Of a DNA stretch of 64,000 nt, positions 1 to 64,000 are shown piece by piece. The stretch spans positions 642,917 through 706,916 of the forward strand of contig NZ_KL370891.1 of the NCBI RefSeq assembly GCF_000702325.1. Reading direction: 5' to 3'. The position numbers and the translations under genes were made by a program. Origin of the DNA: Thiomicrorhabdus sp. Milos-T2 (GTDB taxonomy: Bacteria > Pseudomonadota > Gammaproteobacteria > Thiomicrospirales > Thiomicrospiraceae). Under the pieces are notes generated by a model that ran no database searches, was not told the origin of the DNA, and was given only the letters and a program-made list of their open reading frames with translations. Every line of letters starts with the position of its first letter. Position 1 is the first letter of the stretch.

Positions 1-1
1 G

Positions 2-226
2 TTAATGGCCTCAGGTAATACCCCATTAATGGAAGTGAATATTTTTGAAGGGATGAGAACGCTATCAGCTAACTTAGCTGTGGAAATGCCTGAAGCAGAA
101 GTCTTAAGTTCACATTATCGAGTTTTATTCTTAGCAGGCCTGGTATTGTTTATCTTTACCTTTATTTTTAATACCTTAGCGGAAGTTGTTCGTCAACGTA
201 TGCGCCGTAAATATGGTTCATTATAG
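2..226 (+). CDS. pstC: phosphate ABC transporter permease PstC (C-terminal part)
   Basis: Only the last 74 codons are visible; the reading frame is open at the left window edge, so the first visible ATG at 5 is internal. The segment contains one clear membrane span (around VLFLAGLVLFIFTFIFNT) followed by a short basic tail, as at the end of PstC-type inner-membrane permeases. PstC pairs with PstA to form the channel of the high-affinity phosphate importer. It lies 11 bp upstream of pstA on the same strand, which with pstB and phoU downstream makes the assignment firm despite the short sequence. A near match to the dispersed palindrome (CAGGCCTGG, 135-143) falls inside the membrane span and encodes part of AGLV. 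Confidence 0.8.
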   Translation, partial: LMASGNTPLMEVNIFEGMRTLSANLAVEMPEAEVLSSHYRVLFLAGLVLFIFTFIFNTLAEVVRQRMRRKYGSL

Positions 227-237
227 GAGACATTGAG

Positions 238-1878
238 ATGAAAGAATGGTTTAACAAAGGCGAACACTGGATATGGATGAGTTCGGCCATGGTTAGTATC
301 AGTGTGGTTCTAGTCATTGGATTGATGGGAATGATTACCTACAAAGGCGGGATACACTTTTGGCCACACGCGGTTTATGAAGTTCATCTAGATCAAAATG
401 GTCAAAAAGAGACTATTGTTGGAGAACTTCATGATGAAAAAACCGGACATGCAACTGACCCCATTTCAGGAGTGGAAACACCGGTTGATCAATATCTTTT
501 CAAAGTGGGTAACCGTGATGTTTATGGTATTGATTTTAGATGGGTTAACAGTAATGTTCTCGATGGTGGAGTAGATAAACTATCCAAAGATGTTTTAGTT
601 GTAGAACGTTATGAATACGGTAATGTTTATGGACACCTTATTAGTGCGAAACTTGGAGAAAAAACACTAAATAATCAAAATGATTTATTAGCGTTAATTA
701 ACCAACAAGTAGATAAAAGTACCGAAATACGCTCACAAATTCGCCATATCGAAAAAATTGAGATTGGTAAGGTTAACTATGAAATTGAGCAACTACGTTT
801 TGAAGAGAAAAAACTGCGTTTAAAGAATGAATTCACACCAGAAGATGCTGCAAGAATTGATGAGGAACGTTCATTATTACAAACACAATTTAAGGAATTT
901 CAAAAACAAACTGCGGTGTTATATAAGCAATTAAATGGTTTTGGAAGTATTACCGTTGAAATTAGTGGCGGTCAAAAACTGACGATTCCACTTAAAAAGA
1001 TTGTGAGTTTGTGGCAACCAAATAATATGAACTTTATTGAAAAGATTGGTTTTTTCGGCCATTCGGTTAAAAGTTTTTTATTAGACGATCCGCGTGAAGC
1101 CAATACCGAAGGGGGGGTGTTCCCTGCCATGATTGGTACCATCACGATGGTTTTACTGATGACTATCTTTGTAACTCCAATGGGGGTTATTGCAGCTATC
1201 TATATGAGTGAATACGCTAAAGATGGGTTTATGTTAAGAATTGTTAGAATCTCAATCAATAACTTGGCTGGAGTTCCTTCAATTGTATTTGGTATTTTTG
1301 GTTTAGGCTTTTTTGTTTATATCTTAGGGGGCTCAATAGATGAGCTTTTCTATGACTATGCTTTACCTAGCCCCACATTTGGAACTCCTGGTTTATTATG
1401 GGCGGCATTAACCATGGCGTTGTTAACCTTACCCGTTGTGATTGTGTCTACAGAAGAAGGTTTGTCTCGTATTCCACGTTCGCTTAGAGAGGGTGGTTTG
1501 GCCTTGGGAGCAACCAAGTTTGAAACCATTATGAAAATCGTTTTACCAATGGCGACTCCGGCAATTATGACAGGGCTTATTTTAGCTATTGCACGAGCTG
1601 CGGGTGAAGTAGCGCCATTAATGTTGGTTGGTGTGGTTAAACTTGCTCCTGAATTACCGGTTGATTCAATTGCCCCATTTCTTCATTTAGATCGTAAGTT
1701 TATGCATTTAGGTTTCCATATTTATGATGTTGGTTTCCAAAGCCCTAACGTAGAAGCTTCGCAGCCATTGCTATATGCAACATCATTATTGCTTGTCATT
1801 ATTATTGTTGGATTAAATATTGGTGCAATTTCTATCCGTAACCGTTTACGTGAGAAATATAAGGCTTTAGAACACTAA
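238..1878 (+). CDS. pstA: phosphate ABC transporter permease PstA with long periplasmic insert
   Basis: Inner-membrane permease of the PstSCAB phosphate importer. At 546 residues it is much longer than the usual PstA of about 300. The first membrane span is near residues 14-35. A soluble region then runs to about residue 295, with a charged heptad-rich stretch near 150-235 likely to form a coiled coil. The canonical permease domain follows, with spans from about residue 300 onward. The coupling loop includes EEGLSRIPRSLREGGLALGA and the ARAAGEVAPL region typical of PstA. An AGGAGA-like ribosome site lies just before the ATG. A 194-bp gap separates it from pstB. The identity of the permease half is secure; the role of the insert is unknown. 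Confidence 0.92.
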   Translation: MKEWFNKGEHWIWMSSAMVSISVVLVIGLMGMITYKGGIHFWPHAVYEVHLDQNGQKETIVGELHDEKTGHATDPISGVETPVDQYLFKVGNRDVYGIDFRWVNSNVLDGGVDKLSKDVLVVERYEYGNVYGHLISAKLGEKTLNNQNDLLALINQQVDKSTEIRSQIRHIEKIEIGKVNYEIEQLRFEEKKLRLKNEFTPEDAARIDEERSLLQTQFKEFQKQTAVLYKQLNGFGSITVEISGGQKLTIPLKKIVSLWQPNNMNFIEKIGFFGHSVKSFLLDDPREANTEGGVFPAMIGTITMVLLMTIFVTPMGVIAAIYMSEYAKDGFMLRIVRISINNLAGVPSIVFGIFGLGFFVYILGGSIDELFYDYALPSPTFGTPGLLWAALTMALLTLPVVIVSTEEGLSRIPRSLREGGLALGATKFETIMKIVLPMATPAIMTGLILAIARAAGEVAPLMLVGVVKLAPELPVDSIAPFLHLDRKFMHLGFHIYDVGFQSPNVEASQPLLYATSLLLVIIIVGLNIGAISIRNRLREKYKALEH

Positions 1879-2072
1879 TTAAACTGATATTACATTGAGT
1901 AAAGACCAAAAATTAGAACGGCTTTCTATTTTGTTCTATTCATTGGTGTAAGGGCTTTTAAGAAATATTAAAAATTCAAATTGATGTAAGTGTCATGAAT
2001 CATCAATTAAATCTTATTTAAATACTATGTGTTGGTTTATGTATATTAAATCAATTAAATGAGGAAATTATT

Positions 2073-2891
2073 ATGAGTGAAAAAGGTTTATCAATCTCAG
2101 TCGATAGAGAGAGTCAATCATTGTCTTTAGAGAGCGAAAAGATTTCAATTGAAGTTGAAAATTTAGATCTATATTATGGTGCTAAGCAAGCGCTTAATAA
2201 GATTAATATGCTTATACCTGAAAATCGCGTAACGGCTTTTATTGGCCCATCAGGGTGTGGTAAATCAACTCTGCTTCGTTGCTTTAATCGCATGAATGAC
2301 CTGATAGATATTGTAAGGGTTGAAGGAAAAATGACCCTTCATGGTGACGATATATATTCAAAAAGCATGGATATATCGGCTTTACGTCGTAGTGTAGGTA
2401 TGGTTTTTCAAAAACCAAATCCTTTCCCAAAATCGATATATGAAAATGTTTGTTATGGATTAAGACTTCAGGGAATTACAAATAAAAACACACTTGATGA
2501 AGCTGTTGAGTGGGCATTAAAAGGTGCTGGTTTATGGGAAGAAGTTAAAGATCGTTTAGATGAGAATGCATTGGGTATGTCTGGTGGGCAGCAACAGCGT
2601 TTATGTATTGCTAGAGCCATTGCCATTAAACCAAAAGTTTTACTTTTAGATGAACCTACTTCTGCATTAGATCCTATTTCTACCTTAGCGATTGAAGAAC
2701 TTATTTTTGAACTTAAAAAAGATTTTACAATTTTAATTGTGACTCACAATATGCAACAAGCAGCTCGAGTATCAGATTACACTGCATTTATGTATATGGG
2801 AGACTTAATCGAATATACCGATACGGATAGTCTATTTACAAATCCTCAAGTAAAACGCACTGAAGATTACATCACAGGACGTTATGGCTAA
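2073..2891 (+). CDS. pstB: phosphate ABC transporter ATP-binding protein PstB
   Basis: Cytoplasmic ATPase that powers the PstCA channel. The 272-residue protein has a Walker A motif GPSGCGKST, an ABC signature MSGGQQQR, and a Walker B/D-loop [12 protein letters not shown], followed by the switch histidine in VTHNM. The closing segment ([13 protein letters not shown]) is typical of PstB. The N-terminus carries about 20 extra polar residues. A good ribosome site (GAGGAAAT) precedes the ATG. The 194-bp gap upstream contains only a weak TGTCAT half-site near 1991, so separate Pho control of pstB is possible but not shown. Confidence 0.97.
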
Positions 2892-2960
2892 TTTAACCAC
2901 TTAATTCTACATTCGTTAGTTTTTATAAAGTGTTTTAGTTAAAGATTAGGAAGAAATAAA

Positions 2961-3707
2961 ATGGAACAAACAGAGTTTAAATCTCATATATCGCAACGAT
3001 ACAATGCTAGTTTAGAAGACCTTTTTAATCAGGTTTTAGAAATGGGTGGTTTGGTAGAAAAACAACTTGAAAATGCGGTTGAAGCTATTAAGTGTGAAGA
3101 CAAAAGCTTAGCCAAAAAAATCAAGCAACTGGATAGAATTGTTAATAAAGAAGAAGTTGAAATTGACCGGCTTTGTGCAAGCGTCTTTGCGAGACAGCAA
3201 CCGACAGCATCTGATTTACGTTTAGTAGTGAGTGCAATCCGCATTGCGGTTGATCTTGAGCGTATTGGTGATGAAGCGGTTAATGCTTCTAAATTAGCCA
3301 TTAAAATGTCTAAAACAGATGAAGTACCTTGTAATACCTTACCAGCCTATGACTATTTAATGCAGATTCTTGATTTTGACAGAGCTATGTTGCAAAAGGT
3401 ATTGACGAGCTTTGCAGAGTTAGATATAAATGGTCTATCAGATATCATTGAGTATGAAGATCAAGTCTCTGCAATAAAAGCGAAAGCTTTAGTTGAAATT
3501 CAACAGTCTTTAAACAATAATTCTGATGCATTAGCTGAATATATCATGCAAATGATAGTTTCAATTCGTTCTGCAGAACGTGTTTCAGCTCATATTGTTA
3601 ATGTTTGTGAGAGTATTATTTACTTGGTTGAGGGTGAGCATGTACGTAATGTGAATTCTGAAAAGCTAAATGACTTTTTAAATAAGGCTGAAGAAGATAA
3701 AAGTTAA
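2961..3707 (+). CDS. phoU: phosphate signalling complex protein PhoU
   Basis: Cytoplasmic helical-bundle protein that links the Pst transporter to the PhoR kinase and keeps the Pho regulon off when phosphate is plentiful. The 248-residue length and the two repeated three-helix PhoU modules fit the family; acidic metal-binding segments such as RIAVDLERIGDEAVNAS and SIRSAERVSAHIVNVCE are visible, one per module. It lies between pstB (69 bp upstream) and phoB (23 bp downstream), the usual setting. A ribosome site AGGAAG precedes the ATG. Confidence 0.96.
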   Translation: MEQTEFKSHISQRYNASLEDLFNQVLEMGGLVEKQLENAVEAIKCEDKSLAKKIKQLDRIVNKEEVEIDRLCASVFARQQPTASDLRLVVSAIRIAVDLERIGDEAVNASKLAIKMSKTDEVPCNTLPAYDYLMQILDFDRAMLQKVLTSFAELDINGLSDIIEYEDQVSAIKAKALVEIQQSLNNNSDALAEYIMQMIVSIRSAERVSAHIVNVCESIIYLVEGEHVRNVNSEKLNDFLNKAEEDKS

Positions 3708-3730
3708 TAAAACAAGTTTTGGAGTAACTT

Positions 3731-4429
3731 TTGAGTCAAAGTAAAATATTAGTGATTGAGGATGAAGCAGCAATACGTGACATGCTTAAATTCACTTTAA
3801 CCTCATCTGACTTTAGTGTAAGCGAAGCGAGCAATGCTGAAGATGGCTGGAAATTGGTTTTGGAAGAAATTCCAGATTTGATATTGCTTGACTGGATGAT
3901 GCCTGGTACGCCAGGTGTAACCCTAGCTCAAAGATTACGTCAAAATGATAAAACAAAAAATATTCCCATTATTATGCTAACTGCGCGTGGTGAAGAAGAA
4001 GACCAAGTTCAAGGTTTTAATTCTGGGGCAGATGACTATGTTATCAAACCGTTTTCTCCTCGAGCCTTAGTTGCACGAATACAAGCTTTATTGAGACGTC
4101 AATCACCTGATCAGTCGAAAGGCGATGAACTTATTACAGGCAATATGCGGTTAGATTTAAAGTCTCATCGTTTTTATGTTGTTGATGCAGAAATTAAGCT
4201 TGGGCCAACAGAATTTAAACTAGTACATTTTTTTATGTCTCATCCTAATAGAGTCTATTCTAGAGCGCAATTACTAGACCAGGTTTGGGGGGTAAATGTA
4301 GTGGTTGAGGAACGTACTGTTGATGTTCATATCCGCCGTTTAAGAAAGTTACTTGAGCCCACCCAAGTAGCTAACTATATACAAACCATCCGTGGTTCAG
4401 GCTACCGATTCTCTGTCGTAGAGGAATAA
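3731..4429 (+). CDS. phoB: phosphate regulon response regulator PhoB
   Basis: OmpR-family transcription factor that, once phosphorylated by PhoR, binds Pho boxes. The receiver domain occupies residues 1-120, with acidic residues ED near position 10, the phospho-acceptor Asp54 in LLDWMMPG, and the conserved Lys in VIKPF. A winged-helix DNA-binding domain follows (EERTVDVHIRRLRKLLE, then IQTIRGSGYRF at the end). The start is TTG at 3731, chosen because TTTTGGAG lies at the right distance upstream. It ends 3 bp before phoR. Three Pho-box repeats upstream of pstS at 5925-5952 are a likely target. Confidence 0.96.
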   Translation: MSQSKILVIEDEAAIRDMLKFTLTSSDFSVSEASNAEDGWKLVLEEIPDLILLDWMMPGTPGVTLAQRLRQNDKTKNIPIIMLTARGEEEDQVQGFNSGADDYVIKPFSPRALVARIQALLRRQSPDQSKGDELITGNMRLDLKSHRFYVVDAEIKLGPTEFKLVHFFMSHPNRVYSRAQLLDQVWGVNVVVEERTVDVHIRRLRKLLEPTQVANYIQTIRGSGYRFSVVEE

Positions 4430-4432
4430 CGT

Positions 4433-5719
4433 TTGTCATCTAATGGCATAAAACGTGAATTAACCTGGATTGTAAGCACTGCTAGCGTGTTACTCTTGTT
4501 TGCATTAGTAACTGATCAGTGGGTGCTATCACTTTTTATCTTTATCATATCTTACATTGCTCGCCAGTTATGGAGTATTAGACAATTTGAAAAATGGATG
4601 GATAGTCGCTTAAAAAATAGACATCCACCGGTGACCGGTTTTTGGAGTGAACTCACTTATCTAGTCTCTAAAAAGCAACGAGCTTTAGAAAAACATGCTG
4701 ACCTAAATCTTTACAAATCGGAACAGTTTAAAGCCGCTTCTATGCTTATTCCTGATGCGGTTGTTTCTTTAGAAAAACACAATCGCATAGAGTGGTTTAA
4801 TAGTGTTTCTAAATCATTATTGGGTATTAGAACTCACGATAAAGGTAGCAGAATTGCATCTGTGATAAGACAGCCTGAATTTGTTGAATATTTAAAAAAA
4901 AATGATTTTACTAAACCTTTAACCGTCAATTCGTCTTATCGTCCCTCTCGCACCTATGAGATGCAAATTATTCCATATTTTGAAAACCATAAATTATTGG
5001 TTGTCAGAGATATTACAGAACTTTATCAGTTAGCTCAGATTCGAAAAGATTTTATTGCGAATGCTTCGCATGAATTACGAACCCCGCTTACGGTCCTTAG
5101 AGGGTATTTAGAAGTGATGTTTGATACCCCAGGTGAGCATCAAGAACATTGGGAATTACCGCTTGAGCATATGCAAACTCAGGCTCATCGAATGCAATCG
5201 ATAATTGAAGACTTACTTGCTCTATCAACAATTGAATCAGAGTCGATTACCGCAGAAAAAGAGAAAATAAACGTACCGGATAGATTAAAGCAACTTGAAA
5301 TAGATGCTAAGCAATTGAGTGCTGGTAAGCATCAATTTTTCTTTGAGGTGGACGAATCCCTAGAAATGTATGGTTATCCCGAACCGTTAAAAAGTCTTTT
5401 TATGAATTTAGTCTCCAACGCTGTTCGTTACTCGCCAGATGGGGGGAATATTTATGTTCGCTGGTTTGGTACTAAACGACATTTGGTGTATGAAGTAGAG
5501 GACAATGGTTTAGGAATTTCGCAAGAACACATTCCCCGTTTAATGGAGCGTTTCTATCGAGTAGATAAAGACCGCTCTCGCGTCACAGGAGGTACTGGTT
5601 TAGGGTTGGCCATTGTTAAGCATGTTTTAGAAAAGCATAATGCTTCTTTACAAATTACGAGTGTGCTTGGCAAAGGCAGTACCTTTAGGTGTGAATTTCC
5701 ACTGAGTTTGGCTCATTAG
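4433..5719 (+). CDS. phoR: phosphate regulon sensor histidine kinase PhoR
   Basis: Membrane-bound partner kinase of PhoB. Two hydrophobic spans lie within residues 10-45, followed by a PAS-like region (about 95-200), a HisKA dimerisation domain with the phospho-acceptor His near residue 213 in NASHELRTPLTVL, and a HATPase domain with the N box (MNLVSNAVRYSPDGG), DNGLGI and GGTGLGLAI. No large periplasmic domain is present, as usual for PhoR, which senses through PstSCAB-PhoU. The start is TTG at 4433, directly after phoB, so translational coupling is likely. The length of 428 residues is normal. Confidence 0.95.
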   Translation: MSSNGIKRELTWIVSTASVLLLFALVTDQWVLSLFIFIISYIARQLWSIRQFEKWMDSRLKNRHPPVTGFWSELTYLVSKKQRALEKHADLNLYKSEQFKAASMLIPDAVVSLEKHNRIEWFNSVSKSLLGIRTHDKGSRIASVIRQPEFVEYLKKNDFTKPLTVNSSYRPSRTYEMQIIPYFENHKLLVVRDITELYQLAQIRKDFIANASHELRTPLTVLRGYLEVMFDTPGEHQEHWELPLEHMQTQAHRMQSIIEDLLALSTIESESITAEKEKINVPDRLKQLEIDAKQLSAGKHQFFFEVDESLEMYGYPEPLKSLFMNLVSNAVRYSPDGGNIYVRWFGTKRHLVYEVEDNGLGISQEHIPRLMERFYRVDKDRSRVTGGTGLGLAIVKHVLEKHNASLQITSVLGKGSTFRCEFPLSLAH

Positions 5720-5924
5720 CATTTAGGCTTTTATAAAGAGGCTTTTGCTAAATCCCATGAATCTATAACAAAGGCTTTATATTATCAATCTTGAGCTTAT
5801 TCAATCCAATCAATACCTAGCTACTATGCGTGGTTTTCAGACTAAATCTAAAGACTTCTTTTTATATCTCCACCCAAACTTGTGCAAATATCTCAGAACG
5901 AATGAGATTAATTACTCATAGTGG

Positions 5925-5980
5925 TTGTCATGAAATTGTCATATTAGTGTCAAGTTTGTTTTATGAAGGCTTTTTATACT
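5925..5980 (+). promoter_or_regulatory. three-repeat Pho box and -10 of pstS
   Basis: The 311-bp gap between phoR and pstS holds three TGTCA repeats starting at 5926, 5937 and 5948, exactly 11 bp apart. The first two read TTGTCATGAAATTGTCAT, one direct match to the known Pho-box pattern of 7-bp repeats spaced by 4. A TATACT hexamer at 5975-5980 is positioned as the -10. This implies strong PhoB activation of pstS independent of the upstream operon. The rest of the gap shows no gene; open frames running through it into pstS lack a start with a ribosome site. Confidence 0.85.
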
Positions 5981-6030
5981 TTGTCACGTATTCAAACAGT
6001 TTCATTTTATTTAATTTTTGGAGTTTTAAT

Positions 6031-6990
6031 ATGAAAAAATCTAGTATCTTTCTAGCTATGGGTCTTGCAGCTTCAGTTGCAACAACATCTGCATATGCAA
6101 CAGCTGATCTTCCTACTTATCAAAAAGTTTCTGGTGTTTCTGGTAACCTTTCTTCAATTGGTTCTGATACATTAGCTAACCTAATGACTCTTTGGGCTGA
6201 AGAATTTAAACGTACTTACCCTAACGTAAATATTCAGATTCAAGCAGCTGGTTCTTCTACTGCTCCTCCAGCGCTAACTGAAGGGACTTCTAACATTGGT
6301 CCTATGAGTCGTAAAATGAAAACTAAAGAAATTGCGATGTTTGAATCTAAGAATGGTTACAAGCCAACTCCTATTGGTGTAGCTATTGATGCATTAGCAG
6401 TATATGTAAACAAAGATAACCCAATTAATGCACTATCAATTCCTGAAGTTGATGCAATTTTCTCTTCTACTCGTAAGTGTGGAGACAAAGAAGATGTGAC
6501 TAACTGGAAGCAAGTTGGTGTAACAGGTGCATTATCTAATAAGACAATCCAGCTTTATGGTCGTAACTCAGTATCTGGTACTTATGGTTACTTTAAAAAG
6601 CACGCTTTATGTAAAGGTGATTACAAGTCATCTGTAAATGAACAGCCTGGTTCAGCTTCTGTTGTTCAGTCAGTTTCTGCTTCTTTAAACAGTATTGGTT
6701 ATTCTGGTATTGGTTATAAGACAGCCGGTGTTAAGGCAGTTCCTCTTTCTAAGAAACAAGGTGGAGCTGCAGTAGCAGCTACTCCTGCGAATGCTTTAAA
6801 CGGTACTTACCCTCTAGCACGTGTACTTTACGTATATGTAAACAAAGCTCCTAACAAAGGTGTTGAGCCTGTTATTGCTGAGTTTGTTAAGTTAGTACTT
6901 TCTAAGCAAGGTCAAGAAGCGGTAGTAAAAGATGGTTATATCCCTCTACCAGCTAAGTTTGCTGCTAAAGAGTTGAAAAAACTTAACTAA
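6031..6990 (+). CDS. pstS: periplasmic phosphate-binding protein PstS
   Basis: Substrate-binding protein that delivers phosphate to PstCA. The chosen start at 6031 has a strong ribosome site (TTTTTGGAG) and gives a 319-residue precursor with a signal peptide of about 24 residues (KKSS..., hydrophobic core, cleavage after AYA). The phosphate-loop residues are visible in [17 protein letters not shown] and [12 protein letters not shown]. The frame remains open to 5830, but that extension would bury the signal peptide and the promoter. PstS here lies at the end of the pst-pho cluster, not at its head. It ends before a strong terminator. Confidence 0.95.
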
Positions 6991-7010
6991 TTTAAGTCTT
7001 AATCAGCATT

Positions 7011-7040
7011 AAAAAAGCCCCGTTAATTCGGGGCTTTTTA
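7011..7040 (+). terminator. Rho-independent terminator after pstS
   Basis: AAAAAAGCCCCG, a short loop TTAATT, then CGGGGCTTTTTA. A GC-rich 6-bp stem with A and T tracts on each side can act in both directions, serving pstS and the convergent ferredoxin gene. Confidence 0.9.
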
Positions 7041-7094
7041 GTATGTAGAGTTTGTTAATATCTTGAAAAAGACGTTATTAAACTTCTAAATAAC

Positions 7095-7346
7095 TTAAAT
7101 CAATTCAATTTCTACATCGTTTAATGGAATCACGCTACAGGTTAAAATCTCACCTTTTTGGGTGTCGTAAGCGGGATCTTGAATTTCTTCTACATCACCA
7201 GAAATTAAACGTACGGCACATGCGCCACAGTTACCCCCTCGGCAGCTATAAGGCATATCAAATCCATTTTCATCTAATGCTTCTAGCATTGAGAATTGTC
7301 CATCAAATTCACATTCCCCTTGTCCTACTACTGTAATCTTAGCCAT
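7095..7346 (-). CDS. [2Fe-2S] plant-type ferredoxin
   Basis: Small soluble electron-transfer protein of 83 residues. The cluster ligands are Cys35, Cys40, Cys43 (SCRGGNCGAC) and Cys70 (LTCSV), the spacing of plant/YfaE-type [2Fe-2S] ferredoxins. No partner reductase or ribonucleotide reductase gene is adjacent, so its redox partner is unknown. The start is ATG at 7346. It stands alone, convergent with pstS and divergent from the ion-channel gene. Confidence 0.9.
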   Translation of the reverse strand: MAKITVVGQGECEFDGQFSMLEALDENGFDMPYSCRGGNCGACAVRLISGDVEEIQDPAYDTQKGEILTCSVIPLNDVEIELI

Positions 7347-7442
7347 GGTTTAGTTCATTCCTGTTTTCATAAAAAAACATTATTTTAACAATTTAATTCA
7401 TCAATCAATACAGTAAAATAGCCAAAATTTTTAACATTGTTT

Positions 7443-7466
7443 AAGCATTTAATTAAGCATTTAATT
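7443..7466 (+). repeat. 12-bp tandem duplication upstream of channel gene
   Basis: Two exact copies of AAGCATTTAATT lie just before the ribosome site of the ion-channel gene, in its likely promoter or leader. Confidence 0.8.
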
Positions 7467-7483
7467 AATAAGGTATTTATGAC

Positions 7484-8323
7484 ATGACGTGGCTCGACTT
7501 TCAAAACCGTTTTCAAAAAATTCGTGATAACAAGGTCTTTGAGCTTTTTGTTATTTTTGTCATTATCTTTTCATCATTGATGATTGGTATCCGTACTTAT
7601 GAGTTACCAGGCCTGGTAGAAACGATTTTAGTCTCTTTAGATTATGCGGTTACGTTGTTTTTTGTGATGGAAATTTCTATCCGTATGGCGGCAGAATCAC
7701 GTTTTAGAGATTTTTTTAAAAAAGGTTGGAATATCTTTGATTTTGTTATTGTGGTGGTTAGCTTAATTCCTTTAGATGACTCTGAATATGCTCTAATCGC
7801 TCGTATGTTACGTTTGTTCCGTGTTATGCGTTTAATCTCCTTTATTCCTGAGCTTAGAGTCTTAGTGAGTGCCTTAATTTCCGCATTGCCTAGAATGGGT
7901 TATGTGGCTTTGTTGATGTTTATCATTTTCTATTTATATGCCGTTATTGGAAATATGCTGTATGCACAGCTTAACCCTGTGCTTTGGGGCGATTTAGGAG
8001 TTTCGTTATTGACGCTGTTTCGTGTTGCCACTTTTGAAGATTGGACTGATGTGATGTACGAGGCAATGACTCTGTATGGTTTAAGTTGGATTTACTTTAT
8101 CAGTTTTATCTTTTTCTCAGCATTTGTCTTTTTAAATATGATGATAGGTATCGTCGTTGAAGTACTTGATGAAGAGCATAAAAAAATGGAAGCGGAAAAC
8201 AACAGAGCGCAAGAAGTAGAAGAGTTAGTTGCTATTCAAAATCATGAACAAAAGATGGAAACAGAAATTGCTTTATTACATCAAAAACTCGATGCATTAT
8301 TAGCGCAGCAATCCAATAAATAA
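7484..8323 (+). CDS. single-domain voltage-gated cation channel
   Basis: Ion-transport-family membrane protein of 279 residues with six predicted spans, comparable to bacterial NaChBac-type channels that assemble as tetramers. The S4 voltage sensor is clear: arginines at 107, 110, 113 and 116, every third residue, in ARMLRLFRVMRLI. The pore loop has TFEDW at residues 183-187 where NaChBac-type sodium channels have TLESW, so ion selectivity cannot be assumed. The C-terminus (from about 225) is a charged helical tail likely to form a coiled-coil bundle. The start at 7484 has AAGG upstream. One dispersed palindrome copy (7606-7617) encodes LPGLV between S1 and S2. Confidence 0.88.
   Translation: MTWLDFQNRFQKIRDNKVFELFVIFVIIFSSLMIGIRTYELPGLVETILVSLDYAVTLFFVMEISIRMAAESRFRDFFKKGWNIFDFVIVVVSLIPLDDSEYALIARMLRLFRVMRLISFIPELRVLVSALISALPRMGYVALLMFIIFYLYAVIGNMLYAQLNPVLWGDLGVSLLTLFRVATFEDWTDVMYEAMTLYGLSWIYFISFIFFSAFVFLNMMIGIVVEVLDEEHKKMEAENNRAQEVEELVAIQNHEQKMETEIALLHQKLDALLAQQSNK
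7606..7617 (+). repeat. dispersed palindrome ACCAGGCCTGGT, genic copy
   Basis: Perfect 12-bp palindrome inside the channel gene, read as PGLV in the S1-S2 loop region. Confidence 0.9.
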
Positions 8324-8330
8324 ATTGTTA

Positions 8331-8378
8331 AGAGATGTTTGTACCGTCGGGTGAGTATCGTCTCGTGCAAAGATCTCT
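8331..8378. mobile_element. remnant of palindromic MITE family (48 bp)
   Basis: The right end TCTCGTGCAAAGATCTCT differs at one base from the end of the full elements at 20.9, 51.3 and 62.3 kb. The left end AGAGATGTTTGTAC is more diverged. The centre is missing, so this looks like an internally deleted or decayed copy. Confidence 0.65.
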
Positions 8379-8391
8379 TAATAACCCAATG

Positions 8392-8403
8392 ACCAGGCCT
8401 GGT
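8392..8403 (+). repeat. dispersed palindrome ACCAGGCCTGGT, intergenic copy
   Basis: Perfect copy between the channel gene and the convergent VIT-type gene; its flanks do not extend the symmetry. Confidence 0.9.
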
Positions 8404-8453
8404 AATGTTTAGTTTGATGGTACTGTTTAAGATGTTGGTAATTTTTAGGCTGA

Positions 8454-9179
8454 TTAACCGGCAACACCAAAAATCATTCCTACCCATGTTGTAATCGCCA
8501 TAGCAATGCTTCCCCATATGATGACACGCATTGCTCCTTTTATTTTGCTTGCTCCTCCTACCCAGGCTGATAATGCTCCTAGAGTACCTAATAGAATTAA
8601 TGAGGATATGGTGATGACGATTCCCATATTTTGTAATGGTAGAAAAATAACTAATATAACGGGAATAATTCCACCCGTAATGAAAGAAACGGCTGAGGCA
8701 AAGGCCGCTTGAATTGGGTTAGCGCTATGAATTTCTGATAAGCCTAATTCATCTCTAAGATGCGCATCGAGAGCATCATGCTCCATAAGTTCATGTGCTA
8801 CTTGGTGGGCAGTTTGTTCGCTTACCCCGCGATTCATATAAATTAGAGCGAGTTCATGCTTTTCTGTTTCCCAGTTGTCTTGCAAAGCCTTTTTTTCAAT
8901 CTCAAGGTCTGCTTCTTCAGTGTCAGATTGAGAACTGACAGAAACATATTCTCCTGCGGCCATTGCCATAGCTCCTGCGGCTAATGCCGCAATGGCAACC
9001 AGTAAAATATGTTCACGGTCAGCGCCAGCCGCAATAACACCTACAATTAAACTCACTACCGAGATAATGCCATCATTAGCACCCAAAACAGCCGCTCTTA
9101 ACCAACCCATGCGATGGCTATAATGCTCTGCAATGAGATGTGTATTTAAATCTTCTGTAGTATTCATTGAGTTTGCCAC
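8454..9179 (-). CDS. VIT1/CCC1-family Fe/Mn transporter
   Basis: Inner-membrane protein of 241 residues resembling the vacuolar-iron-transporter (VIT1/CCC1) family, which moves Fe2+ or Mn2+ out of the cytoplasm. The N-terminal GWLRAAVLGANDGIISVVSL segment and the MAAGEYVSVSSQSDTE segment are family hallmarks; the latter region and the following acidic cytoplasmic helices (about 80-140) carry metal-binding carboxylates. About five membrane spans are visible. Its neighbours give no pathway. Substrate is inferred from the family only. Confidence 0.88.
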   Translation of the reverse strand: MANSMNTTEDLNTHLIAEHYSHRMGWLRAAVLGANDGIISVVSLIVGVIAAGADREHILLVAIAALAAGAMAMAAGEYVSVSSQSDTEEADLEIEKKALQDNWETEKHELALIYMNRGVSEQTAHQVAHELMEHDALDAHLRDELGLSEIHSANPIQAAFASAVSFITGGIIPVILVIFLPLQNMGIVITISSLILLGTLGALSAWVGGASKIKGAMRVIIWGSIAMAITTWVGMIFGVAG

Positions 9180-9240
9180 TCTGTCTTTAGCATTGAGACT
9201 CTTTACAAGAGTCTCACATTAGTTGAAGTATTCTAATAAA

Positions 9241-9765
9241 TTACCAAACCAGTAATTTATAACCCTTTTCTTGAAGCACCATCAAGGCCGCAGCGCCAAC
9301 TTGAGCATATTCGGCAAAAGGACGAATATCAGCATCTGTCCAGCCAATAGTTTTCATGGTGTTACCACAAGCAATCCAGCGAACATTGTAATCTTTAGCA
9401 AAACTTTCAACACGTTGATAGATTAATGGGTCAACTTTACGCATTGGCTTTTTGGCTAAAACATGAATACCGGGTCCAATGGCAACAACGGCAACTTGTA
9501 CATCATCGCCATAAAGTTGAATCATCGCTTGAATAGAGTTAAGAATATGGGTTTGGTACTCTGCATCTGATTTATTAAACATATAAACCACTTTATGCGA
9601 AGCTGGATCCCCCGGGAAACGATCGCTAGATGGACCGTTGACTTCTGGTGTGACTTTTAAGGTATGTTTTGCTGTGGTTGATGTATTTGCCTCTTCGTTG
9701 GCAAAACTGATTGCGCTAGAAAAGATGACACTTAAGCTTAATAGTAGGGTGATGAATAAACGCAT
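9241..9765 (-). CDS. exported DsrE-like protein
   Basis: Precursor of 174 residues with a signal peptide (about 1-22, ending ISFA), followed by a region resembling DsrE/DsrF-type folds: KVVYMFNKSDAEYQ near 60, VAVVAIGPGIHVLA near 100 and WIACGNTMKTIGW near 135 with a single conserved-looking cysteine. Cytoplasmic DsrE proteins take part in sulfur relay; periplasmic relatives are frequent in sulfur oxidisers but their role is not established. The gene stands alone, with a 36-bp MITE remnant just upstream in its likely promoter region. Confidence 0.7.
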   Translation of the reverse strand: MRLFITLLLSLSVIFSSAISFANEEANTSTTAKHTLKVTPEVNGPSSDRFPGDPASHKVVYMFNKSDAEYQTHILNSIQAMIQLYGDDVQVAVVAIGPGIHVLAKKPMRKVDPLIYQRVESFAKDYNVRWIACGNTMKTIGWTDADIRPFAEYAQVGAAALMVLQEKGYKLLVW

Positions 9766-9801
9766 AGGTCTTTCCTTTTACCTTAATAGGTTTTTAACTC
9801 T

Positions 9802-9837
9802 AGAGACCTTTCGCGCCGGTCTCATGCAAAGGTCTCT
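9802..9837. mobile_element. minimal MITE remnant upstream of DsrE-like gene
   Basis: AGAGACCTTT at the left and TGCAAAGGTCTCT at the right match both ends of the full elements, with only about 12 bp between. It is 37 bp from the DsrE-like start codon and could overlap its promoter. Confidence 0.55.
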
Positions 9838-10021
9838 CTAATATTGAAATCTAAATAAACATTTAGTTATTAGTTTATTGTATGTTGATTTATTACATCA
9901 AAACATTAACTTGTAATAAAATTGTTTATATAGCTAATAAGTTAATCTTATTGGTTAATCTTAGGAAGAGATTTTCAGTCCGAGATTTAATCACGTAAAA
10001 AGACTTTAAGGAAGTAAAGAA

Positions 10022-10321
10022 ATGATACAACCACAAATAGAGCAGGCCATTAATAACGAATTTGACGTTCAGTTTATGGAGTTGCTTAATGAAAGCCATA
10101 TGCACTCAGGGCCAGCTCCAGAATCGCATTTTAAATTGACGATTGTCTCTAGTACCTTTGAAGGGTTAAATAAAGTTAAAAGACAACAAGCTGTTTATAA
10201 AGCTTTAGTAGCGTTGATGCCACAATTTCATGCTTTGGCACTTCATACCTATACGCCTAGCGAATGGTTGGAAATAGAACAGAGTATTCCGGCTTCACCA
10301 AAATGTACTGGTGGGCATTAG
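10022..10321 (+). CDS. BolA-family protein
   Basis: Small protein of 99 residues with the BolA fold signature: NESHMHSGPAPESHFKLTIVSS, then a helix GLNKVKRQQAVYKAL and the closing LHTYTPSEW. BolA proteins work with monothiol glutaredoxins in Fe-S handling and affect morphology. It has a ribosome site AAGGAAG. It is transcribed alone, convergent with the apaH-linked membrane gene. Which BolA subgroup it belongs to cannot be told from sequence alone. Confidence 0.88.
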   Translation: MIQPQIEQAINNEFDVQFMELLNESHMHSGPAPESHFKLTIVSSTFEGLNKVKRQQAVYKALVALMPQFHALALHTYTPSEWLEIEQSIPASPKCTGGH

Positions 10322-10334
10322 TTGATTAACAAAC

Positions 10335-10901
10335 TTAAGTTTGTTCTTCGTCGGGAACGTAATCGGGGTCGGTCTCAGGATAGGTTAGATACCAAATATG
10401 ACTAAATTTTTCGGCATCTAGCTTATTTTGTAATAATAGAATGGCTTGAACATATTGCTCAATATAATGGAATTTTCCTTTTCTAACCGATTGATAAAGG
10501 TGGCGATATTTATTGGGCAAAAAGTGCTTAAAGTGCGCGATTAAGCCAAATTCCCCTTCGGTTTCGCCGATACGCTTCATAACCTCTTGACGAGCTTTAA
10601 ATTTAATTGTTCGTTCTTGAGATTCTAAAATTTTACTTACCCAAAAAAGTAACCCTGCCGCTAGTAAGAAGCTAATAACAGGGCGGTCATATAGAAAACT
10701 GCCCAGTAGAGTAACGGTCACCAAAATTAAAGCACTTACGGGAATGGTTAAAATGGATACCCAAATATAGTTGCCTTTAATTTCATCAGCGACTTTATCT
10801 ATATTAAATTGCTGAACATCAACTTCATTAAGACGCTTTAACATCTCCTCGGGAGAAGGCGTGTTTTGTGTAGAATCTTGATTTTGACTGGTATCATCCA
10901 T
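10335..10901 (-). CDS. uncharacterised two-span membrane protein
   Basis: I do not recognise this 188-residue protein. It has a polar, Gln/Ser-rich N-terminus (1-45), two adjacent hydrophobic spans (about 46-95, including VSILTIPVSALILVTVTLLG and VISFLLAAGLLFWV), and a basic then acidic cytoplasmic domain ending YPETDPDYVPDEEQ. It starts 6 bp after apaH ends, so it is probably the last gene of the lptD-surA-pdxA-rsmA-apaH strand. Context suggests envelope biology, nothing more. Confidence 0.75.
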   Translation of the reverse strand: MDDTSQNQDSTQNTPSPEEMLKRLNEVDVQQFNIDKVADEIKGNYIWVSILTIPVSALILVTVTLLGSFLYDRPVISFLLAAGLLFWVSKILESQERTIKFKARQEVMKRIGETEGEFGLIAHFKHFLPNKYRHLYQSVRKGKFHYIEQYVQAILLLQNKLDAEKFSHIWYLTYPETDPDYVPDEEQT

Positions 10902-10907
10902 TTTGAT

Positions 10908-11765
10908 TTATAACGACTTTTTCTTTTTAAGTTTAGGTTTACACTGTTGTTCACAATCAATTGTAAAACGCTGTTTTGAATCTAATGCATAAGCGGTCAT
11001 TTTGCCACCCCATAGGCATCCCGTGTCGGTTGAATGAATATGATAAGCATCTATTGCACCAAGCGTTGACCAATGCCCAAAAAAAATCTCATAATCTTTG
11101 TTACGACGCTTGGGAAAAACAAACCAGGGTTGATACTTTGAATCAGAGTCTTTTGGCGCATTTTTTAGCTTAAATTCAAGTTTTCCGTTTGCAGTACAAA
11201 AACGCATTCTTGCGAAAGCATTCACGATATAGCGCAGACGATCATCACCTGCTAGGCTGTTATCCCATTCTCGAGGTTCTGAACCAAACAGTTTCTTGGC
11301 AATAAAATCTTGCCAGTTAGGTTGTGCTAACTGATTATGAACCTCTTGAGCGTAATTTCTAGCTTCAGAAATTGACCATTGCGGTGGAATGCCTGCATGT
11401 ACCATCACGGCATGATAAAAGGAGTGGGTCACCATAAGAGGTTGGAGGCGCAACCAATCCATTAATTCATCGACATCATCCGCTTCAAGAATATCTCTTA
11501 AGGTATCTGATTTTGAGGTAAATTTATCTAGGCCTGAATAGGCGGCTAGCAAGTGAAAGTCATGATTACCTAAAACCATATCTGCTTTACCTTGTTCACA
11601 AAGTTGTTTAACAAAACGTAAACAAGCCAGTGATTTTGGACCACGATTAACAATATCTCCTACAAACCATAAATGATCAGAGTCCGGTTGATAGTTAATG
11701 TGTTTTAGCAAGGCTTGCAGTTCATCGTAGCAGCCCTGCAAGTCTCCAATAGCGTAGGTTGTCAT
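10908..11765 (-). CDS. apaH: symmetrical diadenosine tetraphosphatase ApaH
   Basis: Cytoplasmic metallophosphatase that splits Ap4A into two ADP. The 285-residue protein has the ordered motifs of the family: GDLQGCYDEL (residues 7-16), GDIVNRGPKSL (about 36-46) and GNHD (about 66-69), plus HAGIPPQW. Length matches E. coli ApaH. It follows rsmA by 36 bp on the minus strand. The apaG gene often found between rsmA and apaH is absent here. The basic tail KPKLKKKK is a small extension. Confidence 0.95.
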   Translation of the reverse strand: MTTYAIGDLQGCYDELQALLKHINYQPDSDHLWFVGDIVNRGPKSLACLRFVKQLCEQGKADMVLGNHDFHLLAAYSGLDKFTSKSDTLRDILEADDVDELMDWLRLQPLMVTHSFYHAVMVHAGIPPQWSISEARNYAQEVHNQLAQPNWQDFIAKKLFGSEPREWDNSLAGDDRLRYIVNAFARMRFCTANGKLEFKLKNAPKDSDSKYQPWFVFPKRRNKDYEIFFGHWSTLGAIDAYHIHSTDTGCLWGGKMTAYALDSKQRFTIDCEQQCKPKLKKKKSL

Positions 11766-11801
11766 TTGGTAAATGGTCTCTAAATATTAGTGGGTCGATT
11801 G

Positions 11802-12620
11802 TTATTTAATTTTATGGTAAACATTGGCTAGTTCAACAAACTTTTCTACACTCAGTGTTTCGGCTCTGGCTGTTGGATTAATTCCACAAGCTTCAATGTC
11901 TTCTACCTCTAAAAATCCTTTTAAGGTATTACGTAATGTTTTACGTTTTTGACTAAATGCTTGTTTAACAAGTTCAGCAAAATCGGCTTCATTATCTGCA
12001 ATAAAAGGTTTACTTTTGTAGGGAAGCAAACGAACAATTGCGGAGTCGACTTTGGGAGGAGGGGTAAAGTTTTCTGGCCCAACGGTAAATAGATATTCGG
12101 TTTCACAGGCGTATTGAATCATCACACTTAAACGACCATAGGCTTTAATGCCTGGGTTTGCGGTAATGCGGTCGACCACTTCTTTTTGTAACATAAAATG
12201 CATGTCTTGAATATGGTCACTAAAGTTAAGCAGGTGAAACATTAATGGGCTAGAAATATTGTATGGCAGGTTACCAACGATACGTAATGGTTGTTCAGGC
12301 TCAAATTCTAGCAAGGTGGCATAATCAAAAGCTAGTGCATCTGTGTGGTGCAGATTGAAAGCAGGTTTGCTGGCAAAACGAATTTTTAGAGGTCCAATAA
12401 GGTCATTATCTATCTCGATAATGTCCATTCGTTTAACCACATCGATTAATGGCTCTGTTAATGCCGCTTCACCAGGGCCAATTTCAACCAAATGATTTTC
12501 AGGCTGAGGACGAATTGCGGCCACAATTTGATCAATCACGCGACCATTGTTCAGAAAGTTTTGCCCAAACTGCTTTTTGTGTTTGTGCCCAGAAGGACGA
12601 TGGTTATTATTTTTTGCCAT
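11802..12620 (-). CDS. rsmA: 16S rRNA (adenine1518-N6/adenine1519-N6)-dimethyltransferase RsmA
   Basis: Methylates two adjacent adenines near the 3' end of 16S rRNA during 30S maturation. The 272-residue protein shows KKQFGQNFLNN, the SAM-binding VEIGPGEAALTEPL, DALAFDY and the catalytic NLPYNISSPLMFHLL. The C-terminal domain ends with the expected helical segment (PTARAETLSVEKFVELA). Its start lies 9 bp after pdxA ends, so the pair are likely co-transcribed. Confidence 0.97.
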   Translation of the reverse strand: MAKNNNHRPSGHKHKKQFGQNFLNNGRVIDQIVAAIRPQPENHLVEIGPGEAALTEPLIDVVKRMDIIEIDNDLIGPLKIRFASKPAFNLHHTDALAFDYATLLEFEPEQPLRIVGNLPYNISSPLMFHLLNFSDHIQDMHFMLQKEVVDRITANPGIKAYGRLSVMIQYACETEYLFTVGPENFTPPPKVDSAIVRLLPYKSKPFIADNEADFAELVKQAFSQKRKTLRNTLKGFLEVEDIEACGINPTARAETLSVEKFVELANVYHKIK

Positions 12621-12629
12621 GATTGATTC

Positions 12630-13613
12630 TCATTGTTCCTGCGTACTAGCCATTTGAAGTGCAACTTCAATCGCATATTCAAAGCTGCGAACATCGGCTT
12701 TACCGGTTCCTGCTAAATCGAGAGCAGTACCATGGTCTACGGAGGTACGAATAAAAGGTAAACCTAAGGTAATATTCACGGCATTACCAAACCCCATGTG
12801 TTTAAGAACGGGGAGGCCTTGGTCATGATACATCGCTAGAACGGCATCGGCTTGTTCTAGATATTTAGGTGTAAAAAGCGTGTCAGCAGGCAAGGGGCCA
12901 TTTAAATTCATCTTTTTGCCGAGTGTTTCTAAAACAGGCTCAATCACATCAATTTCTTCACGACCCATGTGTCCACCTTCTCCAGCATGAGGGTTTAATC
13001 CTGTGACTAAAATATGGGGTTCTTTAATACCAAACTGTGTTTGGAGAGCGTGATGGGTAATATTTAAAATATCTGTTAAGAGTGGCTGAGTAATTGCCTT
13101 AGGCACGTCGGCTAATGGTAGGTGTGTTGTGGCTAAAGCCACTCTTAGGCTTGGAGTGGCTAGCATCATAACAACTTGTTGGGTATTGCTGTCTTCTGCC
13201 AATAGCTCAGTATGTCCAGTAAATGGCAAGCCAGCTTCATTTATAACGCCTTTATGAACCGGTCCGGTAACCATCCCTGAAAATTCATTATTCATGCAAC
13301 CTTGAATAGCTCGTTTGAGCATTTTAATGACGTAGTTTGCATTAGCCGGGTTAAGTTCTCCATCCACAACCGGTTCATCAGTGTTAATTTGGTCAATTAA
13401 GAGTGTTTTTGCTTGGCTCGGCTTGGCTGGCTGACTCGCGTCATAATTGATAAACTCAACCTCTAAACCCAAACGTTTTGCTCTATGAGCAAGCAGGGAT
13501 TTATCAGCAATGACCACCATTTCAATTGGCCAGCTTTTTTGTGCAAGTTGAAGCACTAAATCAGGTCCAATACCAGCAGGTTCTCCAGAGGTGATTACTA
13601 AACGTTGAGTCAT
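12630..13613 (-). CDS. pdxA: 4-hydroxythreonine-4-phosphate dehydrogenase PdxA
   Basis: NAD-dependent enzyme of pyridoxal 5'-phosphate synthesis acting on 4-phosphohydroxy-L-threonine. The 327-residue protein begins [16 protein letters not shown] and contains the metal-binding histidines in [20 protein letters not shown] and [16 protein letters not shown]. Its place between surA and rsmA is the conserved gammaproteobacterial order. It is separated from surA by 188 bp with a stem-loop and one dispersed palindrome. Confidence 0.97.
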
Positions 13614-13639
13614 GTTAATTTCCGTTGTTGTTTTAAGAA

Positions 13640-13655
13640 CTACCAGGCCTGGTAG
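13640..13655 (+). repeat. dispersed palindrome, intergenic copy (16-bp symmetry)
   Basis: ACCAGGCCTGGT at 13642-13653, extended by CT and AG to 16 bp. It lies 26 bp upstream of the pdxA start codon. Next to it, GTTTCAATTAG is tandemly duplicated (13702-13723). Confidence 0.88.
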
Positions 13656-13738
13656 ATATTGAAACCTTTGCTTAAAAAGGTTTTAAGAAAGTCTTAATAA
13701 AGTTTCAATTAGGTTTCAATTAGGTTTATTAAAGCCAA

Positions 13739-13779
13739 AAAAGCAGGTGTTGAGTTATTTGGCTCAACACTCTGCTTTT
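13739..13779 (-). terminator. stem-loop after surA
   Basis: AAAAGCAG-G-TGTTGAG pairs with CTCAACA-CT-CTGCTTTT around an 8-base loop. It is placed just after the surA stop on the minus strand and flanked by A/T tracts, so it probably terminates or attenuates before pdxA. Confidence 0.7.
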
Positions 13780-13801
13780 AGTTGGGTTTGTTTTTTATTT
13801 T

Positions 13802-15103
13802 TTATTGTTTGATTTGAATAAACGCTTCGTCTTTTAAACGACGTAGCCATAAATCAAACATTTCATTTGCTTTGCGAACACGAATTGCTTGAATTGCTTT
13901 TTGTGTTTGGTCTTCGCCGGCTTTGTTTATTTCGCGTTTGTCATCAAGGTATAACAACATCCAACCTTTATCGGTTGCAAGAGGGGGTAATGCGGTCTTG
14001 ATTGGCTGTTGTGCGACATCTTGACGAATGACACTCGGAATTTTATCAATCGTTCTCCAGCCTAAATCACTATTGGCATTAACTTCTGCCGGAATATCTG
14101 GGTACTTGGTAGAAAGTGCTTGAAAATCTTGCATGCTGTTTAGCGACTGAGAGAGTTTCATTAAACTGGTAGGAATTTTATTTCTATTCACATCGTCACT
14201 TAAAATAATAAAACGGAAAAGATGATACTCAGTTACTTCATCTACTTGACTGGTATCTTTTTTATCCGCTAATTTAATTAAGTGAAAGCCGCTAGCACTT
14301 TGAATAACATTACTCACTTGACCAACTTTTAGGTTTTCGATGGCATCAGCAAAGAAGGTAGGAACTTCTGATTCTTTCATCCAACCTAAGTCACCACCTT
14401 GCAAGGCTTTACCACCGTTTGAATAGCGTACGGCAAGTTGAGAGAAATCTTCTCCAGATTGAATGCGTTTTTGCAAAGATTTAATCTGTGCTAAGGCTTT
14501 TTCTCTTTGTTGAGGGGTTGCTGATTCGGGAAGCTCAATTAAGATATGATTGAGTCTAACTTGAACATTTTTTTCAGCCAGTTTTTGGCGTTTTAAATAG
14601 TTTTGAATTTCACTTTCGGTTACTTGAGCTTGGCTAATAACTTCGGCTTCTCTTAATTTTTGGATAAGCAGTTGTTGTTTGATTTTTTGACGCGCTTTTT
14701 GAAATCCACCGGACATTTCTAGGTTAAGTTGGTTGCGTAAATCAAGTAGCGATAAATTATTTTTTTCAGCTATTTTTTGCATCTGCTCGTTGATTTCTTC
14801 ATCGCTAACTTTTAAACCAATTTTATGAGCACGGTCCTCTTGTAACACTTCATAAATAAGACTGTCTAATACTTTTTCTTGAAGAGCTTGAGCATCCTTT
14901 ACCGGAATGTTTTGTGCAGCTAATGCTTGAGCTTGTTCATACATTTTGGCCGTTAATTCACTTTTAAGAATAATGTGGTCATCAACCACTGCAACCACTT
15001 TATCAAGTAAAACATCATTCGCAACGGCGTTAGAACTTAAGGTTGCCGTCAGGGTAAGACTAGTCAATATTGCCAGTAGTAGGGTTTGAAGCGTTTTTTT
15101 CAT
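13802..15103 (-). CDS. surA: periplasmic chaperone/peptidyl-prolyl isomerase SurA
   Basis: Periplasmic chaperone for outer-membrane beta-barrels, including LptD encoded next to it. The start chosen at 15103 gives MKKTLQTLLL... with a signal peptide ending NAVA; the frame is open 13 codons further upstream without a signal-like beginning. The N-terminal chaperone domain (about 30-170) precedes two parvulin-type PPIase domains, the first clear as QVRLNHILIELP...GGDLGWM, the second weaker (EYHLFRFIIL...DLGWRTIDKIP). The length of 433 residues is normal. Confidence 0.95.
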   Translation of the reverse strand: MKKTLQTLLLAILTSLTLTATLSSNAVANDVLLDKVVAVVDDHIILKSELTAKMYEQAQALAAQNIPVKDAQALQEKVLDSLIYEVLQEDRAHKIGLKVSDEEINEQMQKIAEKNNLSLLDLRNQLNLEMSGGFQKARQKIKQQLLIQKLREAEVISQAQVTESEIQNYLKRQKLAEKNVQVRLNHILIELPESATPQQREKALAQIKSLQKRIQSGEDFSQLAVRYSNGGKALQGGDLGWMKESEVPTFFADAIENLKVGQVSNVIQSASGFHLIKLADKKDTSQVDEVTEYHLFRFIILSDDVNRNKIPTSLMKLSQSLNSMQDFQALSTKYPDIPAEVNANSDLGWRTIDKIPSVIRQDVAQQPIKTALPPLATDKGWMLLYLDDKREINKAGEDQTQKAIQAIRVRKANEMFDLWLRRLKDEAFIQIKQ

Positions 15104-15157
15104 GCGTGTGCCTTTAAATATCCTAAATGTAGGTATTAACATTGCTGGATAAAATCT

Positions 15158-17530
15158 CTAAAAATTGAGTTTTTCGGTTAAAGTTTGTTTAAATTTTGTG
15201 CCAGAAGAGCTCAAACCTTTAAGCTCAAATTGCATTTGAATTCCGTCATTATACAAGCCATTTTCAAGTTGTGTACGTTCTGCAACAAATTCTGCTGCCC
15301 AACAGCAACTGTCGTAGCGTAAACCAAGTTGCATTTCATAAAAATCGTTTTCATTTAGGTCATAACTGCTGTAGATGCCTAGGTTCCAATCGGAATTGAT
15401 TTGTGTGTAACCACCTAATGAAAGCATTTCTGTTTCAGATGATGTGCCTTGGTCGTACAAAGTATGGTTAATTAAAGCGATATTGTTATTTTTTTGCCAT
15501 TTTAATCTTGTATTAGCATTTGTTAAATGTTGGTCATCGCTATCTAGTTGAGCGGTTGAGGCAAAATACCATTCATTGAACGCAAACCCTAATTTAACAA
15601 AAATATCTGAAACCTTTTCGGTTTCTGGAATGTCGTCTAAGGTGACATTGCGGTCTTCTAAATAAAGAATCTGACCGATTCCCATTTCTGCTATTTGTTT
15701 ACCAACGGGACTCAGTAATCTGCTGGTCAACGCGGTGGATATCTGTCGAGTATCGCCAATCAGATCAGCGCCTGTAAAGCGGTTAAGGGCAAAGAGATTA
15801 CTAAAGTCTAAACTGCGTTCGGCAGTATCAAATAATGTAATGTTGGATTGATCTTCATAAGGCGTATATAGGTACTGAATTTCGGGTTCTAAGGTTTGAA
15901 TATAATTCTGTTTATTAAATTCAATATTACGTTCAAAGGTTAATCCACTTTTAACCGCTATTTGCGGAACGAAGCGAGTGATATTTTTATCTTGAGGTTC
16001 ATTATTAAAGCCATCATCTCGCATTGAATATTGTGTTTGATTTGCGACTAAGGTTGTTTTTAAATAGCTGTAACTGTTTTGTATTTGATAGCTTAAGGTA
16101 GGAGAGGTGGTAAAACGTAAGCCTTCATATTTGTTTGTGACAGCAACGGGGGTTACAAAATCGGTCACCGTGGCATTAATATCAAAATCAAAATTACCAA
16201 CTTGTTTGAGGTAACTAGCACTAATTTCGGGGCGCTTTTCATAGTTTATTGAAGCGTTCTGTAAACGTAAATAACTTAGCAGCTGAACATAGGCACTAAA
16301 ATTTTGATTTTTATAATTAAGTTGTGCCTTACGCTGTTTTTGGGTTGCCGTTTTAAGGTTGGTTTGCACGGGGATATCGGCAAAAAAACTCTCGTCAGAA
16401 ACTTCATCCCAATCGACATTACTAGTAAAACCATGGCTCCAGTTTTGGTTAGCTTCAATGCTTGCACGCCAACGTTCAGAACGTTTATCTCCATAAATTA
16501 AGTTGCCACTGGAATCACTAGAAACGATTCCTTCTGAAGCCGTTAATTGATCTTGTAATCCGGTTAAGGTTATTTTGGCCCCATGGGTAATGTTATTGGT
16601 TTTAGCGATGTATCTAAATTCATTTTCTAACGCTAGGCCTCGCTGAGTCATGGGAATAGCCGTTAGCGTATCATCCATATTGGGGGCGATATTAAAGTAA
16701 TAAGGTATTTTGGCATATTGGTTAGAGGAATCTTGGGTAAGTGATTTATAACTGCCGAACTCAGGAAACAGTAATCCACTTGCTCGATCATCTAACGGAT
16801 AATCAAAATAAGGGGTATAGAAAATCGGGACATCTTTAAAGTAAAGAGTGGTGTTTTTACCAACGACACGACGGGTTTCATTATTAACAGTCAATTCATC
16901 AAAGGTTAAGTCCCAATCTAATGATTTGTCACTGTTGACTTTACAGGTGGTGAGTGTGGCCTTAGCTAAAGCGGCTAGTTTGGCTTTTTGATCAATTTTA
17001 ATGCTTTTTGAGTGTCCATGAGTGCGACTGGGTAGCATTTGATATTGGGTTTGTTTTAATTTGGCGGTTTCGTTTTTATTATTTATGACTGCCGTTTTAG
17101 CGGTAATCGTTATTTCTGGCTGATGAAGTTCAACATTGCCAGAAAAAATAGCGGTTTGTTTCTGCTTGTTTAAAACAGCTTGATCACTTAACACTACCAG
17201 GCCTGGTTGTTTTAAATTGGCGTTACCTTGTAATAAATATTCGTCTTTACTTGGCTGTAATAAACTGTCTGCTTCAATATGTTGAGGGGGATTAACCTGT
17301 TTTGGATCTTTTGGCGTAATGCTTTGAGGCTCTGCAATAAGTTGCGGGGCACAAGGATTAGTGCTCATTGAATTTTTGGCAGCCTGGGACAAAGCTTGGG
17401 TTGAAGGTTGGGTCGAAGGTTGAATCGTCTCTTGTGACCAGGCCTGGTTAGGCAAAAAGCTAAATAAACACAGTAGCGTATTAAATGTGTTGAAGCGAAT
17501 TGTAGAGGTGACTGTGTTTTTATTCTTCAT
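15158..17530 (-). CDS. lptD: LPS-assembly outer-membrane protein LptD
   Basis: Beta-barrel that inserts lipopolysaccharide into the outer membrane with LptE. The 790-residue precursor has a signal peptide (about 1-32, ending NQAWS), a Ser/Thr/Gln-rich linker with a repeated QPST motif, an OstA-type jellyroll domain (about 85-230: PGLVVLSDQAVLNKQKQTAIFSG) and a long barrel. Cysteines near 195 (TTCKV) and the adjacent pair near 742 (SCCWAAEF) fit the family's inter-domain disulfides. Two dispersed palindromes sit inside it, one coding the QAW at the signal-peptide end. It is divergent from amgK. Confidence 0.95.
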   Translation of the reverse strand: MKNKNTVTSTIRFNTFNTLLCLFSFLPNQAWSQETIQPSTQPSTQALSQAAKNSMSTNPCAPQLIAEPQSITPKDPKQVNPPQHIEADSLLQPSKDEYLLQGNANLKQPGLVVLSDQAVLNKQKQTAIFSGNVELHQPEITITAKTAVINNKNETAKLKQTQYQMLPSRTHGHSKSIKIDQKAKLAALAKATLTTCKVNSDKSLDWDLTFDELTVNNETRRVVGKNTTLYFKDVPIFYTPYFDYPLDDRASGLLFPEFGSYKSLTQDSSNQYAKIPYYFNIAPNMDDTLTAIPMTQRGLALENEFRYIAKTNNITHGAKITLTGLQDQLTASEGIVSSDSSGNLIYGDKRSERWRASIEANQNWSHGFTSNVDWDEVSDESFFADIPVQTNLKTATQKQRKAQLNYKNQNFSAYVQLLSYLRLQNASINYEKRPEISASYLKQVGNFDFDINATVTDFVTPVAVTNKYEGLRFTTSPTLSYQIQNSYSYLKTTLVANQTQYSMRDDGFNNEPQDKNITRFVPQIAVKSGLTFERNIEFNKQNYIQTLEPEIQYLYTPYEDQSNITLFDTAERSLDFSNLFALNRFTGADLIGDTRQISTALTSRLLSPVGKQIAEMGIGQILYLEDRNVTLDDIPETEKVSDIFVKLGFAFNEWYFASTAQLDSDDQHLTNANTRLKWQKNNNIALINHTLYDQGTSSETEMLSLGGYTQINSDWNLGIYSSYDLNENDFYEMQLGLRYDSCCWAAEFVAERTQLENGLYNDGIQMQFELKGLSSSGTKFKQTLTEKLNF
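17196..17207 (+). repeat. dispersed palindrome, genic copy in lptD
   Basis: Perfect ACCAGGCCTGGT inside lptD, read as PGLV (from KQPGLVVL) at the start of the jellyroll domain. Confidence 0.9.
17437..17448 (+). repeat. dispersed palindrome, genic copy in LptD signal peptide
   Basis: Perfect ACCAGGCCTGGT, read on the minus strand as NQAWS at the predicted signal-peptide cleavage region of LptD. Confidence 0.9.
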
Positions 17531-17654
17531 GCGGGTTCTATTTAACGGCGTTAATCTTGTTTATCTCATTCAGATATTTTCATTCAGAATTTGACATCTA
17601 ATAGAGAATCATTAATTATTCACGGACTGCTTATTTTAACCGAGTATTTAACGA

Positions 17655-18698
17655 ATGACTGAAAGATTTCAAATGATGTTGGATTGGATGCAAAACCTAC
17701 CTGTTTTGCAAGATTGTGATGTAACCGAGCCGGTTTCGGCATCGAGTGATGCCAGCTTTAGGCGTTACTATAGAATTGAAGTACAGGGAAGCTCTGGTCA
17801 TACAAGTTATATTATTATGGATGCACCTGTTGAAAATGAAGATTGTCGTCCGTTTATTGCGATCTCACAACAGTTAATTGAGATGGGGTTGACGGTGCCA
17901 AAGGTGTTAGAGCAAGATTTAACCCAAGGTTTTTTATTATTAACGGATTTAGGCAATACAACTTACCTTTCTGTTTTAGAACAAGCTCAAGAACATGAAG
18001 TTGATGAGCTTTACGGCGATGCATTAAAAACATTGGTGAATTTACAAACAAAAGGTAAAGAATCCTCACAGGAACTGCCAGCTTATAATGAAGCCTTACT
18101 TATGTTTGAAATGTCACTATTTTCAGATTGGTTGTTAGACGAGCACCTTGATATTGAGTTGGATAAACTTGAGAGCCAGGCCTGGCAAAATGTACAACAA
18201 ACATTGGTCGAATCTGCATTAAAGCAACCACAAACCTATGTCCATCGTGATTATCATAGTCGCAACCTAATGGTCTTGGATAACACAAATCCAGCAATGC
18301 TTAACCCTGGTGTATTGGATTTTCAGGATGCAGTAAAAGGCCCGTTAACTTATGATGCGGTTTCGTTGTTAAGAGATTGTTATATCTCTTGGCCAGAAGA
18401 GCAGGTGTTAGAGTGGCAGCGTAATTACTTTTTACAGCTTTGCCAAGCTAATATATTGCATCGTGACGAGTGGTCAGGGTTTCAAAAATCAATGGATTTA
18501 ATGGGGATTCAACGACACCTAAAGGCAGCAGGTATATTTGCACGCTTATATCATCGCGATGGTAAAGAGGGGTATTTGAATGACATTCCATTAACCTTAA
18601 ATTACATTGTACAAGTGGGCAGCAAATATTCAGATACACACGCTTTAGCTAATTTAGTAGAACAAAAAGTGCTGCCTAAATTAGCTAAAATGGACTAA
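17655..18698 (+). CDS. amgK: N-acetylmuramate/N-acetylglucosamine kinase AmgK
   Basis: Aminoglycoside-phosphotransferase-fold sugar kinase of 347 residues. The catalytic loop VHRDYHSRNLMV and the metal-binding LDFQDAVKGPLTYDA are clear, and the N-terminal SASSDASFRRYYRIE is typical of AmgK. In Pseudomonas, AmgK phosphorylates MurNAc at the anomeric carbon so that MurU can make UDP-MurNAc, a cell-wall recycling shortcut. The assignment rests on the adjacency of murU and the divergent lptD-surA, the same arrangement as in pseudomonads. The palindrome variant GCCAGGCCTGGC at 18175-18186 writes SQAWQ. Confidence 0.88.
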   Translation: MTERFQMMLDWMQNLPVLQDCDVTEPVSASSDASFRRYYRIEVQGSSGHTSYIIMDAPVENEDCRPFIAISQQLIEMGLTVPKVLEQDLTQGFLLLTDLGNTTYLSVLEQAQEHEVDELYGDALKTLVNLQTKGKESSQELPAYNEALLMFEMSLFSDWLLDEHLDIELDKLESQAWQNVQQTLVESALKQPQTYVHRDYHSRNLMVLDNTNPAMLNPGVLDFQDAVKGPLTYDAVSLLRDCYISWPEEQVLEWQRNYFLQLCQANILHRDEWSGFQKSMDLMGIQRHLKAAGIFARLYHRDGKEGYLNDIPLTLNYIVQVGSKYSDTHALANLVEQKVLPKLAKMD

Positions 18699-18747
18699 AT
18701 GTCATTGATTACATGTTGTACACAAGCCCGATATTTTAGGAAACCAC

Positions 18748-19482
18748 GTGAGCCAAACCTCTAATAAAACATCATCAATTAAAGCCATGATTCTTGCTGC
18801 AGGAAGAGGCAAACGTTTACGCCCCATAACTGATACCACTCCAAAACCCTTAGTTCCTGTTTGTGGGAAGCCCTTAATTGAATATCATATTGAAAAGTTA
18901 GCCAAAGCAGGGGTCAATGAAATTATCATTAACCATGCTTGGTTGGGAGAAAAAATTGAAGCTCAGCTCGGTGATGGGGCTCGCTGGAATGTAAAAATTT
19001 ATTATTCCGCAGAACCAGAAGGTGGGCTAGAAACTGCAGGGGGCATAATTAATGCCTTGCCATTACTGGGAGACAAACCCTTTTTGGTGATTAATGGTGA
19101 TGTTTACTGTGAAATGGAATTTGATTCTTTGGTTAATAAAGCAAAGAGCTTAGCCGAAATGAATGGTCAAATATCTACAGAAAACATGGGGCATTTAGTT
19201 TTAGTGCCTAACCCAGCACATAACTTAAAAGGTGATTTTGGTCTGGATGCTCAAAATAAAGTTGAAGCTCAAGGTGATTATACTTTTGCAGGCATCAGCA
19301 TCTTAAGACCCGAGCTTTTTAACGGGATGGAAGTCGATTTTGTTCCGCTTGCCCCAATTTTGCGTCAAGCCATGCAAAATAAGAAGATAAGCGGGCAACT
19401 TGAATATGGTTTATGGTCAGATGTGGGTACCTTAGAACGTTTGCAAGAAACTGAACGCTTAATAACTAAAGGTCACTCATAG
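18748..19482 (+). CDS. murU: N-acetylmuramate 1-phosphate uridylyltransferase MurU
   Basis: Sugar-phosphate nucleotidyltransferase of 244 residues. The nucleotide-binding MILAAGRGKRLRPITDTTPKPLVPVCGKP is split across residues 14-42, and the metal-binding VINGDVYCEM and WSDVGTLERL are in the right order. It likely forms UDP-MurNAc from MurNAc-1-phosphate made by AmgK, 49 bp upstream. The start is GTG at 18748; the first residues are SQTSNKTSS before the conserved core. Alternative: another glucose/mannose-1-phosphate transferase, but context favours MurU. Confidence 0.87.
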   Translation: MSQTSNKTSSIKAMILAAGRGKRLRPITDTTPKPLVPVCGKPLIEYHIEKLAKAGVNEIIINHAWLGEKIEAQLGDGARWNVKIYYSAEPEGGLETAGGIINALPLLGDKPFLVINGDVYCEMEFDSLVNKAKSLAEMNGQISTENMGHLVLVPNPAHNLKGDFGLDAQNKVEAQGDYTFAGISILRPELFNGMEVDFVPLAPILRQAMQNKKISGQLEYGLWSDVGTLERLQETERLITKGHS

Positions 19483-19505
19483 TTTTACTGCGAATAGATT
19501 TTACT

Positions 19506-19535
19506 TAAATTAGATTTTAGCTAAATTAGATTTTA
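19506..19535 (+). repeat. 16-bp tandem duplication after murU
   Basis: TAAATTAGATTTTAGC is followed by a second, nearly full copy (14 bp match). It lies between the convergent ends of murU and the PAS gene; no stem-loop terminator is visible there. Confidence 0.7.
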
Positions 19536-19551
19536 ACAGAGTCGTTTTATT

Positions 19552-20004
19552 TTATTCTGGAATGCCAATCTCACCACCTTTAATGGTTAAGTAACCATCG
19601 ACCACATCTTGGTAGAGTTCTAGCATAATATCTTTTTCTTGTCCCATACAGCGCATGCGATGAGAAATGTAACCGACTAGGTTGCCAGTATCATCAGAAA
19701 TTGGGCCAACATTGGCTCTTAACCAATAGTAATCACCATTCTTACGGCGGTTTTTTACAATTTGTGACCAGCTCTTACCTTGCTGAATCGTTTCCCACAT
19801 ATCCGCAAACACACCACTAGGAACATCAGGGTGTCTAAGAATACTGTGGGGCTGGCCAATTAACTCTTCTGCGGAGTAACCACTGCAGTGAACAAAAGCA
19901 TCATTAACTTTTGTTATGGTGCCAAATAGATCCGTTTCAGACATGATTATCATGCCTTCTGGAATTAAAAATTCATTATCTGTGACAGCAATGTTGTCTT
20001 TCAC
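19552..20004 (-). CDS. single PAS-domain (Aer-like) sensor protein
   Basis: Stand-alone PAS domain of 150 residues, close to the N-terminal PAS of the redox receptor Aer: GTITKVNDAFVHCSGYSAEELIGQPHSILRHPDVP, and a second half with RRKNGDYYWLRANVGPI. Such domains usually bind FAD. The GTG at 20004 is chosen because AAAGGAC lies 6 bp before it; an ATG 29 codons upstream lacks a ribosome site and adds residues outside the domain. No methyl-accepting or output domain follows, so it must signal through another protein. No chemotaxis gene is adjacent; cheA is at 52.8 kb. Confidence 0.85.
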   Translation of the reverse strand: MKDNIAVTDNEFLIPEGMIIMSETDLFGTITKVNDAFVHCSGYSAEELIGQPHSILRHPDVPSGVFADMWETIQQGKSWSQIVKNRRKNGDYYWLRANVGPISDDTGNLVGYISHRMRCMGQEKDIMLELYQDVVDGYLTIKGGEIGIPE

Positions 20005-20140
20005 TATATAGTCCTTTGAAAGTATTGCGTTATAAGAATTTGCAATGATGAGATTCAGGGCTGAATAACAGGCGATTTTAACAATATTCAATGATTAGGT
20101 TATAAAACCTTTTTAATTTTGTGGATAAGAAATCTAAGCA

Positions 20141-20863
20141 ATGACAAGAATAAACAAATGGCTAAGTGAAATGGGCGTCTGTTCGCGCAAGCAAGCAGAC
20201 CGTTTAATTGCAGATGGCTTGGTAACAGTTAATCAGAAAGTGGCGTTTTTAGGAATGTGTGTGGCACCAGAGGATACGGTTCGAGTTAATGGCGAAACCA
20301 TTAGTATAAAACCAGAACCTGTGATTATTCTTTATCATAAACCGGTAGGGGTTGTTTGTACTCATGATTTAAATGTGACAAATAATATTGAAAGTGCTCT
20401 GAATTATCCACAGCGAATTTTTGCCGTTGGACGCCTAGATAAAGACTCAGAAGGTTTGTTATTGATGACAAATCAAGGTGACATTGTTAATAGGATAATG
20501 CGTGCAGAAAACCATCATAAAAAAGTCTACCGTGTTTGGGTTAATAAGGTTTTGACTCAAGATTTTTTATTAAAAATGGCATCTGGAGTGCCTATCTTAA
20601 AAACCACAACCTTACCCTGTAAGGTCGAGGTTGTGGAGGAATTTTCTGATGAAAACGTGTTTGAGATAACCCTAACCCAAGGTTTAAACTTACAAATAAG
20701 AAGAATGTGTAAAGCATTAGGTTATAAAGTCTGTCGTCTGCAACGCACTCAAATTATGCAGTTTGGTTTAGAGGGTTTAATGCCAGGAGAATATCGAAAA
20801 TTAAGTGCTAATGAGGTTGGTTTATTGCAAAAGTCAATTGCAAATTCTAGTAATGAAAATTAA
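20141..20863 (+). CDS. rluF: 23S rRNA pseudouridine synthase, RluF type
   Basis: Pseudouridine synthase of 240 residues with an N-terminal S4 RNA-binding domain (RINKWLSEMGVCSRKQADRLI, 3-60) and the catalytic motif GRLDKDSEGLLLMT, in which the Asp is the nucleophile. TQGLNLQIRRMCKALGY is the form seen in RluF, which modifies U2604 of 23S rRNA; RluB and RluE differ in this region. It overlaps nothing and is followed after 3 bp by a MITE copy. Confidence 0.88.
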   Translation: MTRINKWLSEMGVCSRKQADRLIADGLVTVNQKVAFLGMCVAPEDTVRVNGETISIKPEPVIILYHKPVGVVCTHDLNVTNNIESALNYPQRIFAVGRLDKDSEGLLLMTNQGDIVNRIMRAENHHKKVYRVWVNKVLTQDFLLKMASGVPILKTTTLPCKVEVVEEFSDENVFEITLTQGLNLQIRRMCKALGYKVCRLQRTQIMQFGLEGLMPGEYRKLSANEVGLLQKSIANSSNEN

Positions 20864-20866
20864 TTG

Positions 20867-21108
20867 AGAGACCTTTGCACGAGATAGGTACGAAAGAAAA
20901 ATGAGTGAAAATTTGCCTGATTCTCGACTTACCCCTTCGGGCGTCGAGTTCTTCGTTTGCGGCGGAAAACGCAGGGAATAGCTAGCTATTCGCAAGTTGT
21001 CGCCCAACGGAAGTGCCCTTGGAGTACAACAAAAATCAGGTGAATTTTTACCCTCAAGGGGCACCTAGAACCATTTTTACTCGTGCATACTCTCGTGCAA
21101 AGGTCTCA
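20867..21108. mobile_element. MITE-like palindromic element, copy A (242 bp)
   Basis: Ends AGAGACCTTTGCACGAGA and TCTCGTGCAAAGGTCTCA are inverted repeats. The centre GAATAGCTAGCTATTC (20976-20991) is shared with copies C and D. TTG directly flanks both sides (20864-20866 and 21109-21111), consistent with a 3-bp target duplication. This copy carries extra internal segments with their own small hairpin (CTCGAC...GTCGAG), which makes it longer than C and D. No transposase is encoded. Insertion is 3 bp after the rluF stop codon. It fills most of the 373-bp gap before the HicA-like gene. Confidence 0.85.
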
Positions 21109-21236
21109 TTGAGACTTTTGTAGGTCTCTTAATGCTTAATTTGAAATAACTTTTAAATGAATAAAGCTTGGCTTTATTGGGTGGTGTTATAAAATGGAAT
21201 TAACTTAGATAACTTAATTAAATAAAGGATGATTAA

Positions 21237-21503
21237 ATGAGTCATAAACATAAAGCCCTAATAGAAAAAGTATTTGCTCACCCTATCGCAACCAATTTAG
21301 ATTGGAAGAAATTATCAAGTGCATTAGAGCATTTTGGTGCGACGATTGATGTTTCAAATAGCAATAAAGCTAAGGTGTTTTTAAAGGATCAAGAAATAGT
21401 ATTGGGATTACCGCATCATGGACATGAGCTAGCGGATAAAGCTGAGGTGACTAAATTAAGACACTTTTTGGAATCAGTAGAGTTAACGCCAGATACGATT
21501 TAG
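21237..21503 (+). CDS. HicA-like small protein without HicB partner
   Basis: Protein of 88 residues with the layout of HicA-family mRNA interferase-like proteins: a helix, then LDWKKLSSALEHFGATIDVSNSNKAKVFL, and a His-containing GLPHHGHELADKAEVTKLRHFLE. HicA toxins use a catalytic His in a short double-stranded-RNA-binding-like fold. No hicB antitoxin lies beside it: rluF is upstream and the cold-shock gene is convergent downstream. It may be a chromosomal HicA relative with a housekeeping role. It has a ribosome site AAAGGAT. Function not established. Confidence 0.65.
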   Translation: MSHKHKALIEKVFAHPIATNLDWKKLSSALEHFGATIDVSNSNKAKVFLKDQEIVLGLPHHGHELADKAEVTKLRHFLESVELTPDTI

Positions 21504-21585
21504 AAATTATTTGATGCGATGAGAAGACTTTTAAGGCATTGGTTTTAAAAGTCGCTAAAGTCAGTCGCTAAAAGTCATAAGCAAT

Positions 21586-21614
21586 AAAAAGGCCTGCAAA
21601 TGCAGGCCTTTTTT
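21586..21614. terminator. bidirectional terminator between HicA-like and csp genes
   Basis: AAAAAGGCCTGCA, loop AA, then TGCAGGCCTTTTTT. The 11-bp stem with A and T tracts on both sides suits both convergent genes. Confidence 0.92.
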
Positions 21615-21636
21615 ATGTCAAGGTTATTGGAAAGAA

Positions 21637-21849
21637 TTACCCTTCAACAACAACGATGTTCTCTGCTTGAGGTCCTTTTTGACCGTCAGTTACAGTGAAC
21701 TGAACTTTCTGGCCTTCTGCTAGAGTTTTGAAGCCATCGCCAGAAATTTGACTGAAGTGAGCAAATACATCAGGTCCTGAATCTTGTGCAATAAAACCAA
21801 AGCCTTTTGTTTCGTTAAACCATTTTACGGTGCCAGTAGTGGTAGACAT
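21637..21849 (-). CDS. CspA-family cold-shock protein
   Basis: Single-strand nucleic-acid-binding protein of 70 residues. RNP1 (KGFGFI) and RNP2 (VFAHFS) are intact within [18 protein letters not shown] and DVFAHFSQI. Such proteins melt mRNA structure at low temperature or act as general RNA chaperones. A long leader precedes it (see next entry), as in cold-inducible csp genes. Which CspA paralogue it matches cannot be decided. Confidence 0.95.
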
Positions 21850-22006
21850 AATCTAATCCTAATTTTTTCATAAGTAAAACAAGCCTGATTATCAGGCGTA
21901 AATTCTGAAGATTGTGCAGTTACCTATTGAAATCTAAGCGAAACGTAAAACGGGACGAAATCGAAAAACAAAAATAAAAGCATTTAATCTTACGCCAATC
22001 ATTATA
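21850..22006 (-). promoter_or_regulatory. csp leader and -10 box
   Basis: Reading toward csp, a TATAAT at 22006-22001 is a credible -10; the -35 is poor. This predicts a leader of about 145 nt. It contains a stem-loop GCCTGAT-A-ATCAGGC (21883-21897) 34 nt before the ATG. Long structured leaders are typical of cspA-type genes, so thermosensing is plausible but inferred. The remainder of the 550-bp csp-yaaA gap holds a 10-bp-stem AT hairpin (22051-22073), a palindrome copy, and an AT-rich stretch before yaaA; no further gene seen. Confidence 0.45.
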
Positions 22007-22236
22007 TACAGATTTACTAATAATAAAAGTGAAATTAATATGACATTACTAAAAACTTTTGTTAAAAGTTTTTAACATTGGTCGGTCTGTAATATATTGA
22101 TATTAAACATCTAATTTTAAATAATACTTTAAATTCTTAACTTAGTCTTGCTTTTTATTTGCTTAATGAGACTTTTTTATAAGAGGTTTCTAGGAATAAA
22201 ATAACTAAAAACAGCCCGATTCTTGATTAAGAAGTT

Positions 22237-22248
22237 ACCAGGCCTGGT
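22237..22248 (+). repeat. dispersed palindrome, intergenic copy
   Basis: Perfect ACCAGGCCTGGT in the gap between the divergent csp and yaaA genes, about 150 bp before yaaA. Confidence 0.9.
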
Positions 22249-22399
22249 TGAGTAAAGTGTCTAAATTAATCAGTTATTGTTTATTTCAACCAACTTGATA
22301 GACGTTTACAATCAAAGTGAGTGCTTGCTTCGTATATAATTTAAAAAAATTATACATTCATCGACTCCTCCAAAGGTCTCAAATATAAAGGTTTATTTA

Positions 22400-23176
22400 A
22401 TGTTAATGGTAGTCTCGCCAGCAAAGGCTTTAGATGAAACATCTGTGGTACAAACGCAATTACACACCCAAGCTCCTCTATTAAAACAAGCGGAAGAATT
22501 AGCTGAACAGTTAAAAGAGGTTGGCCCGGTAGAAATTGGTCAGTTAATGCACATTAGTGAAAAACTTTCTGAATTAAATTATGAGCGTTTTCAAGATTGG
22601 ACAATGCCATTTCCAAAAGATAAAGCTAAGCAAGCGGCTTGGTTATTTAAAGGGGATGTTTACCAAGGGTTAGATGCTTATTCGTTATCGGATAAGGCCA
22701 TTGAATACACTCAAAACCACTTAAGAATTCTTTCAGGGCTTTATGGTTTATTAAAACCTTGTGATGACATGTTGCCTTATCGTTTAGAGATGGGAACTAA
22801 GTTTGCCAATAAAAAAGGTAAAGATTTATACACATTTTGGGGTAGTGAAATTACCGAACAGTTGAATCAAGATCTATTAAAAAATGAAAGCACTACATTG
22901 GTTAATTTAGCTTCAAATGAATACTTTAAAGCGGTTAAGAAAAAAGAGTTGAATGCACGGATTATTACGCCAATTTTTAAAGACTGGAAAAATGGCCAAT
23001 ATAAAATCATTAGTTTCTACGCTAAAAAAGCCCGTGGTTTAATGGCACGTTATGCTGCCGATAACTTTATTGAAAATGCTGAAGATTTAAAGTTTTTTGA
23101 CACGGATGGCTATGCATTTAATCCTGAAATTTCATCAGAAACCGATTGGGTCTTTACTCGAAAAATGACTGAATAG
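22400..23176 (+). CDS. yaaA: peroxide stress protein YaaA
   Basis: YaaA (DUF328) protein of 258 residues. In E. coli it lowers free iron during hydrogen peroxide stress and binds DNA. The start [13 protein letters not shown], the central [11 protein letters not shown] and [15 protein letters not shown], and the end [15 protein letters not shown] are all family signatures. It is followed 62 bp later by a heme peroxidase gene, which makes an oxidative-stress pair plausible. The ribosome site is AAAGG. Confidence 0.95.
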
Positions 23177-23238
23177 TCGCTAAAGCATTAAAAACAGCCT
23201 TTAGCTGGTCTCAACTTATATATTTCAAAAAGAAAATT

Positions 23239-24150
23239 ATGAATAAAACTCCACAATCCGGTATTTTTAGAGAAAACTCGCATCACATGCATTTTTTAGA
23301 ATATCGCTTAACAAGCAATAACTGCAATCTTATTAAAAAGGCTATTACTGAAGCAATTCAAAATATTCAGCCAGGTGAAGTTTCTTTGGTGATTAGTTTT
23401 GGTAAGCAGGCCTGGCAACTTTTGCAGCCCAATTGGACACCTCAAACGTTAGAAAATTTTATGACGCTGAATGGTGAACAAGGTCATTGTGCTCCATCTA
23501 CTCAATCGGATCTGTTTTTTTGGATTCAGGGATTAGATATGGGGGTGGTGTATGACCAAGCTATGCAGGTGCATAAAAGTTTAAAAACCATTGCCGAGTT
23601 AAGCTTGGAACAACAAGGGTTTGATTACCATAAGAATTTAGACTTAATCGGCTTTGAAGATGGAACAGCTAACCCTAAAACCGACGATTTAAAACGATCG
23701 GCGGCTTTAATTCCTGCTGGGCAACCTGGTGAAGGGGGAAGTTTGGTTATGTGCCAAAAATGGGTGCATGATATGGATAAATGGGACGCGGTACCGGTTC
23801 ATTGCCAAGAAGGGATTGTGGGTCGTACGAAAGAACAAAATATAGAATTAGAAGGTGATGCGATGCCTGAAGATTCTCATATTAGTCGCACTGATTTAAC
23901 TGTAGACGGTGTGCCAATGAAAATATATCGTCGTTCGGCACCCTATGGAACAGTAGTCGAAAAGGGATTAATGTTCTTAGCGTTTGCTTGCGAATTAAAA
24001 CGTTTTACTACCCAGTTAGACAGTATGTATGGATTAACAAAGGATAGAAAAATAGACCAACTTATTAATTATTCAAAGGCGGTATCAGGAAGTTATTGGT
24101 TTGCACCGGCTCTTGAAGATTTAAATGCCGTATTAACAGACCTTAGGTAA
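23239..24150 (+). CDS. yfeX: Dyp-type heme peroxidase, YfeX-like
   Basis: Cytoplasmic dye-decolorising-type peroxidase of 303 residues. The GXXDG motif appears as GFEDGTANP (distal Asp), with the probable proximal His in AVPVHCQEGIVGRTKEQN. The overall series GIVGRTKEQN, SHISRTDL, RRSAPYGTV and FAPALEDLNAVL follows YfeX closely. YfeX oxidises porphyrinogens and other substrates. A palindrome near-match (CAGGCCTGG, 23407-23415) codes KQAWQ near residue 58. It is downstream of yaaA on the same strand. Confidence 0.9.
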   Translation: MNKTPQSGIFRENSHHMHFLEYRLTSNNCNLIKKAITEAIQNIQPGEVSLVISFGKQAWQLLQPNWTPQTLENFMTLNGEQGHCAPSTQSDLFFWIQGLDMGVVYDQAMQVHKSLKTIAELSLEQQGFDYHKNLDLIGFEDGTANPKTDDLKRSAALIPAGQPGEGGSLVMCQKWVHDMDKWDAVPVHCQEGIVGRTKEQNIELEGDAMPEDSHISRTDLTVDGVPMKIYRRSAPYGTVVEKGLMFLAFACELKRFTTQLDSMYGLTKDRKIDQLINYSKAVSGSYWFAPALEDLNAVLTDLR

Positions 24151-24183
24151 GAGTTTTTAGTGGTACAGTTGAAGAATATATTA

Positions 24184-24207
24184 AAAGCTACCAGGCCTGG
24201 TAGCTTT
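24184..24207. terminator. palindrome-based stem-loop between yfeX and hslO
   Basis: The dispersed palindrome ACCAGGCCTGGT (24190-24201) is extended on both sides by AAAAGCT/AGCTTT to a perfect 24-bp inverted repeat. It lies between two convergent genes with A and T tracts at the edges, so it can serve as a two-way terminator. Confidence 0.75.
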
Positions 24208-24233
24208 AATTTAAGCTATTTAAATTACGGAAC

Positions 24234-24275
24234 CTAAGTTATTGAATCTAAGTTATTGAACCTAAGTTATTGAAC
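24234..24275. repeat. three 14-bp tandem repeats over hslO stop codon
   Basis: CTAAGTTATTGAA(T/C) occurs three times in a row. The third copy supplies the last codons and stop of hslO (minus strand), so repeat number could alter the 3' end but not the conserved core. Confidence 0.85.
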
Positions 24276-25157
24276 CGTTGTTTGTTTATCAGCAAATAAG
24301 GCATCAATATCTTCTTTCTCAAAGCGCATATGGAAGTTGCACATTTCATTGTGAATAACAATTTGACCTTGCTCTTCTAGTATTTTACGAACTTCATCCT
24401 CTCCTAAAGATTTAAGCATATTGTGCACTCGCTCTTCATCCTTAGGGCATTCATAAACGACTTCTTCAGCGTCAAATAGTTCTAGTAACTCTTCATGAAA
24501 TAGGCGGTGCAATAAGGCTTCTGCAGGAAGAGAGGTGAGTTCATCATTCTGAACGGTTGTGGTTAAGTGTAATATTCGTTCCCAACCATCAATATCATGG
24601 CCATCGGTTTCAGGCATTTTTTGAATCATCACGCCACCTAAGCTGTGCTCATTAGCGGCAAGCCAGATTTTAGATGGGAGCTGTTCTGACTGACTTAGGA
24701 AGGTTTCAAATGCTTCAGCAACGGTTTCTCCTTCTCGTGGCACGTATGATTGAAAGTGGTGTTGCGTTTGCGTGTTTTCTAAGGTCATTAAGATTTGGCC
24801 ATCACCGAGTAGTTCATCTAATGTCGATTCGGTAGTGATTTCTTTATTGGTCTTAGCCATACCACGAACCTTAAGGTCATGTGTGACATCCACCACTAAT
24901 AGAGTAATAGGGCCTGAACCTTGAATTTGCAAGGTAATACGCCCTTTATGTTTCATCCCATTAGCCATCAATACCGACATCGCCGTTAGTTCACCTAAAA
25001 GGTTAATGATAGCAGCAGGGTAATGACGATCTTTAATCATCTCTTGCCAGCTTTGTTGAAGTTGAATATGCTGACCACGAATGTTGAGTTCTTTAAATAA
25101 AAAACGTTGCACAGCATTAGGTGACATTGGCGATATAGGCGATGAGTCTTGTGACAT
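24267..25157 (-). CDS. hslO: Hsp33-family chaperone with incomplete zinc site
   Basis: Cytoplasmic Hsp33-type protein of 296 residues. The N-terminal substrate-binding fold is well preserved (ITLQIQGSGPITLLVVDV; AAEAFETFL-like helices; SLGGVMIQKMP). In E. coli Hsp33 the redox switch uses CXC and CXXC cysteines that hold zinc. Here the equivalent positions read Cys237-Pro-Lys239 (ECPKDEERV) and Asn270-Glu-Met-Cys273 (HNEMCNF), so one cysteine of each pair is missing. The rest of that domain is intact, arguing against a frameshift. Zinc binding and peroxide activation are therefore doubtful. The start may also be one of the nearby downstream ATGs (residue 11). Confidence 0.92.
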   Translation of the reverse strand: MSQDSSPISPMSPNAVQRFLFKELNIRGQHIQLQQSWQEMIKDRHYPAAIINLLGELTAMSVLMANGMKHKGRITLQIQGSGPITLLVVDVTHDLKVRGMAKTNKEITTESTLDELLGDGQILMTLENTQTQHHFQSYVPREGETVAEAFETFLSQSEQLPSKIWLAANEHSLGGVMIQKMPETDGHDIDGWERILHLTTTVQNDELTSLPAEALLHRLFHEELLELFDAEEVVYECPKDEERVHNMLKSLGEDEVRKILEEQGQIVIHNEMCNFHMRFEKEDIDALFADKQTTVQ

Positions 25158-25236
25158 GGTGATTCTCGTAAATAATCGTTGGTAAATAGAGACTCATTTT
25201 GTGAAAAAGTCTCAAATAAGGTGGCATTATTCTAGG

Positions 25237-26247
25237 TTATTGCGCAAGCTCTTTAGCCTGTAAATCGGCGTGGTAAGATGAGCGCACCATTGGACCGGAT
25301 GCAACATTGGTGAATCCCATGGCATAACCTTCCTCTTCTACCTGTTTAAACTCTTCTGGGGTCCAGTATTTTTTTACGCCAAGGTGAAAATCACTAGGCT
25401 GTAAATATTGACCTACGGTTAACATTTCAACATCATGCGCTCTTAAATCACGCATCACTTGCAATAATTCTTCCATGCTTTCGCCTAAACCAACCATTAA
25501 ACCTGATTTAGTGACTACATTGGGTTGCATTGATTTAAAGCGTTTTAATAAATCTAAGGAGGCCTGGTAGTCTGCTCCTGGGCGAGCTTCTTCGTATAGG
25601 CGAGGAACGGTCTCTAGGTTGTGATTAAGCACATCCGGGGCAGATTGAGCCAGCGTTTCTAGAGCCACAGATAGGCGACCTCGAAAATCAGGTACTAAGG
25701 TTTCGATTCTTAAGTTTGGTAAGCTTTGGCGTAATTCAGTGACCACATCGGTAAAGTGCTGAGCACCCCCATCTCTTAAATCATCGCGATCTACGGATGT
25801 AATGACCACGTATTTAAGTTGCATCGCTTTTACCGTTTCAGCCAAATGCTTTGGTTCGTTATTGTCCAATGGTTTTGGACGACCGTGAGTCACATCGCAA
25901 AAAGGACATTTACGGGTACAGATGTCACCCATAATCATAAAGGTTGCCGTGCCATGACCAAAACACTCCCCCAAGTTAGGGCAAGATGCTTCTTCACAAA
26001 CTGAGTGTAGTCCTTTATCACGCATAATATTCTTAAGCTCTTTCACGCGATGCATATCTTTTGCTTTAGGCAATTGAGCTTTAATCCAGCGAGGTTTTTT
26101 AAGCTTATCCGCCGTTGGGTCTGGACGATGCTTTAAAGACTTTGTTTTGTATTGACCTTTTGGCATAGTTTGCAACTGCTCTTTTAAACTCTTGCGATTG
26201 CCAATAGCATCAAGACCAATTTCTTGTATTTGTGGAGGGTTAGACAT
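25237..26247 (-). CDS. lipA: lipoyl synthase LipA
   Basis: Radical-SAM enzyme that inserts two sulfurs into octanoyl groups on lipoyl domains. The 336-residue protein has the auxiliary cluster motif in [12 protein letters not shown], the radical-SAM CTRKCPFC, and the C-terminal RSSYHA whose serine binds the auxiliary cluster. It follows lipB by 98 bp on the minus strand, completing the two-step octanoyl-transfer and sulfur-insertion pathway. The palindrome near-match at 25560 codes DYQAS. Confidence 0.97.
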
Positions 26248-26345
26248 AACTTCTACAGACTTAAGTAAATAAATAATATGGGTATTATAAAGGATTAGCG
26301 TTGGATTAGGATTGGTTTAAAACTGATTTAAAATTGGATTAGCGT

Positions 26346-26972
26346 TTATTGCGCTGCAGCAGTAATACTTTGACTGAGTATATGGGCAATAGCAAGACCC
26401 GCTTGATCAGTTGTAGGGCAGTTTTTAGTACTCACTAAATGGGCGAGTTGAGTCATTTTCATACCTTGTAAACCGCAGGGATTCACCTTACTGAAAGGGG
26501 ATAAATTCATGTTTACGTTTAACGCTAAGCCATGATAACTTTTTTGTTTGCGGATTTTTAAGCCTAATGAGGCGATTTTATGACCGTTAACGTAAACGCC
26601 TGGAGCATCTGAACGTGCTTTAGAGTCAATACCCAATTGAGTTAGATAGGCAATAATACTGTTTTCAAGTAGCGTGACTAAAGCACGAACACCAAGTTTA
26701 TTACGCTTTAAATCAATTAAAACATAGACCACTGTTTGGCCGGGACCATGATAGGTGATTTGTCCACCACGATCGGTTTGTACAATTGGAATATCAGTCT
26801 GTTGGAGTAGATGTTCGGCTTTGCCGTTTAAACCTTGGGTAAATACCGGGGGGTGTTCAACCACCCATAATTCATCAGGGGTGGCGTCAGTGCGATTATC
26901 TGTAAAGGTCTGCATTGCTTCCCAACAGGCCTGGTAGTCTTTTAGGCCAAGACTTTTTATGATAATTGACAT
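26346..26972 (-). CDS. lipB: octanoyltransferase LipB
   Basis: Transfers octanoate from acyl-carrier protein to lipoyl domains. The 208-residue protein has [39 protein letters not shown] with the catalytic Lys, and the catalytic Cys in [11 protein letters not shown]. It lies between ybeD and lipA. A near-match to the dispersed palindrome (26926-26934) codes DYQACWEAM near the N-terminus. Confidence 0.97.
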
Positions 26973-27049
26973 AAGAACCCGCTATAGGTGATGGTTTAAA
27001 ACATTGTTTACAAAGACAATATTACAGATGCAACGTATACAATGACACG

Positions 27050-27079
27050 GTTTACAGCGACATAGTTTACAGCGACATA
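27050..27079. repeat. 15-bp tandem duplication at ybeD 3' end
   Basis: GTTTACAGCGACATA is present twice in direct tandem and spans the stop codon of ybeD on the minus strand. Confidence 0.85.
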
Positions 27080-27351
27080 AGCACTTCAGGGTGCTTTTTC
27101 AAATCGCCATAAATACCATGAATTTGTTCTAAACAGGTAGCGTAAATAGTAATGTTAACCGAGATAAACTTATCGCCTTTAGAGGGCGTGATTTGAATAT
27201 TTTCTCTTGGAGTGTTTGGGGCGTATTTACAGGTAATTTCATAAACCACATCGACAAAGTTTTCACTGTTTTTTCCCATGGCTTTTAGTTTAAAGTCACA
27301 AGGGAACTCAATGAGTGATTCGTTGTCTGGAGTGTGTAAGTCTTTTGTCAT
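27067..27351 (-). CDS. ybeD: YbeD/DUF493-family protein
   Basis: Small 94-residue ACT-like-fold protein of the DUF493 family, found next to lipB in many gammaproteobacteria. The series SLIEFPCDFKLKAMGK, then SVNITIYATCLEQIHGIYGDLKKHPEVLMSL is characteristic. It has been proposed to act in or regulate lipoate metabolism, but its role is not firmly known. It follows dat by 17 bp, so it belongs to the same transcript. Confidence 0.9.
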   Translation of the reverse strand: MTKDLHTPDNESLIEFPCDFKLKAMGKNSENFVDVVYEITCKYAPNTPRENIQITPSKGDKFISVNITIYATCLEQIHGIYGDLKKHPEVLMSL

Positions 27352-27368
27352 AATTGAACCTTAAGCTT

Positions 27369-28259
27369 TTAGTCTTTTTGAGTATGAGCTTTAATAAAAT
27401 GCTGTTTGTGTGCTTGGTAATGCTTATTCATTTTTAACCAAAGCGCACCCGGTTTACCTGTTCCAACAGGTTTATCATCTAATTGGGTGACTGGTAATGC
27501 TTCTTTAGTTGAGCTTGATAACCAAATCTCATCAGCATTATGCAACTCTTCTTGCGTAATATTGCGCTCTTCTAAAGTGATATGGTGCTCTATAGCAATC
27601 GATTCAATCACCATGCGCGTAATGCCGGGTAAAATTTTATTACTATTGGGTGGTGTAATTAAAACATTATCTTTAACAATAAAAGCATTGCTGGCCGTTC
27701 CTTCAGAGACGAGGCCTTTTTTAGTGATTAAGATTGCATCATCGGCACCTTGAGCTTTTGCAGCGAGCTTCATCATAACGTTTGGTAAAAGGGTTATGGC
27801 TTTAATGTCACATCTTAACCAGCGTATATCATCTAAAGTGACTACTTTAATACCGTTTTCAAGTATGCTTTTTGCCACAGGCTTGAGAGGGTTAGTATAA
27901 GCATAAATCGTTGGAGTGAGGCAATCGGCTGGCATATGGTCACGTTGCATTTGTACGCCACGCGTGACTTGTAAATAGATAAATTGATCTTGCCAATCGT
28001 GTTTTTTGATTAGCGTTTCTAAGATTTCTTGCCATTCACTATCACTCAGAGGGTTGAGAATATTCGTACCCTTTAAGCTATTTTTTAAACGTTGTAAATG
28101 TTCTGCAAACCAAAACATTTTTTGATTATAGACAGGAATGACTTCATAGACGCCGTCACCAAATAAAAAACCACGATCTTGTGTTGAGATTTGGGCTTCG
28201 GAAACCGGTAGGTATTGGCCATTTAAATAGGCAATCTGTTGATTAAGAGTATGGGTCAT
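27369..28259 (-). CDS. dat: class IV aminotransferase, probable D-amino acid aminotransferase
   Basis: PLP enzyme of 296 residues in fold type IV. QDRGFLFGDGVYEVIPVYN at the start, the PLP lysine in CDIKAITLLPNVMMK, and the cofactor-binding VSEGTASNAFIV and LPGITRMVI are in place. D-amino acid transaminases convert D-alanine and 2-oxoglutarate to pyruvate and D-glutamate. Placement between dacA (which releases D-alanine) and ybeD supports the D-amino acid reading over branched-chain or aminodeoxychorismate lyase activity, which cannot be excluded. A ribosome site AGGAC precedes the ATG. An octamer array and a stem-loop lie upstream. Confidence 0.82.
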   Translation of the reverse strand: MTHTLNQQIAYLNGQYLPVSEAQISTQDRGFLFGDGVYEVIPVYNQKMFWFAEHLQRLKNSLKGTNILNPLSDSEWQEILETLIKKHDWQDQFIYLQVTRGVQMQRDHMPADCLTPTIYAYTNPLKPVAKSILENGIKVVTLDDIRWLRCDIKAITLLPNVMMKLAAKAQGADDAILITKKGLVSEGTASNAFIVKDNVLITPPNSNKILPGITRMVIESIAIEHHITLEERNITQEELHNADEIWLSSSTKEALPVTQLDDKPVGTGKPGALWLKMNKHYQAHKQHFIKAHTQKD

Positions 28260-28310
28260 TTTGTGTCCTGTAATGACAATGCCATGCTAAAAATAAACAT
28301 GGCATAAAAC

Positions 28311-28374
28311 AGTTAAACAGTTAAACAGTTAAACAGTTAAACAGTTAAACAGTTAAACAGTTAAACAGTTAAAA
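28311..28374. repeat. eight-unit octamer tandem array (AGTTAAAC)n
   Basis: Seven perfect and one imperfect copy of AGTTAAAC fill the dacA-dat gap, from 52 bp upstream of the dat start to 6 bp short of the dacA stop. Adjacent to it is a stem-loop ATGCCATG...CATGGCAT (28279-28305). Perfect short tandem arrays are prone to slippage, so copy number may vary between cells. Confidence 0.92.
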
Positions 28375-28380
28375 AAGTTA

Positions 28381-29577
28381 TTAGCCAAGAAGAGAGTTAA
28401 TGAATAACTTAAATTGGTCAATTAATTTTTTAAAGAAAGAACCTTCTTCAACTGGGTCTAAAGCAACTAATGTTTTATCAGCAATAGTTTCATCACCTAA
28501 GGTGATATGCAAGGTACCTAATGTTACTCCTTCTTCAATAGGGGCTTTAATTTCTGGGTTAACAGAACTTTCTATTTTGATATTTTTATATTGCCCGCGT
28601 GGAATAGTGATGTATAAATCATCGGTTAAACCTACACCAATTAAATCACGTGTACCTTCCCAAACTTTTACATCATTTAAACGCTGTTTAGCGGCATAAA
28701 GTTTATGTGTTTCAAAAAAACGAAAACCGTAATTAAGAAGTTTTTGACTCTCTTGTACTCGCATTTTAGAACTTGATGTTCCAAGAACAATGGTGATTAA
28801 ACGGTCGTTTTCGCGCTTAGCAGAAGACACTAGGCAATAACCTGCACTTTGGGTATGGCCTGTTTTTAAACCATCTACCGTTGGGTCTTGCCAAAGAAGT
28901 TTGTTGCGATTGTATTGAGTAATGCCATTAAAGGTAAATTTCTTCTGTGAATACCATTTGTACTCTTCAGGGAATTGAGTGATTAACGCTTTGGTGAGTA
29001 ATGCTAAATCATAAGCGGTAGTGTAATGGTCAGCGTCAGGAAGGCCTGTGGCATTAACAAAGTGAGTATGTTCCATTCCTAAACTTTTTGCATATTTGTT
29101 CATCAGTTCTGCAAAAACTTCTTCACTTCCTGCAATATGTTCAGCTAACGCCACACTAGCATCATTACCAGATTGAATAACCATGCCTTTAATTAAATCT
29201 TTAACAGAGACTTGTTTACCAACTTCAATAAACATTTTAGAGCCTGGCATTTTCCAGGCTTTTTTACTAATCGTTACCATGTCATCTAAATGAATATTGT
29301 CATTAGCCAGCTCATTAATGACCACAAATCCCGTCATGATTTTGGTTAAACTTGCGGGTTCAACTCTTAAGTGAGAATCTTTTTCTGCTAGTGTAGAACC
29401 ACTGTTAAAATCAAGCACAAGATAGGCTTTAGCGGCGATGTTTGGCGCAGAAGGAATAACATGTGGTGTTGCAATGGTAGGGGTGGGAAGTGCGTCAGCT
29501 GAAGCTGTTTGTACCATGGTTATTAAGCTGAAAAAGCTTAGCGTTAAAAGCGTAATTGTATTTTTTAGAGTAAGCAT
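28381..29577 (-). CDS. dacA: D-alanyl-D-alanine carboxypeptidase DacA (PBP5/6)
   Basis: Periplasmic, membrane-anchored enzyme that trims the terminal D-Ala from peptidoglycan pentapeptides. Catalytic motifs: SLTK (in EPASLTKIM), SGN (in IQSGNDASVALAEH) and KTG (in DGLKTGHTQSAGY). A signal peptide ends near SASA. A C-terminal beta domain is followed by an amphipathic helix (FFKKLIDQFKLFINSLLG) that anchors to the membrane. The start at 29577 gives a normal signal peptide and 398 residues; an ATG 26 codons upstream would bury it. It is part of the rod-shape gene series. Confidence 0.95.
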   Translation of the reverse strand: MLTLKNTITLLTLSFFSLITMVQTASADALPTPTIATPHVIPSAPNIAAKAYLVLDFNSGSTLAEKDSHLRVEPASLTKIMTGFVVINELANDNIHLDDMVTISKKAWKMPGSKMFIEVGKQVSVKDLIKGMVIQSGNDASVALAEHIAGSEEVFAELMNKYAKSLGMEHTHFVNATGLPDADHYTTAYDLALLTKALITQFPEEYKWYSQKKFTFNGITQYNRNKLLWQDPTVDGLKTGHTQSAGYCLVSSAKRENDRLITIVLGTSSSKMRVQESQKLLNYGFRFFETHKLYAAKQRLNDVKVWEGTRDLIGVGLTDDLYITIPRGQYKNIKIESSVNPEIKAPIEEGVTLGTLHITLGDETIADKTLVALDPVEEGSFFKKLIDQFKLFINSLLG

Positions 29578-29745
29578 AGCTGCGTCTAGTTCCCTACGGT
29601 TATTGGGTTTAAATCTGAAGTGTTTTAAAGGCTTTAAAAAGGAGTAATTTAACATATTTTAAGTTGAATCTAAACGATATAACCTTGAAATATGATTAAT
29701 TAAGGGCTAAAAATTAGGCATGTTTTTATTGTCAGAGAGTAAGCT

Positions 29746-29757
29746 ACCAGGCCTGGT
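29746..29757 (+). repeat. dispersed palindrome, intergenic copy
   Basis: Perfect ACCAGGCCTGGT in the rodA-dacA gap, 20 bp after the rodA stop (minus-strand sense). Confidence 0.9.
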
Positions 29758-29776
29758 TGGTGCTTCTTGTAGCAAA

Positions 29777-30904
29777 TTAATCGGTAAGTAAGCGTTTGTG
29801 GGTATGAATCGACATTAATATACCAAAACTAATCATAAGAGTAACTAACGAGCTCCCTCCGTAACTGATTAATGGTAGGGGCAGACCAACAACCGGAAGT
29901 AGACCGCTGACCATTCCAATATTGACAAAAATATAAACAAATAAGGTCATGGTTAAGCTTGCTGCAATGAGGCGAGTAAAGTTATCTTGTGCCTGAGAGG
30001 CTATATACAAGCCACGTGCAATAACAAATGAGTAAAGCGTAAGTAGGGTAATCACGCCCAATAATCCAAACTCTTCGGAAAGTACGGAAAAGATAAAGTC
30101 GGTTGTACTTTCAGGTAAAAAGTCTAAATGTGCTTGAGTGCTTCCCATAAACCCTTTGCCTTCAATCCCTCCTGAACCAATGGCTATTTTAGATTGAATA
30201 ATGTGGTAACCACTGCCTAGAGGGTCTGATTCAGGATTTAAAAAAGTTAAAACACGCTGCTTTTGATAAGCGTGCATAAAATGCCATGCAATGGGGGCGC
30301 TAGCAACGGTGGCAGTAATGGCGGCTAGAATGACTTTCCATGGCAGGCCTGCAAAAAACAATACAAACAGTCCACTCATCGCAATCAGTAATGAAGTTCC
30401 TAAATCAGGCTGCACCACAATTAAGCTGGCGGTTAATGCGATTATTAAGGCACCCATGAATAAGCGTTTATAACTTGGCGGGAATTCGCTATTAGCAAAG
30501 AGCCAAGCAACTGTTATAGGTAATACAAGTTTCATTAATTCAGAGGGTTGAAATTTAGCTATCCCTAAATCTAGCCAACGTTGTGCGCCTTTACCAATGT
30601 CACCAAATAAAATCACCGCTATTAGCATGAGTATGCCTAATAGAAATAACCAAGGTGTAAATATATAGATAATATTTGGTGGGATTTGAGCAAAAACAAA
30701 CATAAGCCCTAATGCAAAACCAATTCGGATAATATGGCGGGTAATAACAGCCTCATCGCCACCTGATGCACTGTAAACAATTGCGATACTGACAGTTAAT
30801 AAAAGTAATAAAACTAACAGTAGCCAACCATCAATATGCAGGGCGACTAATAGGCCTTTATTTTGGCGATACATCTGTTGTGGTTGTATATTTTCTAGTT
30901 TCAT
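29777..30904 (-). CDS. rodA: rod-shape SEDS glycosyltransferase RodA
   Basis: Polytopic inner-membrane peptidoglycan polymerase of 375 residues that works with PBP2 in the elongasome. About ten spans are visible. SEDS signatures include FQPSELMKLVLPI, VVQPDLGTSLLIAMSG, ESTTDFIFSVLSEEFGLLG and the terminal GLPLPLISYGGSS. Its start overlaps the mrdA stop by 4 bp, implying coupling. Confidence 0.96.
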   Translation of the reverse strand: MKLENIQPQQMYRQNKGLLVALHIDGWLLLVLLLLLTVSIAIVYSASGGDEAVITRHIIRIGFALGLMFVFAQIPPNIIYIFTPWLFLLGILMLIAVILFGDIGKGAQRWLDLGIAKFQPSELMKLVLPITVAWLFANSEFPPSYKRLFMGALIIALTASLIVVQPDLGTSLLIAMSGLFVLFFAGLPWKVILAAITATVASAPIAWHFMHAYQKQRVLTFLNPESDPLGSGYHIIQSKIAIGSGGIEGKGFMGSTQAHLDFLPESTTDFIFSVLSEEFGLLGVITLLTLYSFVIARGLYIASQAQDNFTRLIAASLTMTLFVYIFVNIGMVSGLLPVVGLPLPLISYGGSSLVTLMISFGILMSIHTHKRLLTD

Positions 30905-32760
30905 TTTGAAGTAGTTTTTTGTTTTTTATCTGATTTAGTATTTTTATCAGGAAGCTTGTCTTTTAAGTATCTTTTTATTAAATTAACCCCCAAGGTTGAT
31001 GCTCCTCTACCGCCATTTTCAATAATAATTGAAACTGCAATTTGAGGTTTATTAACAGGAGCAAAACCAATAAATAATGAGTGGTCATGTAATCGTTTGG
31101 CTAATTCAGAGGCATTATATTTACCTTGGTTTAAGCTAAATACTTGTGCCGTACCAGTTTTACCGGCCATTTTAAAGGGTAGATTTTTACCATCTCTGCG
31201 AGCAGTGCCCCTTGCTCCATGCATGACATTTTTCATTCCCTGGATAACAGCTTCCCAATTTGAGATTTTTTTAATTTCAATTTGCTCTGAGGGTGAATCG
31301 GTTAATTCATTTCTAAGTAAATGTGGTTGAATAATTTTTCCGCGGTTAGCTAATATGGCAGTTGCTTTTGCTAATTGCAATGGAGTGGTTAAATTATAAC
31401 CTTGACCGATCGCCGATATAATTGTTTCACCCCGATACCAGGGTTTACCTTTGGTTTTTTGTTTCCACTCTTGAGACGGCAAAATCCCCTTAGATTCACC
31501 ATTAATATCAATATTGGTTTTTGAACCAAAGCCAAAAGGTGCTAATGCATCGTGAATAGCATCCACACCCATAAGTAAACTCAGTTTGTAAAAGTAAGTA
31601 TCACATGATTGAGCGATTGCCGCATTCATATCGACCAATCCATGTCCCCAGCGTTTCCAATCACGATAACGGTGCCCCGCAAATTCTAAATAGCCCGGAT
31701 CAAAAACTGTCTTTTTGGGCGAAATATAGTTGTTCTCAATGGCTCCTAAGGCCACAAAAGGTTTAATTGTTGAACCAGGAGGGTATTGTCCGTTTATAAC
31801 ACGGTTAATAAATGGACGGTCTGGGTCATTAAGCAGGTGACTGTAGTTTTTTTGATTAATACCATCGACAAATAAATTTGGATCAAAAGTCGGCATACTT
31901 ACAAAGGCTAAAATTTCACCGTTTTGCGGGTCGATGGCAACGATTGCACCACGTTTTTCTTTTAACAGAGATTCAGCATATTGTTGTAACTTAATGTCTA
32001 AAGTGAGTTGTATATCTTTACCGGGCGTAGCGGGTATGGTTTCTAACTTACGTAAGATTCGACCACGAGCATTGGTTTCAATTTGTTGAATACCAGGCGA
32101 ACCGTGAAGAATTTTTTCGTAATAGCGTTCTATTCCTGATTTACCAATAATATTTGTGCCTAAATACTCTTTTGCATTTAACCCTTTTAGCTCTTTTTCA
32201 TTAATTCTGCCAACGTAGCCCAATGCATGAACTGCTGTGCTTTTATTTGGGTAGACGCGTTTAAGGCGAGCGGTTAGGGTGACGCCAGGATGTTTATAGC
32301 TAATAACGGAAAAGCGTGCTGCCTGTTCTTCGGTAACCGAAAAAGGCAGGGTATAGGATTTTGAACGATTCCATTGTCTAAATTTTTTAAAATACTGCTC
32401 TATTTTCTCGGGCTTAGTGGTATCTAATAAATTCATTAATTCAAGTTTAAAGGCTTTAATATCATCCATTTTTTCTCGAATCATGGTAAGAGCATAAACG
32501 GGTTGGTTATCAGCTAATAAGATGTGATTGCGGTCATAAATTTTTCCACGAGTTGGCGGTAAGGTTTCAACGGAGATTCTGTTACCTTCTGCTAAACCAT
32601 GGTAGCGTTCAAAGTTATACCATTGTAAATGTGCCATACGCCCAATTAAAAAGGCAAATAGAACAAGTACAAAGCCATAAGCAAAGTAAAGACGAAAGCG
32701 AAAAAGTCGCTTTTGCTGGAGGTTCTCAGCATCACTGTTGAATTTTAAGGAATCCTGCAT
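30901..32760 (-). CDS. mrdA: penicillin-binding protein 2 (MrdA)
   Basis: Elongasome transpeptidase of 619 residues anchored by one N-terminal span (about 24-44). The pedestal domain (TLPPTRGKIYDRN, about 50-230) precedes the transpeptidase domain, with the active Ser in PPGSTIKPF, the SxN-position motif in AQSCDTYFYKL and KTG in MAGKTGTAQVF. It lies 23 bp after mreD and overlaps rodA. The Lys-rich tail (DKNTKSDKKQKTTSK) is unremarkable. Confidence 0.96.
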   Translation of the reverse strand: MQDSLKFNSDAENLQQKRLFRFRLYFAYGFVLVLFAFLIGRMAHLQWYNFERYHGLAEGNRISVETLPPTRGKIYDRNHILLADNQPVYALTMIREKMDDIKAFKLELMNLLDTTKPEKIEQYFKKFRQWNRSKSYTLPFSVTEEQAARFSVISYKHPGVTLTARLKRVYPNKSTAVHALGYVGRINEKELKGLNAKEYLGTNIIGKSGIERYYEKILHGSPGIQQIETNARGRILRKLETIPATPGKDIQLTLDIKLQQYAESLLKEKRGAIVAIDPQNGEILAFVSMPTFDPNLFVDGINQKNYSHLLNDPDRPFINRVINGQYPPGSTIKPFVALGAIENNYISPKKTVFDPGYLEFAGHRYRDWKRWGHGLVDMNAAIAQSCDTYFYKLSLLMGVDAIHDALAPFGFGSKTNIDINGESKGILPSQEWKQKTKGKPWYRGETIISAIGQGYNLTTPLQLAKATAILANRGKIIQPHLLRNELTDSPSEQIEIKKISNWEAVIQGMKNVMHGARGTARRDGKNLPFKMAGKTGTAQVFSLNQGKYNASELAKRLHDHSLFIGFAPVNKPQIAVSIIIENGGRGASTLGVNLIKRYLKDKLPDKNTKSDKKQKTTSK

Positions 32761-32783
32761 ATTAATCTTATTACCTAGTCCTT

Positions 32784-33281
32784 TTAGGGAGTGTTTTGCG
32801 TAAGTTTATTTAATATGCCTGATAAAACAGGCCAGATTAAAATGCCGGCAGCCGGCATGCTCCAATAAGGCACAAATGTTCCATCATCTAAAACAGGATT
32901 AAAAAATAGTGTGTTTAAGGCCTGATAAATCAATAAATAGAGCCCAATAATAAAGGCTTGTTGCCATGAGGGATAAGTGCGAAATTGCAAGCGGTTTCTA
33001 ATCATCATAAACAGAATGACGCAGTATAGAAGCGCATGCGCTCCAAGTGTAGTTTGATAAAGCGCATCCGTTAGAACACCTAAAGAGAATGCCCCTATAA
33101 AATAAGTTCTATCTAAAAAATGGCCACTCCAGTATAGAACAGCCAATAAAGTCATTGGAGGCAAAATTTGTAGGGAGCTATTTAATAGCACCATACTGTC
33201 AATGATTAGCCCAAGTAAGTAGGTTAGCAAGATTAACCAACGAACCTGACTAGATCGGATGTTTACAAAACTTTCGGTCAT
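32784..33281 (-). CDS. mreD: rod-shape membrane protein MreD
   Basis: Polytopic inner-membrane protein of 165 residues with about five spans, consistent in size and hydrophobicity with MreD. DALYQTTLGAHALLY and the surrounding helices match the family. It links MreC and the elongasome; its start overlaps mreC by 4 bp. Sequence conservation in MreD is low, so the call leans on position between mreC and mrdA. Confidence 0.92.
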   Translation of the reverse strand: MTESFVNIRSSQVRWLILLTYLLGLIIDSMVLLNSSLQILPPMTLLAVLYWSGHFLDRTYFIGAFSLGVLTDALYQTTLGAHALLYCVILFMMIRNRLQFRTYPSWQQAFIIGLYLLIYQALNTLFFNPVLDDGTFVPYWSMPAAGILIWPVLSGILNKLTQNTP

Positions 33282-34150
33282 GGCTCTTTACCTTTGCTAG
33301 ATGCATCCTTTTGACTCTTTAGATTAAAGTCTAAATCAAAATCAAAGTCATTATTCCAATTCTCATCTTCTTGTTGGTTGATGATTAAGACTTTATGGGA
33401 TTGGTTTAATTTAGCAATAGGGGTGGCTGTAATTCTAAAGTAAGGGTTGTCACCTTGTGTTTCAATTTGGGTAATTATCGCTACGGGATACCCCGCAGGA
33501 AAAATTCCGCCTAAACCAGAACTCTCTAAAATATCCCCTTCTCTAATAGCGCTATTCACAGGGATAAAGCCTAGTTGAGTATTGTCGTGTCCGGTACCGC
33601 TTAAAATACCACGTTGTCCAGTTCTTTGAACTCTAACTGGAATTTGGTGTTCAGGGTCTGTAATTAATAAAACTCTTGATGTGGTAGGGGTCGTTTGTAT
33701 TATTTGCCCCATAATGCCTTGTGAATCAATAACGGTTTGTTGTTTTTTAACGTTATCAAGATTACCTTTATTTAAGGTTAGAAATTGAGATAAAGGATTA
33801 CTGCTATAAAAAGTGACTGTTGCGATTTGTACATTTTGGTTTGTGATTTTACCGGTGGTGCCGAGTAACGACTCTAAACGCTGAACTTGCAGTTCAAGAT
33901 TAATAACTTGTTGTTGCTTGGCTTTGAGTAATAACATTTCAGTCTTTAGTTGCTGGTTTTCTCTTTCAAGAGTATTAATTGAGCTAAAGTCTGTTGTGAT
34001 TAAATTATAGATTTGTTGAGGAAAGGTTGCTGCTCTTTCAATGGGCGTTAAGGTGGTTAAAAGAACACTGCGCAAGCTACCTAAAATTTGACCATAGTGG
34101 TCGGCCGCCATTAGCACAATGGAAAGCAGAAATGCAATAATAAACTGCAT
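33278..34150 (-). CDS. mreC: rod-shape periplasmic protein MreC
   Basis: Single-span inner-membrane protein of 290 residues. After the N-terminal span (about 1-25) comes a coiled coil (about 62-95, NTLERENQQLKTEMLLLKAK) and the beta-rich domain with SQGIMGQIIQ, TDPEHQIPVRVQRTGQRG and EGDILESSGLGGIFPAGYPV. MreC scaffolds PBP2/RodA. The tail is acidic and Asp/Asn-rich. It lies 70 bp after mreB. Confidence 0.95.
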   Translation of the reverse strand: MQFIIAFLLSIVLMAADHYGQILGSLRSVLLTTLTPIERAATFPQQIYNLITTDFSSINTLERENQQLKTEMLLLKAKQQQVINLELQVQRLESLLGTTGKITNQNVQIATVTFYSSNPLSQFLTLNKGNLDNVKKQQTVIDSQGIMGQIIQTTPTTSRVLLITDPEHQIPVRVQRTGQRGILSGTGHDNTQLGFIPVNSAIREGDILESSGLGGIFPAGYPVAIITQIETQGDNPYFRITATPIAKLNQSHKVLIINQQEDENWNNDFDFDLDFNLKSQKDASSKGKEP

Positions 34151-34220
34151 GCCTTCCTTGTGCGAGGATGGGGATATTAGCTTAATAAGTGTTCTCCTAG
34201 GAGTGAGTTAGTTGGCCGTT

Positions 34221-35267
34221 TTACTCAAAAGAAAAAACGTCAACGCCTTTTTCATCCATAAGTTCTAGTGCTCGGCCTCCACCACGTGCTACACATGTTA
34301 GTGGGTCATCCGCAATAATGACAGGAATTCCAGTCTCTTCTGAAAGCAGAGTGCTTAGGTTGCGAAGCAAAGCTCCACCACCGGTTAACACAATTCCGTG
34401 TTCTGCAATATCAGCACCTAATTCAGGAGGAGTGTTTTCAAGAGCGGTTCTAACCGCACTGACAATTGCAGATAGAGGTTCCTGCAATGCTTCAAGTACT
34501 TCGTTACTGTTTAGAGTGAAACGACGAGGTACGGCTTCTGCAATGTTAGAGCCATGAACTTCCATCGTGTCAGGGGTTACTTCATGGTAAGCGGTACCAA
34601 TGGTTTTTTTGATTTTTTCTGCAGTCGTTTCACCAATAATCATGCCGTAGTTACGACGAACATATTTGATTATAGCGTCATCAAAACGGTCTCCACCCAC
34701 TTTAACCGAGTCAGACCAAACAATGCCGTTTAGAGAAAGTGTGGCAACTTCAGTAGTACCTCCACCAATATCTACCACCATAGAACCCGTTGGTTCACTT
34801 ACTGGCATACCCGCCCCAATAGCCGCAGCCATCGGTTCTTCAATTAAGTAAACTTCACGAGCCCCCGCACCTGCGGCCGATTCACGAATAGCACGACGTT
34901 CTACTTGGGTTGAACCACAAGGCACGCAAACTAATACACGAGGACTTGGCTGAAAAAATTTAGCTTCATGAACTTTTTTGATAAAAGCTTGTAGCATTTT
35001 TTCTGTGACTTCAAAGTCAGCAATAACACCATCTTTAAGAGGGCGAACAGTTTGAATATCTTGGTTTTCTTTACCGAGCATTAATTTAGCGTTTTCACCT
35101 ACAGCCACAATTGAACGACTATTGTTACTTCGTTTGTTGTTGCGAATTGAAACGACTGACGGCTCGTTTAATACCATTCCTTTCCCACGAACGTAAATAA
35201 GCGTGTTTGCGGTACCTAAATCAATAGATAGATCGTTTGAGAAAAGTCCCATGAATTTGCGAAACAT
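34221..35267 (-). CDS. mreB: actin-like cytoskeletal protein MreB
   Basis: Membrane-associated actin homologue that organises lateral wall synthesis. The 348-residue protein shows [11 protein letters not shown] (phosphate 1), [14 protein letters not shown] (phosphate 2) and the adenosine motif [12 protein letters not shown]. It is the first gene of the minus-strand rod-shape series mreB-mreC-mreD-mrdA-rodA-dacA-dat-ybeD-lipB-lipA. The ribosome site AAGGGC is weak; the start follows a leader holding a stem-loop about 90 bp upstream. Confidence 0.97.
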
Positions 35268-35807
35268 AGAGTGTGGCCCTTAAAGATTTAGACTGAAAAA
35301 GAGCTTTGCAAGAGTCGATGAATGGTTAAAAAAGGCTATAAGTCTCTATCTCCAGCCTAAAAAACCACACAATAGCTCTGGCTATTCTGTGTGTTTTTTT
35401 AGACTGCAGCTAAAGAGTTCGATCTCTTTTTTCTTACATCTCTGACGCGGGCAAAAGTCTCTGAAAAATAATCTTGGCATTTTAACTTATTATGCATGAG
35501 GGTAGAAGACTAATTTTTGTGAAAAGATTACTTTTATTGTGAAAATTGACAAGTGGGTAGAATATATAGATTGAAGCTAATGGTTTTAAGGATTTTAAGA
35601 TTCCATATTGGCCTCTCTGTTCGGAAAATTCCTTTTTAAAAGCGTTAATTAAACTTTAGAAGAAAACGTTAATATGGTATTTTATACGGCCAAATTTTAT
35701 CTACTGGTTTTAACGAAAGTTTGGTTATGAGAGGTTTAACAAAGTCGCTTAAAAGGTTAAGCAGTCGTTCAACCAGTAGTTCAACCGTATCCGATTAGGA
35801 GTAGCGT
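35268..35807. other. 540-bp divergent gap mreB/gatC
   Basis: This holds the stem-loop described next and promoter-like hexamers, none decisive: TTGACA at 35546-35551 has only a 15-bp-spaced TAGATT. A 23-codon open frame (35727-35798, beginning MRGLTKSLKRLSS) ends within the gatC ribosome site, but its own start lacks a good ribosome site. No larger gene or repeat element was seen. Confidence 0.5.
35359..35400. terminator. terminator-like stem-loop in a divergent gap
   Basis: AAAAAACCACACAATAGC, loop TCTG, then GCTATTCTGTGTG and seven T. The stem is strong with one bulge. Since mreB and gatC diverge, neither needs a terminator here; it may end a short RNA or attenuate the mreB leader. Confidence 0.6.
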
Positions 35808-36095
35808 GTGTCTTTAGGAAAAACTGAAGTCGAATACATTTCACGTCTAGCGGCTATCGAAGTTAACGAATCTGAAGTTAATGATGTGGCCGCTAAATTG
35901 TCTAATATTTTAGATTTGTTCTCACAAATGCAAGCAACAGATACCGAAAACGTATCGCCAATGGCTCATCCATTAGATCAGGTTCAGCGATTGCGTCCTG
36001 ATGTGGTCACAGCTGTTGACCAGCATGAAAAATTACAATCGGTAGCCCCAAAAGTGGAAAACGATTTGTACTTAGTGCCACAAGTGATTGAGTGA
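35808..36095 (+). CDS. gatC: Asp/Glu-tRNA amidotransferase subunit GatC
   Basis: Small stabilising subunit (95 residues) of GatCAB, which converts Glu-tRNAGln or Asp-tRNAAsn to the amide. VEYISRLAAIEVNE, LSNILDLFSQM and NVSPMAHPLDQVQRLRPDVV are characteristic. The start is GTG at 35808 with TTAGGAG before it. It leads the operon gatC-gatA-gatB with gaps of 13 and 16 bp. Confidence 0.95.
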   Translation: MSLGKTEVEYISRLAAIEVNESEVNDVAAKLSNILDLFSQMQATDTENVSPMAHPLDQVQRLRPDVVTAVDQHEKLQSVAPKVENDLYLVPQVIE

Positions 36096-36108
36096 GTAGA
36101 GAGACAAA

Positions 36109-37563
36109 ATGCATAATTTAACCATTAAACAAATGAGCGAAAAATTACACGCTGGTGAAATTACCAGTGTGCAATTAACGCAACATTACTTAGATCGTAT
36201 CTCTCAATATGATGCGGAATTAAATGCTTTCGTAACCGTAACGCCAGAGCTTGCTATTTCAATGGCAGAAGCGGCTGATAAAATGTTGGCAGCGGGAAAC
36301 GGTGAATTGTTAACCGGGATTCCAATTGCCCATAAAGATATTTTTTGTACTGATGGCGTGAAAACCTCGTGTAGTTCAAAAATGTTAGATAATTTTATCG
36401 CACCGTATGATGCTTATGTTGTAGAGAAATTGAAAAAGGTAGGAATGCCTATTTTGGGTAAAACCAACATGGACGAGTTTGCCATGGGTTCGACTTCTGA
36501 AAGTAGTTATTATGGTCCAACCAAAAACCCTTGGGATTTAAATGCCGTACCAGGTGGTTCATCTGGTGGTGCGGCAGCGGTTATTTCTGCTGGTTTAGCG
36601 CCAATGGCAACGGGGACTGATACAGGTGGTTCAATCCGTCAACCGGCTTCATTCTGTGGAATTACGGGTATTAAACCAACTTACGGTTCTGTTTCTCGTT
36701 TTGGAATTGTAGCGTACGCCTCTAGTTTTGACCAAGCCGGACCGATGACACGTTCTGCTGAGGATGCTGCTTGGATGCTAAATGCTATGGCGGGGTTTGA
36801 TGAGCGTGATTCAACAAGTTTAGAACGTGAAACACCGGACTTTGCCGCTGAGTTAAATCAACCTTTAAAAGGCCTAAAAATTGGGGTTCCTGCTGAATAT
36901 TTTGGTGAAGGTTTGGATTCCGGGGTTGAGGACGTTGTTCGTAATGCCATTGCTGAAGTTGAAAAACTTGGAGCAGAAACGGTTGAAGTTCATTTACCAA
37001 ACAAAGATTTAGCGGTTCCTTCATATTATGTATTGGCGCCAGCAGAAGCTTCCTCTAACTTATCGCGTTTTGATGGTGTTCGTTTTGGACACCGTTGTGA
37101 GGCCCCTAAAGATTTAGAAGATCTTTATAAACGCTCGCGTTCAGAAGGGTTTGGTGCGGAAGTTAAACGCCGTATTATGGTGGGTGCTTATGCATTGTCT
37201 GCTGGTTTTTATGATGCTTACTATTTAAAAGCGCAAAAGTTACGTCGTATGGTGCGTGATGACTTCACTAAAGCCTTTGAGTCTTGTGATGTGATTATGG
37301 GGCCTGTTGCACCTAGTCCAGCCTTTAATATTGGTGAAAAGTCCGATGATCAAGTCAGTATGTATCTTTCAGATTTATACACCATTCCGGTTAACTTAGC
37401 AGGTTTACCAGGCCTGTCTGTTCCTGCTGGATTTGTTAATAATCGACCCGTAGGTTTACACATTGTTGGGCCTTATTTTAGTGAGGCTAAACTGCTGAAT
37501 ATTGGTCATCAATATCAGCAAGTGACTGATTGGCATAAACAGATGCCTGAACAGTATCAATAA
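36109..37563 (+). CDS. gatA: Asp/Glu-tRNA amidotransferase subunit GatA
   Basis: Amidase-signature subunit (484 residues) that releases ammonia from glutamine for GatB. The catalytic Lys in PIAHKDIF, the cis-Ser in [12 protein letters not shown] and the Ser loop [11 protein letters not shown] form the Ser-Ser-Lys triad. The series [17 protein letters not shown] and the closing [11 protein letters not shown] fit the family. A one-sided partial palindrome (ACCAGGCCTGT, 37407-37417) codes LPGLS. Confidence 0.97.
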
Positions 37564-37579
37564 TTAGGAGTTAACAGAA

Positions 37580-39010
37580 ATGAGTTGGGAAGTTGTAATT
37601 GGTTTAGAGATACACGCTCAGTTAACCACACAATCAAAGATATTTTCAGGGTCATCCATTGCTTATGGAGCATCGCCAAATAGTCAAGCAAGTGCGATTG
37701 ATTTAGGTATGCCAGGGATGTTGCCAGTGCTTAATGCAGGGGTGATTGATAAATCAATCAGTCTTGGTTTAGCGCTAAATGCAGAGATTGGGCGTAAATC
37801 AGTCTTTGACCGCAAAAACTATATGTATCCAGATTTACCTAAGGGTTATCAGACGACCCAGTTGGAGTTTCCAATTGTGGGGCAGGGCTCTTTAGAAATT
37901 GATGTGGATGGTGAAAAGAAAGTCATTGGGGTTACTCGTGCTCACTTAGAAGAAGATGCGGGTAAATCCAATCATGGTGTTGTTCCTGGAATGAGTGGTA
38001 TCGATTTAAACCGTGCCGGTACGCCATTATTAGAAATCGTTTCAGATCCAGATATGTCATCGGCTAAAGAAGCGGTGGCTTACGCTAAAAAAATGCATGA
38101 ATTGGTTCAGTACTTAGGTATTTGTGACGGAAATATGCAAGAAGGTTCTTTTCGTGTGGATTCAAACGTATCCATTCGCAAGCCAGGTGAGCCGTTTGGT
38201 ACTCGTACAGAGTTAAAGAATATTAACTCGTTCCGTTTTATTGAAAAAGCGATTGAGTTTGAAATTGAACGTCAAATCGAAGTCATTGAAAACGGCGGTG
38301 AAGTGGTTCAAGAAACGCGTTTATACGATTCTGAAAACGACACGACTCGTTCAATGCGTTCAAAAGAAGAGGCGAATGATTATCGTTATTTCCCTTGTCC
38401 GGATTTGCTACCCGTAATTATCACCGAAGAAGATATTCAAGCGGTTAAAGCGACGATGCCTGAATTGCCAGATACTAAGCGTATTCGTTTTGTGTCTGAG
38501 TTTGGTTTAAGTGATTATGATGCCGAAGTGCTTACAGGCTCTCGTGACATGGCAGAATTTTTTGAGGCTGTGGTTAAGGCCACAGACAATAAAGATGCTA
38601 AGTTGTGTGCAAACTGGATGACCTCTGGATTTGCCGCCGCCATTAATAAAGATAATCTAGCTGTTACAGATGCGCCAATTACTGCAGAAATGTTAGCCGG
38701 CATGTTAAATCGTATTATGGACGATACGATTTCAGGAAAAATCGCCAAACAAGTTTTTGAAGCAATGTGGAATGGTGAAGGTACTGCGGATGAAATTATT
38801 GAAGCGAAAGGCTTAAAGCAAATTACCGATACTGGTGCAATTGAAGCTTTAGTTGATGAAGTGCTTGCGAATAATCAATCTCAAGTTGAAGCCTATAAAG
38901 GCGGCCAAGAGAAAATGATGGGTTACTTTGTAGGACAAATCATGAAAGCTTCAGGTGGTCAGGCTAACCCTGGTCAAGTGAATAAGATGTTAAAAGAGAA
39001 GTTGAGTTAA
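37580..39010 (+). CDS. gatB: Asp/Glu-tRNA amidotransferase subunit GatB
   Basis: Kinase/transamidation subunit (476 residues). [10 protein letters not shown] at the start, [22 protein letters not shown] and [14 protein letters not shown] are conserved, and the C-terminal YqeY-like tail binds tRNA. It ends the gatCAB operon and is followed by a palindrome-based stem-loop. Confidence 0.97.
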
Positions 39011-39124
39011 ACATTATTGTTTTATCCACTTATCGACACTGACAAAGATTCCATGAGTCTTAAAACCCATGTTAATGATAAGTTTATTTAATGAAATGCA
39101 GTTTAATAACGTTTAAATAAAGCT

Positions 39125-39156
39125 TTTTAAGGTTACCAGGCCTGGTAATCTTAAAA
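39125..39156. terminator. palindrome-based stem-loop between gatB and htpX
   Basis: ACCAGGCCTGGT (39135-39146) is extended to a 32-bp inverted repeat with a single mismatch (a G-U pair in RNA) and T/A-rich edges. It is a plausible terminator for gatCAB. Confidence 0.65.
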
Positions 39157-39270
39157 TAATGGCAAATTTATTAAAAAAACAAACAATAAGACTTGAAAGG
39201 TTATAAAAAATCCTTATATTGGTTGTTAAGCAAATTATGAATACCTCACAACTCTTCTAAGGAGAAAATC

Positions 39271-40167
39271 ATGAAGCGTATTGGTTTATTTTTATTAACA
39301 AACATTGCGGTCATTGCGGTGGCAATGTTAGTAATGAATATCTTGGGTGTAGGGAACTACATGCAGGGCACAAGTCTGAATTTAAGCAACCTGTTTATGT
39401 TTGCATTAATTTTTGGTTTTGCGGGATCTTTTGTCTCTTTGGCAATGTCAAAGTGGTTAGCAAAAATGTCTACGGGTGCAAAAGTGATTGAATCACCTCG
39501 TAACGCAGATGAAAGATGGTTGCTGGAAACGGTTCAAAAACTAGCCGCTAAAGCTGGCGTTAAAACACCAGAAGTTGCTATTTATGATTCCCCAGAGCCA
39601 AATGCTTTTGCTACGGGTATGACTAAAAATAGTTCAATGGTGGCAGTTTCAACAGGGTTATTACGCAGTATGCGTCAAAACGAAGTTGAAGCCGTTCTTG
39701 GTCACGAAATGGCTCACGTTGCCAACGGTGATATGGTCACCATGGCGCTTTTACAAGGTGTTTTGAACACGTTCATTATCTTCTTCGCTAAAATTGTGGC
39801 TTACATTGTTGACCGTGTAATACTTAAAAACGAAGAAGAGGGACATAGTCTTACATTCATTGTTGTAGATATTGTGGCTCAAATCTTATTTGGTATTTTA
39901 GCAAGTATGATTGCTATGGCGTTCTCACGTTACCGTGAATTCCATGCTGATAATGGTGGAGCTTATTTGGCAGGTAAAGAGAATATGATTGCCGCACTGC
40001 GTCGCTTACAAACTATGCAGCCTGGTGAACTTCCAGATCAAATGGCCGCATTTGGTATATCAGCTAAAAAATCGTCTTTTGGTGATTTATTCAAGTCTCA
40101 CCCAGACATTGAAGACCGTATTGCTCGTTTAGAAGCAACCACTCAAGACCAGTTAAAAGTCGCTTAA
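39271..40167 (+). CDS. htpX: membrane zinc protease HtpX
   Basis: Inner-membrane metalloprotease of 298 residues in the M48 family, involved in membrane-protein quality control. Two N-terminal spans (about 5-55), the HEMAHVANGD zinc site (near 148), two further spans and the third zinc ligand in REFHADNGGAYLAG are visible. The ribosome site is AAGGAG. It is monocistronic, ending in a strong terminator. Confidence 0.96.
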   Translation: MKRIGLFLLTNIAVIAVAMLVMNILGVGNYMQGTSLNLSNLFMFALIFGFAGSFVSLAMSKWLAKMSTGAKVIESPRNADERWLLETVQKLAAKAGVKTPEVAIYDSPEPNAFATGMTKNSSMVAVSTGLLRSMRQNEVEAVLGHEMAHVANGDMVTMALLQGVLNTFIIFFAKIVAYIVDRVILKNEEEGHSLTFIVVDIVAQILFGILASMIAMAFSRYREFHADNGGAYLAGKENMIAALRRLQTMQPGELPDQMAAFGISAKKSSFGDLFKSHPDIEDRIARLEATTQDQLKVA

Positions 40168-40192
40168 TAAGCTCTTTTAAAATTTCATACAG

Positions 40193-40230
40193 AAAGCCCC
40201 GCTTAGTTGTAACTAAGTGGGGCTTTTTTA
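40193..40230 (+). terminator. terminator after htpX
   Basis: AAAGCCCCGCTTAGTT, loop GT, AACTAAGTGGGGCTTTTTT. A long stem with one mismatch and a T run. Confidence 0.92.
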
Positions 40231-40300
40231 TACATTTTTTATGGCATCATGCAAAGGTCAAATGAAGTAAACCTGGCTTGAAAGAGAAGTGGTTGTGGTT

Positions 40301-40735
40301 TTAGGCAATGCGCTTAGCTCCTTCCGCTTGAATGCGTTTAATCATGTGATAAAGCCCGGTAGATCGATTAGGCGAGAGTTGTTGTAATAGGCCAATCTTA
40401 CCTAAAAATTCTAAAGGGGTGGTTGCGACTTCTTTAGGGCTTCTTCCGTTGTAGATTTTTAATAACAGTGCAATTAAGCCAGAAACAATCGCAGCATCAC
40501 TTTTGGCTTGCATGAACAAGCGACCCTCTTTTTCTTCAATATGTATCCATACTTGAGATTGGCAACCGTGAATTCGGTTCTCTTCTGTCTGGTAACTATC
40601 ATCCAGTTGCTGAAGTTGTTTGCCCATATCAATTAAATATTTGTAACGATCTTTTGGATTAGCAAAGTGCATAAAACGCTTGGTTAAGTCGGCTTGTACT
40701 TCTTCTATGGTTTTTTCTGGAATGGTATAGTCCAC
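40301..40735 (-). CDS. sufE: SufE-family cysteine desulfuration protein
   Basis: Accepts persulfide sulfur from a cysteine desulfurase for Fe-S assembly. The 144-residue protein has RYKYLIDMGKQL and the active Cys in ENRIHGCQSQVWIHIEE, and the SPKEVATTPLEFL helix. No suf or csd gene is adjacent, so it could serve SufS or CsdA. The start at 40735 is followed by MDYTIPEKTIEEV. It is alone on the minus strand. Confidence 0.92.
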   Translation of the reverse strand: MDYTIPEKTIEEVQADLTKRFMHFANPKDRYKYLIDMGKQLQQLDDSYQTEENRIHGCQSQVWIHIEEKEGRLFMQAKSDAAIVSGLIALLLKIYNGRSPKEVATTPLEFLGKIGLLQQLSPNRSTGLYHMIKRIQAEGAKRIA

Positions 40736-40902
40736 AAGTTAATCCTTTAAATTTTAATGCGACACATTTTACCAAATTACACTGGCTTTGTATTTTCGTA
40801 TATGAGTAGGGTTATTTATTGAAATTTTCATATTCATAAATGGTAATTCGGGTGCGATTCAAGTAATCTATTTTTTTAATGTGAATTAAGGTGGATATTT
40901 CA

Positions 40903-41427
40903 TTGTTAAGGCTTTCTAAAATTGTTTTTTTAACGTGTGCTTTATTATCAGTAAATGCTCACGCCGTTACGCTGCATGGTGAAAAATTAAATTATCAAGC
41001 GGTGTATGAGCCATCAAAAACGGCCGTTATGAAAGTGTTAGATGAGATGGGGGTGGATTACACCGTAGATGCCGACGGTGACTTGTTGTACACGTTTAAA
41101 GATAAAGGTTGGAAAGGCTATATTATTTTTAGCTACACAACAAATCAGTATATTCAGGGTAAAAGTCAGTTATGGAACTTGCAGGTCAGAACGCAATTTG
41201 CGACTAAAGTGACCCGCTATGAAGAGCTCGTAGAGTATGCGAATGATTGGAATGCCAATCAAAAAGTTCCCAAGATTTCGATGAAAAATCGTTCAAAAAT
41301 GGTGTTGAGTGTAAATTATCCGGTGCAATTTGGCTTTAACCCTAAAGAGTTTCAAGTCAATGTTTTTAATGTTTTCAATCGCACAGCTCAAACGATAGGA
41401 ACTGAAATAAACGCTATGCGCCGTTGA
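40903..41427 (+). CDS. exported YbjN-like protein
   Basis: Small secreted protein with a signal peptide (hydrophobic KIVFLTCALLSVNAHA) and a YbjN-like domain (VMKVLDEMGVDYTVDADGDLLYTF; NDWNANQKVPKI; LSVNYPVQFG). The TTG at 40903 is chosen because TAAGGTGG lies 8 bp before it; a GTG at 40891 overlaps that ribosome site. YbjN-domain proteins are tied to type III chaperone-like folds and stress phenotypes, but no function can be assigned. It is convergent with tonB. Confidence 0.7.
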   Translation: MLRLSKIVFLTCALLSVNAHAVTLHGEKLNYQAVYEPSKTAVMKVLDEMGVDYTVDADGDLLYTFKDKGWKGYIIFSYTTNQYIQGKSQLWNLQVRTQFATKVTRYEELVEYANDWNANQKVPKISMKNRSKMVLSVNYPVQFGFNPKEFQVNVFNVFNRTAQTIGTEINAMRR

Positions 41428-41453
41428 TTCTTGTAAAGATATTTCTAAAAAAA

Positions 41454-42350
41454 TTATCTAAAATGATAACCAACAGGGACTTTAATTAACCAAGTTTTAC
41501 GGTTAATTTCTTTAGGAAAGGCCTTAAACTGGCTTTGCATCTTGTCTTGAAAGACCTCTAGTGCAGCTTGGTCTAATATGTTTTTTCCTGAGCTTTTGAT
41601 TATTTTTAAATTTGTAATGGAACCATTTGAGGTTAATACAAATTGAATGGTTACATCTCCTTCCCAGTTACGCCTTTTAGCTCTTCTTGGGTAGGTGTCT
41701 CTAGCATAATTAATAATTTGTTTTCTTAATTCAAGTAAATATTTTTTTTCAGCATCCGCAATTTGTTGGTTGTTATAAGTGGGTTTTGTTGCTGGAACTG
41801 GTTTGGCTAATTTAGCTGGTTTTATGGGTTCTACTTGTTTGATAGCTTCTGTTTTAGTGTCTAAATTGTTTTCAATTTTTTTTTGAGTCTTTTGAACCAG
41901 GTTTTTTGGCTTAGTAGTAGGCTTATTTTTTTTGACGGGCTTTGGTGGCGTCTTAATAGCCTTATTCTTAGGCTTAGGCTTAGGCTTAGGGATGAGTTTA
42001 TGGACTGGTTTCTGAATTGGTTTTGGCTTAATAATCGGCTTAATTTCTTTCTTAGGTTCTTTCTTAATTTCTTTTTTAAGTTTTTTTATCTGTTCTTTTA
42101 TAGGTTCAGTTTTTTTTATTTCTACTGGTTTAATTGGTTTAATTAGCTCAATGGGTTTGGTATTAATTGTCGGTTCAGTTATGGGTTTGATGTTTGGTTC
42201 TTCAAACATTGCTAAGTTAACAGGAACTATTTTTATATTTTCTTTTACCGGTTTTTCTGGCACGCTCTGCCATAGCAAAATTCCTGCTAATAAAAAAACA
42301 CTATACAGAGTTAAAGCGGCAAAAAATGAAATGAGGGCTCTTGTTTTCAT
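41454..42350 (-). CDS. tonB: TonB-family energy transducer
   Basis: Protein of 298 residues with one N-terminal span (about 8-28), a very long Lys/Pro/Ile-rich periplasmic rod (about 40-190, many KPI and KPK repeats) and a C-terminal TonB domain (WEGDVTIQFVLTSNGSI; ALEVFQDKMQSQFKAFP; VPVGYHF). It transmits proton-motive energy from ExbBD to outer-membrane receptors. Its start overlaps exbD by 4 bp. No TonB-dependent receptor is in the window, so the cargo is unknown; iron is a usual one. Confidence 0.93.
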   Translation of the reverse strand: MKTRALISFFAALTLYSVFLLAGILLWQSVPEKPVKENIKIVPVNLAMFEEPNIKPITEPTINTKPIELIKPIKPVEIKKTEPIKEQIKKLKKEIKKEPKKEIKPIIKPKPIQKPVHKLIPKPKPKPKNKAIKTPPKPVKKNKPTTKPKNLVQKTQKKIENNLDTKTEAIKQVEPIKPAKLAKPVPATKPTYNNQQIADAEKKYLLELRKQIINYARDTYPRRAKRRNWEGDVTIQFVLTSNGSITNLKIIKSSGKNILDQAALEVFQDKMQSQFKAFPKEINRKTWLIKVPVGYHFR

Positions 42351-42751
42351 GATTGTTGAGATTTGGTCAAAATAGTTAGGTTGTTAAGTTTTTGACCTTT
42401 TAAAATATCAACAAGTTTTACGAAGCTACCAAAGTCAGCTCTTTTGTCGACTTGTAATGTAATGGATTGTTTTTTATTCAGTTCAGTTAAGCGTAATACC
42501 ATTTTTCTGAAGTCGATTGGAACTTCATCAATAAAATATTCATTTTGTGCATTGATGTATAAATGAATAGGAGCTTCGTCTTCAGCGGGTAGATAAGTTT
42601 GCGTGTTAGTTGTTTCAGGTAGCTCAATGTTTAAGCTATTTTTTACAATAAAACTAGCAGACATTAGTACGATTGCGAGCAACACTAGCATAACGTCAAT
42701 TAGCGGAATGACATTGATACTTTCAAAACGTTTGGGTTTGTAATGAGCCAT
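42347..42751 (-). CDS. exbD: ExbD-type biopolymer transport protein
   Basis: Protein of 134 residues: a short cytoplasmic start (YKPKRFESINVIPLIDVMLVLLAIVLM) whose span contains the proton-relay Asp in PLIDVMLV, then a periplasmic domain. With ExbB it makes the proton-driven motor for TonB. It lies 17 bp after exbB and overlaps tonB. TolR is the main alternative, excluded by the TonB neighbour. Confidence 0.93.
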   Translation of the reverse strand: MAHYKPKRFESINVIPLIDVMLVLLAIVLMSASFIVKNSLNIELPETTNTQTYLPAEDEAPIHLYINAQNEYFIDEVPIDFRKMVLRLTELNKKQSITLQVDKRADFGSFVKLVDILKGQKLNNLTILTKSQQS

Positions 42752-42768
42752 ATTGATTGTAATTTTTC

Positions 42769-43209
42769 TTAATTAAATTTATTTTTTTGACTAAATCGAG
42801 AACCATATTGTGCGTTTATGACGTCAACCTTTCGCATTAATCCGTTATAAATCATAACTGTTGGGATGGCAATAGTTATACCTGCAGCGGTGGCTTTAAG
42901 TGCAAGAGCTAAGCCTATCATAATGGATCCTGTGTCAATTGCTTGATTTTGTCCCATGTCATAAAAAGTAATTAATATTCCTATGACGGTACCTAATAAG
43001 CCAATAAAAGGCGCATTAGAGCCAATAATAGATAGAGATGTAAGATTACGAGTGAGTTCAATGTTTAATATGTCTTGGTGCTCATAGTCATCTAGATTAA
43101 TTGAACGATAAAACAAAATACGTTCAATCATTACCCATAAAGTGATAAACCCCATAAATCCTAATATTCCAAAAATAGTTAAATCAAGATAGGCTTTTAA
43201 TAGTTCCAT
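42769..43209 (-). CDS. exbB: ExbB/TolQ-type motor protein
   Basis: Short form (146 residues) of the MotA/TolQ/ExbB family with three spans. NAPFIGLLGTVIGILITF and LALALKATAAGITIAIPTVMIYN are the pore-lining helices. It is the first gene of exbB-exbD-tonB. The leader on its upstream side is interrupted by MITE copy B. Confidence 0.93.
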   Translation of the reverse strand: MELLKAYLDLTIFGILGFMGFITLWVMIERILFYRSINLDDYEHQDILNIELTRNLTSLSIIGSNAPFIGLLGTVIGILITFYDMGQNQAIDTGSIMIGLALALKATAAGITIAIPTVMIYNGLMRKVDVINAQYGSRFSQKNKFN

Positions 43210-43274
43210 TGAAGAGAGTCTTCCTGCGTTTAGGTGTTTTAGGTGCTCCTTTTGTACAAAGCACTTGATTATAA

Positions 43275-43410
43275 TGAGATCTTTGCATCCAAGGGCTTAA
43301 ACTCGAGATAGGTGCGAAAGAAAAATGAGAGAAAATTTGCCTAATTTTTCACCTTAAAGGTGTACCTAGAACCATTTTTATTCGCACATACTCTCTATGC
43401 AAAATTCTCA
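43275..43410. mobile_element. MITE-like element, copy B (136 bp, diverged)
   Basis: Degraded inverted ends (TGAGATCTTTGCA... and TGCAAAATTCTCA) and an internal segment ACCTAGAACCATTTTTA shared with copy A. TAA flanks both sides (43272-43274 and 43411-43413). It lacks the central GAATAGC palindrome, so it is an older or deleted copy. It sits in the 388-bp gap between exbB and the divergent metallo-hydrolase gene. The rest of that gap shows no gene. Confidence 0.75.
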
Positions 43411-43597
43411 TAATGCAAGGTATTTTAATACTTTGTCATGCTGGATGGTTAAGAAAGTATTAAATTAACATAAGTTAAATTGTATATGGGTATAAATATA
43501 ACCTTGGGGAAAGGTGGTAATTATGATTATTTTATATTCTTTTAAAGATGCTAGACTTCTTGAAATCAAAAAAACTAAATATCGTTAGGAGATTGTT

Positions 43598-44596
43598 ATG
43601 AAGCGTCGCGATTTATTAAAATCGGCATTGGGTTTATCAGCTAGTTTAGTTGGTATGTCTGCTATAAATCCATTGTATGCAAACGATGATTTGGAAGGTT
43701 TTCGTGGGCCAGAAGTACCTGATGTTAATGCAATCAAGGTAAGTGACCGAAGTTATACCATCCCTGCATTAGGCTCTGTTCCAACGCCCGATAATTTTGG
43801 TATGTTCTCTAATCCAGGTTTTATTGTGACTTCTGAAGGGGTTGTTGTTGTTGATACAGGAAGCTCAGTTCAGATAGGTGAAATGGTTCTTCGCCAAATT
43901 AAGAAGGTGACTAATAAACCGGTTATTAAAGTCATTAACACGCATTTTCATGGCGATCATTGGTTAGGAAACCACGCATTTGTAGCGGCTTATCCAAATG
44001 TGGATATATACTCTCATCAACTTTGTATTGATAACTTGAAAGCAGGTGGAGATCAGTTTTGGTTTGATTTTATGCAAACTAATACCAATAATAAAATTAC
44101 TGGTACGGTGGTGAGCTTACCCAATAAAACTCTAAAAGGTGGTGAGGCGATTAAGCTGGGTGACACAACGCTTAAGATTCATCACTTTGGAAAAATGCAT
44201 ACCGATTCTGACCTTGCTGTTCAAGTTGTAGAAGATAGCTCTTTATATACTGGGGATATGGTTATGCGCCGTGTTGCCAATATGGAAGATGGTTCTTATC
44301 TGGGTACCATAAATGGTTTGCAGAAGATGATTGATATGAAACTAAATCATTATATTCCTATGCACGGAGCACATGATAGCGTGAAGCTGCTTGAGGAAGG
44401 TAAAGAGTTTATGGAAACTATCTATAACCAAACTGCCAAGTATTATGATGAAGGGTTATCTGATTTTGAGATGAAACCTAAAATTATGGCAGAACCTTTT
44501 ATGAAAAATGTGGCAAGTCAATGGCCTGGTTATGAATCAGCAATTGGTAAGTTTATTGTGGTTGCCATTGCTGAGGTAGAAAATAATCTTTTCTAA
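43598..44596 (+). CDS. Tat-exported metallo-beta-lactamase-fold hydrolase
   Basis: Protein of 332 residues with a twin-arginine-like signal (MKRRDLLKSALGLSASL, cleavage near LYA) and an MBL-fold domain. The zinc motif is THFHGDHWLGNHAF (about 128-141), with further ligands in GKMHTDSDLAVQ (position H) and IPMHGAHDS. Related proteins include SoxH and quinoprotein-linked hydrolases, whose substrates are unclear. A sulfur-oxidation role is possible in this kind of organism but not shown by neighbours. The ribosome site is TTAGGAG. Confidence 0.82.
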   Translation: MKRRDLLKSALGLSASLVGMSAINPLYANDDLEGFRGPEVPDVNAIKVSDRSYTIPALGSVPTPDNFGMFSNPGFIVTSEGVVVVDTGSSVQIGEMVLRQIKKVTNKPVIKVINTHFHGDHWLGNHAFVAAYPNVDIYSHQLCIDNLKAGGDQFWFDFMQTNTNNKITGTVVSLPNKTLKGGEAIKLGDTTLKIHHFGKMHTDSDLAVQVVEDSSLYTGDMVMRRVANMEDGSYLGTINGLQKMIDMKLNHYIPMHGAHDSVKLLEEGKEFMETIYNQTAKYYDEGLSDFEMKPKIMAEPFMKNVASQWPGYESAIGKFIVVAIAEVENNLF

Positions 44597-44616
44597 TAGG
44601 TTATTTGTTTAAATGA

Positions 44617-44656
44617 CCAAAAAGCCCGACAAGAAGAGTCTTTTCGGGCTTTTTGG
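44617..44656. terminator. terminator after metallo-hydrolase gene
   Basis: CCAAAAAGCCCGA pairs with TCGGGCTTTTTGG around an internal loop ACAAGAAGAGTCTT; T run after the stem. Confidence 0.9.
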
Positions 44657-44700
44657 TTTTTAGAGCATTAAAGATGAAACAAAATAACTGGCTAAAATAA

Positions 44701-44724
44701 AAAACAACCAGGCCTGGTTGTTTT
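44701..44724. repeat. dispersed palindrome extended to 24 bp
   Basis: ACCAGGCCTGGT (44707-44718) flanked by AAAACA and TGTTTT gives a perfect 24-bp inverted repeat, a possible second terminator after the metallo-hydrolase gene. Confidence 0.9.
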
Positions 44725-44777
44725 ATGAAGTTAGATTTATTGGTTATATGTATTTTATGATTGATTAAACAAATCTT

Positions 44778-44995
44778 TTAACCACGAAGACACGAAAGCA
44801 CGAAGATTTCTAATATCTAATACCAACTTAAATTCAACGAATAGCCAAGCTAAACGTAATAAATTAATCGCTTTTACACTTTACAAATGCAGAGCTACAG
44901 AGCTTATAGGCATGACTTAAGATCGTTAGGCTATGATTTTCGAATCACTTTTATTTGTTTTTTTAATCTTCGTGCCTCTGTGTCTTCGTGGTTAA
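44778..44995. repeat. 218-bp element with inverted CACGAAG-type ends
   Basis: The left end TTAACCACGAAGACAC-GAAAGCACGAAGATT and the reverse complement of the right end (44965-44995) agree except for a small indel and one substitution. The AACCACGAAGACACGAAG type of repeat is widespread in intergenic DNA of many bacteria. The interior holds no credible gene; an open frame through it merely translates the repeat. Together with the terminator and palindrome it explains most of the 461-bp gap before serB. Confidence 0.75.
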
Positions 44996-45057
44996 TTTTT
45001 ACAATACTGGATAATCAATCACAAAATACGGACAATTACAAAATACGGATACCCGAT

Positions 45058-45897
45058 TTATTCAATAAAATCTAAAATAGCATCTAAACCAGAATAGTTT
45101 AAGGCTGTGCTAGCCTGTTTTTGAACGGCGGGTTTTGCATTAAAGGCTACAGAAAGGCCTGCTTCTTTCATCATGACTAAATCGTTTGCGCCATCTCCTA
45201 CGGCAATCACCTGATTTGGTTTTATTTCTAGTTTTTGACAAAGTTCATGAAGAAATTCCGCTTTGGCATGAGCTCCAATAATGCCGCCAATGACTTCACC
45301 CGTTAATTCGCCGTTTTCTTCCCCTAGAAGGTTAGCGCGTGTAAAGTCTAGGTTGAGCTGTTTTTGTAATCGTTCAGTAAAGAAGGTGAAACCACCGGAT
45401 ACTAAGGCAAATTTGATGTCATTTTTGTGCAAGCCTGAAATCCACTTTTCTGCCCCAGGATTAAGTTTTAAACGGTCGTTATAGACATAACTTAAAGCAC
45501 TGGTATCAAGACCTTTAAGTAATGATACTCGTTTAATTAGAGACTCTTCAAAATTGAGTTCTCCACGCATTGCAGCTTCGGTTATAGCCGCAACTTCAGG
45601 CTTAAGGTTTACGTAGTCGGCAATCTCATCAACGCACTCTATGCTGATTAAGGTTGAGTCCATATCGCTAATAACGAGTTTAATCTCTTTAGCATTAAAA
45701 TTTTCAGGCAATAAATTAATATCCACTTTAATTTCATTAGCTAATTTCTGGATTATTTCCAGAGCAGGAGGTGTGTCTAACTCAACTCGAAAATGGTTAT
45801 CGATTTTGGTTAGCTTGGTTCCTTGAGCAAAGGTACGTTCAATCACTTTGGATTGTTCAAAGTTTAGGGTATTGCTGTGAATAATTAAGGTGGCCAT
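45058..45897 (-). CDS. serB: phosphoserine phosphatase SerB
   Basis: Last enzyme of serine synthesis. HAD-superfamily protein of 279 residues: an N-terminal ACT-like part (1-70), then motif I with Asp78 and Asp80 (VISDMDSTLI), motif II in FALVSGGFTFF, the Lys and motif III in VIAVGDGANDLVMM. ECVDEIADY is the substrate-specificity segment of SerB. It stands alone on the minus strand. Confidence 0.95.
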   Translation of the reverse strand: MATLIIHSNTLNFEQSKVIERTFAQGTKLTKIDNHFRVELDTPPALEIIQKLANEIKVDINLLPENFNAKEIKLVISDMDSTLISIECVDEIADYVNLKPEVAAITEAAMRGELNFEESLIKRVSLLKGLDTSALSYVYNDRLKLNPGAEKWISGLHKNDIKFALVSGGFTFFTERLQKQLNLDFTRANLLGEENGELTGEVIGGIIGAHAKAEFLHELCQKLEIKPNQVIAVGDGANDLVMMKEAGLSVAFNAKPAVQKQASTALNYSGLDAILDFIE

Positions 45898-45974
45898 ATT
45901 TTTCCTGTTTACATTTTCGGGTTAGGATGCGTTTTTACTAAATGAGCGTTTCTAATCGTAAAAATTATGAAATC

Positions 45975-46007
45975 ATTAAGACAAGTTATTAAGACAAGTC
46001 ATTAAGA
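45975..46007. repeat. 13-bp tandem duplication at RDD gene 3' end
   Basis: ATTAAGACAAGT(T/C) occurs twice and partly a third time, ending next to the RDD stop codon. Confidence 0.75.
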
Positions 46008-46008
46008 A

Positions 46009-46404
46009 TTAATTGTGAATGGAGACTATTTTAGTCTTTGCAAATCGATCCTGCAAAAGTTGTTGTTTGGGGAAAAATAATCCAATCCATCCAATTAAAA
46101 AGAACAAAACAGTAAAAATAAATCTTAAATTAGCAGAGTGACGAGAAATTAAGTGCTGATCTTCTGTTACCAATTGCAACTTCCATGTTCTTAGGCCAGG
46201 TGTTTGCCCTGTTTGTATCCAAAAGTAAGTTAGATAGACATAGGTAATAGCAACGATATAAACCTGAAAGGCAAGCGTTATAATGGGTTTGTCGGAAAAG
46301 GCTTGTCCTTGCCAAATTACAAATGGTACGGCGGCAACAAACCAAATTGCAATGAGTAATAAAAGATCATACAGATTGGCAAAAAGTATTTTGAATCCAT
46401 TCAT
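46009..46404 (-). CDS. RDD-family membrane protein
   Basis: Small protein of 131 residues with three hydrophobic spans and RDD features: NLYDLLLLIAIWFVAAVPF at the start, and the central TYFWIQTGQTPGLRTWKLQLV in which QTPG and TWKL are typical. RDD proteins are found alone or fused to other domains; transport of ions or small solutes has been proposed for some. No role can be assigned here. It is divergent from the CbiM-like gene. Confidence 0.82.
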   Translation of the reverse strand: MNGFKILFANLYDLLLLIAIWFVAAVPFVIWQGQAFSDKPIITLAFQVYIVAITYVYLTYFWIQTGQTPGLRTWKLQLVTEDQHLISRHSANLRFIFTVLFFLIGWIGLFFPKQQLLQDRFAKTKIVSIHN

Positions 46405-46527
46405 TGGGTTGAAAGCTTATAATTGTTTAATTAAATGTGAAAGATCACTTAAAGATATTGTACACGTTTCAGGCGTGTTAATAGTCATTGCTCGCGACTC
46501 TTAAAAAATTAAGTTAAGGAATATATT

Positions 46528-47196
46528 TTGAATCTACATGCTGAAAATCTTAATCTCGCTACCATCGTAGGTGGTTGGGTGGTATTTCTATTGGTGTTAT
46601 TTTGGGCTTTGAAGTCAGCGCCATGGGATAAGGTAGATGGCGACAAAGGCGCACAACATGTTTTGTTGGGAATGTCGGTAATTATCTTTTTACTTTGGCT
46701 GTTTGGAGCAAGTTTAGAAAATGGAATAACTTTTCATTTTTTATTGATGACGTTAATGGTTTTAATGTTTGGTCCCCAATTCGCGATTATGGGAATGATA
46801 TTGGCATTGATAGGGGTAACGATTCAAAGCGATTTAGGTTGGTTATCTTTGGGCATTAATGCTTTATTGATGGGTGTGATACCTATTTCGATTACTTGGC
46901 TTATGTATAAGTTGGGTGCAAAGTTTTTAGAAGCTAATTTTTTTGTTTATATTTTTTACAACGGTTTTTTATCCGCGGCCGTTGGCGTAGTGGTTTCTTT
47001 GGGGTTAGCTGCGATTGTTATGGCATTGAATGATGTTTACACGCCAGCGATATTAAAGCAAAGTTTTATTGTCTATATTCCTTTAATGGCAACACCAGAA
47101 GGTTTTGTCAATGGAATGTTGCTTGCAGCATTAGTGATATTAAAGCCGAACTGGATTACCACTTTTCATGATAAAACCTATATCAATGGAAAGTAG
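46528..47196 (+). CDS. stand-alone CbiM-like ECF transporter membrane component
   Basis: Polytopic membrane protein of 222 residues with about six spans. It resembles the CbiM/energy-coupling-factor permease family: HFLLMTLMVLMFGPQFAIMG, FLEANFFVYIFYNGFLSAA, and the end MATPEGFVNGMLLAALVILKPNW, where canonical members have FPEGFITG. The N-terminal metal-binding His segment of classic CbiM is absent. No CbiN, CbiQ or CbiO gene is adjacent. The substrate is therefore unknown. The start is TTG at 46528 with TAAGGAA before it. Confidence 0.7.
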   Translation: MNLHAENLNLATIVGGWVVFLLVLFWALKSAPWDKVDGDKGAQHVLLGMSVIIFLLWLFGASLENGITFHFLLMTLMVLMFGPQFAIMGMILALIGVTIQSDLGWLSLGINALLMGVIPISITWLMYKLGAKFLEANFFVYIFYNGFLSAAVGVVVSLGLAAIVMALNDVYTPAILKQSFIVYIPLMATPEGFVNGMLLAALVILKPNWITTFHDKTYINGK

Positions 47197-47280
47197 GCTC
47201 ATGTTTCTTTGATAGAGGTCTGATGTGATTTTTCTTAAGAGAGACAAAAATGAGATAAATAGCTTTAAAAGCCAAGGCCA

Positions 47281-47335
47281 GTTCGATAAATTTTGGGCAT
47301 AAAAAAACCGGCTATTAAACCGGTTTTTATCGAAC
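47281..47335. terminator. nested stem-loop between CbiM-like and lipoprotein genes
   Basis: The inner hairpin AAAAAAACCGG-CTATTAAA-CCGGTTTTTAT is enclosed by a second inverted repeat, GTTCGATAAA (47281-47290) with TTTATCGAAC (47326-47335). The two convergent genes can share it. Confidence 0.85.
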
Positions 47336-47345
47336 AGCTAAGGAA

Positions 47346-47675
47346 TTATTTTTCCCAACCTGCCTTTAAGCCTTTCCAAGAATCCATTTGCATAACTTCA
47401 GCGTTGGCAGATTTATACGCTTTTTTAGCGTATTTCATTGCAGCGGCTTTATCACCTTTTTTCTTAGCTTCAGCAGCTTTAGAAAGGTAAGTGTCAACAT
47501 AAGACTTTTTCATTTTCTTTTGTTTCCACACATTGTTAGATGCTTTAGCTTTTGCATGTGCGGCATTAGCACCATCAATGTAATCTGCATAACTTACAGG
47601 GCTTGATTGAGCGGAAGCACATCCACCGATTGCTAATGCTGCAACTACAGCTGTTCCTACTAATAATTTTTTCAT
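47346..47675 (-). CDS. small lipoprotein, possibly SoxXA-binding (SoxK-like)
   Basis: Precursor of 109 residues with a lipoprotein signal (MKKLLVGTAVVAALAIGGC, acylated Cys19). The mature part is Lys/Ala-rich and helical: YIDGANAAHAKAKASNNVWKQ then AAEAKKKGDKAAAMKYAKKAYKSANAEV, a pattern of small helical-repeat proteins. Its size and composition resemble the SoxXA-binding proteins described in sulfur oxidisers, but no sox gene is adjacent, so this is a tentative suggestion. The ribosome site is GGAGGAT. It is convergent with the CbiM-like gene. Confidence 0.6.
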   Translation of the reverse strand: MKKLLVGTAVVAALAIGGCASAQSSPVSYADYIDGANAAHAKAKASNNVWKQKKMKKSYVDTYLSKAAEAKKKGDKAAAMKYAKKAYKSANAEVMQMDSWKGLKAGWEK

Positions 47676-47833
47676 TGACTATCCTCCAGGTTAAAACGAG
47701 CTTTATAGCTTTTTAAGCTTACATACTTTTTATATTTTTTATGTCTCGGCCATTGTAATCGCATTTGACATAATGTTAAAGCTTATTACGAACACTTTTT
47801 TTCTGTTTTCGCATGGTTGTATACGTTATTAAG

Positions 47834-47893
47834 TTTACCCCGGTCCTGTCAATCTTTATAATACCCAGTATTAGATGAAAACAACGTTGTTTT
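47834..47893 (+). promoter_or_regulatory. guaB promoter and palindrome in the leader
   Basis: TTTACC (47834-47839), a 17-bp spacer and a perfect TATAAT (47857-47862) predict a start near 47869 and a leader of about 155 nt. Just downstream is the 16-bp perfect palindrome AAAACAACGTTGTTTT (47878-47893). Its central AACGTT is like LacI/PurR-type operators, which would fit purine control, but this is inference. The rest of the 348-bp lipoprotein-guaB gap shows no gene. Confidence 0.5.
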
Positions 47894-48023
47894 TCAGGTT
47901 ATTTTTAAGTAAATAACATGTTAAGTATATGAAAAATAATAAGTTTAACTTTTCAGTAAAGTTTTTTGGTTTTTTTTAGAAAAATAACTAATTAGCCTAT
48001 AAGTTTTATATAAGGTAGAAAAA

Positions 48024-49484
48024 ATGAGAATTTTGCAAGATGCATTAACTTTTGATGATGTTTTATTGGTTCCTGCGCACTCAACGGTGTTACCAAAAGA
48101 TGTCTCTCTAAAAACAAAATTAACCAAAGAAATTACATTAAATATTCCTTTTGTTTCAGCGGCAATGGATACGGTTACTGAAGCACGCTTAGCCATTTCA
48201 ATGGCACAAGAAGGTGGTATAGGTATTGTTCATAAAAATATGACGGTTAAAGAGCAAGCGCATGTTGTGAGTAAAGTTAAAAAATATGAGCATGGTGTTA
48301 TCTCAGAACCAGTTACGGTTCAGCACACGGATTCGGTTGCTGATGTTGTTAAGAAAACCAAAAAGAATCGTGTATCCAGTGCACCGGTAATGAATGGCGA
48401 TGAGCTGGTTGGTATCGTAACCAGTCGTGATATTCGTTTTGTTACGAATATGAGCAAGCCAGTATCAAAAATTATGACACCTAAAGATAAATTGGTTACC
48501 GTTAAAGAAAAAGAGGACCCACAAGTGGTTCTTGATTTATTACATGATCACCGCATTGAACGTGTGTTGGTAGTAAATGATGCTTTTGAATTAAAAGGTA
48601 TGATTACCGTTTCAGATATGATGAAAAAATCTGACCATCCTAATGCTTGTAAAGATACGGAAGGACGTTTGCGTGTTGGTGCGGCAGTGGGGACCGGTGC
48701 TGAAACAGAGGATCGTGTTGCTGCATTAGTTAAAGCAGGTGTTGATGTAATTATTGTTGATACCGCTCATGGCCACTCTCAGGGGGTGCTTGATCGTGTA
48801 GCATGGGTTAAACAAAATTACCCACAAGTTCAAGTTATTGGTGGAAACATTGCAACAGGTGAAGCCGCTTTAGATTTAGTTAAGGCAGGCGCTGATGGTG
48901 TTAAGGTTGGTATTGGGCCAGGTTCTATTTGTACAACACGTATTGTTGCTGGTGTGGGTGTTCCTCAAATTACAGCGATTTCAAATGTTGCTAAAGCATT
49001 AGCAGGTACTGGCGTACCATTGATTGCAGACGGTGGTTTACGATTCTCTGGTGATGTGGCTAAAGCGATTGTTGCCGGTGCATCGGCTTGTATGATTGGT
49101 TCAATGTTTGCGGGTACAGAAGAGTCTCCTGGTGAAATTGAGTATTTACAAGGTCGTGCTTACAAATCTTACCGTGGAATGGGCTCTCTAGGTGCAATGG
49201 CTCAGCCTTCAGGTTCTTCTGATCGTTACTTCCAGGCATCTAATGCCGAAGATAAATTAGTACCAGAAGGAATTGAAGGTCGTGTTGCTTATAAAGGACC
49301 TTTGGCTCCCATTATTCACCAATTAGTGGGTGGTGTTCGCTCGAGTATGGGCTATACCGGTTGTAAAGATATTACAACGATGAACACGAAACCTTCTTTT
49401 GTTAAAGTCTCTTCAGCGGGTATGGCAGAAAGTCATGTTCACGATGTCACTATTACAAAAGAAGCACCTAATTACCGAGTTTAA
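48024..49484 (+). CDS. guaB: IMP dehydrogenase GuaB
   Basis: NAD-dependent enzyme converting IMP to XMP, the committed step to guanine nucleotides. The 486-residue protein has the TIM-barrel core interrupted by a pair of CBS domains (about 95-200). The active Cys lies in [10 protein letters not shown], and [13 protein letters not shown] and the mobile flap [10 protein letters not shown] are present. It is followed by guaA after 127 bp containing a stem-loop. Confidence 0.98.
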
Positions 49485-49518
49485 TCTTTAGTAATTTAGA
49501 CTCGATTAGGTTAAATTT

Positions 49519-49553
49519 AAAAGGCTTTTGTAGAAAATTTGCAAAAGCCTTTT
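49519..49553 (+). terminator. stem-loop between guaB and guaA
   Basis: AAAAGGCTTTTG, loop TAGAAAATTTG, CAAAAGCCTTTT. It resembles a terminator; as guaA follows on the same strand it may reduce rather than stop read-through. Confidence 0.7.
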
Positions 49554-49611
49554 GCCTTATGAGAACAATTTTTTGTTTCTCAAATAAAACATTTTCAGAT
49601 TTGGAAAATTT

Positions 49612-51192
49612 ATGACACAAGCAAACATTCATGACCACCGTATTCTTATTCTTGATTTTGGTTCACAGTACACGCAACTAATTGCCCGTCGTATTCGTGA
49701 GATTGGCGTCTATTGTGAAGTAGAACCATGGGATATCGATGCAAAAGATGTTGAAGCTTTTGGTGCAAGAGGGATTATTCTTTCCGGAGGTCCTGAAACC
49801 GTTATTGGTGATGATGCTCCAGTGGCACCTGAAGTTGTCTTCAACCTTGGCGTACCTGTTTTAGGTATTTGTTATGGTATGCAAACAATGGCTCAACAGT
49901 TAGGTGGTCAGGTTGTTAATGCTGATGAGCATGAATATGGTTATGCCCAAGTACGAGCACATGGTCATACAAAATTCCTTGTCGATATTGAAGATGAAGT
50001 TACGCCAGAAGGTTTTGGTATGCTTGATGTTTGGATGTCTCATGGTGACCGTGTTGAAGCCATGCCGGACGGTTTCAAACTTATGGCAAGTACGCCAAGC
50101 TGTCCTGTTGCGGGAATGGCTAATGAAGAAAAGAATTTTTACGGTATTCAATTTCACCCTGAAGTGACTCACACTAAGCAAGGCTTACGTATGATTGAAC
50201 GCTTTGTGGTTGGGCTTTGTGGTTGTGAAAAATTGTGGACTACTGAAAACATTATTGATGACAGTATTGCACGTGTTCGAGAGCAGGTGGGGTCTGATCA
50301 AGTTATGTTGGGGCTTTCAGGTGGGGTTGATTCATCGGTTGTAGCGGCTTTATTACATAAAGCTATTGGTGATCAATTAACTTGTGTGTTTGTAGATCAC
50401 GGCTTGCTTCGTTATAAAGAAGGTGATCAGGTAATGGCCATGTTTGCAGAAAGCATGGGTATTAAAGTCATTCGAGCAGATGTAGAAGATCGTTTTATGA
50501 ATGCGTTGGCGGGTGAAACCGATCCTGAACAAAAGCGTAAAATTATTGGACGTGAGTTTATTGAAGTATTTGATGCTGAATCAGCTAAATTAAAAGGTGT
50601 TAATTGGTTAGCTCAAGGAACAATCTATCCAGATGTGATTGAATCAGCGGGTTCTAAAACCGGTAAAGCCAAAGTCATCAAGTCGCACCACAATGTTGGT
50701 GGCTTACCAGATGACATGGAAATGTCTTTAATTGAGCCATTGCGTGAATTGTTTAAAGATGAGGTACGTAAATTAGGCGTCGCTTTAGGTTTACCTTACA
50801 ATATGGTCTATCGTCACCCATTCCCAGGGCCAGGCCTGGGTGTTCGTATTTTGGGTGAAGTTAAAAAAGAATATGCAGACACTTTACGTTTAGCGGACAA
50901 TATCTATATTGAAGAGCTAATTAAATGGGATTTATACGATAAAACGTCTCAAGCATTTACGGTATTTTTACCCGTGAAGTCAGTTGGTGTTGTGGGTGAT
51001 GCTCGTCGTTATGATTATGTGGTTGCATTAAGAGCCGTTGAGACGATTGATTTCATGACCGCGCGTTGGGCACATTTACCTTATGATTTCTTAGAGCATG
51101 TATCAGGACGAATTATTAATGAAATACCTCGCATTTCACGAGTGGTTTATGATGTGTCAAGTAAACCACCTGCTACCATTGAGTGGGAATGA
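49612..51192 (+). CDS. guaA: GMP synthase GuaA
   Basis: Glutamine-hydrolysing enzyme that aminates XMP to GMP. The 526-residue protein has a class I amidotransferase domain (about 10-200; Cys in LGICYGMQ, His/Glu in FHPEVTHT), an ATP-pyrophosphatase domain ([14 protein letters not shown]), and the C-terminal dimerisation domain ending KPPATIEWE. It follows guaB and ends before a strong terminator. A near-match to the palindrome at 50830 codes PGPGLG. Confidence 0.98.
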
Positions 51193-51232
51193 ATAGTTTT
51201 AGAGTTAGATAGTTACTTATCAAATAGTTATT

Positions 51233-51260
51233 AAAGGCCTTATTAATTAAGGCCTTTTTT
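51233..51260 (+). terminator. terminator after guaA
   Basis: AAAGGCCTTA, loop, TAAGGCCTTTTTT with a perfect stem TAATTAA symmetrical centre; strong T run. Confidence 0.92.
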
Positions 51261-51292
51261 GTATCTATGTCGTCTATAAAAAACTTATTAAT

Positions 51293-51453
51293 AGAGACCT
51301 TTGCACGAGATAGGTGCAAAAGAAAAATGAGGAAAAATTTACCTTATTGCGGCGGAAAACGCAGTGAATAGCTAGCTATTCGAAAGTTTTTCAACAAAAA
51401 TAAGGTAAATTTTAACCATTTTTACTTGTACATACTCTCGTGCAAAGGTCTCT
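51293..51453. mobile_element. MITE-like palindromic element, copy C (161 bp)
   Basis: The whole element is one imperfect inverted repeat. Ends AGAGACCTTTGCACGAGA and TCTCGTGCAAAGGTCTCT are perfect inverses. The centre GAATAGCTAGCTATTC is at 51366-51381. AAT flanks both ends (51290-51292 and 51454-51456). It has the same length as copy D and lies in the opposite orientation. No coding capacity. It lies in the 403-bp gap between guaA and tadA, whose remaining sequence shows only a terminator. Confidence 0.88.
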
Positions 51454-51595
51454 AATAAACTTGGCAATTTTTTTAAAATGTCTAAGATAGAATGTGTCCG
51501 TAATGATTAATTTGCAAGTATGTATTTTTAAAGCAAAGCGCCCGTTATTAGTGTTATCAATGTTATCAATATTGGCTAGTCTTAGGATTTATTAA

Positions 51596-52117
51596 ATGAA
51601 GTGCCCAAAAGAATACTCTCAGCAGCAGCAAGATCAATTCTGGATGGAATATGCAATGCAATGTGCAAATAAGGCGGAAGCAATTGGAGAAGTACCCGTA
51701 GGTGCTGTTGTGGTTCTAGAAAATACCTTAATTGCTGAAGGATGGAATCAATCTATTCTAAATAACGATCCAACCGCTCACGCAGAGATTATTGCTATAC
51801 AGAAGGCGGGTCAAGCTATAGGTAATTACCGATTAATTGATGCCACTTTATATGTTACTCTTGAACCCTGTGCTATGTGTGCTGGTGCAATGGTGCATGC
51901 AAGAGTTAAACGAGTTGTCTTTGGCGCGTATGATGCCAAGACAGGAGCGGCAGGTTCAGTCTTTAATCTAGTTGATGCACCGCAACTTAATCATCAATTA
52001 CTGGTTGATGGTGGAATAAATCAAGATGAGTGCGCACAACAAATTAGTTTATTTTTTAAAAAGCGTCGCCAAGCACATAAAGAACTAAAACAAAAAAAAG
52101 ACGCTCATATAGAGTGA
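51596..52117 (+). CDS. tadA: tRNA-specific adenosine deaminase TadA
   Basis: Zinc deaminase making inosine at the wobble position of tRNAArg. The 173-residue protein has the catalytic HAEIIAIQKAG (His and Glu) and the zinc cysteines in LEPCAMCAGAMVHARV, with NDPTAHAE and the C-terminal FFKKRR. An ATG start at 51596 gives about 18 residues before the deaminase fold, similar to E. coli TadA. Confidence 0.95.
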   Translation: MKCPKEYSQQQQDQFWMEYAMQCANKAEAIGEVPVGAVVVLENTLIAEGWNQSILNNDPTAHAEIIAIQKAGQAIGNYRLIDATLYVTLEPCAMCAGAMVHARVKRVVFGAYDAKTGAAGSVFNLVDAPQLNHQLLVDGGINQDECAQQISLFFKKRRQAHKELKQKKDAHIE

Positions 52118-52228
52118 TGCAAAACGGTTATTTTTGAGTTGTTTTTGACAATGATTGATTTTTTGTCAAAAAGGTATGTGTTAAGTGAGCGAATAGAGTA
52201 AATATTTTTTAGGAAATGTTTTTTAATT

Positions 52229-52804
52229 ATGCAAAAAAGTATTGACCCTGCAGAAGGCATAACAACCGTCAAAATTTTGCCGGGGGAGTTTTATGTTACT
52301 CAAGATAATGAACGAATTGAAACCGTTTTAGGTTCTTGTATATCTGCCTGTGTAAGAGACCCAATTGCCGGTATAGGTGGCATGAATCACTTTATGTTGC
52401 CGGTCGATAAAAATAAAAAGGGGGCATCTGATGTCTCCGATGCCAATCGTTATGGCAACTATGCTATGGAAAATTTAGTCAACGCTTTACTGAGCCATGG
52501 CGCTAAAAGAGAACGTTTAGAGTTCAAAATTTTTGGTGGTGGACGCATCATGAATTCATTAACTAACGTAGGTTGGTACAATATTGGCTTTACGTTTGAT
52601 TATATTTACACGGAAGGGTTTAAAATAGTGTCGCAAGACATTGGTGATATATACCCCCGTAAAGTTTTGTACTACCCATTAACAGGGCGAGTACGTGTAA
52701 GACGGTTAAATGCGATGCATAATCAGTCCTTGGCTGACGAAGAGAATCGCTATATTAATAAAATTGAATCTAAGCCTGTAGAAGGCGACGTAGAACTTTT
52801 CTGA
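52229..52804 (+). CDS. cheD: chemoreceptor glutamine deamidase CheD
   Basis: Deamidates receptor glutamines and modulates chemotaxis adaptation. The 191-residue protein carries the catalytic Cys in LGSCISACVRDP, the His in GGMNHFMLP, and RYGNYAMENLVNALL, KIFGGGRIM motifs of the family. It is 11 bp upstream of cheA on the same strand. cheB, cheR, cheW and cheY are not in the window. Confidence 0.95.
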   Translation: MQKSIDPAEGITTVKILPGEFYVTQDNERIETVLGSCISACVRDPIAGIGGMNHFMLPVDKNKKGASDVSDANRYGNYAMENLVNALLSHGAKRERLEFKIFGGGRIMNSLTNVGWYNIGFTFDYIYTEGFKIVSQDIGDIYPRKVLYYPLTGRVRVRRLNAMHNQSLADEENRYINKIESKPVEGDVELF

Positions 52805-52815
52805 GGAACAATGCT

Positions 52816-54912
52816 ATGGATATGATGGAAACATTTCGCCAAACTTACCTAGAAGAGAGTTTTGAAGGCCTTGATGTAATGGAAACAGGGCTTTTAGAGC
52901 TTCCTCCCGGCAAACCTGATAATGAAAAAATTAACGAAATTTTCCGAGCAGCCCACTCTATCAAAGGGGGAAGTGGAACCTTTGGTTTTAGTGAAATTGC
53001 AGGCTTTACACATGTACTAGAAACGCTTTTAGATGAAATGCGTGATGATCGACGTGATGTTACGCAAGAGTCGATTGATGCAATGTTGGCGGCTGTTGAT
53101 ATATTGCGAGATATGTTAACTAAACTACAAAACCACGAGCCAATTGATGAAGAGCGCGCAAGTCAGGTTCAATCTGTGCTAGAAGCCATTCTTGGTGGTG
53201 AGGAATCTCCCCAAACCACCGCTGAAAGCAGTGATCAGACACCTGTGATAGAGGCTTCTGGTGGTGATTGGAATATTCAAATTATTCCTGATAAATCACT
53301 ATTACAAACGGGTAATGAACCTTTACGAATTTTTAGAGAATTAGAAACTCTAGGCACATTACAGGTCTCAGCAGATTGGGAAGGTTTACCAAATAGTTCA
53401 ACGTTTGATCCTGAGTCTTTATACATGAAATGGGATTTAACCCTTTCAGGAGACTCGGTGAAAGAAGATGATATTAATGAAGTGTTTGAGTGGATTGATG
53501 GAGATGGCGCTGAAATTAAAATAAGCGCACCAGTAACAGAAGCTAAACCGGTTGAGAATGTAGCCGCACCGGTCGTCGAGAAAACACCAGCTCCGGCAAC
53601 TTCTGCCACTTCAGAACCAGTTGCCGCTAAACCTGCACCAAAAGCGCCAAGTAAGCCGGCCGCTAAAGCAGCGGAAAACAAAGCGCCTAAGCAGGAAGGT
53701 TCTATTCGTGTTGATTTAAGTAAAATTGACCAAATGGTAAACCTTGTGGGTGAATTAGTTATTACTCAATCTATGCTAAGTCAGTTTGGAGAGCAAGCTG
53801 AACAGAGCTCTGAAAATTCTAAAGAAGCCAATATGGAGTGGGTTGATAAACTCAAAGAGGGATTAACTCATTTAGAGCGCCATACTCGTGAACTTCAAGA
53901 GTCAGTCATGAATATCCGAATGTTGCCAGTGAGTTTTGCTTTTAACCGAATGCCTCGAATAGTGCATGATGTTAGTCAAAAGTTAGGAAAACAAATTGAA
54001 CTTGTCATGGAAGGTGAAGGTACCGAACTTGATAAAACCATGTTGGAACAATTAACCGACCCATTAGTTCATATCGTACGTAACTCAATCGATCACGGAA
54101 TAGAAAACCCAGCAGTTCGAACTGCGGCAGGTAAGCCAGAGCAAGGTATTGTTAAAATGGCAGCCTTTCACCAGGGTGGTAATATTCTTATTCAAATTAC
54201 CGATGATGGTGCAGGAATTGATTATCGTAAAATTGAAGCCAAGGCCATTGAAAAAGGGGTTATTGAAGAAGACCATAATCTCAATAAAGATGAAATTGTT
54301 GATTTGATTTTCCATGCCGGTTTCTCAACAGCTGATGTGGTTAGCGATATCTCCGGTCGTGGTGTTGGGATGGATGTTGTTCGTAGAAATATTCGTGGTT
54401 TAGGCGGATCGGTTGATGTAAAAACAACGATTGGAGAAGGGAGTGTCTTTACTATCCGTCTACCATTAACGTTAGCCATACTAGACGGTCAATTATGCTC
54501 TGTGGGAAGTCAAACCTATGTATTCCCATTGATTTCAATTATTGAATCTATTCAGGTTGATAAGGCTCATGTAAAAGGTATTGCTGGAGAAACTGAGCTT
54601 TATAAGTTACGTGATAGTTATATTCCGGTAATACGTCTACACAAAAAATTAGGTATTCAAGACGCTCAAGAAGATTTATCAGATGGCTTGCTTGTTGTGG
54701 TTGAAGATGCCGGGCAAAGAGCCGGTGTTTTTGTAGATGATTTATTAGGTCAACAGCAAGTGGTTATTAAAAGTTTAGAAAGTAATTTCATGAAAATTGA
54801 AGGAATTGCTGGAGCGACTATTTTAGGAGATGGTACGGTATCGTTAATTTTAGATGTTAGCGAAACAGTGAGTTCTCATAAAGGTGGAAATGCCAAGGTG
54901 AATGTTGCATAA
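52816..54912 (+). CDS. cheA: chemotaxis histidine kinase CheA
   Basis: Cytoplasmic kinase of 698 residues. The HPt domain holds the phospho-acceptor His47 (FRAAHSIKGGSGTFGF). A second small domain (about 150-235, NIQIIPDKSLL to EWIDGDGAEIKI) may be a P2-like docking domain. An Ala/Pro-rich linker follows (about 240-290), then the dimerisation helix pair, the ATPase domain (DHGIENP; DDGAGID; GRGVGMDVVRRNI) and a CheW-like domain (PLISIIESIQ...LLVVVEDAGQRAGVFVDDLL). Its partners CheY and CheW must be elsewhere. Confidence 0.95.
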   Translation: MDMMETFRQTYLEESFEGLDVMETGLLELPPGKPDNEKINEIFRAAHSIKGGSGTFGFSEIAGFTHVLETLLDEMRDDRRDVTQESIDAMLAAVDILRDMLTKLQNHEPIDEERASQVQSVLEAILGGEESPQTTAESSDQTPVIEASGGDWNIQIIPDKSLLQTGNEPLRIFRELETLGTLQVSADWEGLPNSSTFDPESLYMKWDLTLSGDSVKEDDINEVFEWIDGDGAEIKISAPVTEAKPVENVAAPVVEKTPAPATSATSEPVAAKPAPKAPSKPAAKAAENKAPKQEGSIRVDLSKIDQMVNLVGELVITQSMLSQFGEQAEQSSENSKEANMEWVDKLKEGLTHLERHTRELQESVMNIRMLPVSFAFNRMPRIVHDVSQKLGKQIELVMEGEGTELDKTMLEQLTDPLVHIVRNSIDHGIENPAVRTAAGKPEQGIVKMAAFHQGGNILIQITDDGAGIDYRKIEAKAIEKGVIEEDHNLNKDEIVDLIFHAGFSTADVVSDISGRGVGMDVVRRNIRGLGGSVDVKTTIGEGSVFTIRLPLTLAILDGQLCSVGSQTYVFPLISIIESIQVDKAHVKGIAGETELYKLRDSYIPVIRLHKKLGIQDAQEDLSDGLLVVVEDAGQRAGVFVDDLLGQQQVVIKSLESNFMKIEGIAGATILGDGTVSLILDVSETVSSHKGGNAKVNVA

Positions 54913-54928
54913 TGCCTCTATAGCAATG

Positions 54929-54953
54929 AAGGGGGGATATAAATTCCCCCTTT
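54929..54953 (+). terminator. stem-loop after cheA
   Basis: AAGGGGG, loop, CCCCCTT followed by TTATTTT. Moderate terminator between cheA and the CheZ-like gene. Confidence 0.75.
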
Positions 54954-55011
54954 ATTTTAAAAGCTTAAAGTATCGTAAGCTTATAATAAATTTCTAAATT
55001 TAGAGGTCAAT

Positions 55012-55593
55012 ATGTCGGAGCAAGTTTCTGATTATGCATTAGGTGCTAAAGAAGTTCAACAAACCATACTAGTTCTCAATCTCTCCATTGCTCAAATAGA
55101 TCTCTCCATTACTGAAGGTGATAATTCTGTCAACACCTTAATAGATTCTTTCACTTTTATGTCTCAGCATATACAACAAATTCAACAAGCGGGAAATAGC
55201 TTAGCTGAAATGAGTGGTGAGGGTGAAAATGTTGAGCAGCATAAAAGCATTTTGTTGAGTGAAGCTGGTGAGCTATCTTTGAAAATGCAGCAAGCAATTA
55301 TTGCATTTCAGTTTTATGATAAATTGAGTCAACGTTTAGAACATGTATCCTATGGTTTAACCGGGCTTGCAGATATTGTTTCTCATGAAATGCGCGTTCA
55401 AAATGAAGCAGAGTGGGAATCCTTTAAGAGCAGCGTTCGTAAAGGTACAACGATGCGAGAAGAAGAAGAATTATTTGAACTTATTTTTGATCAGCATGTT
55501 CCTACCCAAGAAGCGATTGATATTATGAAAGATCGCATGCGTAAACGTATGCATGAAGAGGAAGATGTTGAAGAAGAGATTGAATTCTTTTGA
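55012..55593 (+). CDS. CheZ-like phosphatase candidate
   Basis: Acidic helical protein of 193 residues that I do not recognise as a named family member by overall sequence. It has a DxxxQ motif, Asp103 and Gln107, in AFQFYDKLSQRLEHV, placed on a long helix, matching the catalytic QDLTGQ arrangement of the CheY-P phosphatase CheZ. The C-terminus is highly acidic (HEEEDVEEEIEFF), as CheZ has a tail that binds CheY. It follows cheA by 99 bp. The inference is that it removes phosphate from CheY-P; an alternative is a structural chemotaxis protein. Confidence 0.6.
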   Translation: MSEQVSDYALGAKEVQQTILVLNLSIAQIDLSITEGDNSVNTLIDSFTFMSQHIQQIQQAGNSLAEMSGEGENVEQHKSILLSEAGELSLKMQQAIIAFQFYDKLSQRLEHVSYGLTGLADIVSHEMRVQNEAEWESFKSSVRKGTTMREEEELFELIFDQHVPTQEAIDIMKDRMRKRMHEEEDVEEEIEFF

Positions 55594-55661
55594 TTTGAGA
55601 CCTTTTTAAGAAGATTTAAAGAATTTATAAGCAAGGCTTTAATTCTCTATTTTCATCTTAG

Positions 55662-55684
55662 AACCCGCAATTGCGGGTTTTTTT
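55662..55684 (+). terminator. terminator after CheZ-like gene
   Basis: AACCCGCAATTGCGGGTTTTTTT: a perfect 8-bp stem and T run. Confidence 0.92.
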
Positions 55685-55822
55685 ATGCCTACAGATTGAG
55701 TTTTAAATGAAATATCTTATTGTTTTATTTACCGATAAAAATAATTGAATTCTATTTATAAGTATTATTAATAATAATGGTAACTCCAAGCAATCTTAGT
55801 CATTAAAAAACATGAGGCAACA

Positions 55823-56764
55823 ATGAAGTTAGCACATAAAAAACACGCTCAAAAATTTTCCTTAGTCGGCCTGTTCATCGGAATTTTATTTATTCCACTT
55901 AATGCATTAGCAGCCGGTTTAATGCCGTTTGTTTTAGGTAATGCTACAGCAGAAACGAGTGTTTCTACGGCATCAGTAAAGGTTAAGCAAGCCCTTAAAG
56001 ACAACGGGTTTAATATCGCAGGTACTTACTCTCCAACACAAAATGCAACGATTATTGTGGTAACAAATAATCAACTCAAAAAAATAGCAAGTTTGTCTAA
56101 ACATGGTGGGTTTGGTGCAATGCAACGAGTTGCTGTCACTAAAACAGGTGGAAAAATTGAAGTGAGTTACACCAATCCATCTTATCTATGGAATATTTAC
56201 CGAATGAAAGGCGATATTTCACCTATACAAACCGCTATGCAAAAAGCATTGGGTAAACAGTCTGAATTTGGAGCTGATAAAGGTTTATCTGCTGATGACT
56301 TACGTGGCTATCACTATAAAATGATGATGCCTTATTTTGATGATGAAGATGAACTAGCGGAATATGGTTCTTATAAAGAAGCGGTTGCAAGCGTTGAAGC
56401 AGGTCTAAAAGCCAAGCAAGCAGGTAGTAAAAAAGTTTATCGAATTGATATTCCGGGTAAAAATGTTACCGTTTTTGGTGTTGCCTTAAATTATAAAGGA
56501 GCGTCTGATAAAAACATTGCAAAGCAAATTGATCTTTCAGGTCACTCTCATGCGGCACATTTTCCTTATGAAATATTGGTTGATGGTGATGAAGTGATGG
56601 CATTAAACGGAAAATTTAGAATTGCGATTAACTGGCCAAGTCTTTCTATGATGGGGTCTGGTAGCTTTATGAGTATTTCCGATGCTCCTGACGATATTAA
56701 AGATGCATTAACGGCAGTAGCTAATAATAAAAAGATAGAAAGCGAAGAAGATAGCTTGTTATAA
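55823..56764 (+). CDS. exported DUF302-like protein
   Basis: Secreted protein of 313 residues with a signal peptide (hydrophobic FSLVGLFIGILFIPLNALA). SVKVKQALKDNGFNIAGTYSP and ATIIVVTNN near the N-terminus look like DUF302-type alpha/beta folds. The remainder (GGFGAMQRVAVTKTGGKIEVSYTNPSYLWNIYRMKGDI; HAAHFPYEILVDGDEVMALNGKFRIAINWP) is characteristic of an uncharacterised family. No cysteines or clear catalytic residues are evident. It stands alone between two terminators, upstream of htpG. No function assigned. Confidence 0.6.
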   Translation: MKLAHKKHAQKFSLVGLFIGILFIPLNALAAGLMPFVLGNATAETSVSTASVKVKQALKDNGFNIAGTYSPTQNATIIVVTNNQLKKIASLSKHGGFGAMQRVAVTKTGGKIEVSYTNPSYLWNIYRMKGDISPIQTAMQKALGKQSEFGADKGLSADDLRGYHYKMMMPYFDDEDELAEYGSYKEAVASVEAGLKAKQAGSKKVYRIDIPGKNVTVFGVALNYKGASDKNIAKQIDLSGHSHAAHFPYEILVDGDEVMALNGKFRIAINWPSLSMMGSGSFMSISDAPDDIKDALTAVANNKKIESEEDSLL

Positions 56765-56785
56765 ACAGCTTCTTATTTTCTCTTT

Positions 56786-56815
56786 AAAAAAGCACAGAAT
56801 TTTCTGTGCTTTTTT
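56786..56815 (+). terminator. terminator after DUF302-like gene
   Basis: AAAAAAGCACAGAA, loop TT, TTCTGTGCTTTTTT; perfect stem with T run. Confidence 0.92.
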
Positions 56816-56923
56816 GTTTTAAAGGCTTGAAAAGGTTTTTTTAGGCCTTATTAATCTTGCACATTTATAATTTATTTAATTTACTTAATCAAATTCTTAA
56901 ACACCACATTAGGAGATTTATTA

Positions 56924-58819
56924 ATGAGTGCAACAGAGACTCACGCGTTTCAAACCGAAGTAAACCAACTCTTAAAGTTGATGATTCACGCCCTATATTC
57001 AAACAAAGAAATTTTTGTAAGAGAGCTTGTTTCTAACGCATCGGATGCCTTAGATAAGCTGCGTTTTGAAGCGGTTTCTAATGATGCTTTAACCGAAGGT
57101 GAAGAAGAGCTAGCCATTCAGTTAGAATTCAATAAAGAAGCCCGCACCATTACGATAACCGATAACGGTATTGGTATGACTCGTGATGAAGTGATTGCAA
57201 ACATTGGTACCATTGCCAATTCAGGGACCAAAAAATTCTTAGAGTCTATGACTGGTGATCAAGCAAAAGATTCACACCTAATAGGACAGTTTGGTGTAGG
57301 TTTTTACTCTTCATTTATTGTTGCCGATGAGGTTGAATTAACCACTCGTAAAGCGGGTGAGTCAGCTTCTGAAGGAACTAAATGGATATCTAAAGGTGAA
57401 GGCGAATTTACTTTAGAAACTGTTGAAAAAGCTCAAAAAGGTACAGTCATCACGCTTCATTTAAAAGAAGAAATGGATGAGTTCTTAGATGAAAATCGCC
57501 TTAAAACGATTGTAACTACCTATTCTGACCACATTAACTTCCCAATTAAAATGGAAAAAACGGAGTGGGATGAAGAAGCTAAAGAATCAAAAGCAACCGG
57601 TGAGTTAGAGCAAGTTAACAAAGCAACGGCAATTTGGACTCAACCAAAATCTGAACTATCGGATGAAGATTACAACAACTTCTATCAGACCATTTCTCAT
57701 GACTTTAATGAGCCATTAGCTCATATGCATAACAAAGTAGAAGGTACGCTTGAATATACATCATTGCTATACCTACCTAAAAATGCCCCATTTGATTTAT
57801 ATGATCGTGAACGTCGTTATGGTTTAAAACTTTACGTTAAACGTGTATTTATCATGGATGACGCTGAACACCTAATGCCAACCTATTTACGTTTTGTGCG
57901 TGGGGTAATTGATTCAGCTGACTTACCATTAAATGTATCGCGAGAAATCTTACAGAGCAACAAAGTGGTTGATAAGATTCGTGCGGCCTCGGTTAAACGT
58001 GTACTTGACCAGCTAGCTAAGTTTGCTAAAGCTGAAGATCAAACTGAATACAACACTTTCTGGGACCAGTTTGGTCAAGTAATGAAAGAAGGTGTAGTAG
58101 AAGATTTTGCCAATAAAGACAAAATTGCTAAATTACTGCGTTTTGCATCAACCTACGAAGAAGCATCAAGTGAGCAACGTACCTCTTTAGAGAGTTATGT
58201 TGATCGTATGCAAGAAGGTCAAGAAGCGATTTACTTTATTGTTGCAGACACCCATGCAGCAGCTAAAGGTAGCCCACACTTAGAGATGTTCCGTAAAAAA
58301 GGCATTGAAGTGTTGTTGTTATCTGACCGTATTGATGAATGGTTAGTTTCACACTTAACTGAGTTTGAAGGTAAACAGCTTAAATCGATTACTTCTGCAG
58401 ACTTAAAAGAGTTTGAAGACGAAGCAGATAAAGAAATTTCTGATGATGAAAAACAAGCTCGAGAAGCCTTAACGGAAAAAGTTAAAAAAGTAATCGAAGA
58501 TAAGGTTTCAGATGTACGTATCACTCATCGTTTAACGGATTCTCCAGCATGTGTAGTGAGTGCAGAAGGCGATATGTCAGCGCATATGGCTCGTATGATG
58601 GAACAAATGGGACAAGCGATTCCAAAGCAAAATCCTGTTTTAGAATTAAACCCTGATCATGCGTTAGTGAAAAAACTTGAAGGCATTGAAGATGACGCTA
58701 AGTTAACAGAATGGTCTCTATTCTTATTAGAGCAAGCTCAGTTAGCCGAAGGTGATCAACTTGAAGAACCTGCAGCGTTTATTAAACGTATGAATGCATT
58801 GTTAAGTGAAGCTATGTAA
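56924..58819 (+). CDS. htpG: molecular chaperone HtpG (Hsp90)
   Basis: Cytoplasmic Hsp90 of 631 residues. The N-terminal ATPase shows [33 protein letters not shown] and [11 protein letters not shown]. The middle domain has the catalytic-loop Arg region in [11 protein letters not shown], and the C-terminal dimerisation domain ends with [12 protein letters not shown]. The ribosome site TTAGGAG precedes the ATG. No heat-shock promoter could be defined with confidence upstream. It ends before the 34-bp palindrome-based terminator. Confidence 0.97.
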
Positions 58820-58864
58820 GTTTTTACAGCGCTTTACATCACTAAACTTAGGTTTAGTGTAAAT

Positions 58865-58898
58865 AAACCCAATTAACCAGGCCTGGTTAATTGGGTTT
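58865..58898. terminator. 34-bp perfect palindrome terminator containing ACCAGGCCTGGT
   Basis: ACCAGGCCTGGT at 58876-58887 is the apex of a perfect inverted repeat that extends through AAACCCAATTA and its complement, followed by six T. It separates the convergent htpG and fbpB. Confidence 0.88.
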
Positions 58899-58979
58899 TT
58901 TGTTTATAGCGTTTGAATTTAAAAAGTCTGTTTGATATCTCTTCTAAAACGGCATCTGAATATAGTTACAGCAATTGAT

Positions 58980-60587
58980 TTAACGTCTTCTGCGTTGCGA
59001 AACCCATAGTGCTAAAATTCCCAGTAATACTAACAATAAAGCGGGCAATGCCGCACCTTCATAGTTTCCTTCTAGGCTCAATTCATAAGTGTAAATAGAC
59101 AAAGCACTCCAGTCGAAAGGACGTAACATATAAGTAGCTGGCAACTCTTTCATGACCTCTAAAAAAATCAAACCTGATGAAGCTATCAGGCCAGGTTTAA
59201 GTAGTGGTAAGTAAATTTTTGTAGAAAGGCGTAAGGGTGATGCGCCCAGACTTTTAGCCGATTGAATCATCTGTGGTGAAATTTGTCTTAGCCCATTGCT
59301 CACAGGCCCTTGCCCCAAAATAAAGAAGCGTAAGCTTAAGACTAAAATTAATACCCAGATACTTTGAGAAAGCCAGCCTGAAGTGAGTCCAAACTGATGC
59401 TCTAATCCAATTAAAATCCCTAATACACCAATAGCAATTACATTTCCTGGTAAGGCGTAGCCCATTAAAGTGAGTTGAGAAAAACGCTGAATCCATCGTC
59501 CAGCTTGTAAATCTCTTTTGAGTAATTCAAATGTCACCGCGACACTTAAAATGACGACCATAGCACCCAGACCAAGTCCTAAAGTATTGATGGTTAAAGA
59601 CCAGTATTTAGAGTCAGTAAAACTTTGGTCAGAGATAATAGCCCAGTAAAGAAGTTGTATAAATGGTAGCAAGAAACTAATGCTAAAAATGGTAAACACT
59701 AATACAAAAATTGACCAGGCCTGGTAACCTTTTAAGGTTGTTGGCGTGATTTTTTGCCATTTATTCAGTACACGGGGGCGAGACACTTTTACCCAATGGT
59801 CGACCATAAATAGAGTCCATGCGACTAATAAAATGAGTGATGCTAATTGCATGGCGAGTTTAAGTGAGTAAAAATCTTGCCATGCGCTGACAATAGCCGT
59901 TGTTAAAGTTGGAGTGTTAAAAATAGAAACGGTTCCATAGTCGGCTAATGTTTCCATCATGACTAACATCATGCCTAAAAATAGCGATGGAAAAGCTAAT
60001 GGAAATTGAATACGCCAAAAACGTCTCCAAGGCCCAGCACCCAATGCAGCAGCTTGAATATCCATCTCTGGGTAAGTACGTTCAAAATTGGGTTTCAGTA
60101 CCCCGTAAACGTAAGGGAAGAACATGAGGCTTAATACAATTACTAAACTAGTGTAGCCTTGTCGAGCATCCCAGGTCATGTTAACCCCCCAAGCCCTCAA
60201 TTGCGTCTGTATTAGCCCTGAATAGTCGAGCCAGCCTAAAAAAACAAACGCCATGACATAAGCAGGAATAGCCAGTGGTAGCAACAAAGCCCAGTTAAGC
60301 CATCTATGTCCTGGAAAACGGTAATGACTCATTATATAAGCGAGTAAAGTACCAATTAAACCAGCACCTAAAACTACCAAAAGTACTAGGCTAAGGGTGT
60401 TGATTAGTAGTTTTGGAAGTAAATGTTCCGCAATATGATTCCAATTTGAATCGATGCCTAAGAACCAAGAAATTATTAAAGGTAGTTGTGGCAAAACGCC
60501 TAAGGCAATTAAACCCCAGATGCCAATTTTTTTTACTTTAGGAGAGGATAGAAAACTGTAGTTCAAGATATTACTCGTACCCTGCAA
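58980..60587 (-). CDS. fbpB: ferric iron ABC transporter permease FbpB
   Basis: Fused double permease of 535 residues with about twelve spans, as in FbpB/SfuB-type iron(III) importers. Each half has an EAA-loop: MDIQAAALGAGPWRRFWRI (near 174) and MIQSAKSLGASPLRLSTKI (near 440), which contact the ATPase. Its start overlaps fbpA by 17 bp on the minus strand. A dispersed palindrome at 59714-59725 encodes YQAW near the middle, between the two halves. Confidence 0.92.
   Translation of the reverse strand: MQGTSNILNYSFLSSPKVKKIGIWGLIALGVLPQLPLIISWFLGIDSNWNHIAEHLLPKLLINTLSLVLLVVLGAGLIGTLLAYIMSHYRFPGHRWLNWALLLPLAIPAYVMAFVFLGWLDYSGLIQTQLRAWGVNMTWDARQGYTSLVIVLSLMFFPYVYGVLKPNFERTYPEMDIQAAALGAGPWRRFWRIQFPLAFPSLFLGMMLVMMETLADYGTVSIFNTPTLTTAIVSAWQDFYSLKLAMQLASLILLVAWTLFMVDHWVKVSRPRVLNKWQKITPTTLKGYQAWSIFVLVFTIFSISFLLPFIQLLYWAIISDQSFTDSKYWSLTINTLGLGLGAMVVILSVAVTFELLKRDLQAGRWIQRFSQLTLMGYALPGNVIAIGVLGILIGLEHQFGLTSGWLSQSIWVLILVLSLRFFILGQGPVSNGLRQISPQMIQSAKSLGASPLRLSTKIYLPLLKPGLIASSGLIFLEVMKELPATYMLRPFDWSALSIYTYELSLEGNYEGAALPALLLVLLGILALWVSQRRRR
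59714..59725 (+). repeat. dispersed palindrome, genic copy in fbpB
   Basis: Perfect ACCAGGCCTGGT, read on the minus strand as YQAWS in the linker between the two permease halves. Confidence 0.9.
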
Positions 60588-61578
60588 TTTGCATCAGTTT
60601 TACACCTTTAAATTGCTCGGTGTGCAATTTAGTGATGGGTAAGTTATCCGCTTTAAAAGGTAGAGTTGCCGTTTTTGATACCAGTTGTGCAATAGAAAAC
60701 TCATGATTTAAATCGGCAAAGATTTTCTGGGCTTCATTACTTAATAAATAGGCTAAAAATAACTTTGCGTTTTCTTTGTTATTCGCATACTTGGTAATAC
60801 CTGCTCCTGAAATGTTGATATGTGTTCCAGTGGTTTCCTGGTTTGCCCAAAACAGTTTAGCAACGGATTGTGGATTTTTTGATTGATTTCTATAGACATA
60901 GTAAGTGTTTACAATCCCTACAGCACACTGTCCAGAATTAACTGCTTTAATCACTTCTGAATCTTTAGCAAAAGGCTTAGTGGCTAAATTACTCACCCAG
61001 CCCTTGAATATTTCTAGGGTTTTTTGTTCACCAAAGTGGGCCACAAAACTAGCGGCTAATGATTTGTTATAAACTTTTTTACTAGTACGTAAGCAGAGTT
61101 TTCCTTTCCACATTGGATTCGCTAAATCTTCATAGGTTGTTAAGCTTTTTACGTCGACCAACTTAGGGTTATAAATTATAGTCCTGGCTCTTAAAGAGAG
61201 GCCTGTCCATAAACCATTGCTATCTTGTAAATGAGCAGGCACCACCACTTCTGTTGGGCCAAGATTAAGAGGTTGAAATAAGCCTTTTTCAGCAGCGAGT
61301 CCTAAATTCCCTGCATCAACCGTCATTAATACATCGGCAGGAGAGTTACGGCCTTCCATTTTTAAACGTTCAATTAAGGCTTCATCTTTGCCTGTCATCA
61401 GCTTAACGTTAATATTATGCTGCTTTTTAAAGCCATCAATTAAAGGCTGAATAAGGTTTACTGTGCGTGAGGAGTAAATTACTAAATCATCACTGGCTTG
61501 CACAAATGCGGTATTTGCGGTTAATGACAGAGTGGCAATGATTAAACCTAATGGCTTAAAAATAGATTTTAAAGACAT
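60571..61578 (-). CDS. fbpA: periplasmic ferric iron-binding protein FbpA
   Basis: Substrate-binding protein of 335 residues with a signal peptide (about 1-28, ending FVQA). Typical FbpA/FutA features: DLVIYSSRTVNLIQPL at the start of the mature protein, the adjacent tyrosines in GIVNTYYVYRNQ likely to bind iron, and ISGAGITKYANN. It is preceded by fbpC (60 bp) and overlaps fbpB. The natural substrate is inferred as Fe3+ from these motifs and the operon. Confidence 0.9.
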   Translation of the reverse strand: MSLKSIFKPLGLIIATLSLTANTAFVQASDDLVIYSSRTVNLIQPLIDGFKKQHNINVKLMTGKDEALIERLKMEGRNSPADVLMTVDAGNLGLAAEKGLFQPLNLGPTEVVVPAHLQDSNGLWTGLSLRARTIIYNPKLVDVKSLTTYEDLANPMWKGKLCLRTSKKVYNKSLAASFVAHFGEQKTLEIFKGWVSNLATKPFAKDSEVIKAVNSGQCAVGIVNTYYVYRNQSKNPQSVAKLFWANQETTGTHINISGAGITKYANNKENAKLFLAYLLSNEAQKIFADLNHEFSIAQLVSKTATLPFKADNLPITKLHTEQFKGVKLMQIAGYE

Positions 61579-61638
61579 CTAAAACTCCAAAATGTTAAAT
61601 ATTAAAAAAAGGGGAATTAAATTAAACGGTTAAATTAT

Positions 61639-62292
61639 TTAAGCTACTAATGGTTCTAAACCGTTAGCAGTAAAGTTTAATATTCGGTTGCATAATGATT
61701 GAGCTTCTTTTAGTTCATGGGTAATCAATAAAACACTGGTTTTATTTTTCGCAAACAGCTTTTGTAAACGTCCAATAATGCGTAGCGATAAATCTTTGTC
61801 TAGATTCGCAAAAGGTTCATCTAAAAGTAATAACTGCGGTTGAGGTGCTAAAGAACGTGCTAATGCAATACGTGCTGCTTGGCCACCTGATAGCTCATGA
61901 GGGTAGCGTTTTTCAAATCCTGTCATTTCAACAAAAGCCAACATTTCGGCAATACGTTTTTGCTTGTCACTTTTAGATAATGAAGTTAAACCAAAAACCA
62001 TATTTTGTTCTACTGTCATATGCGGGAAAAGAGCAGGGTCTTGCAGGACTAAGCCTAAACCACGCTTTTCTAAGGCAACAACTTGCTGCTCTTGTGACCA
62101 AATTTTTCCTTGCCAATAAATTGATCCGACTTTTAGAGGCATAACGCCTGCAATAGCTTTTATTAAACTTGATTTTCCGACCCCACTCGGCCCAACGACA
62201 CCAAATATTTCACCCTTTCTTAAGGTCAAGTTTACGTTTTGACATATAGCTGTTTGAGAATGACAAAGTTGTAGGTTTTTGATTTCAAGCAT
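61639..62292 (-). CDS. fbpC: ferric iron ABC transporter ATP-binding protein FbpC
   Basis: ABC ATPase with Walker A GPSGVGKSS, signature LSGGQAARIALARSL and Walker B LLLLDEPFANLD, then LLITHELKEA. The start at 62292 (ATG) begins MLEIKNLQLCH; a TTG five codons upstream also fits but adds no domain. At 217 residues it lacks the C-terminal regulatory domain of longer FbpC proteins. It is first in the order fbpC-fbpA-fbpB. MITE copy D lies 40 bp upstream. Confidence 0.9.
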   Translation of the reverse strand: MLEIKNLQLCHSQTAICQNVNLTLRKGEIFGVVGPSGVGKSSLIKAIAGVMPLKVGSIYWQGKIWSQEQQVVALEKRGLGLVLQDPALFPHMTVEQNMVFGLTSLSKSDKQKRIAEMLAFVEMTGFEKRYPHELSGGQAARIALARSLAPQPQLLLLDEPFANLDKDLSLRIIGRLQKLFAKNKTSVLLITHELKEAQSLCNRILNFTANGLEPLVA

Positions 62293-62331
62293 ATTCGTTA
62301 CTCGCAATATTTTTATTTATCAGTTTGTATT

Positions 62332-62492
62332 AGAGACCTTTGCACGAGAGTATGAACGAGTAAAAATGGTTAAAATTTACCCGATTTTTGTTGAAAAACT
62401 TGCGAATAGCTAGCTATTCCCTGCGTTTTTCGCCGCAATCAGGCAAATTTTCCCTCATTTTTCTTTCGCACCTATCTCGTGCAAAGGTCTCT
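62332..62492. mobile_element. MITE-like palindromic element, copy D (161 bp)
   Basis: Same ends and centre (GAATAGCTAGCTATTC at 62404-62419) as copy C but in reverse orientation. ATT flanks both ends (62329-62331 and 62493-62495). The full element folds as one imperfect hairpin. It lies between fbpC and a candidate promoter/Fur box, so a transcript from there would begin with this hairpin. Confidence 0.88.
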
Positions 62493-62499
62493 ATTAGTT

Positions 62500-62553
62500 A
62501 TATTAATCTTAATAGTAATTGATTGCAATATGTAATAATAATTATTCTCATTA
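62500..62553 (-). promoter_or_regulatory. candidate fbpC promoter and Fur-like box
   Basis: On the minus strand TTGCAA (62528-62523), a 17-bp spacer and TAATAT (62505-62500) form a possible promoter ending 7 bp before MITE copy D. Just upstream, AATGAGAATAATTATTATTA (62553-62533 region) resembles the Fur consensus of repeated GATAAT units. The Fur box could instead serve ybiT on the plus strand, though that is unlikely by function. The remaining part of the 484-bp fbpC-ybiT gap shows no gene. Confidence 0.45.
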
Positions 62554-62791
62554 GTATTTGGGTTTTAATTTTGTTATTTATTAATGATTTCATGGTTATT
62601 AAAAGACTTTGCTATTTATTCTATTGAGTGAAAGCGGTAGATTAAATATTATTTTCAGATACTTAGGACTAATTTATGGCACAATAGCGCCCAAATTCAA
62701 TGAGCCGTTACTCTCTATCGTTAAGAAAAAACGCTACGCTCAAAATCGCAGTTAAATTGTTAAGTTGCCATATAGTAATAAGGAAAAAATT

Positions 62792-64000
62792 TTGATTTCA
62801 ACAGCTAATATCACCATGCAGTTTGGTGAAAAACCTCTTTTTGAAGACATCTCAGTTAAATTTGGTAACGGAAACCGCTACGGTTTAATTGGTGCTAATG
62901 GTTGCGGTAAATCGACCTTTATGAAAATTTTAGGGGGCGATTTAGAACAAACGGCGGGTACGGTGAGTATTGATGAAAATGAGCGTGTTGGTAAATTAAA
63001 ACAGGACCAGTTCGCTTATGAAGAGTTTAGTGTTGTCGATACCGTTATTATGGGTCAACCAGAGCTTTGGGAAGTAAAAAAAGAGCGCGATCGTATTTAC
63101 GGCTTGCCAGCTATGTCTGAAACAGAAGGAATGTTAGTTGCTGATTTAGAAGTTAAGTTTGGTGAAATGGATGGCTATACCGCTGAGTCTCGCGCGGGTG
63201 AATTGCTAATGGGGTTAGAGATTCCGGTAGAGCAACATTATGGCCCAATGAGTGAAGTTGCCCCAGGTTGGAAACTGCGTGTTCTTTTAGCGCAAGCACT
63301 GTTTGCAGACCCAGATATTCTGTTACTTGATGAGCCAACCAACAACTTGGATATTAACACGATTCGTTGGTTAGAAACGGTTTTGAATGAACGTAAAAGC
63401 ACCATGATTATTATCTCCCACGATAGACACTTTCTAAATAGTGTTTGTACTCACATGGCCGATTTAGACTATGGTGAACTACGACTATATCCTGGTAACT
63501 ATGATGAATACATGACTGCGGCAACGATGGCTCGTGAACAGCTATTATCAGACAATGCAAAGAAACAAGCTCAAATTGCCGAGTTAAAAACCTTTGTAAG
63601 CCGCTTCTCTGCAAATGCATCAAAAGCCAAACAGGCTACCTCACGTGCTAAGTTAATCGACAAAATTGAGCTTTCTGAAGTTAAGGCTTCAAGCCGTGTA
63701 AATCCGTTTATTCGTTTTGATCAGGATAAAAAATTATTTAGATTAGCGTTAGAAATCCAAAAGTTAAGTAAAACATACGACAACGATGGAGAATCTAACG
63801 AAGTACTTAAAAACGTTAATTTAATGCTAGAAGTCGAAGAGCGTATTGCGGTTTTAGGGGCAAACGGAATTGGTAAAACCACTTTGTTAAAATGTTTAGT
63901 GGGTGATGAAAAACCAACCTCAGGTATAGTGAAATGGTCTGAAAACGTTAAAGTTGGTTACTATGCTCAGGATCATGCCGATGACTTTAAAGAAGACCTG
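62792..64000 (+). CDS. ybiT: ABC-F ATPase YbiT (5' part)
   Basis: Partial: 403 codons run to the right edge. The TTG start at 62792 follows AAGGA by 8 bp. The N-terminal half aligns closely with E. coli YbiT: first Walker [10 protein letters not shown] (residues 34-42), the degenerate signature [18 protein letters not shown] where other ABC-F proteins have LSGG, and [12 protein letters not shown]. The linker [15 protein letters not shown] and the second Walker [10 protein letters not shown] are also present. ABC-F proteins act on ribosomes. It is not EttA or Uup, which have LSGGE signatures. Confidence 0.93.

Follow-up and report, generated by a model that had tools for sequence, protein, structure and literature searches.

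The iterated palindrome in the window and in the genome

The window, the whole 64,000-nt stretch of DNA analysed here, comes from a Thiomicrorhabdus genome (family Thiomicrospiraceae) and contains 12 perfect copies of the palindrome ACCAGGCCTGGT, located within lptD, within two other open reading frames and in intergenic gaps (Table 1). All 12 were found at the starts given in the initial annotation, compared to no matches in 100 dinucleotide shuffles, and simple ORF calls confirmed that eight of them are intergenic. With up to two mismatches allowed, 21 places in the window match the word, against a shuffle mean of 0.95 and a maximum of 5. The seven near-copies described previously all exist, but five of their starts were displaced by one to three bases and are corrected here to 133, 23405, 25557, 26924 and 50829 (from 135, 23407, 25560, 26926 and 50830, respectively). 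The near-copies at 133 and 26924 are one base off the word and the other five are two bases off; two more two-mismatch places, at 18932 and 59185, were absent from the original list.

Table 1. Copies of the word in the window
Feature	Position	Strand	Context
Perfect word	7606..7617	.	inside ORF 7484-8323, LPGLV frame
Perfect word	8392..8403	.	convergent gap; same gap occupied in G015, G030
Perfect word	13642..13653	.	pdxA-surA gap
Perfect word	17196..17207	.	inside lptD (QPGLV)
Perfect word	17437..17448	.	inside lptD, N-terminal (NQAWS); exact, same codons, in G015, G009, G030
Perfect word	22237..22248	.	intergenic, upstream of yaaA
Perfect word	24190..24201	.	convergent gap Dyp peroxidase/hslO; perfect palindrome for 6 more bp on each side
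Perfect word	29746..29757	.	tandem gap rodA-dacA
Perfect word	39135..39146	.	tandem gap gatB-htpX
Perfect word	44707..44718	.	intergenic, downstream of ORF 43598-44596; palindrome for 6 more bp on each side
Perfect word	58876..58887	.	tip of terminator-like hairpin, convergent gap after htpG
Perfect word	59714..59725	.	inside ORF 58980-60587 (YQAWS)
One-mismatch copy AGCAGGCCTGGT	133..144	.	C2-to-G variant class
One-mismatch copy AACAGGCCTGGT	26924..26935	.	found in the search with up to two mismatches

The whole genome (2,655,367 bases) contains 498 copies of ACCAGGCCTGGT and none of the reversed control, that is, neither a count near expectation nor an enrichment limited to the window. Together with the counts in relatives (see below), this fully supports a genome-wide signature, one part of the earlier proposal, and the iterated word is confirmed as real. 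In 404 kb of this genome (17 sampled stretches and the window), we identified 79 perfect, 30 one-mismatch and 24 two-mismatch copies, whereas 89 control palindromes with the same half-composition averaged 0.011 perfect copies. The most common one-base variant is C2-to-G (11 of the 30 one-mismatch copies). The iteration of a 12-mer thus stands, but the conserved palindrome is longer than originally stated, about 22 bp (AANYTACCAGGCCTGGTARNTT), and is the same at genic and intergenic sites; conservation around the 12-mer fades within about 5 bp.

Relatives partially reuse the same positions. The word at 7606 is also exact in G021 and differs by a single base in G015, G009 and G030. The QPGLV word of lptD recurs unchanged at these codons in G015, G009, G027 and G018, and in G033 and G036, which belong to other genera, and has one altered base in G030; synonymous positions within this word are fixed across genera, whereas the neighboring ones vary. 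The pdxA-surA gap holds the word of the source genome in G015, G009 and G018, and in G005, G017, G020 and G025 it contains a dialect word or a degenerate form.

Dialects, loss and placement of the word

The word is restricted to Thiomicrospiraceae, in which a further three genera have 181-400 copies; none of the 365 genomes of the class outside the family has more than five. Within Thiomicrorhabdus, there are four spellings, ACCAGGCCTGGT, ACAGGCCTGT, ACCGGCCGGT and AACAGGCCGGGT, each present in high copy number in its own species and largely congruent with the tree. The ACAGGCCTGT dialect is represented by 113-224 copies in four species, ACCGGCCGGT by 1,025 copies in one species, and the asymmetric AACAGGCCGGGT by 482 copies in one species (G020) and 275 in another (G004). 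T. chilensis has the ACAGGCCTGT type and T. cannonii has AACAGGCCGGGT. No hidden asymmetry was clearly detectable in the palindromic dialects against shuffled halves, the nearest case being G005 (gain of 30.3 compared to a null maximum of 31.4). Seven near-complete Thiomicrorhabdus species have no such word in 40-kb samples, and residual decayed words in seven word-less genomes do not exceed control words. One genome, G036, contains an 83-kb word-free gap of lower G+C (209,038-292,354, of which 80 kb was read); an apparent 49-kb gap in G020 was rejected, the word being present in one of the two stretches read there. The spacing figure for G020 is unreliable because the list of its sites appears to omit those on the minus strand past about 486 kb.

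Among 304 sites from 12 word-bearing genomes, the density per 10 kb is 17.9 in convergent gaps, 10.6 in tandem gaps, 3.8 in divergent gaps, the lowest among the gap classes, with 13 sites, and 1.30 in genes (convergent versus divergent, p = 7e-8). Approximately half of the sites are nonetheless genic (163 of the 304; 41 of 79 in the source genome). All 17 sampled 20-kb stretches of the source genome hold sites, 2-8 each; the spacing is not more even than random, and counts per stretch show slight under-dispersion (mean 3.94, variance 1.93). This genome has no excess of close pairs (none in 418 kb, 0.99 expected). Inverted pairs are clear in G020 and G004. In T. cannonii, at least eight facing pairs lie 22-26 bp apart among the 100 sites listed, and inverted word pairs form terminator-like hairpins, two of which fold at -37.4 and -31.2 kcal/mol; with a shorter pattern in G020, only 5 of 8 close pairs are in the facing orientation. 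Some sites of the source genome lie within strong hairpins followed by T, such as that at 58876 (-20.3 kcal/mol, z -4.94). The source genome also has a MITE-like family separate from the word, which occurs in none of its 27 elements.

Competence genes and alternative explanations

The source genome encodes the competence machinery, namely, ComEC (over the cut-off), a ComEA-like HHH_3 protein and prepilins, but a check of these genes, suggested in the initial annotation, does not discriminate between word-bearing and word-less species, which have them too. ComEC occurs in 21 of the 22 genomes, including word-less ones, and the only genome that lacks it, G031, is itself word-less; the ComEA-like protein is present in 36 of 40; being nearly everywhere, both are uninformative as trackers of the word. 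Among the pilins and genomes compared, no pilin tracks the word. FimT/GspH was rejected, with marginal matches in two of 22 genomes, both word-less, as was a solitary minor pilin that is well conserved, yet also present in word-less G003. A four-prepilin cluster considered as a competence cluster is a type II secretion system operon in the source genome, and no ppdA-like cluster was recognized.

Of the functions previously offered for the word, DNA uptake fits best, considering the dialects, the placement and the inverted pairs in one dialect. The serious rival, albeit an unlikely one, is that the word is bound by an abundant protein, probably a dimer, that organizes the chromosome or acts in nucleoid occlusion; promoters would then be avoided because the bound protein would disturb transcription. 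The palindrome of about 22 bp matches two helical turns, as for a dimer, sites occur in every sampled stretch, and divergent gaps are the gap class with the lowest site density. The sites of SlmA, Noc and MatP are likewise dimer-like palindromes spread over the chromosome, but number in the tens, compared to hundreds of sites with fast turnover here. The asymmetry of the dialect in G020 and G004, with its inverted hairpin pairs, also counts against such a protein, and chromosome organization is further weakened because the word shows no enrichment in several near-complete Thiomicrorhabdus species.

A process like that behind HIP1, in which a DNA methylase together with methyl-directed repair or a restriction bias creates and keeps the word, appears improbable. 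The word is palindromic with a GC-rich center and, as HIP1 also does, varies at its ends: in 24 of the 30 one-mismatch copies, the changed base is among the outer two at one end or the other. Yet the usual target of a type II methylase is far shorter than the word site, and once words are masked, the core is not enriched by itself (AGGCCT, 66 versus 62.0 expected; GGCC, 618 versus 893.9 expected). In a search of 40 genomes that covered the C5 family of methylases, these are patchy and unlinked to the word: none exceeds the cut-off in word-rich G000, G015, G021, G010, G005, G017, G020 and G023, whereas word-less G003, G013 and G024 have one, and a C5 methylase was therefore rejected as the word maker. 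In the available text of PMC4390886, cyanobacterial HIP1 is an iterated palindrome replaced by alternate HIPs in some relatives, which resembles the spellings found here; however, the present word is longer (12-22 bp versus 8-10) and its AACAGGCCGGGT dialect is not palindromic. Because enrichment is confined to the long word and C5 methylases do not track it, the modification or repair bias proposed earlier fits poorly.

An element at gene ends that terminates transcription and guards against read-through between converging genes would account for the peak in convergent gaps, for the hairpins followed by T, and for the tandem gaps in which the upstream stop is nearer at 53 of 83 sites (p = 0.015), but it is hardly probable given that half of the sites are genic, that a genic site folds no better than shuffles (z 0.18), and that 27 of 38 gap sites in the source genome have short arms with at most two extra pairs. 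The dimer-like palindrome could also suggest the regulon of a promoter regulator; with hundreds of sites, half of them in genes, and so few in divergent gaps rather than concentrated in promoter-bearing ones, this is already disfavored by placement and very improbable. Least probable of all is a mobile repeat (REP or MITE) with the word at its ends or as its core, which would fit many dispersed copies but not the short reach of conservation, the in-frame genic copies common to several genera, or the separate MITE-like family.

A candidate DNA-uptake word

The best reading, and a reasonably probable one, is a new DNA-uptake word that has dialects and was palindromic in its ancestral form. The word would be a self-recognition signal with a function like that of DUS in Neisseriaceae and USS in Pasteurellaceae, and with a separate origin in Thiomicrospiraceae. 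We infer a DNA receptor on the cell surface, belonging to the type IV pilus or competence machinery, that would bind the site of about 22 bp, and word-bearing DNA would enter via ComEA and ComEC and then recombine. Because such DNA would be taken up more often, words would build up and be retained at any place where the sequence can accommodate them; a shift in receptor specificity would lead to the sites being rewritten in place as dialects, and its loss, to the decay of the words.

USS has an AT-rich flank, and the G020 dialect carries an A/T flank on one side; both are genome-wide words with dialects, but the sequences are unrelated and the word is symmetric here in most species. For USS, a minor pilin is the proposed receptor, with ComN/PpdA predicted in the available text of PMC12616744. 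The likeness to DUS, as presented in the available text of PMC3630211, is closer: a high-copy word of about 12 bp recognized by ComP, with dialects congruent with the phylogeny, terminators formed by inverted pairs, and word-less relatives. Thiomicrorhabdus differs in that the ancestral word is palindromic, copies number in the hundreds, up to about 1,000, and not in the thousands, no ComP or other receptor was identified, and the role in uptake is predicted. The uptake words described in the available part of PMC1939737 are not palindromes, whereas the word in the source genome and most dialects are, and for this reason we do not file it as a DUS or USS member. Several other observations speak against an uptake word, including the lack of a tracking pilin, the retention of ComEC in word-less species, the spacing and close-pair counts in the source genome, the absence of the word from the pdxA-surA gap in G021, G027, G030, G033, G035 and G036, and the absence from G023 of its own word at the lptD codon.

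In its broader form, to which we give slightly less than even credence, the proposal is of a further, independently evolved uptake-word family in free-living chemolithoautotrophs, with an ancestral palindrome that was re-spelled three times in one genus, once asymmetrically, and lost two or more times. Such a palindrome would be readable from either strand, and the receptor would therefore probably be symmetric. Literature searches did not find the 12-mer ACCAGGCCTGGT, or anything joining Thiomicrospira with an uptake sequence and a palindrome, or Thiomicrorhabdus with natural transformation; articles retrieved for Thiomicrospira with competence and type IV pili were, by title, on other organisms.

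Most of what is known of uptake words comes from Neisseriaceae and Pasteurellaceae, and it is therefore hard to say why they arise. The pattern described here looks like an uptake password by which cells recognize the DNA of their own kind, and a further case in free-living sulfur oxidizers could be used to test how receptor specificity and hundreds of sites change together. A single genus, in which a symmetric ancestral word can be compared with its asymmetric descendant, with a variant of altered spacing and with relatives that lack the word, would allow testing whether uptake words isolate species. If the site instead belongs to a chromosomal protein, it is an unusually fast-changing one; if the uptake reading is true, one genus makes it possible to follow how a genetic code for self-recognition is born, drifts and dies.

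Abundance and placement of the word

All 12 perfect copies of the 12-bp palindrome ACCAGGCCTGGT (hereafter, the word) reported in the window by the initial annotation were recovered at their starts, against 0 matches in shuffled sequences, and eight of the 12 lie outside genes, as first described. The near-copies also proved real (21 places with two or fewer mismatches vs 0.95 expected), but five of their seven starts were wrong by 1-3 bases. The suggested genome-wide signature is borne out beyond the window: the source genome (2,655,367 bases in two contigs, the window being C1:642917-706916) contains 498 copies of ACCAGGCCTGGT and 0 of the reversed control. Across 404 kb of this genome, perfect copies number 79, one-mismatch copies 30 and two-mismatch copies 24, compared with means of 0, 0.15 and 5.4, respectively, for 20 sampled control palindromes. 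No description of ACCAGGCCTGGT was found among the papers listed in a literature search confined to non-subscription papers other than preprints.

Placement was analyzed with simple ORF-based gene calls in stretches of 12 word-bearing genomes, using ten-base half-anchored patterns for the same-genus genome G017. Among the 304 sites, 163 are genic (1.30 per 10 kb), 13 lie in divergent gaps (3.8 per 10 kb), 83 in tandem gaps (10.6) and 45 in convergent gaps (17.9; p = 7e-8 vs divergent); the corresponding densities in the source genome alone are 1.17, 2.4, 7.1 and 13.0. In tandem gaps, the upstream stop is the closer one for 53 of the 83 sites (p = 0.015). Genic sites of the source genome use all three reading frames (19, 17 and 5).

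Dialects among relatives

The named sequences nearest to pdxA of the window come from Thiomicrospira/Thiomicrorhabdus. Exact ACCAGGCCTGGT, which the initial annotation proposed to count in relatives, numbers from 0 to 718 copies among 32 genus genomes (G001-G031 and the source genome). In other genera of the family, there are 289 copies in G033, 181 in G035, 400 in G036 and 0 in G032, G034 and G331; outside the family, each of 365 genomes, among 369 counted in the class, has at most 5. K-mer counts in 40 kb from each of 17 relatives brought out other spellings, or dialects, which whole-genome counts confirmed: ACAGGCCTGT in G017 (224 copies), G005 (154), G025 (119) and G002 (113), with the second base nearly free in G005 and G025; ACCGGCCGGT in G023 (1,025 copies, 15 or fewer in the remaining genus genomes); and AACAGGCCGGGT in G020 (482 copies, split 242 to 240 between the strands) and G004 (275 copies), with 3 or fewer in the other 22 genus genomes of a search that covered all except G024-G031. 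G008 mixes two spellings, with 38 copies of one and 46 of the other. In G018, whose dialect is ACCAGGCCTGGT, three word-like copies lie 13 bp apart (stretch L169, near 3244-3270 in flipped coordinates), one of them AACAGGCCTGTT. Seven genomes of 99-100 percent completeness (G003, G013, G014, G019, G024, G026 and G031), here called word-less, had no iterated word enriched in the 40 kb sampled from each and no near-word excess in 40-88 kb each; seven more genomes (G001, G011, G012, G016, G022, G028 and G029) are low in word counts.

G020, over 172 kb, shows the motif AWAYTSAACAGGCCGGGT, in which the left half retains the old extended half-site and the right half is altered, without a conserved flank; any reader of the word needs no palindrome in this genome. 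A test against shuffled halves gave no clear signal of hidden asymmetry in the palindromic dialects.

The orthologous pdxA-lptD locus was compared in 20 relatives. In G009, G015 and G018, the source-type word occupies the pdxA-surA gap; G020 has its own dialect there, G005, G017 and G025 have degenerate forms, and the G023 dialect word sits inside the adjoining end of pdxA in that genome. No word was found in this gap in G021, G027, G030, G033, G035, G036 and six word-less species, so that conservation of the gap site is partial. The pattern suggests that a given site in this gap may have been rewritten in place. Within lptD, the codons CAA CCA GGC CTG GTN contain the exact word in the source genome, G015, G009, G027, G018, G033 and G036, and a copy one base off in G030, amid variable flanking synonymous sites. 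The same residues are encoded without the word in G021 and G025; in G003 and G017, where one residue is changed, the word is likewise missing; and the G023 word is absent from these codons.

In a tree of six concatenated proteins from 21 genomes, with two nodes supported at 25 and 50, ACCAGGCCTGGT occurs in outgroup genera and two ingroup groups. The ACAGGCCTGT species group together, with the asymmetric G020 nested among them as sister of G005; G023 lies beside the word-less G013, G019 and G024, the word-less G014 and G031 are paired, and the word-less G003 is beside the source group. The simplest scenario would be an ancestral palindrome that may have been re-spelled three times and lost at least twice.

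In G036, with 400 copies in total, an 83-kb gap lacks perfect words; across four stretches from it (L292-L295, G036:C1:209001-289000, 80 kb), the sole perfect word is at the very start, and G+C is 0.45-0.49 vs 0.53-0.55 in three others. Its ORFs, judged by eye only, include transposase-like, polysaccharide and secretion genes, and the T2SS operon of G036 is also inside. We infer that this gap is acquired DNA. A word-free 20-kb stretch of G020 (L296; G+C 0.45) is little proof by itself.

Competence genes and receptor candidates

The source genome encodes ComEC/Rec2 (354.8 bits vs a cut-off of 190.05). Competence genes, put forward as a check on the uptake idea, are widespread, with ComEA-like HHH_3 matches in 36 of 40 genomes and ComEC-family matches in 21 of 22, the exception being the word-less G031. 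The ComEC-bearing open frame of G020 measures 594 aa (L277, G020:C1:88273-89076); in the remaining 20 genomes that matched, it spans 834-957 aa.

No receptor candidate among those compared tracks the word. One minor prepilin, standing alone and about 172-186 aa long (L280:4473-4991; also in stretches L281, L282, L283 and L284), is strongly conserved in its C-terminal half, has two invariant cysteines and adjoins hslV in G003 and G020; it is a possible DNA receptor, though carried by the word-less G003. In G003, no cluster of small T2SS-type prepilins was seen, unlike in the other 11 genomes searched.

Possible functions of the word

Transcription termination would accord with hairpins at gene ends. 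In a few gaps of the source genome, a single word forms the tip of a strong hairpin (-20.3 kcal/mol, z -4.9, at 58876; -25.8, z -7.1, in another gap), with z 0.18 for a genic control site; close pairs in this genome show no enrichment (none in 418 kb vs 0.99 expected), one pair 25 bp apart being among the whole-genome matches listed. Among 100 sites listed for G020, 8 pairs lie 22-26 bp apart, each plus then minus, and the matches listed for G004 include at least 4 more. The shorter pattern CAGGCCGG forms 8 pairs within 60 bp in 172 kb of G020 (2.12 expected), 5 of them facing. Folding energies for two of the 22-26 bp pairs are -37.4 and -31.2 kcal/mol, with z of -11.3 and -9.5, and T runs follow both. 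Termination nevertheless fits less well. Perfect sites in the 404 kb carry a longer symmetric motif, AANYTACCAGGCCTGGTARNTT, with C or T at position -2 in 95 percent, and the preferences at -2, -4 and -5 hold in 41 genic sites analyzed separately and are therefore no by-product of terminators. Promoter regulation, too, fits less well with the placement of sites.

HIP-like methylation is a poorer fit as well. In a search of the C5 methylase family for a cognate enzyme, matches pass the cut-off in 14 of 40 genomes and do not follow the word. Once words with up to two mismatches are masked, AGGCCT is at expectation (66 vs 62.0) and GGCC below it (618 vs 893.9); hence, it is the long word that is enriched, not a 4-6 bp core. 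Mobile repeats, again fitting less well, do occur (see the table), but the word is inside 0 of 27 MITE-like elements in the 404 kb, the ends of which are reminiscent of the IS5 family. The serious rival is a chromosome-organizing protein that reads the word.

Other repeats in the window
Feature	Sequence	Window position	Remarks
MITE-like element	inverted ends GAGACCTTTGCACGAGA	20870-21105	mostly 155 or 180 bp
MITE-like element	inverted ends GAGACCTTTGCACGAGA	51296-51450	mostly 155 or 180 bp
MITE-like element	inverted ends GAGACCTTTGCACGAGA	62335-62489	mostly 155 or 180 bp
Tandem array	8-bp unit AAACAGTT	28299-28386	spacing 8, seven to eight overlapping copies

DUS are described as falling into eight dialects and forming inverted pairs at terminators, with no obvious DUS in five relatives and a largely congruent ComP tree (PMC3630211). 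The word resembles DUS, as portrayed there, in its dialects, lineage-limited spread, gene-end placement, retention at synonymous sites and, in one dialect, hairpin pairs (PMC3630211). Known uptake-enhancing sequences are described as non-palindromic and evenly spaced (PMC1939737); the palindrome is the main departure here, and even spacing is not seen either. Because the features are DUS-like but the word is palindromic and not evenly spaced, we do not count it among the DUS or USS and keep the uptake-word reading: by analogy, the word probably, though far from certainly, works like a DNA-uptake word.
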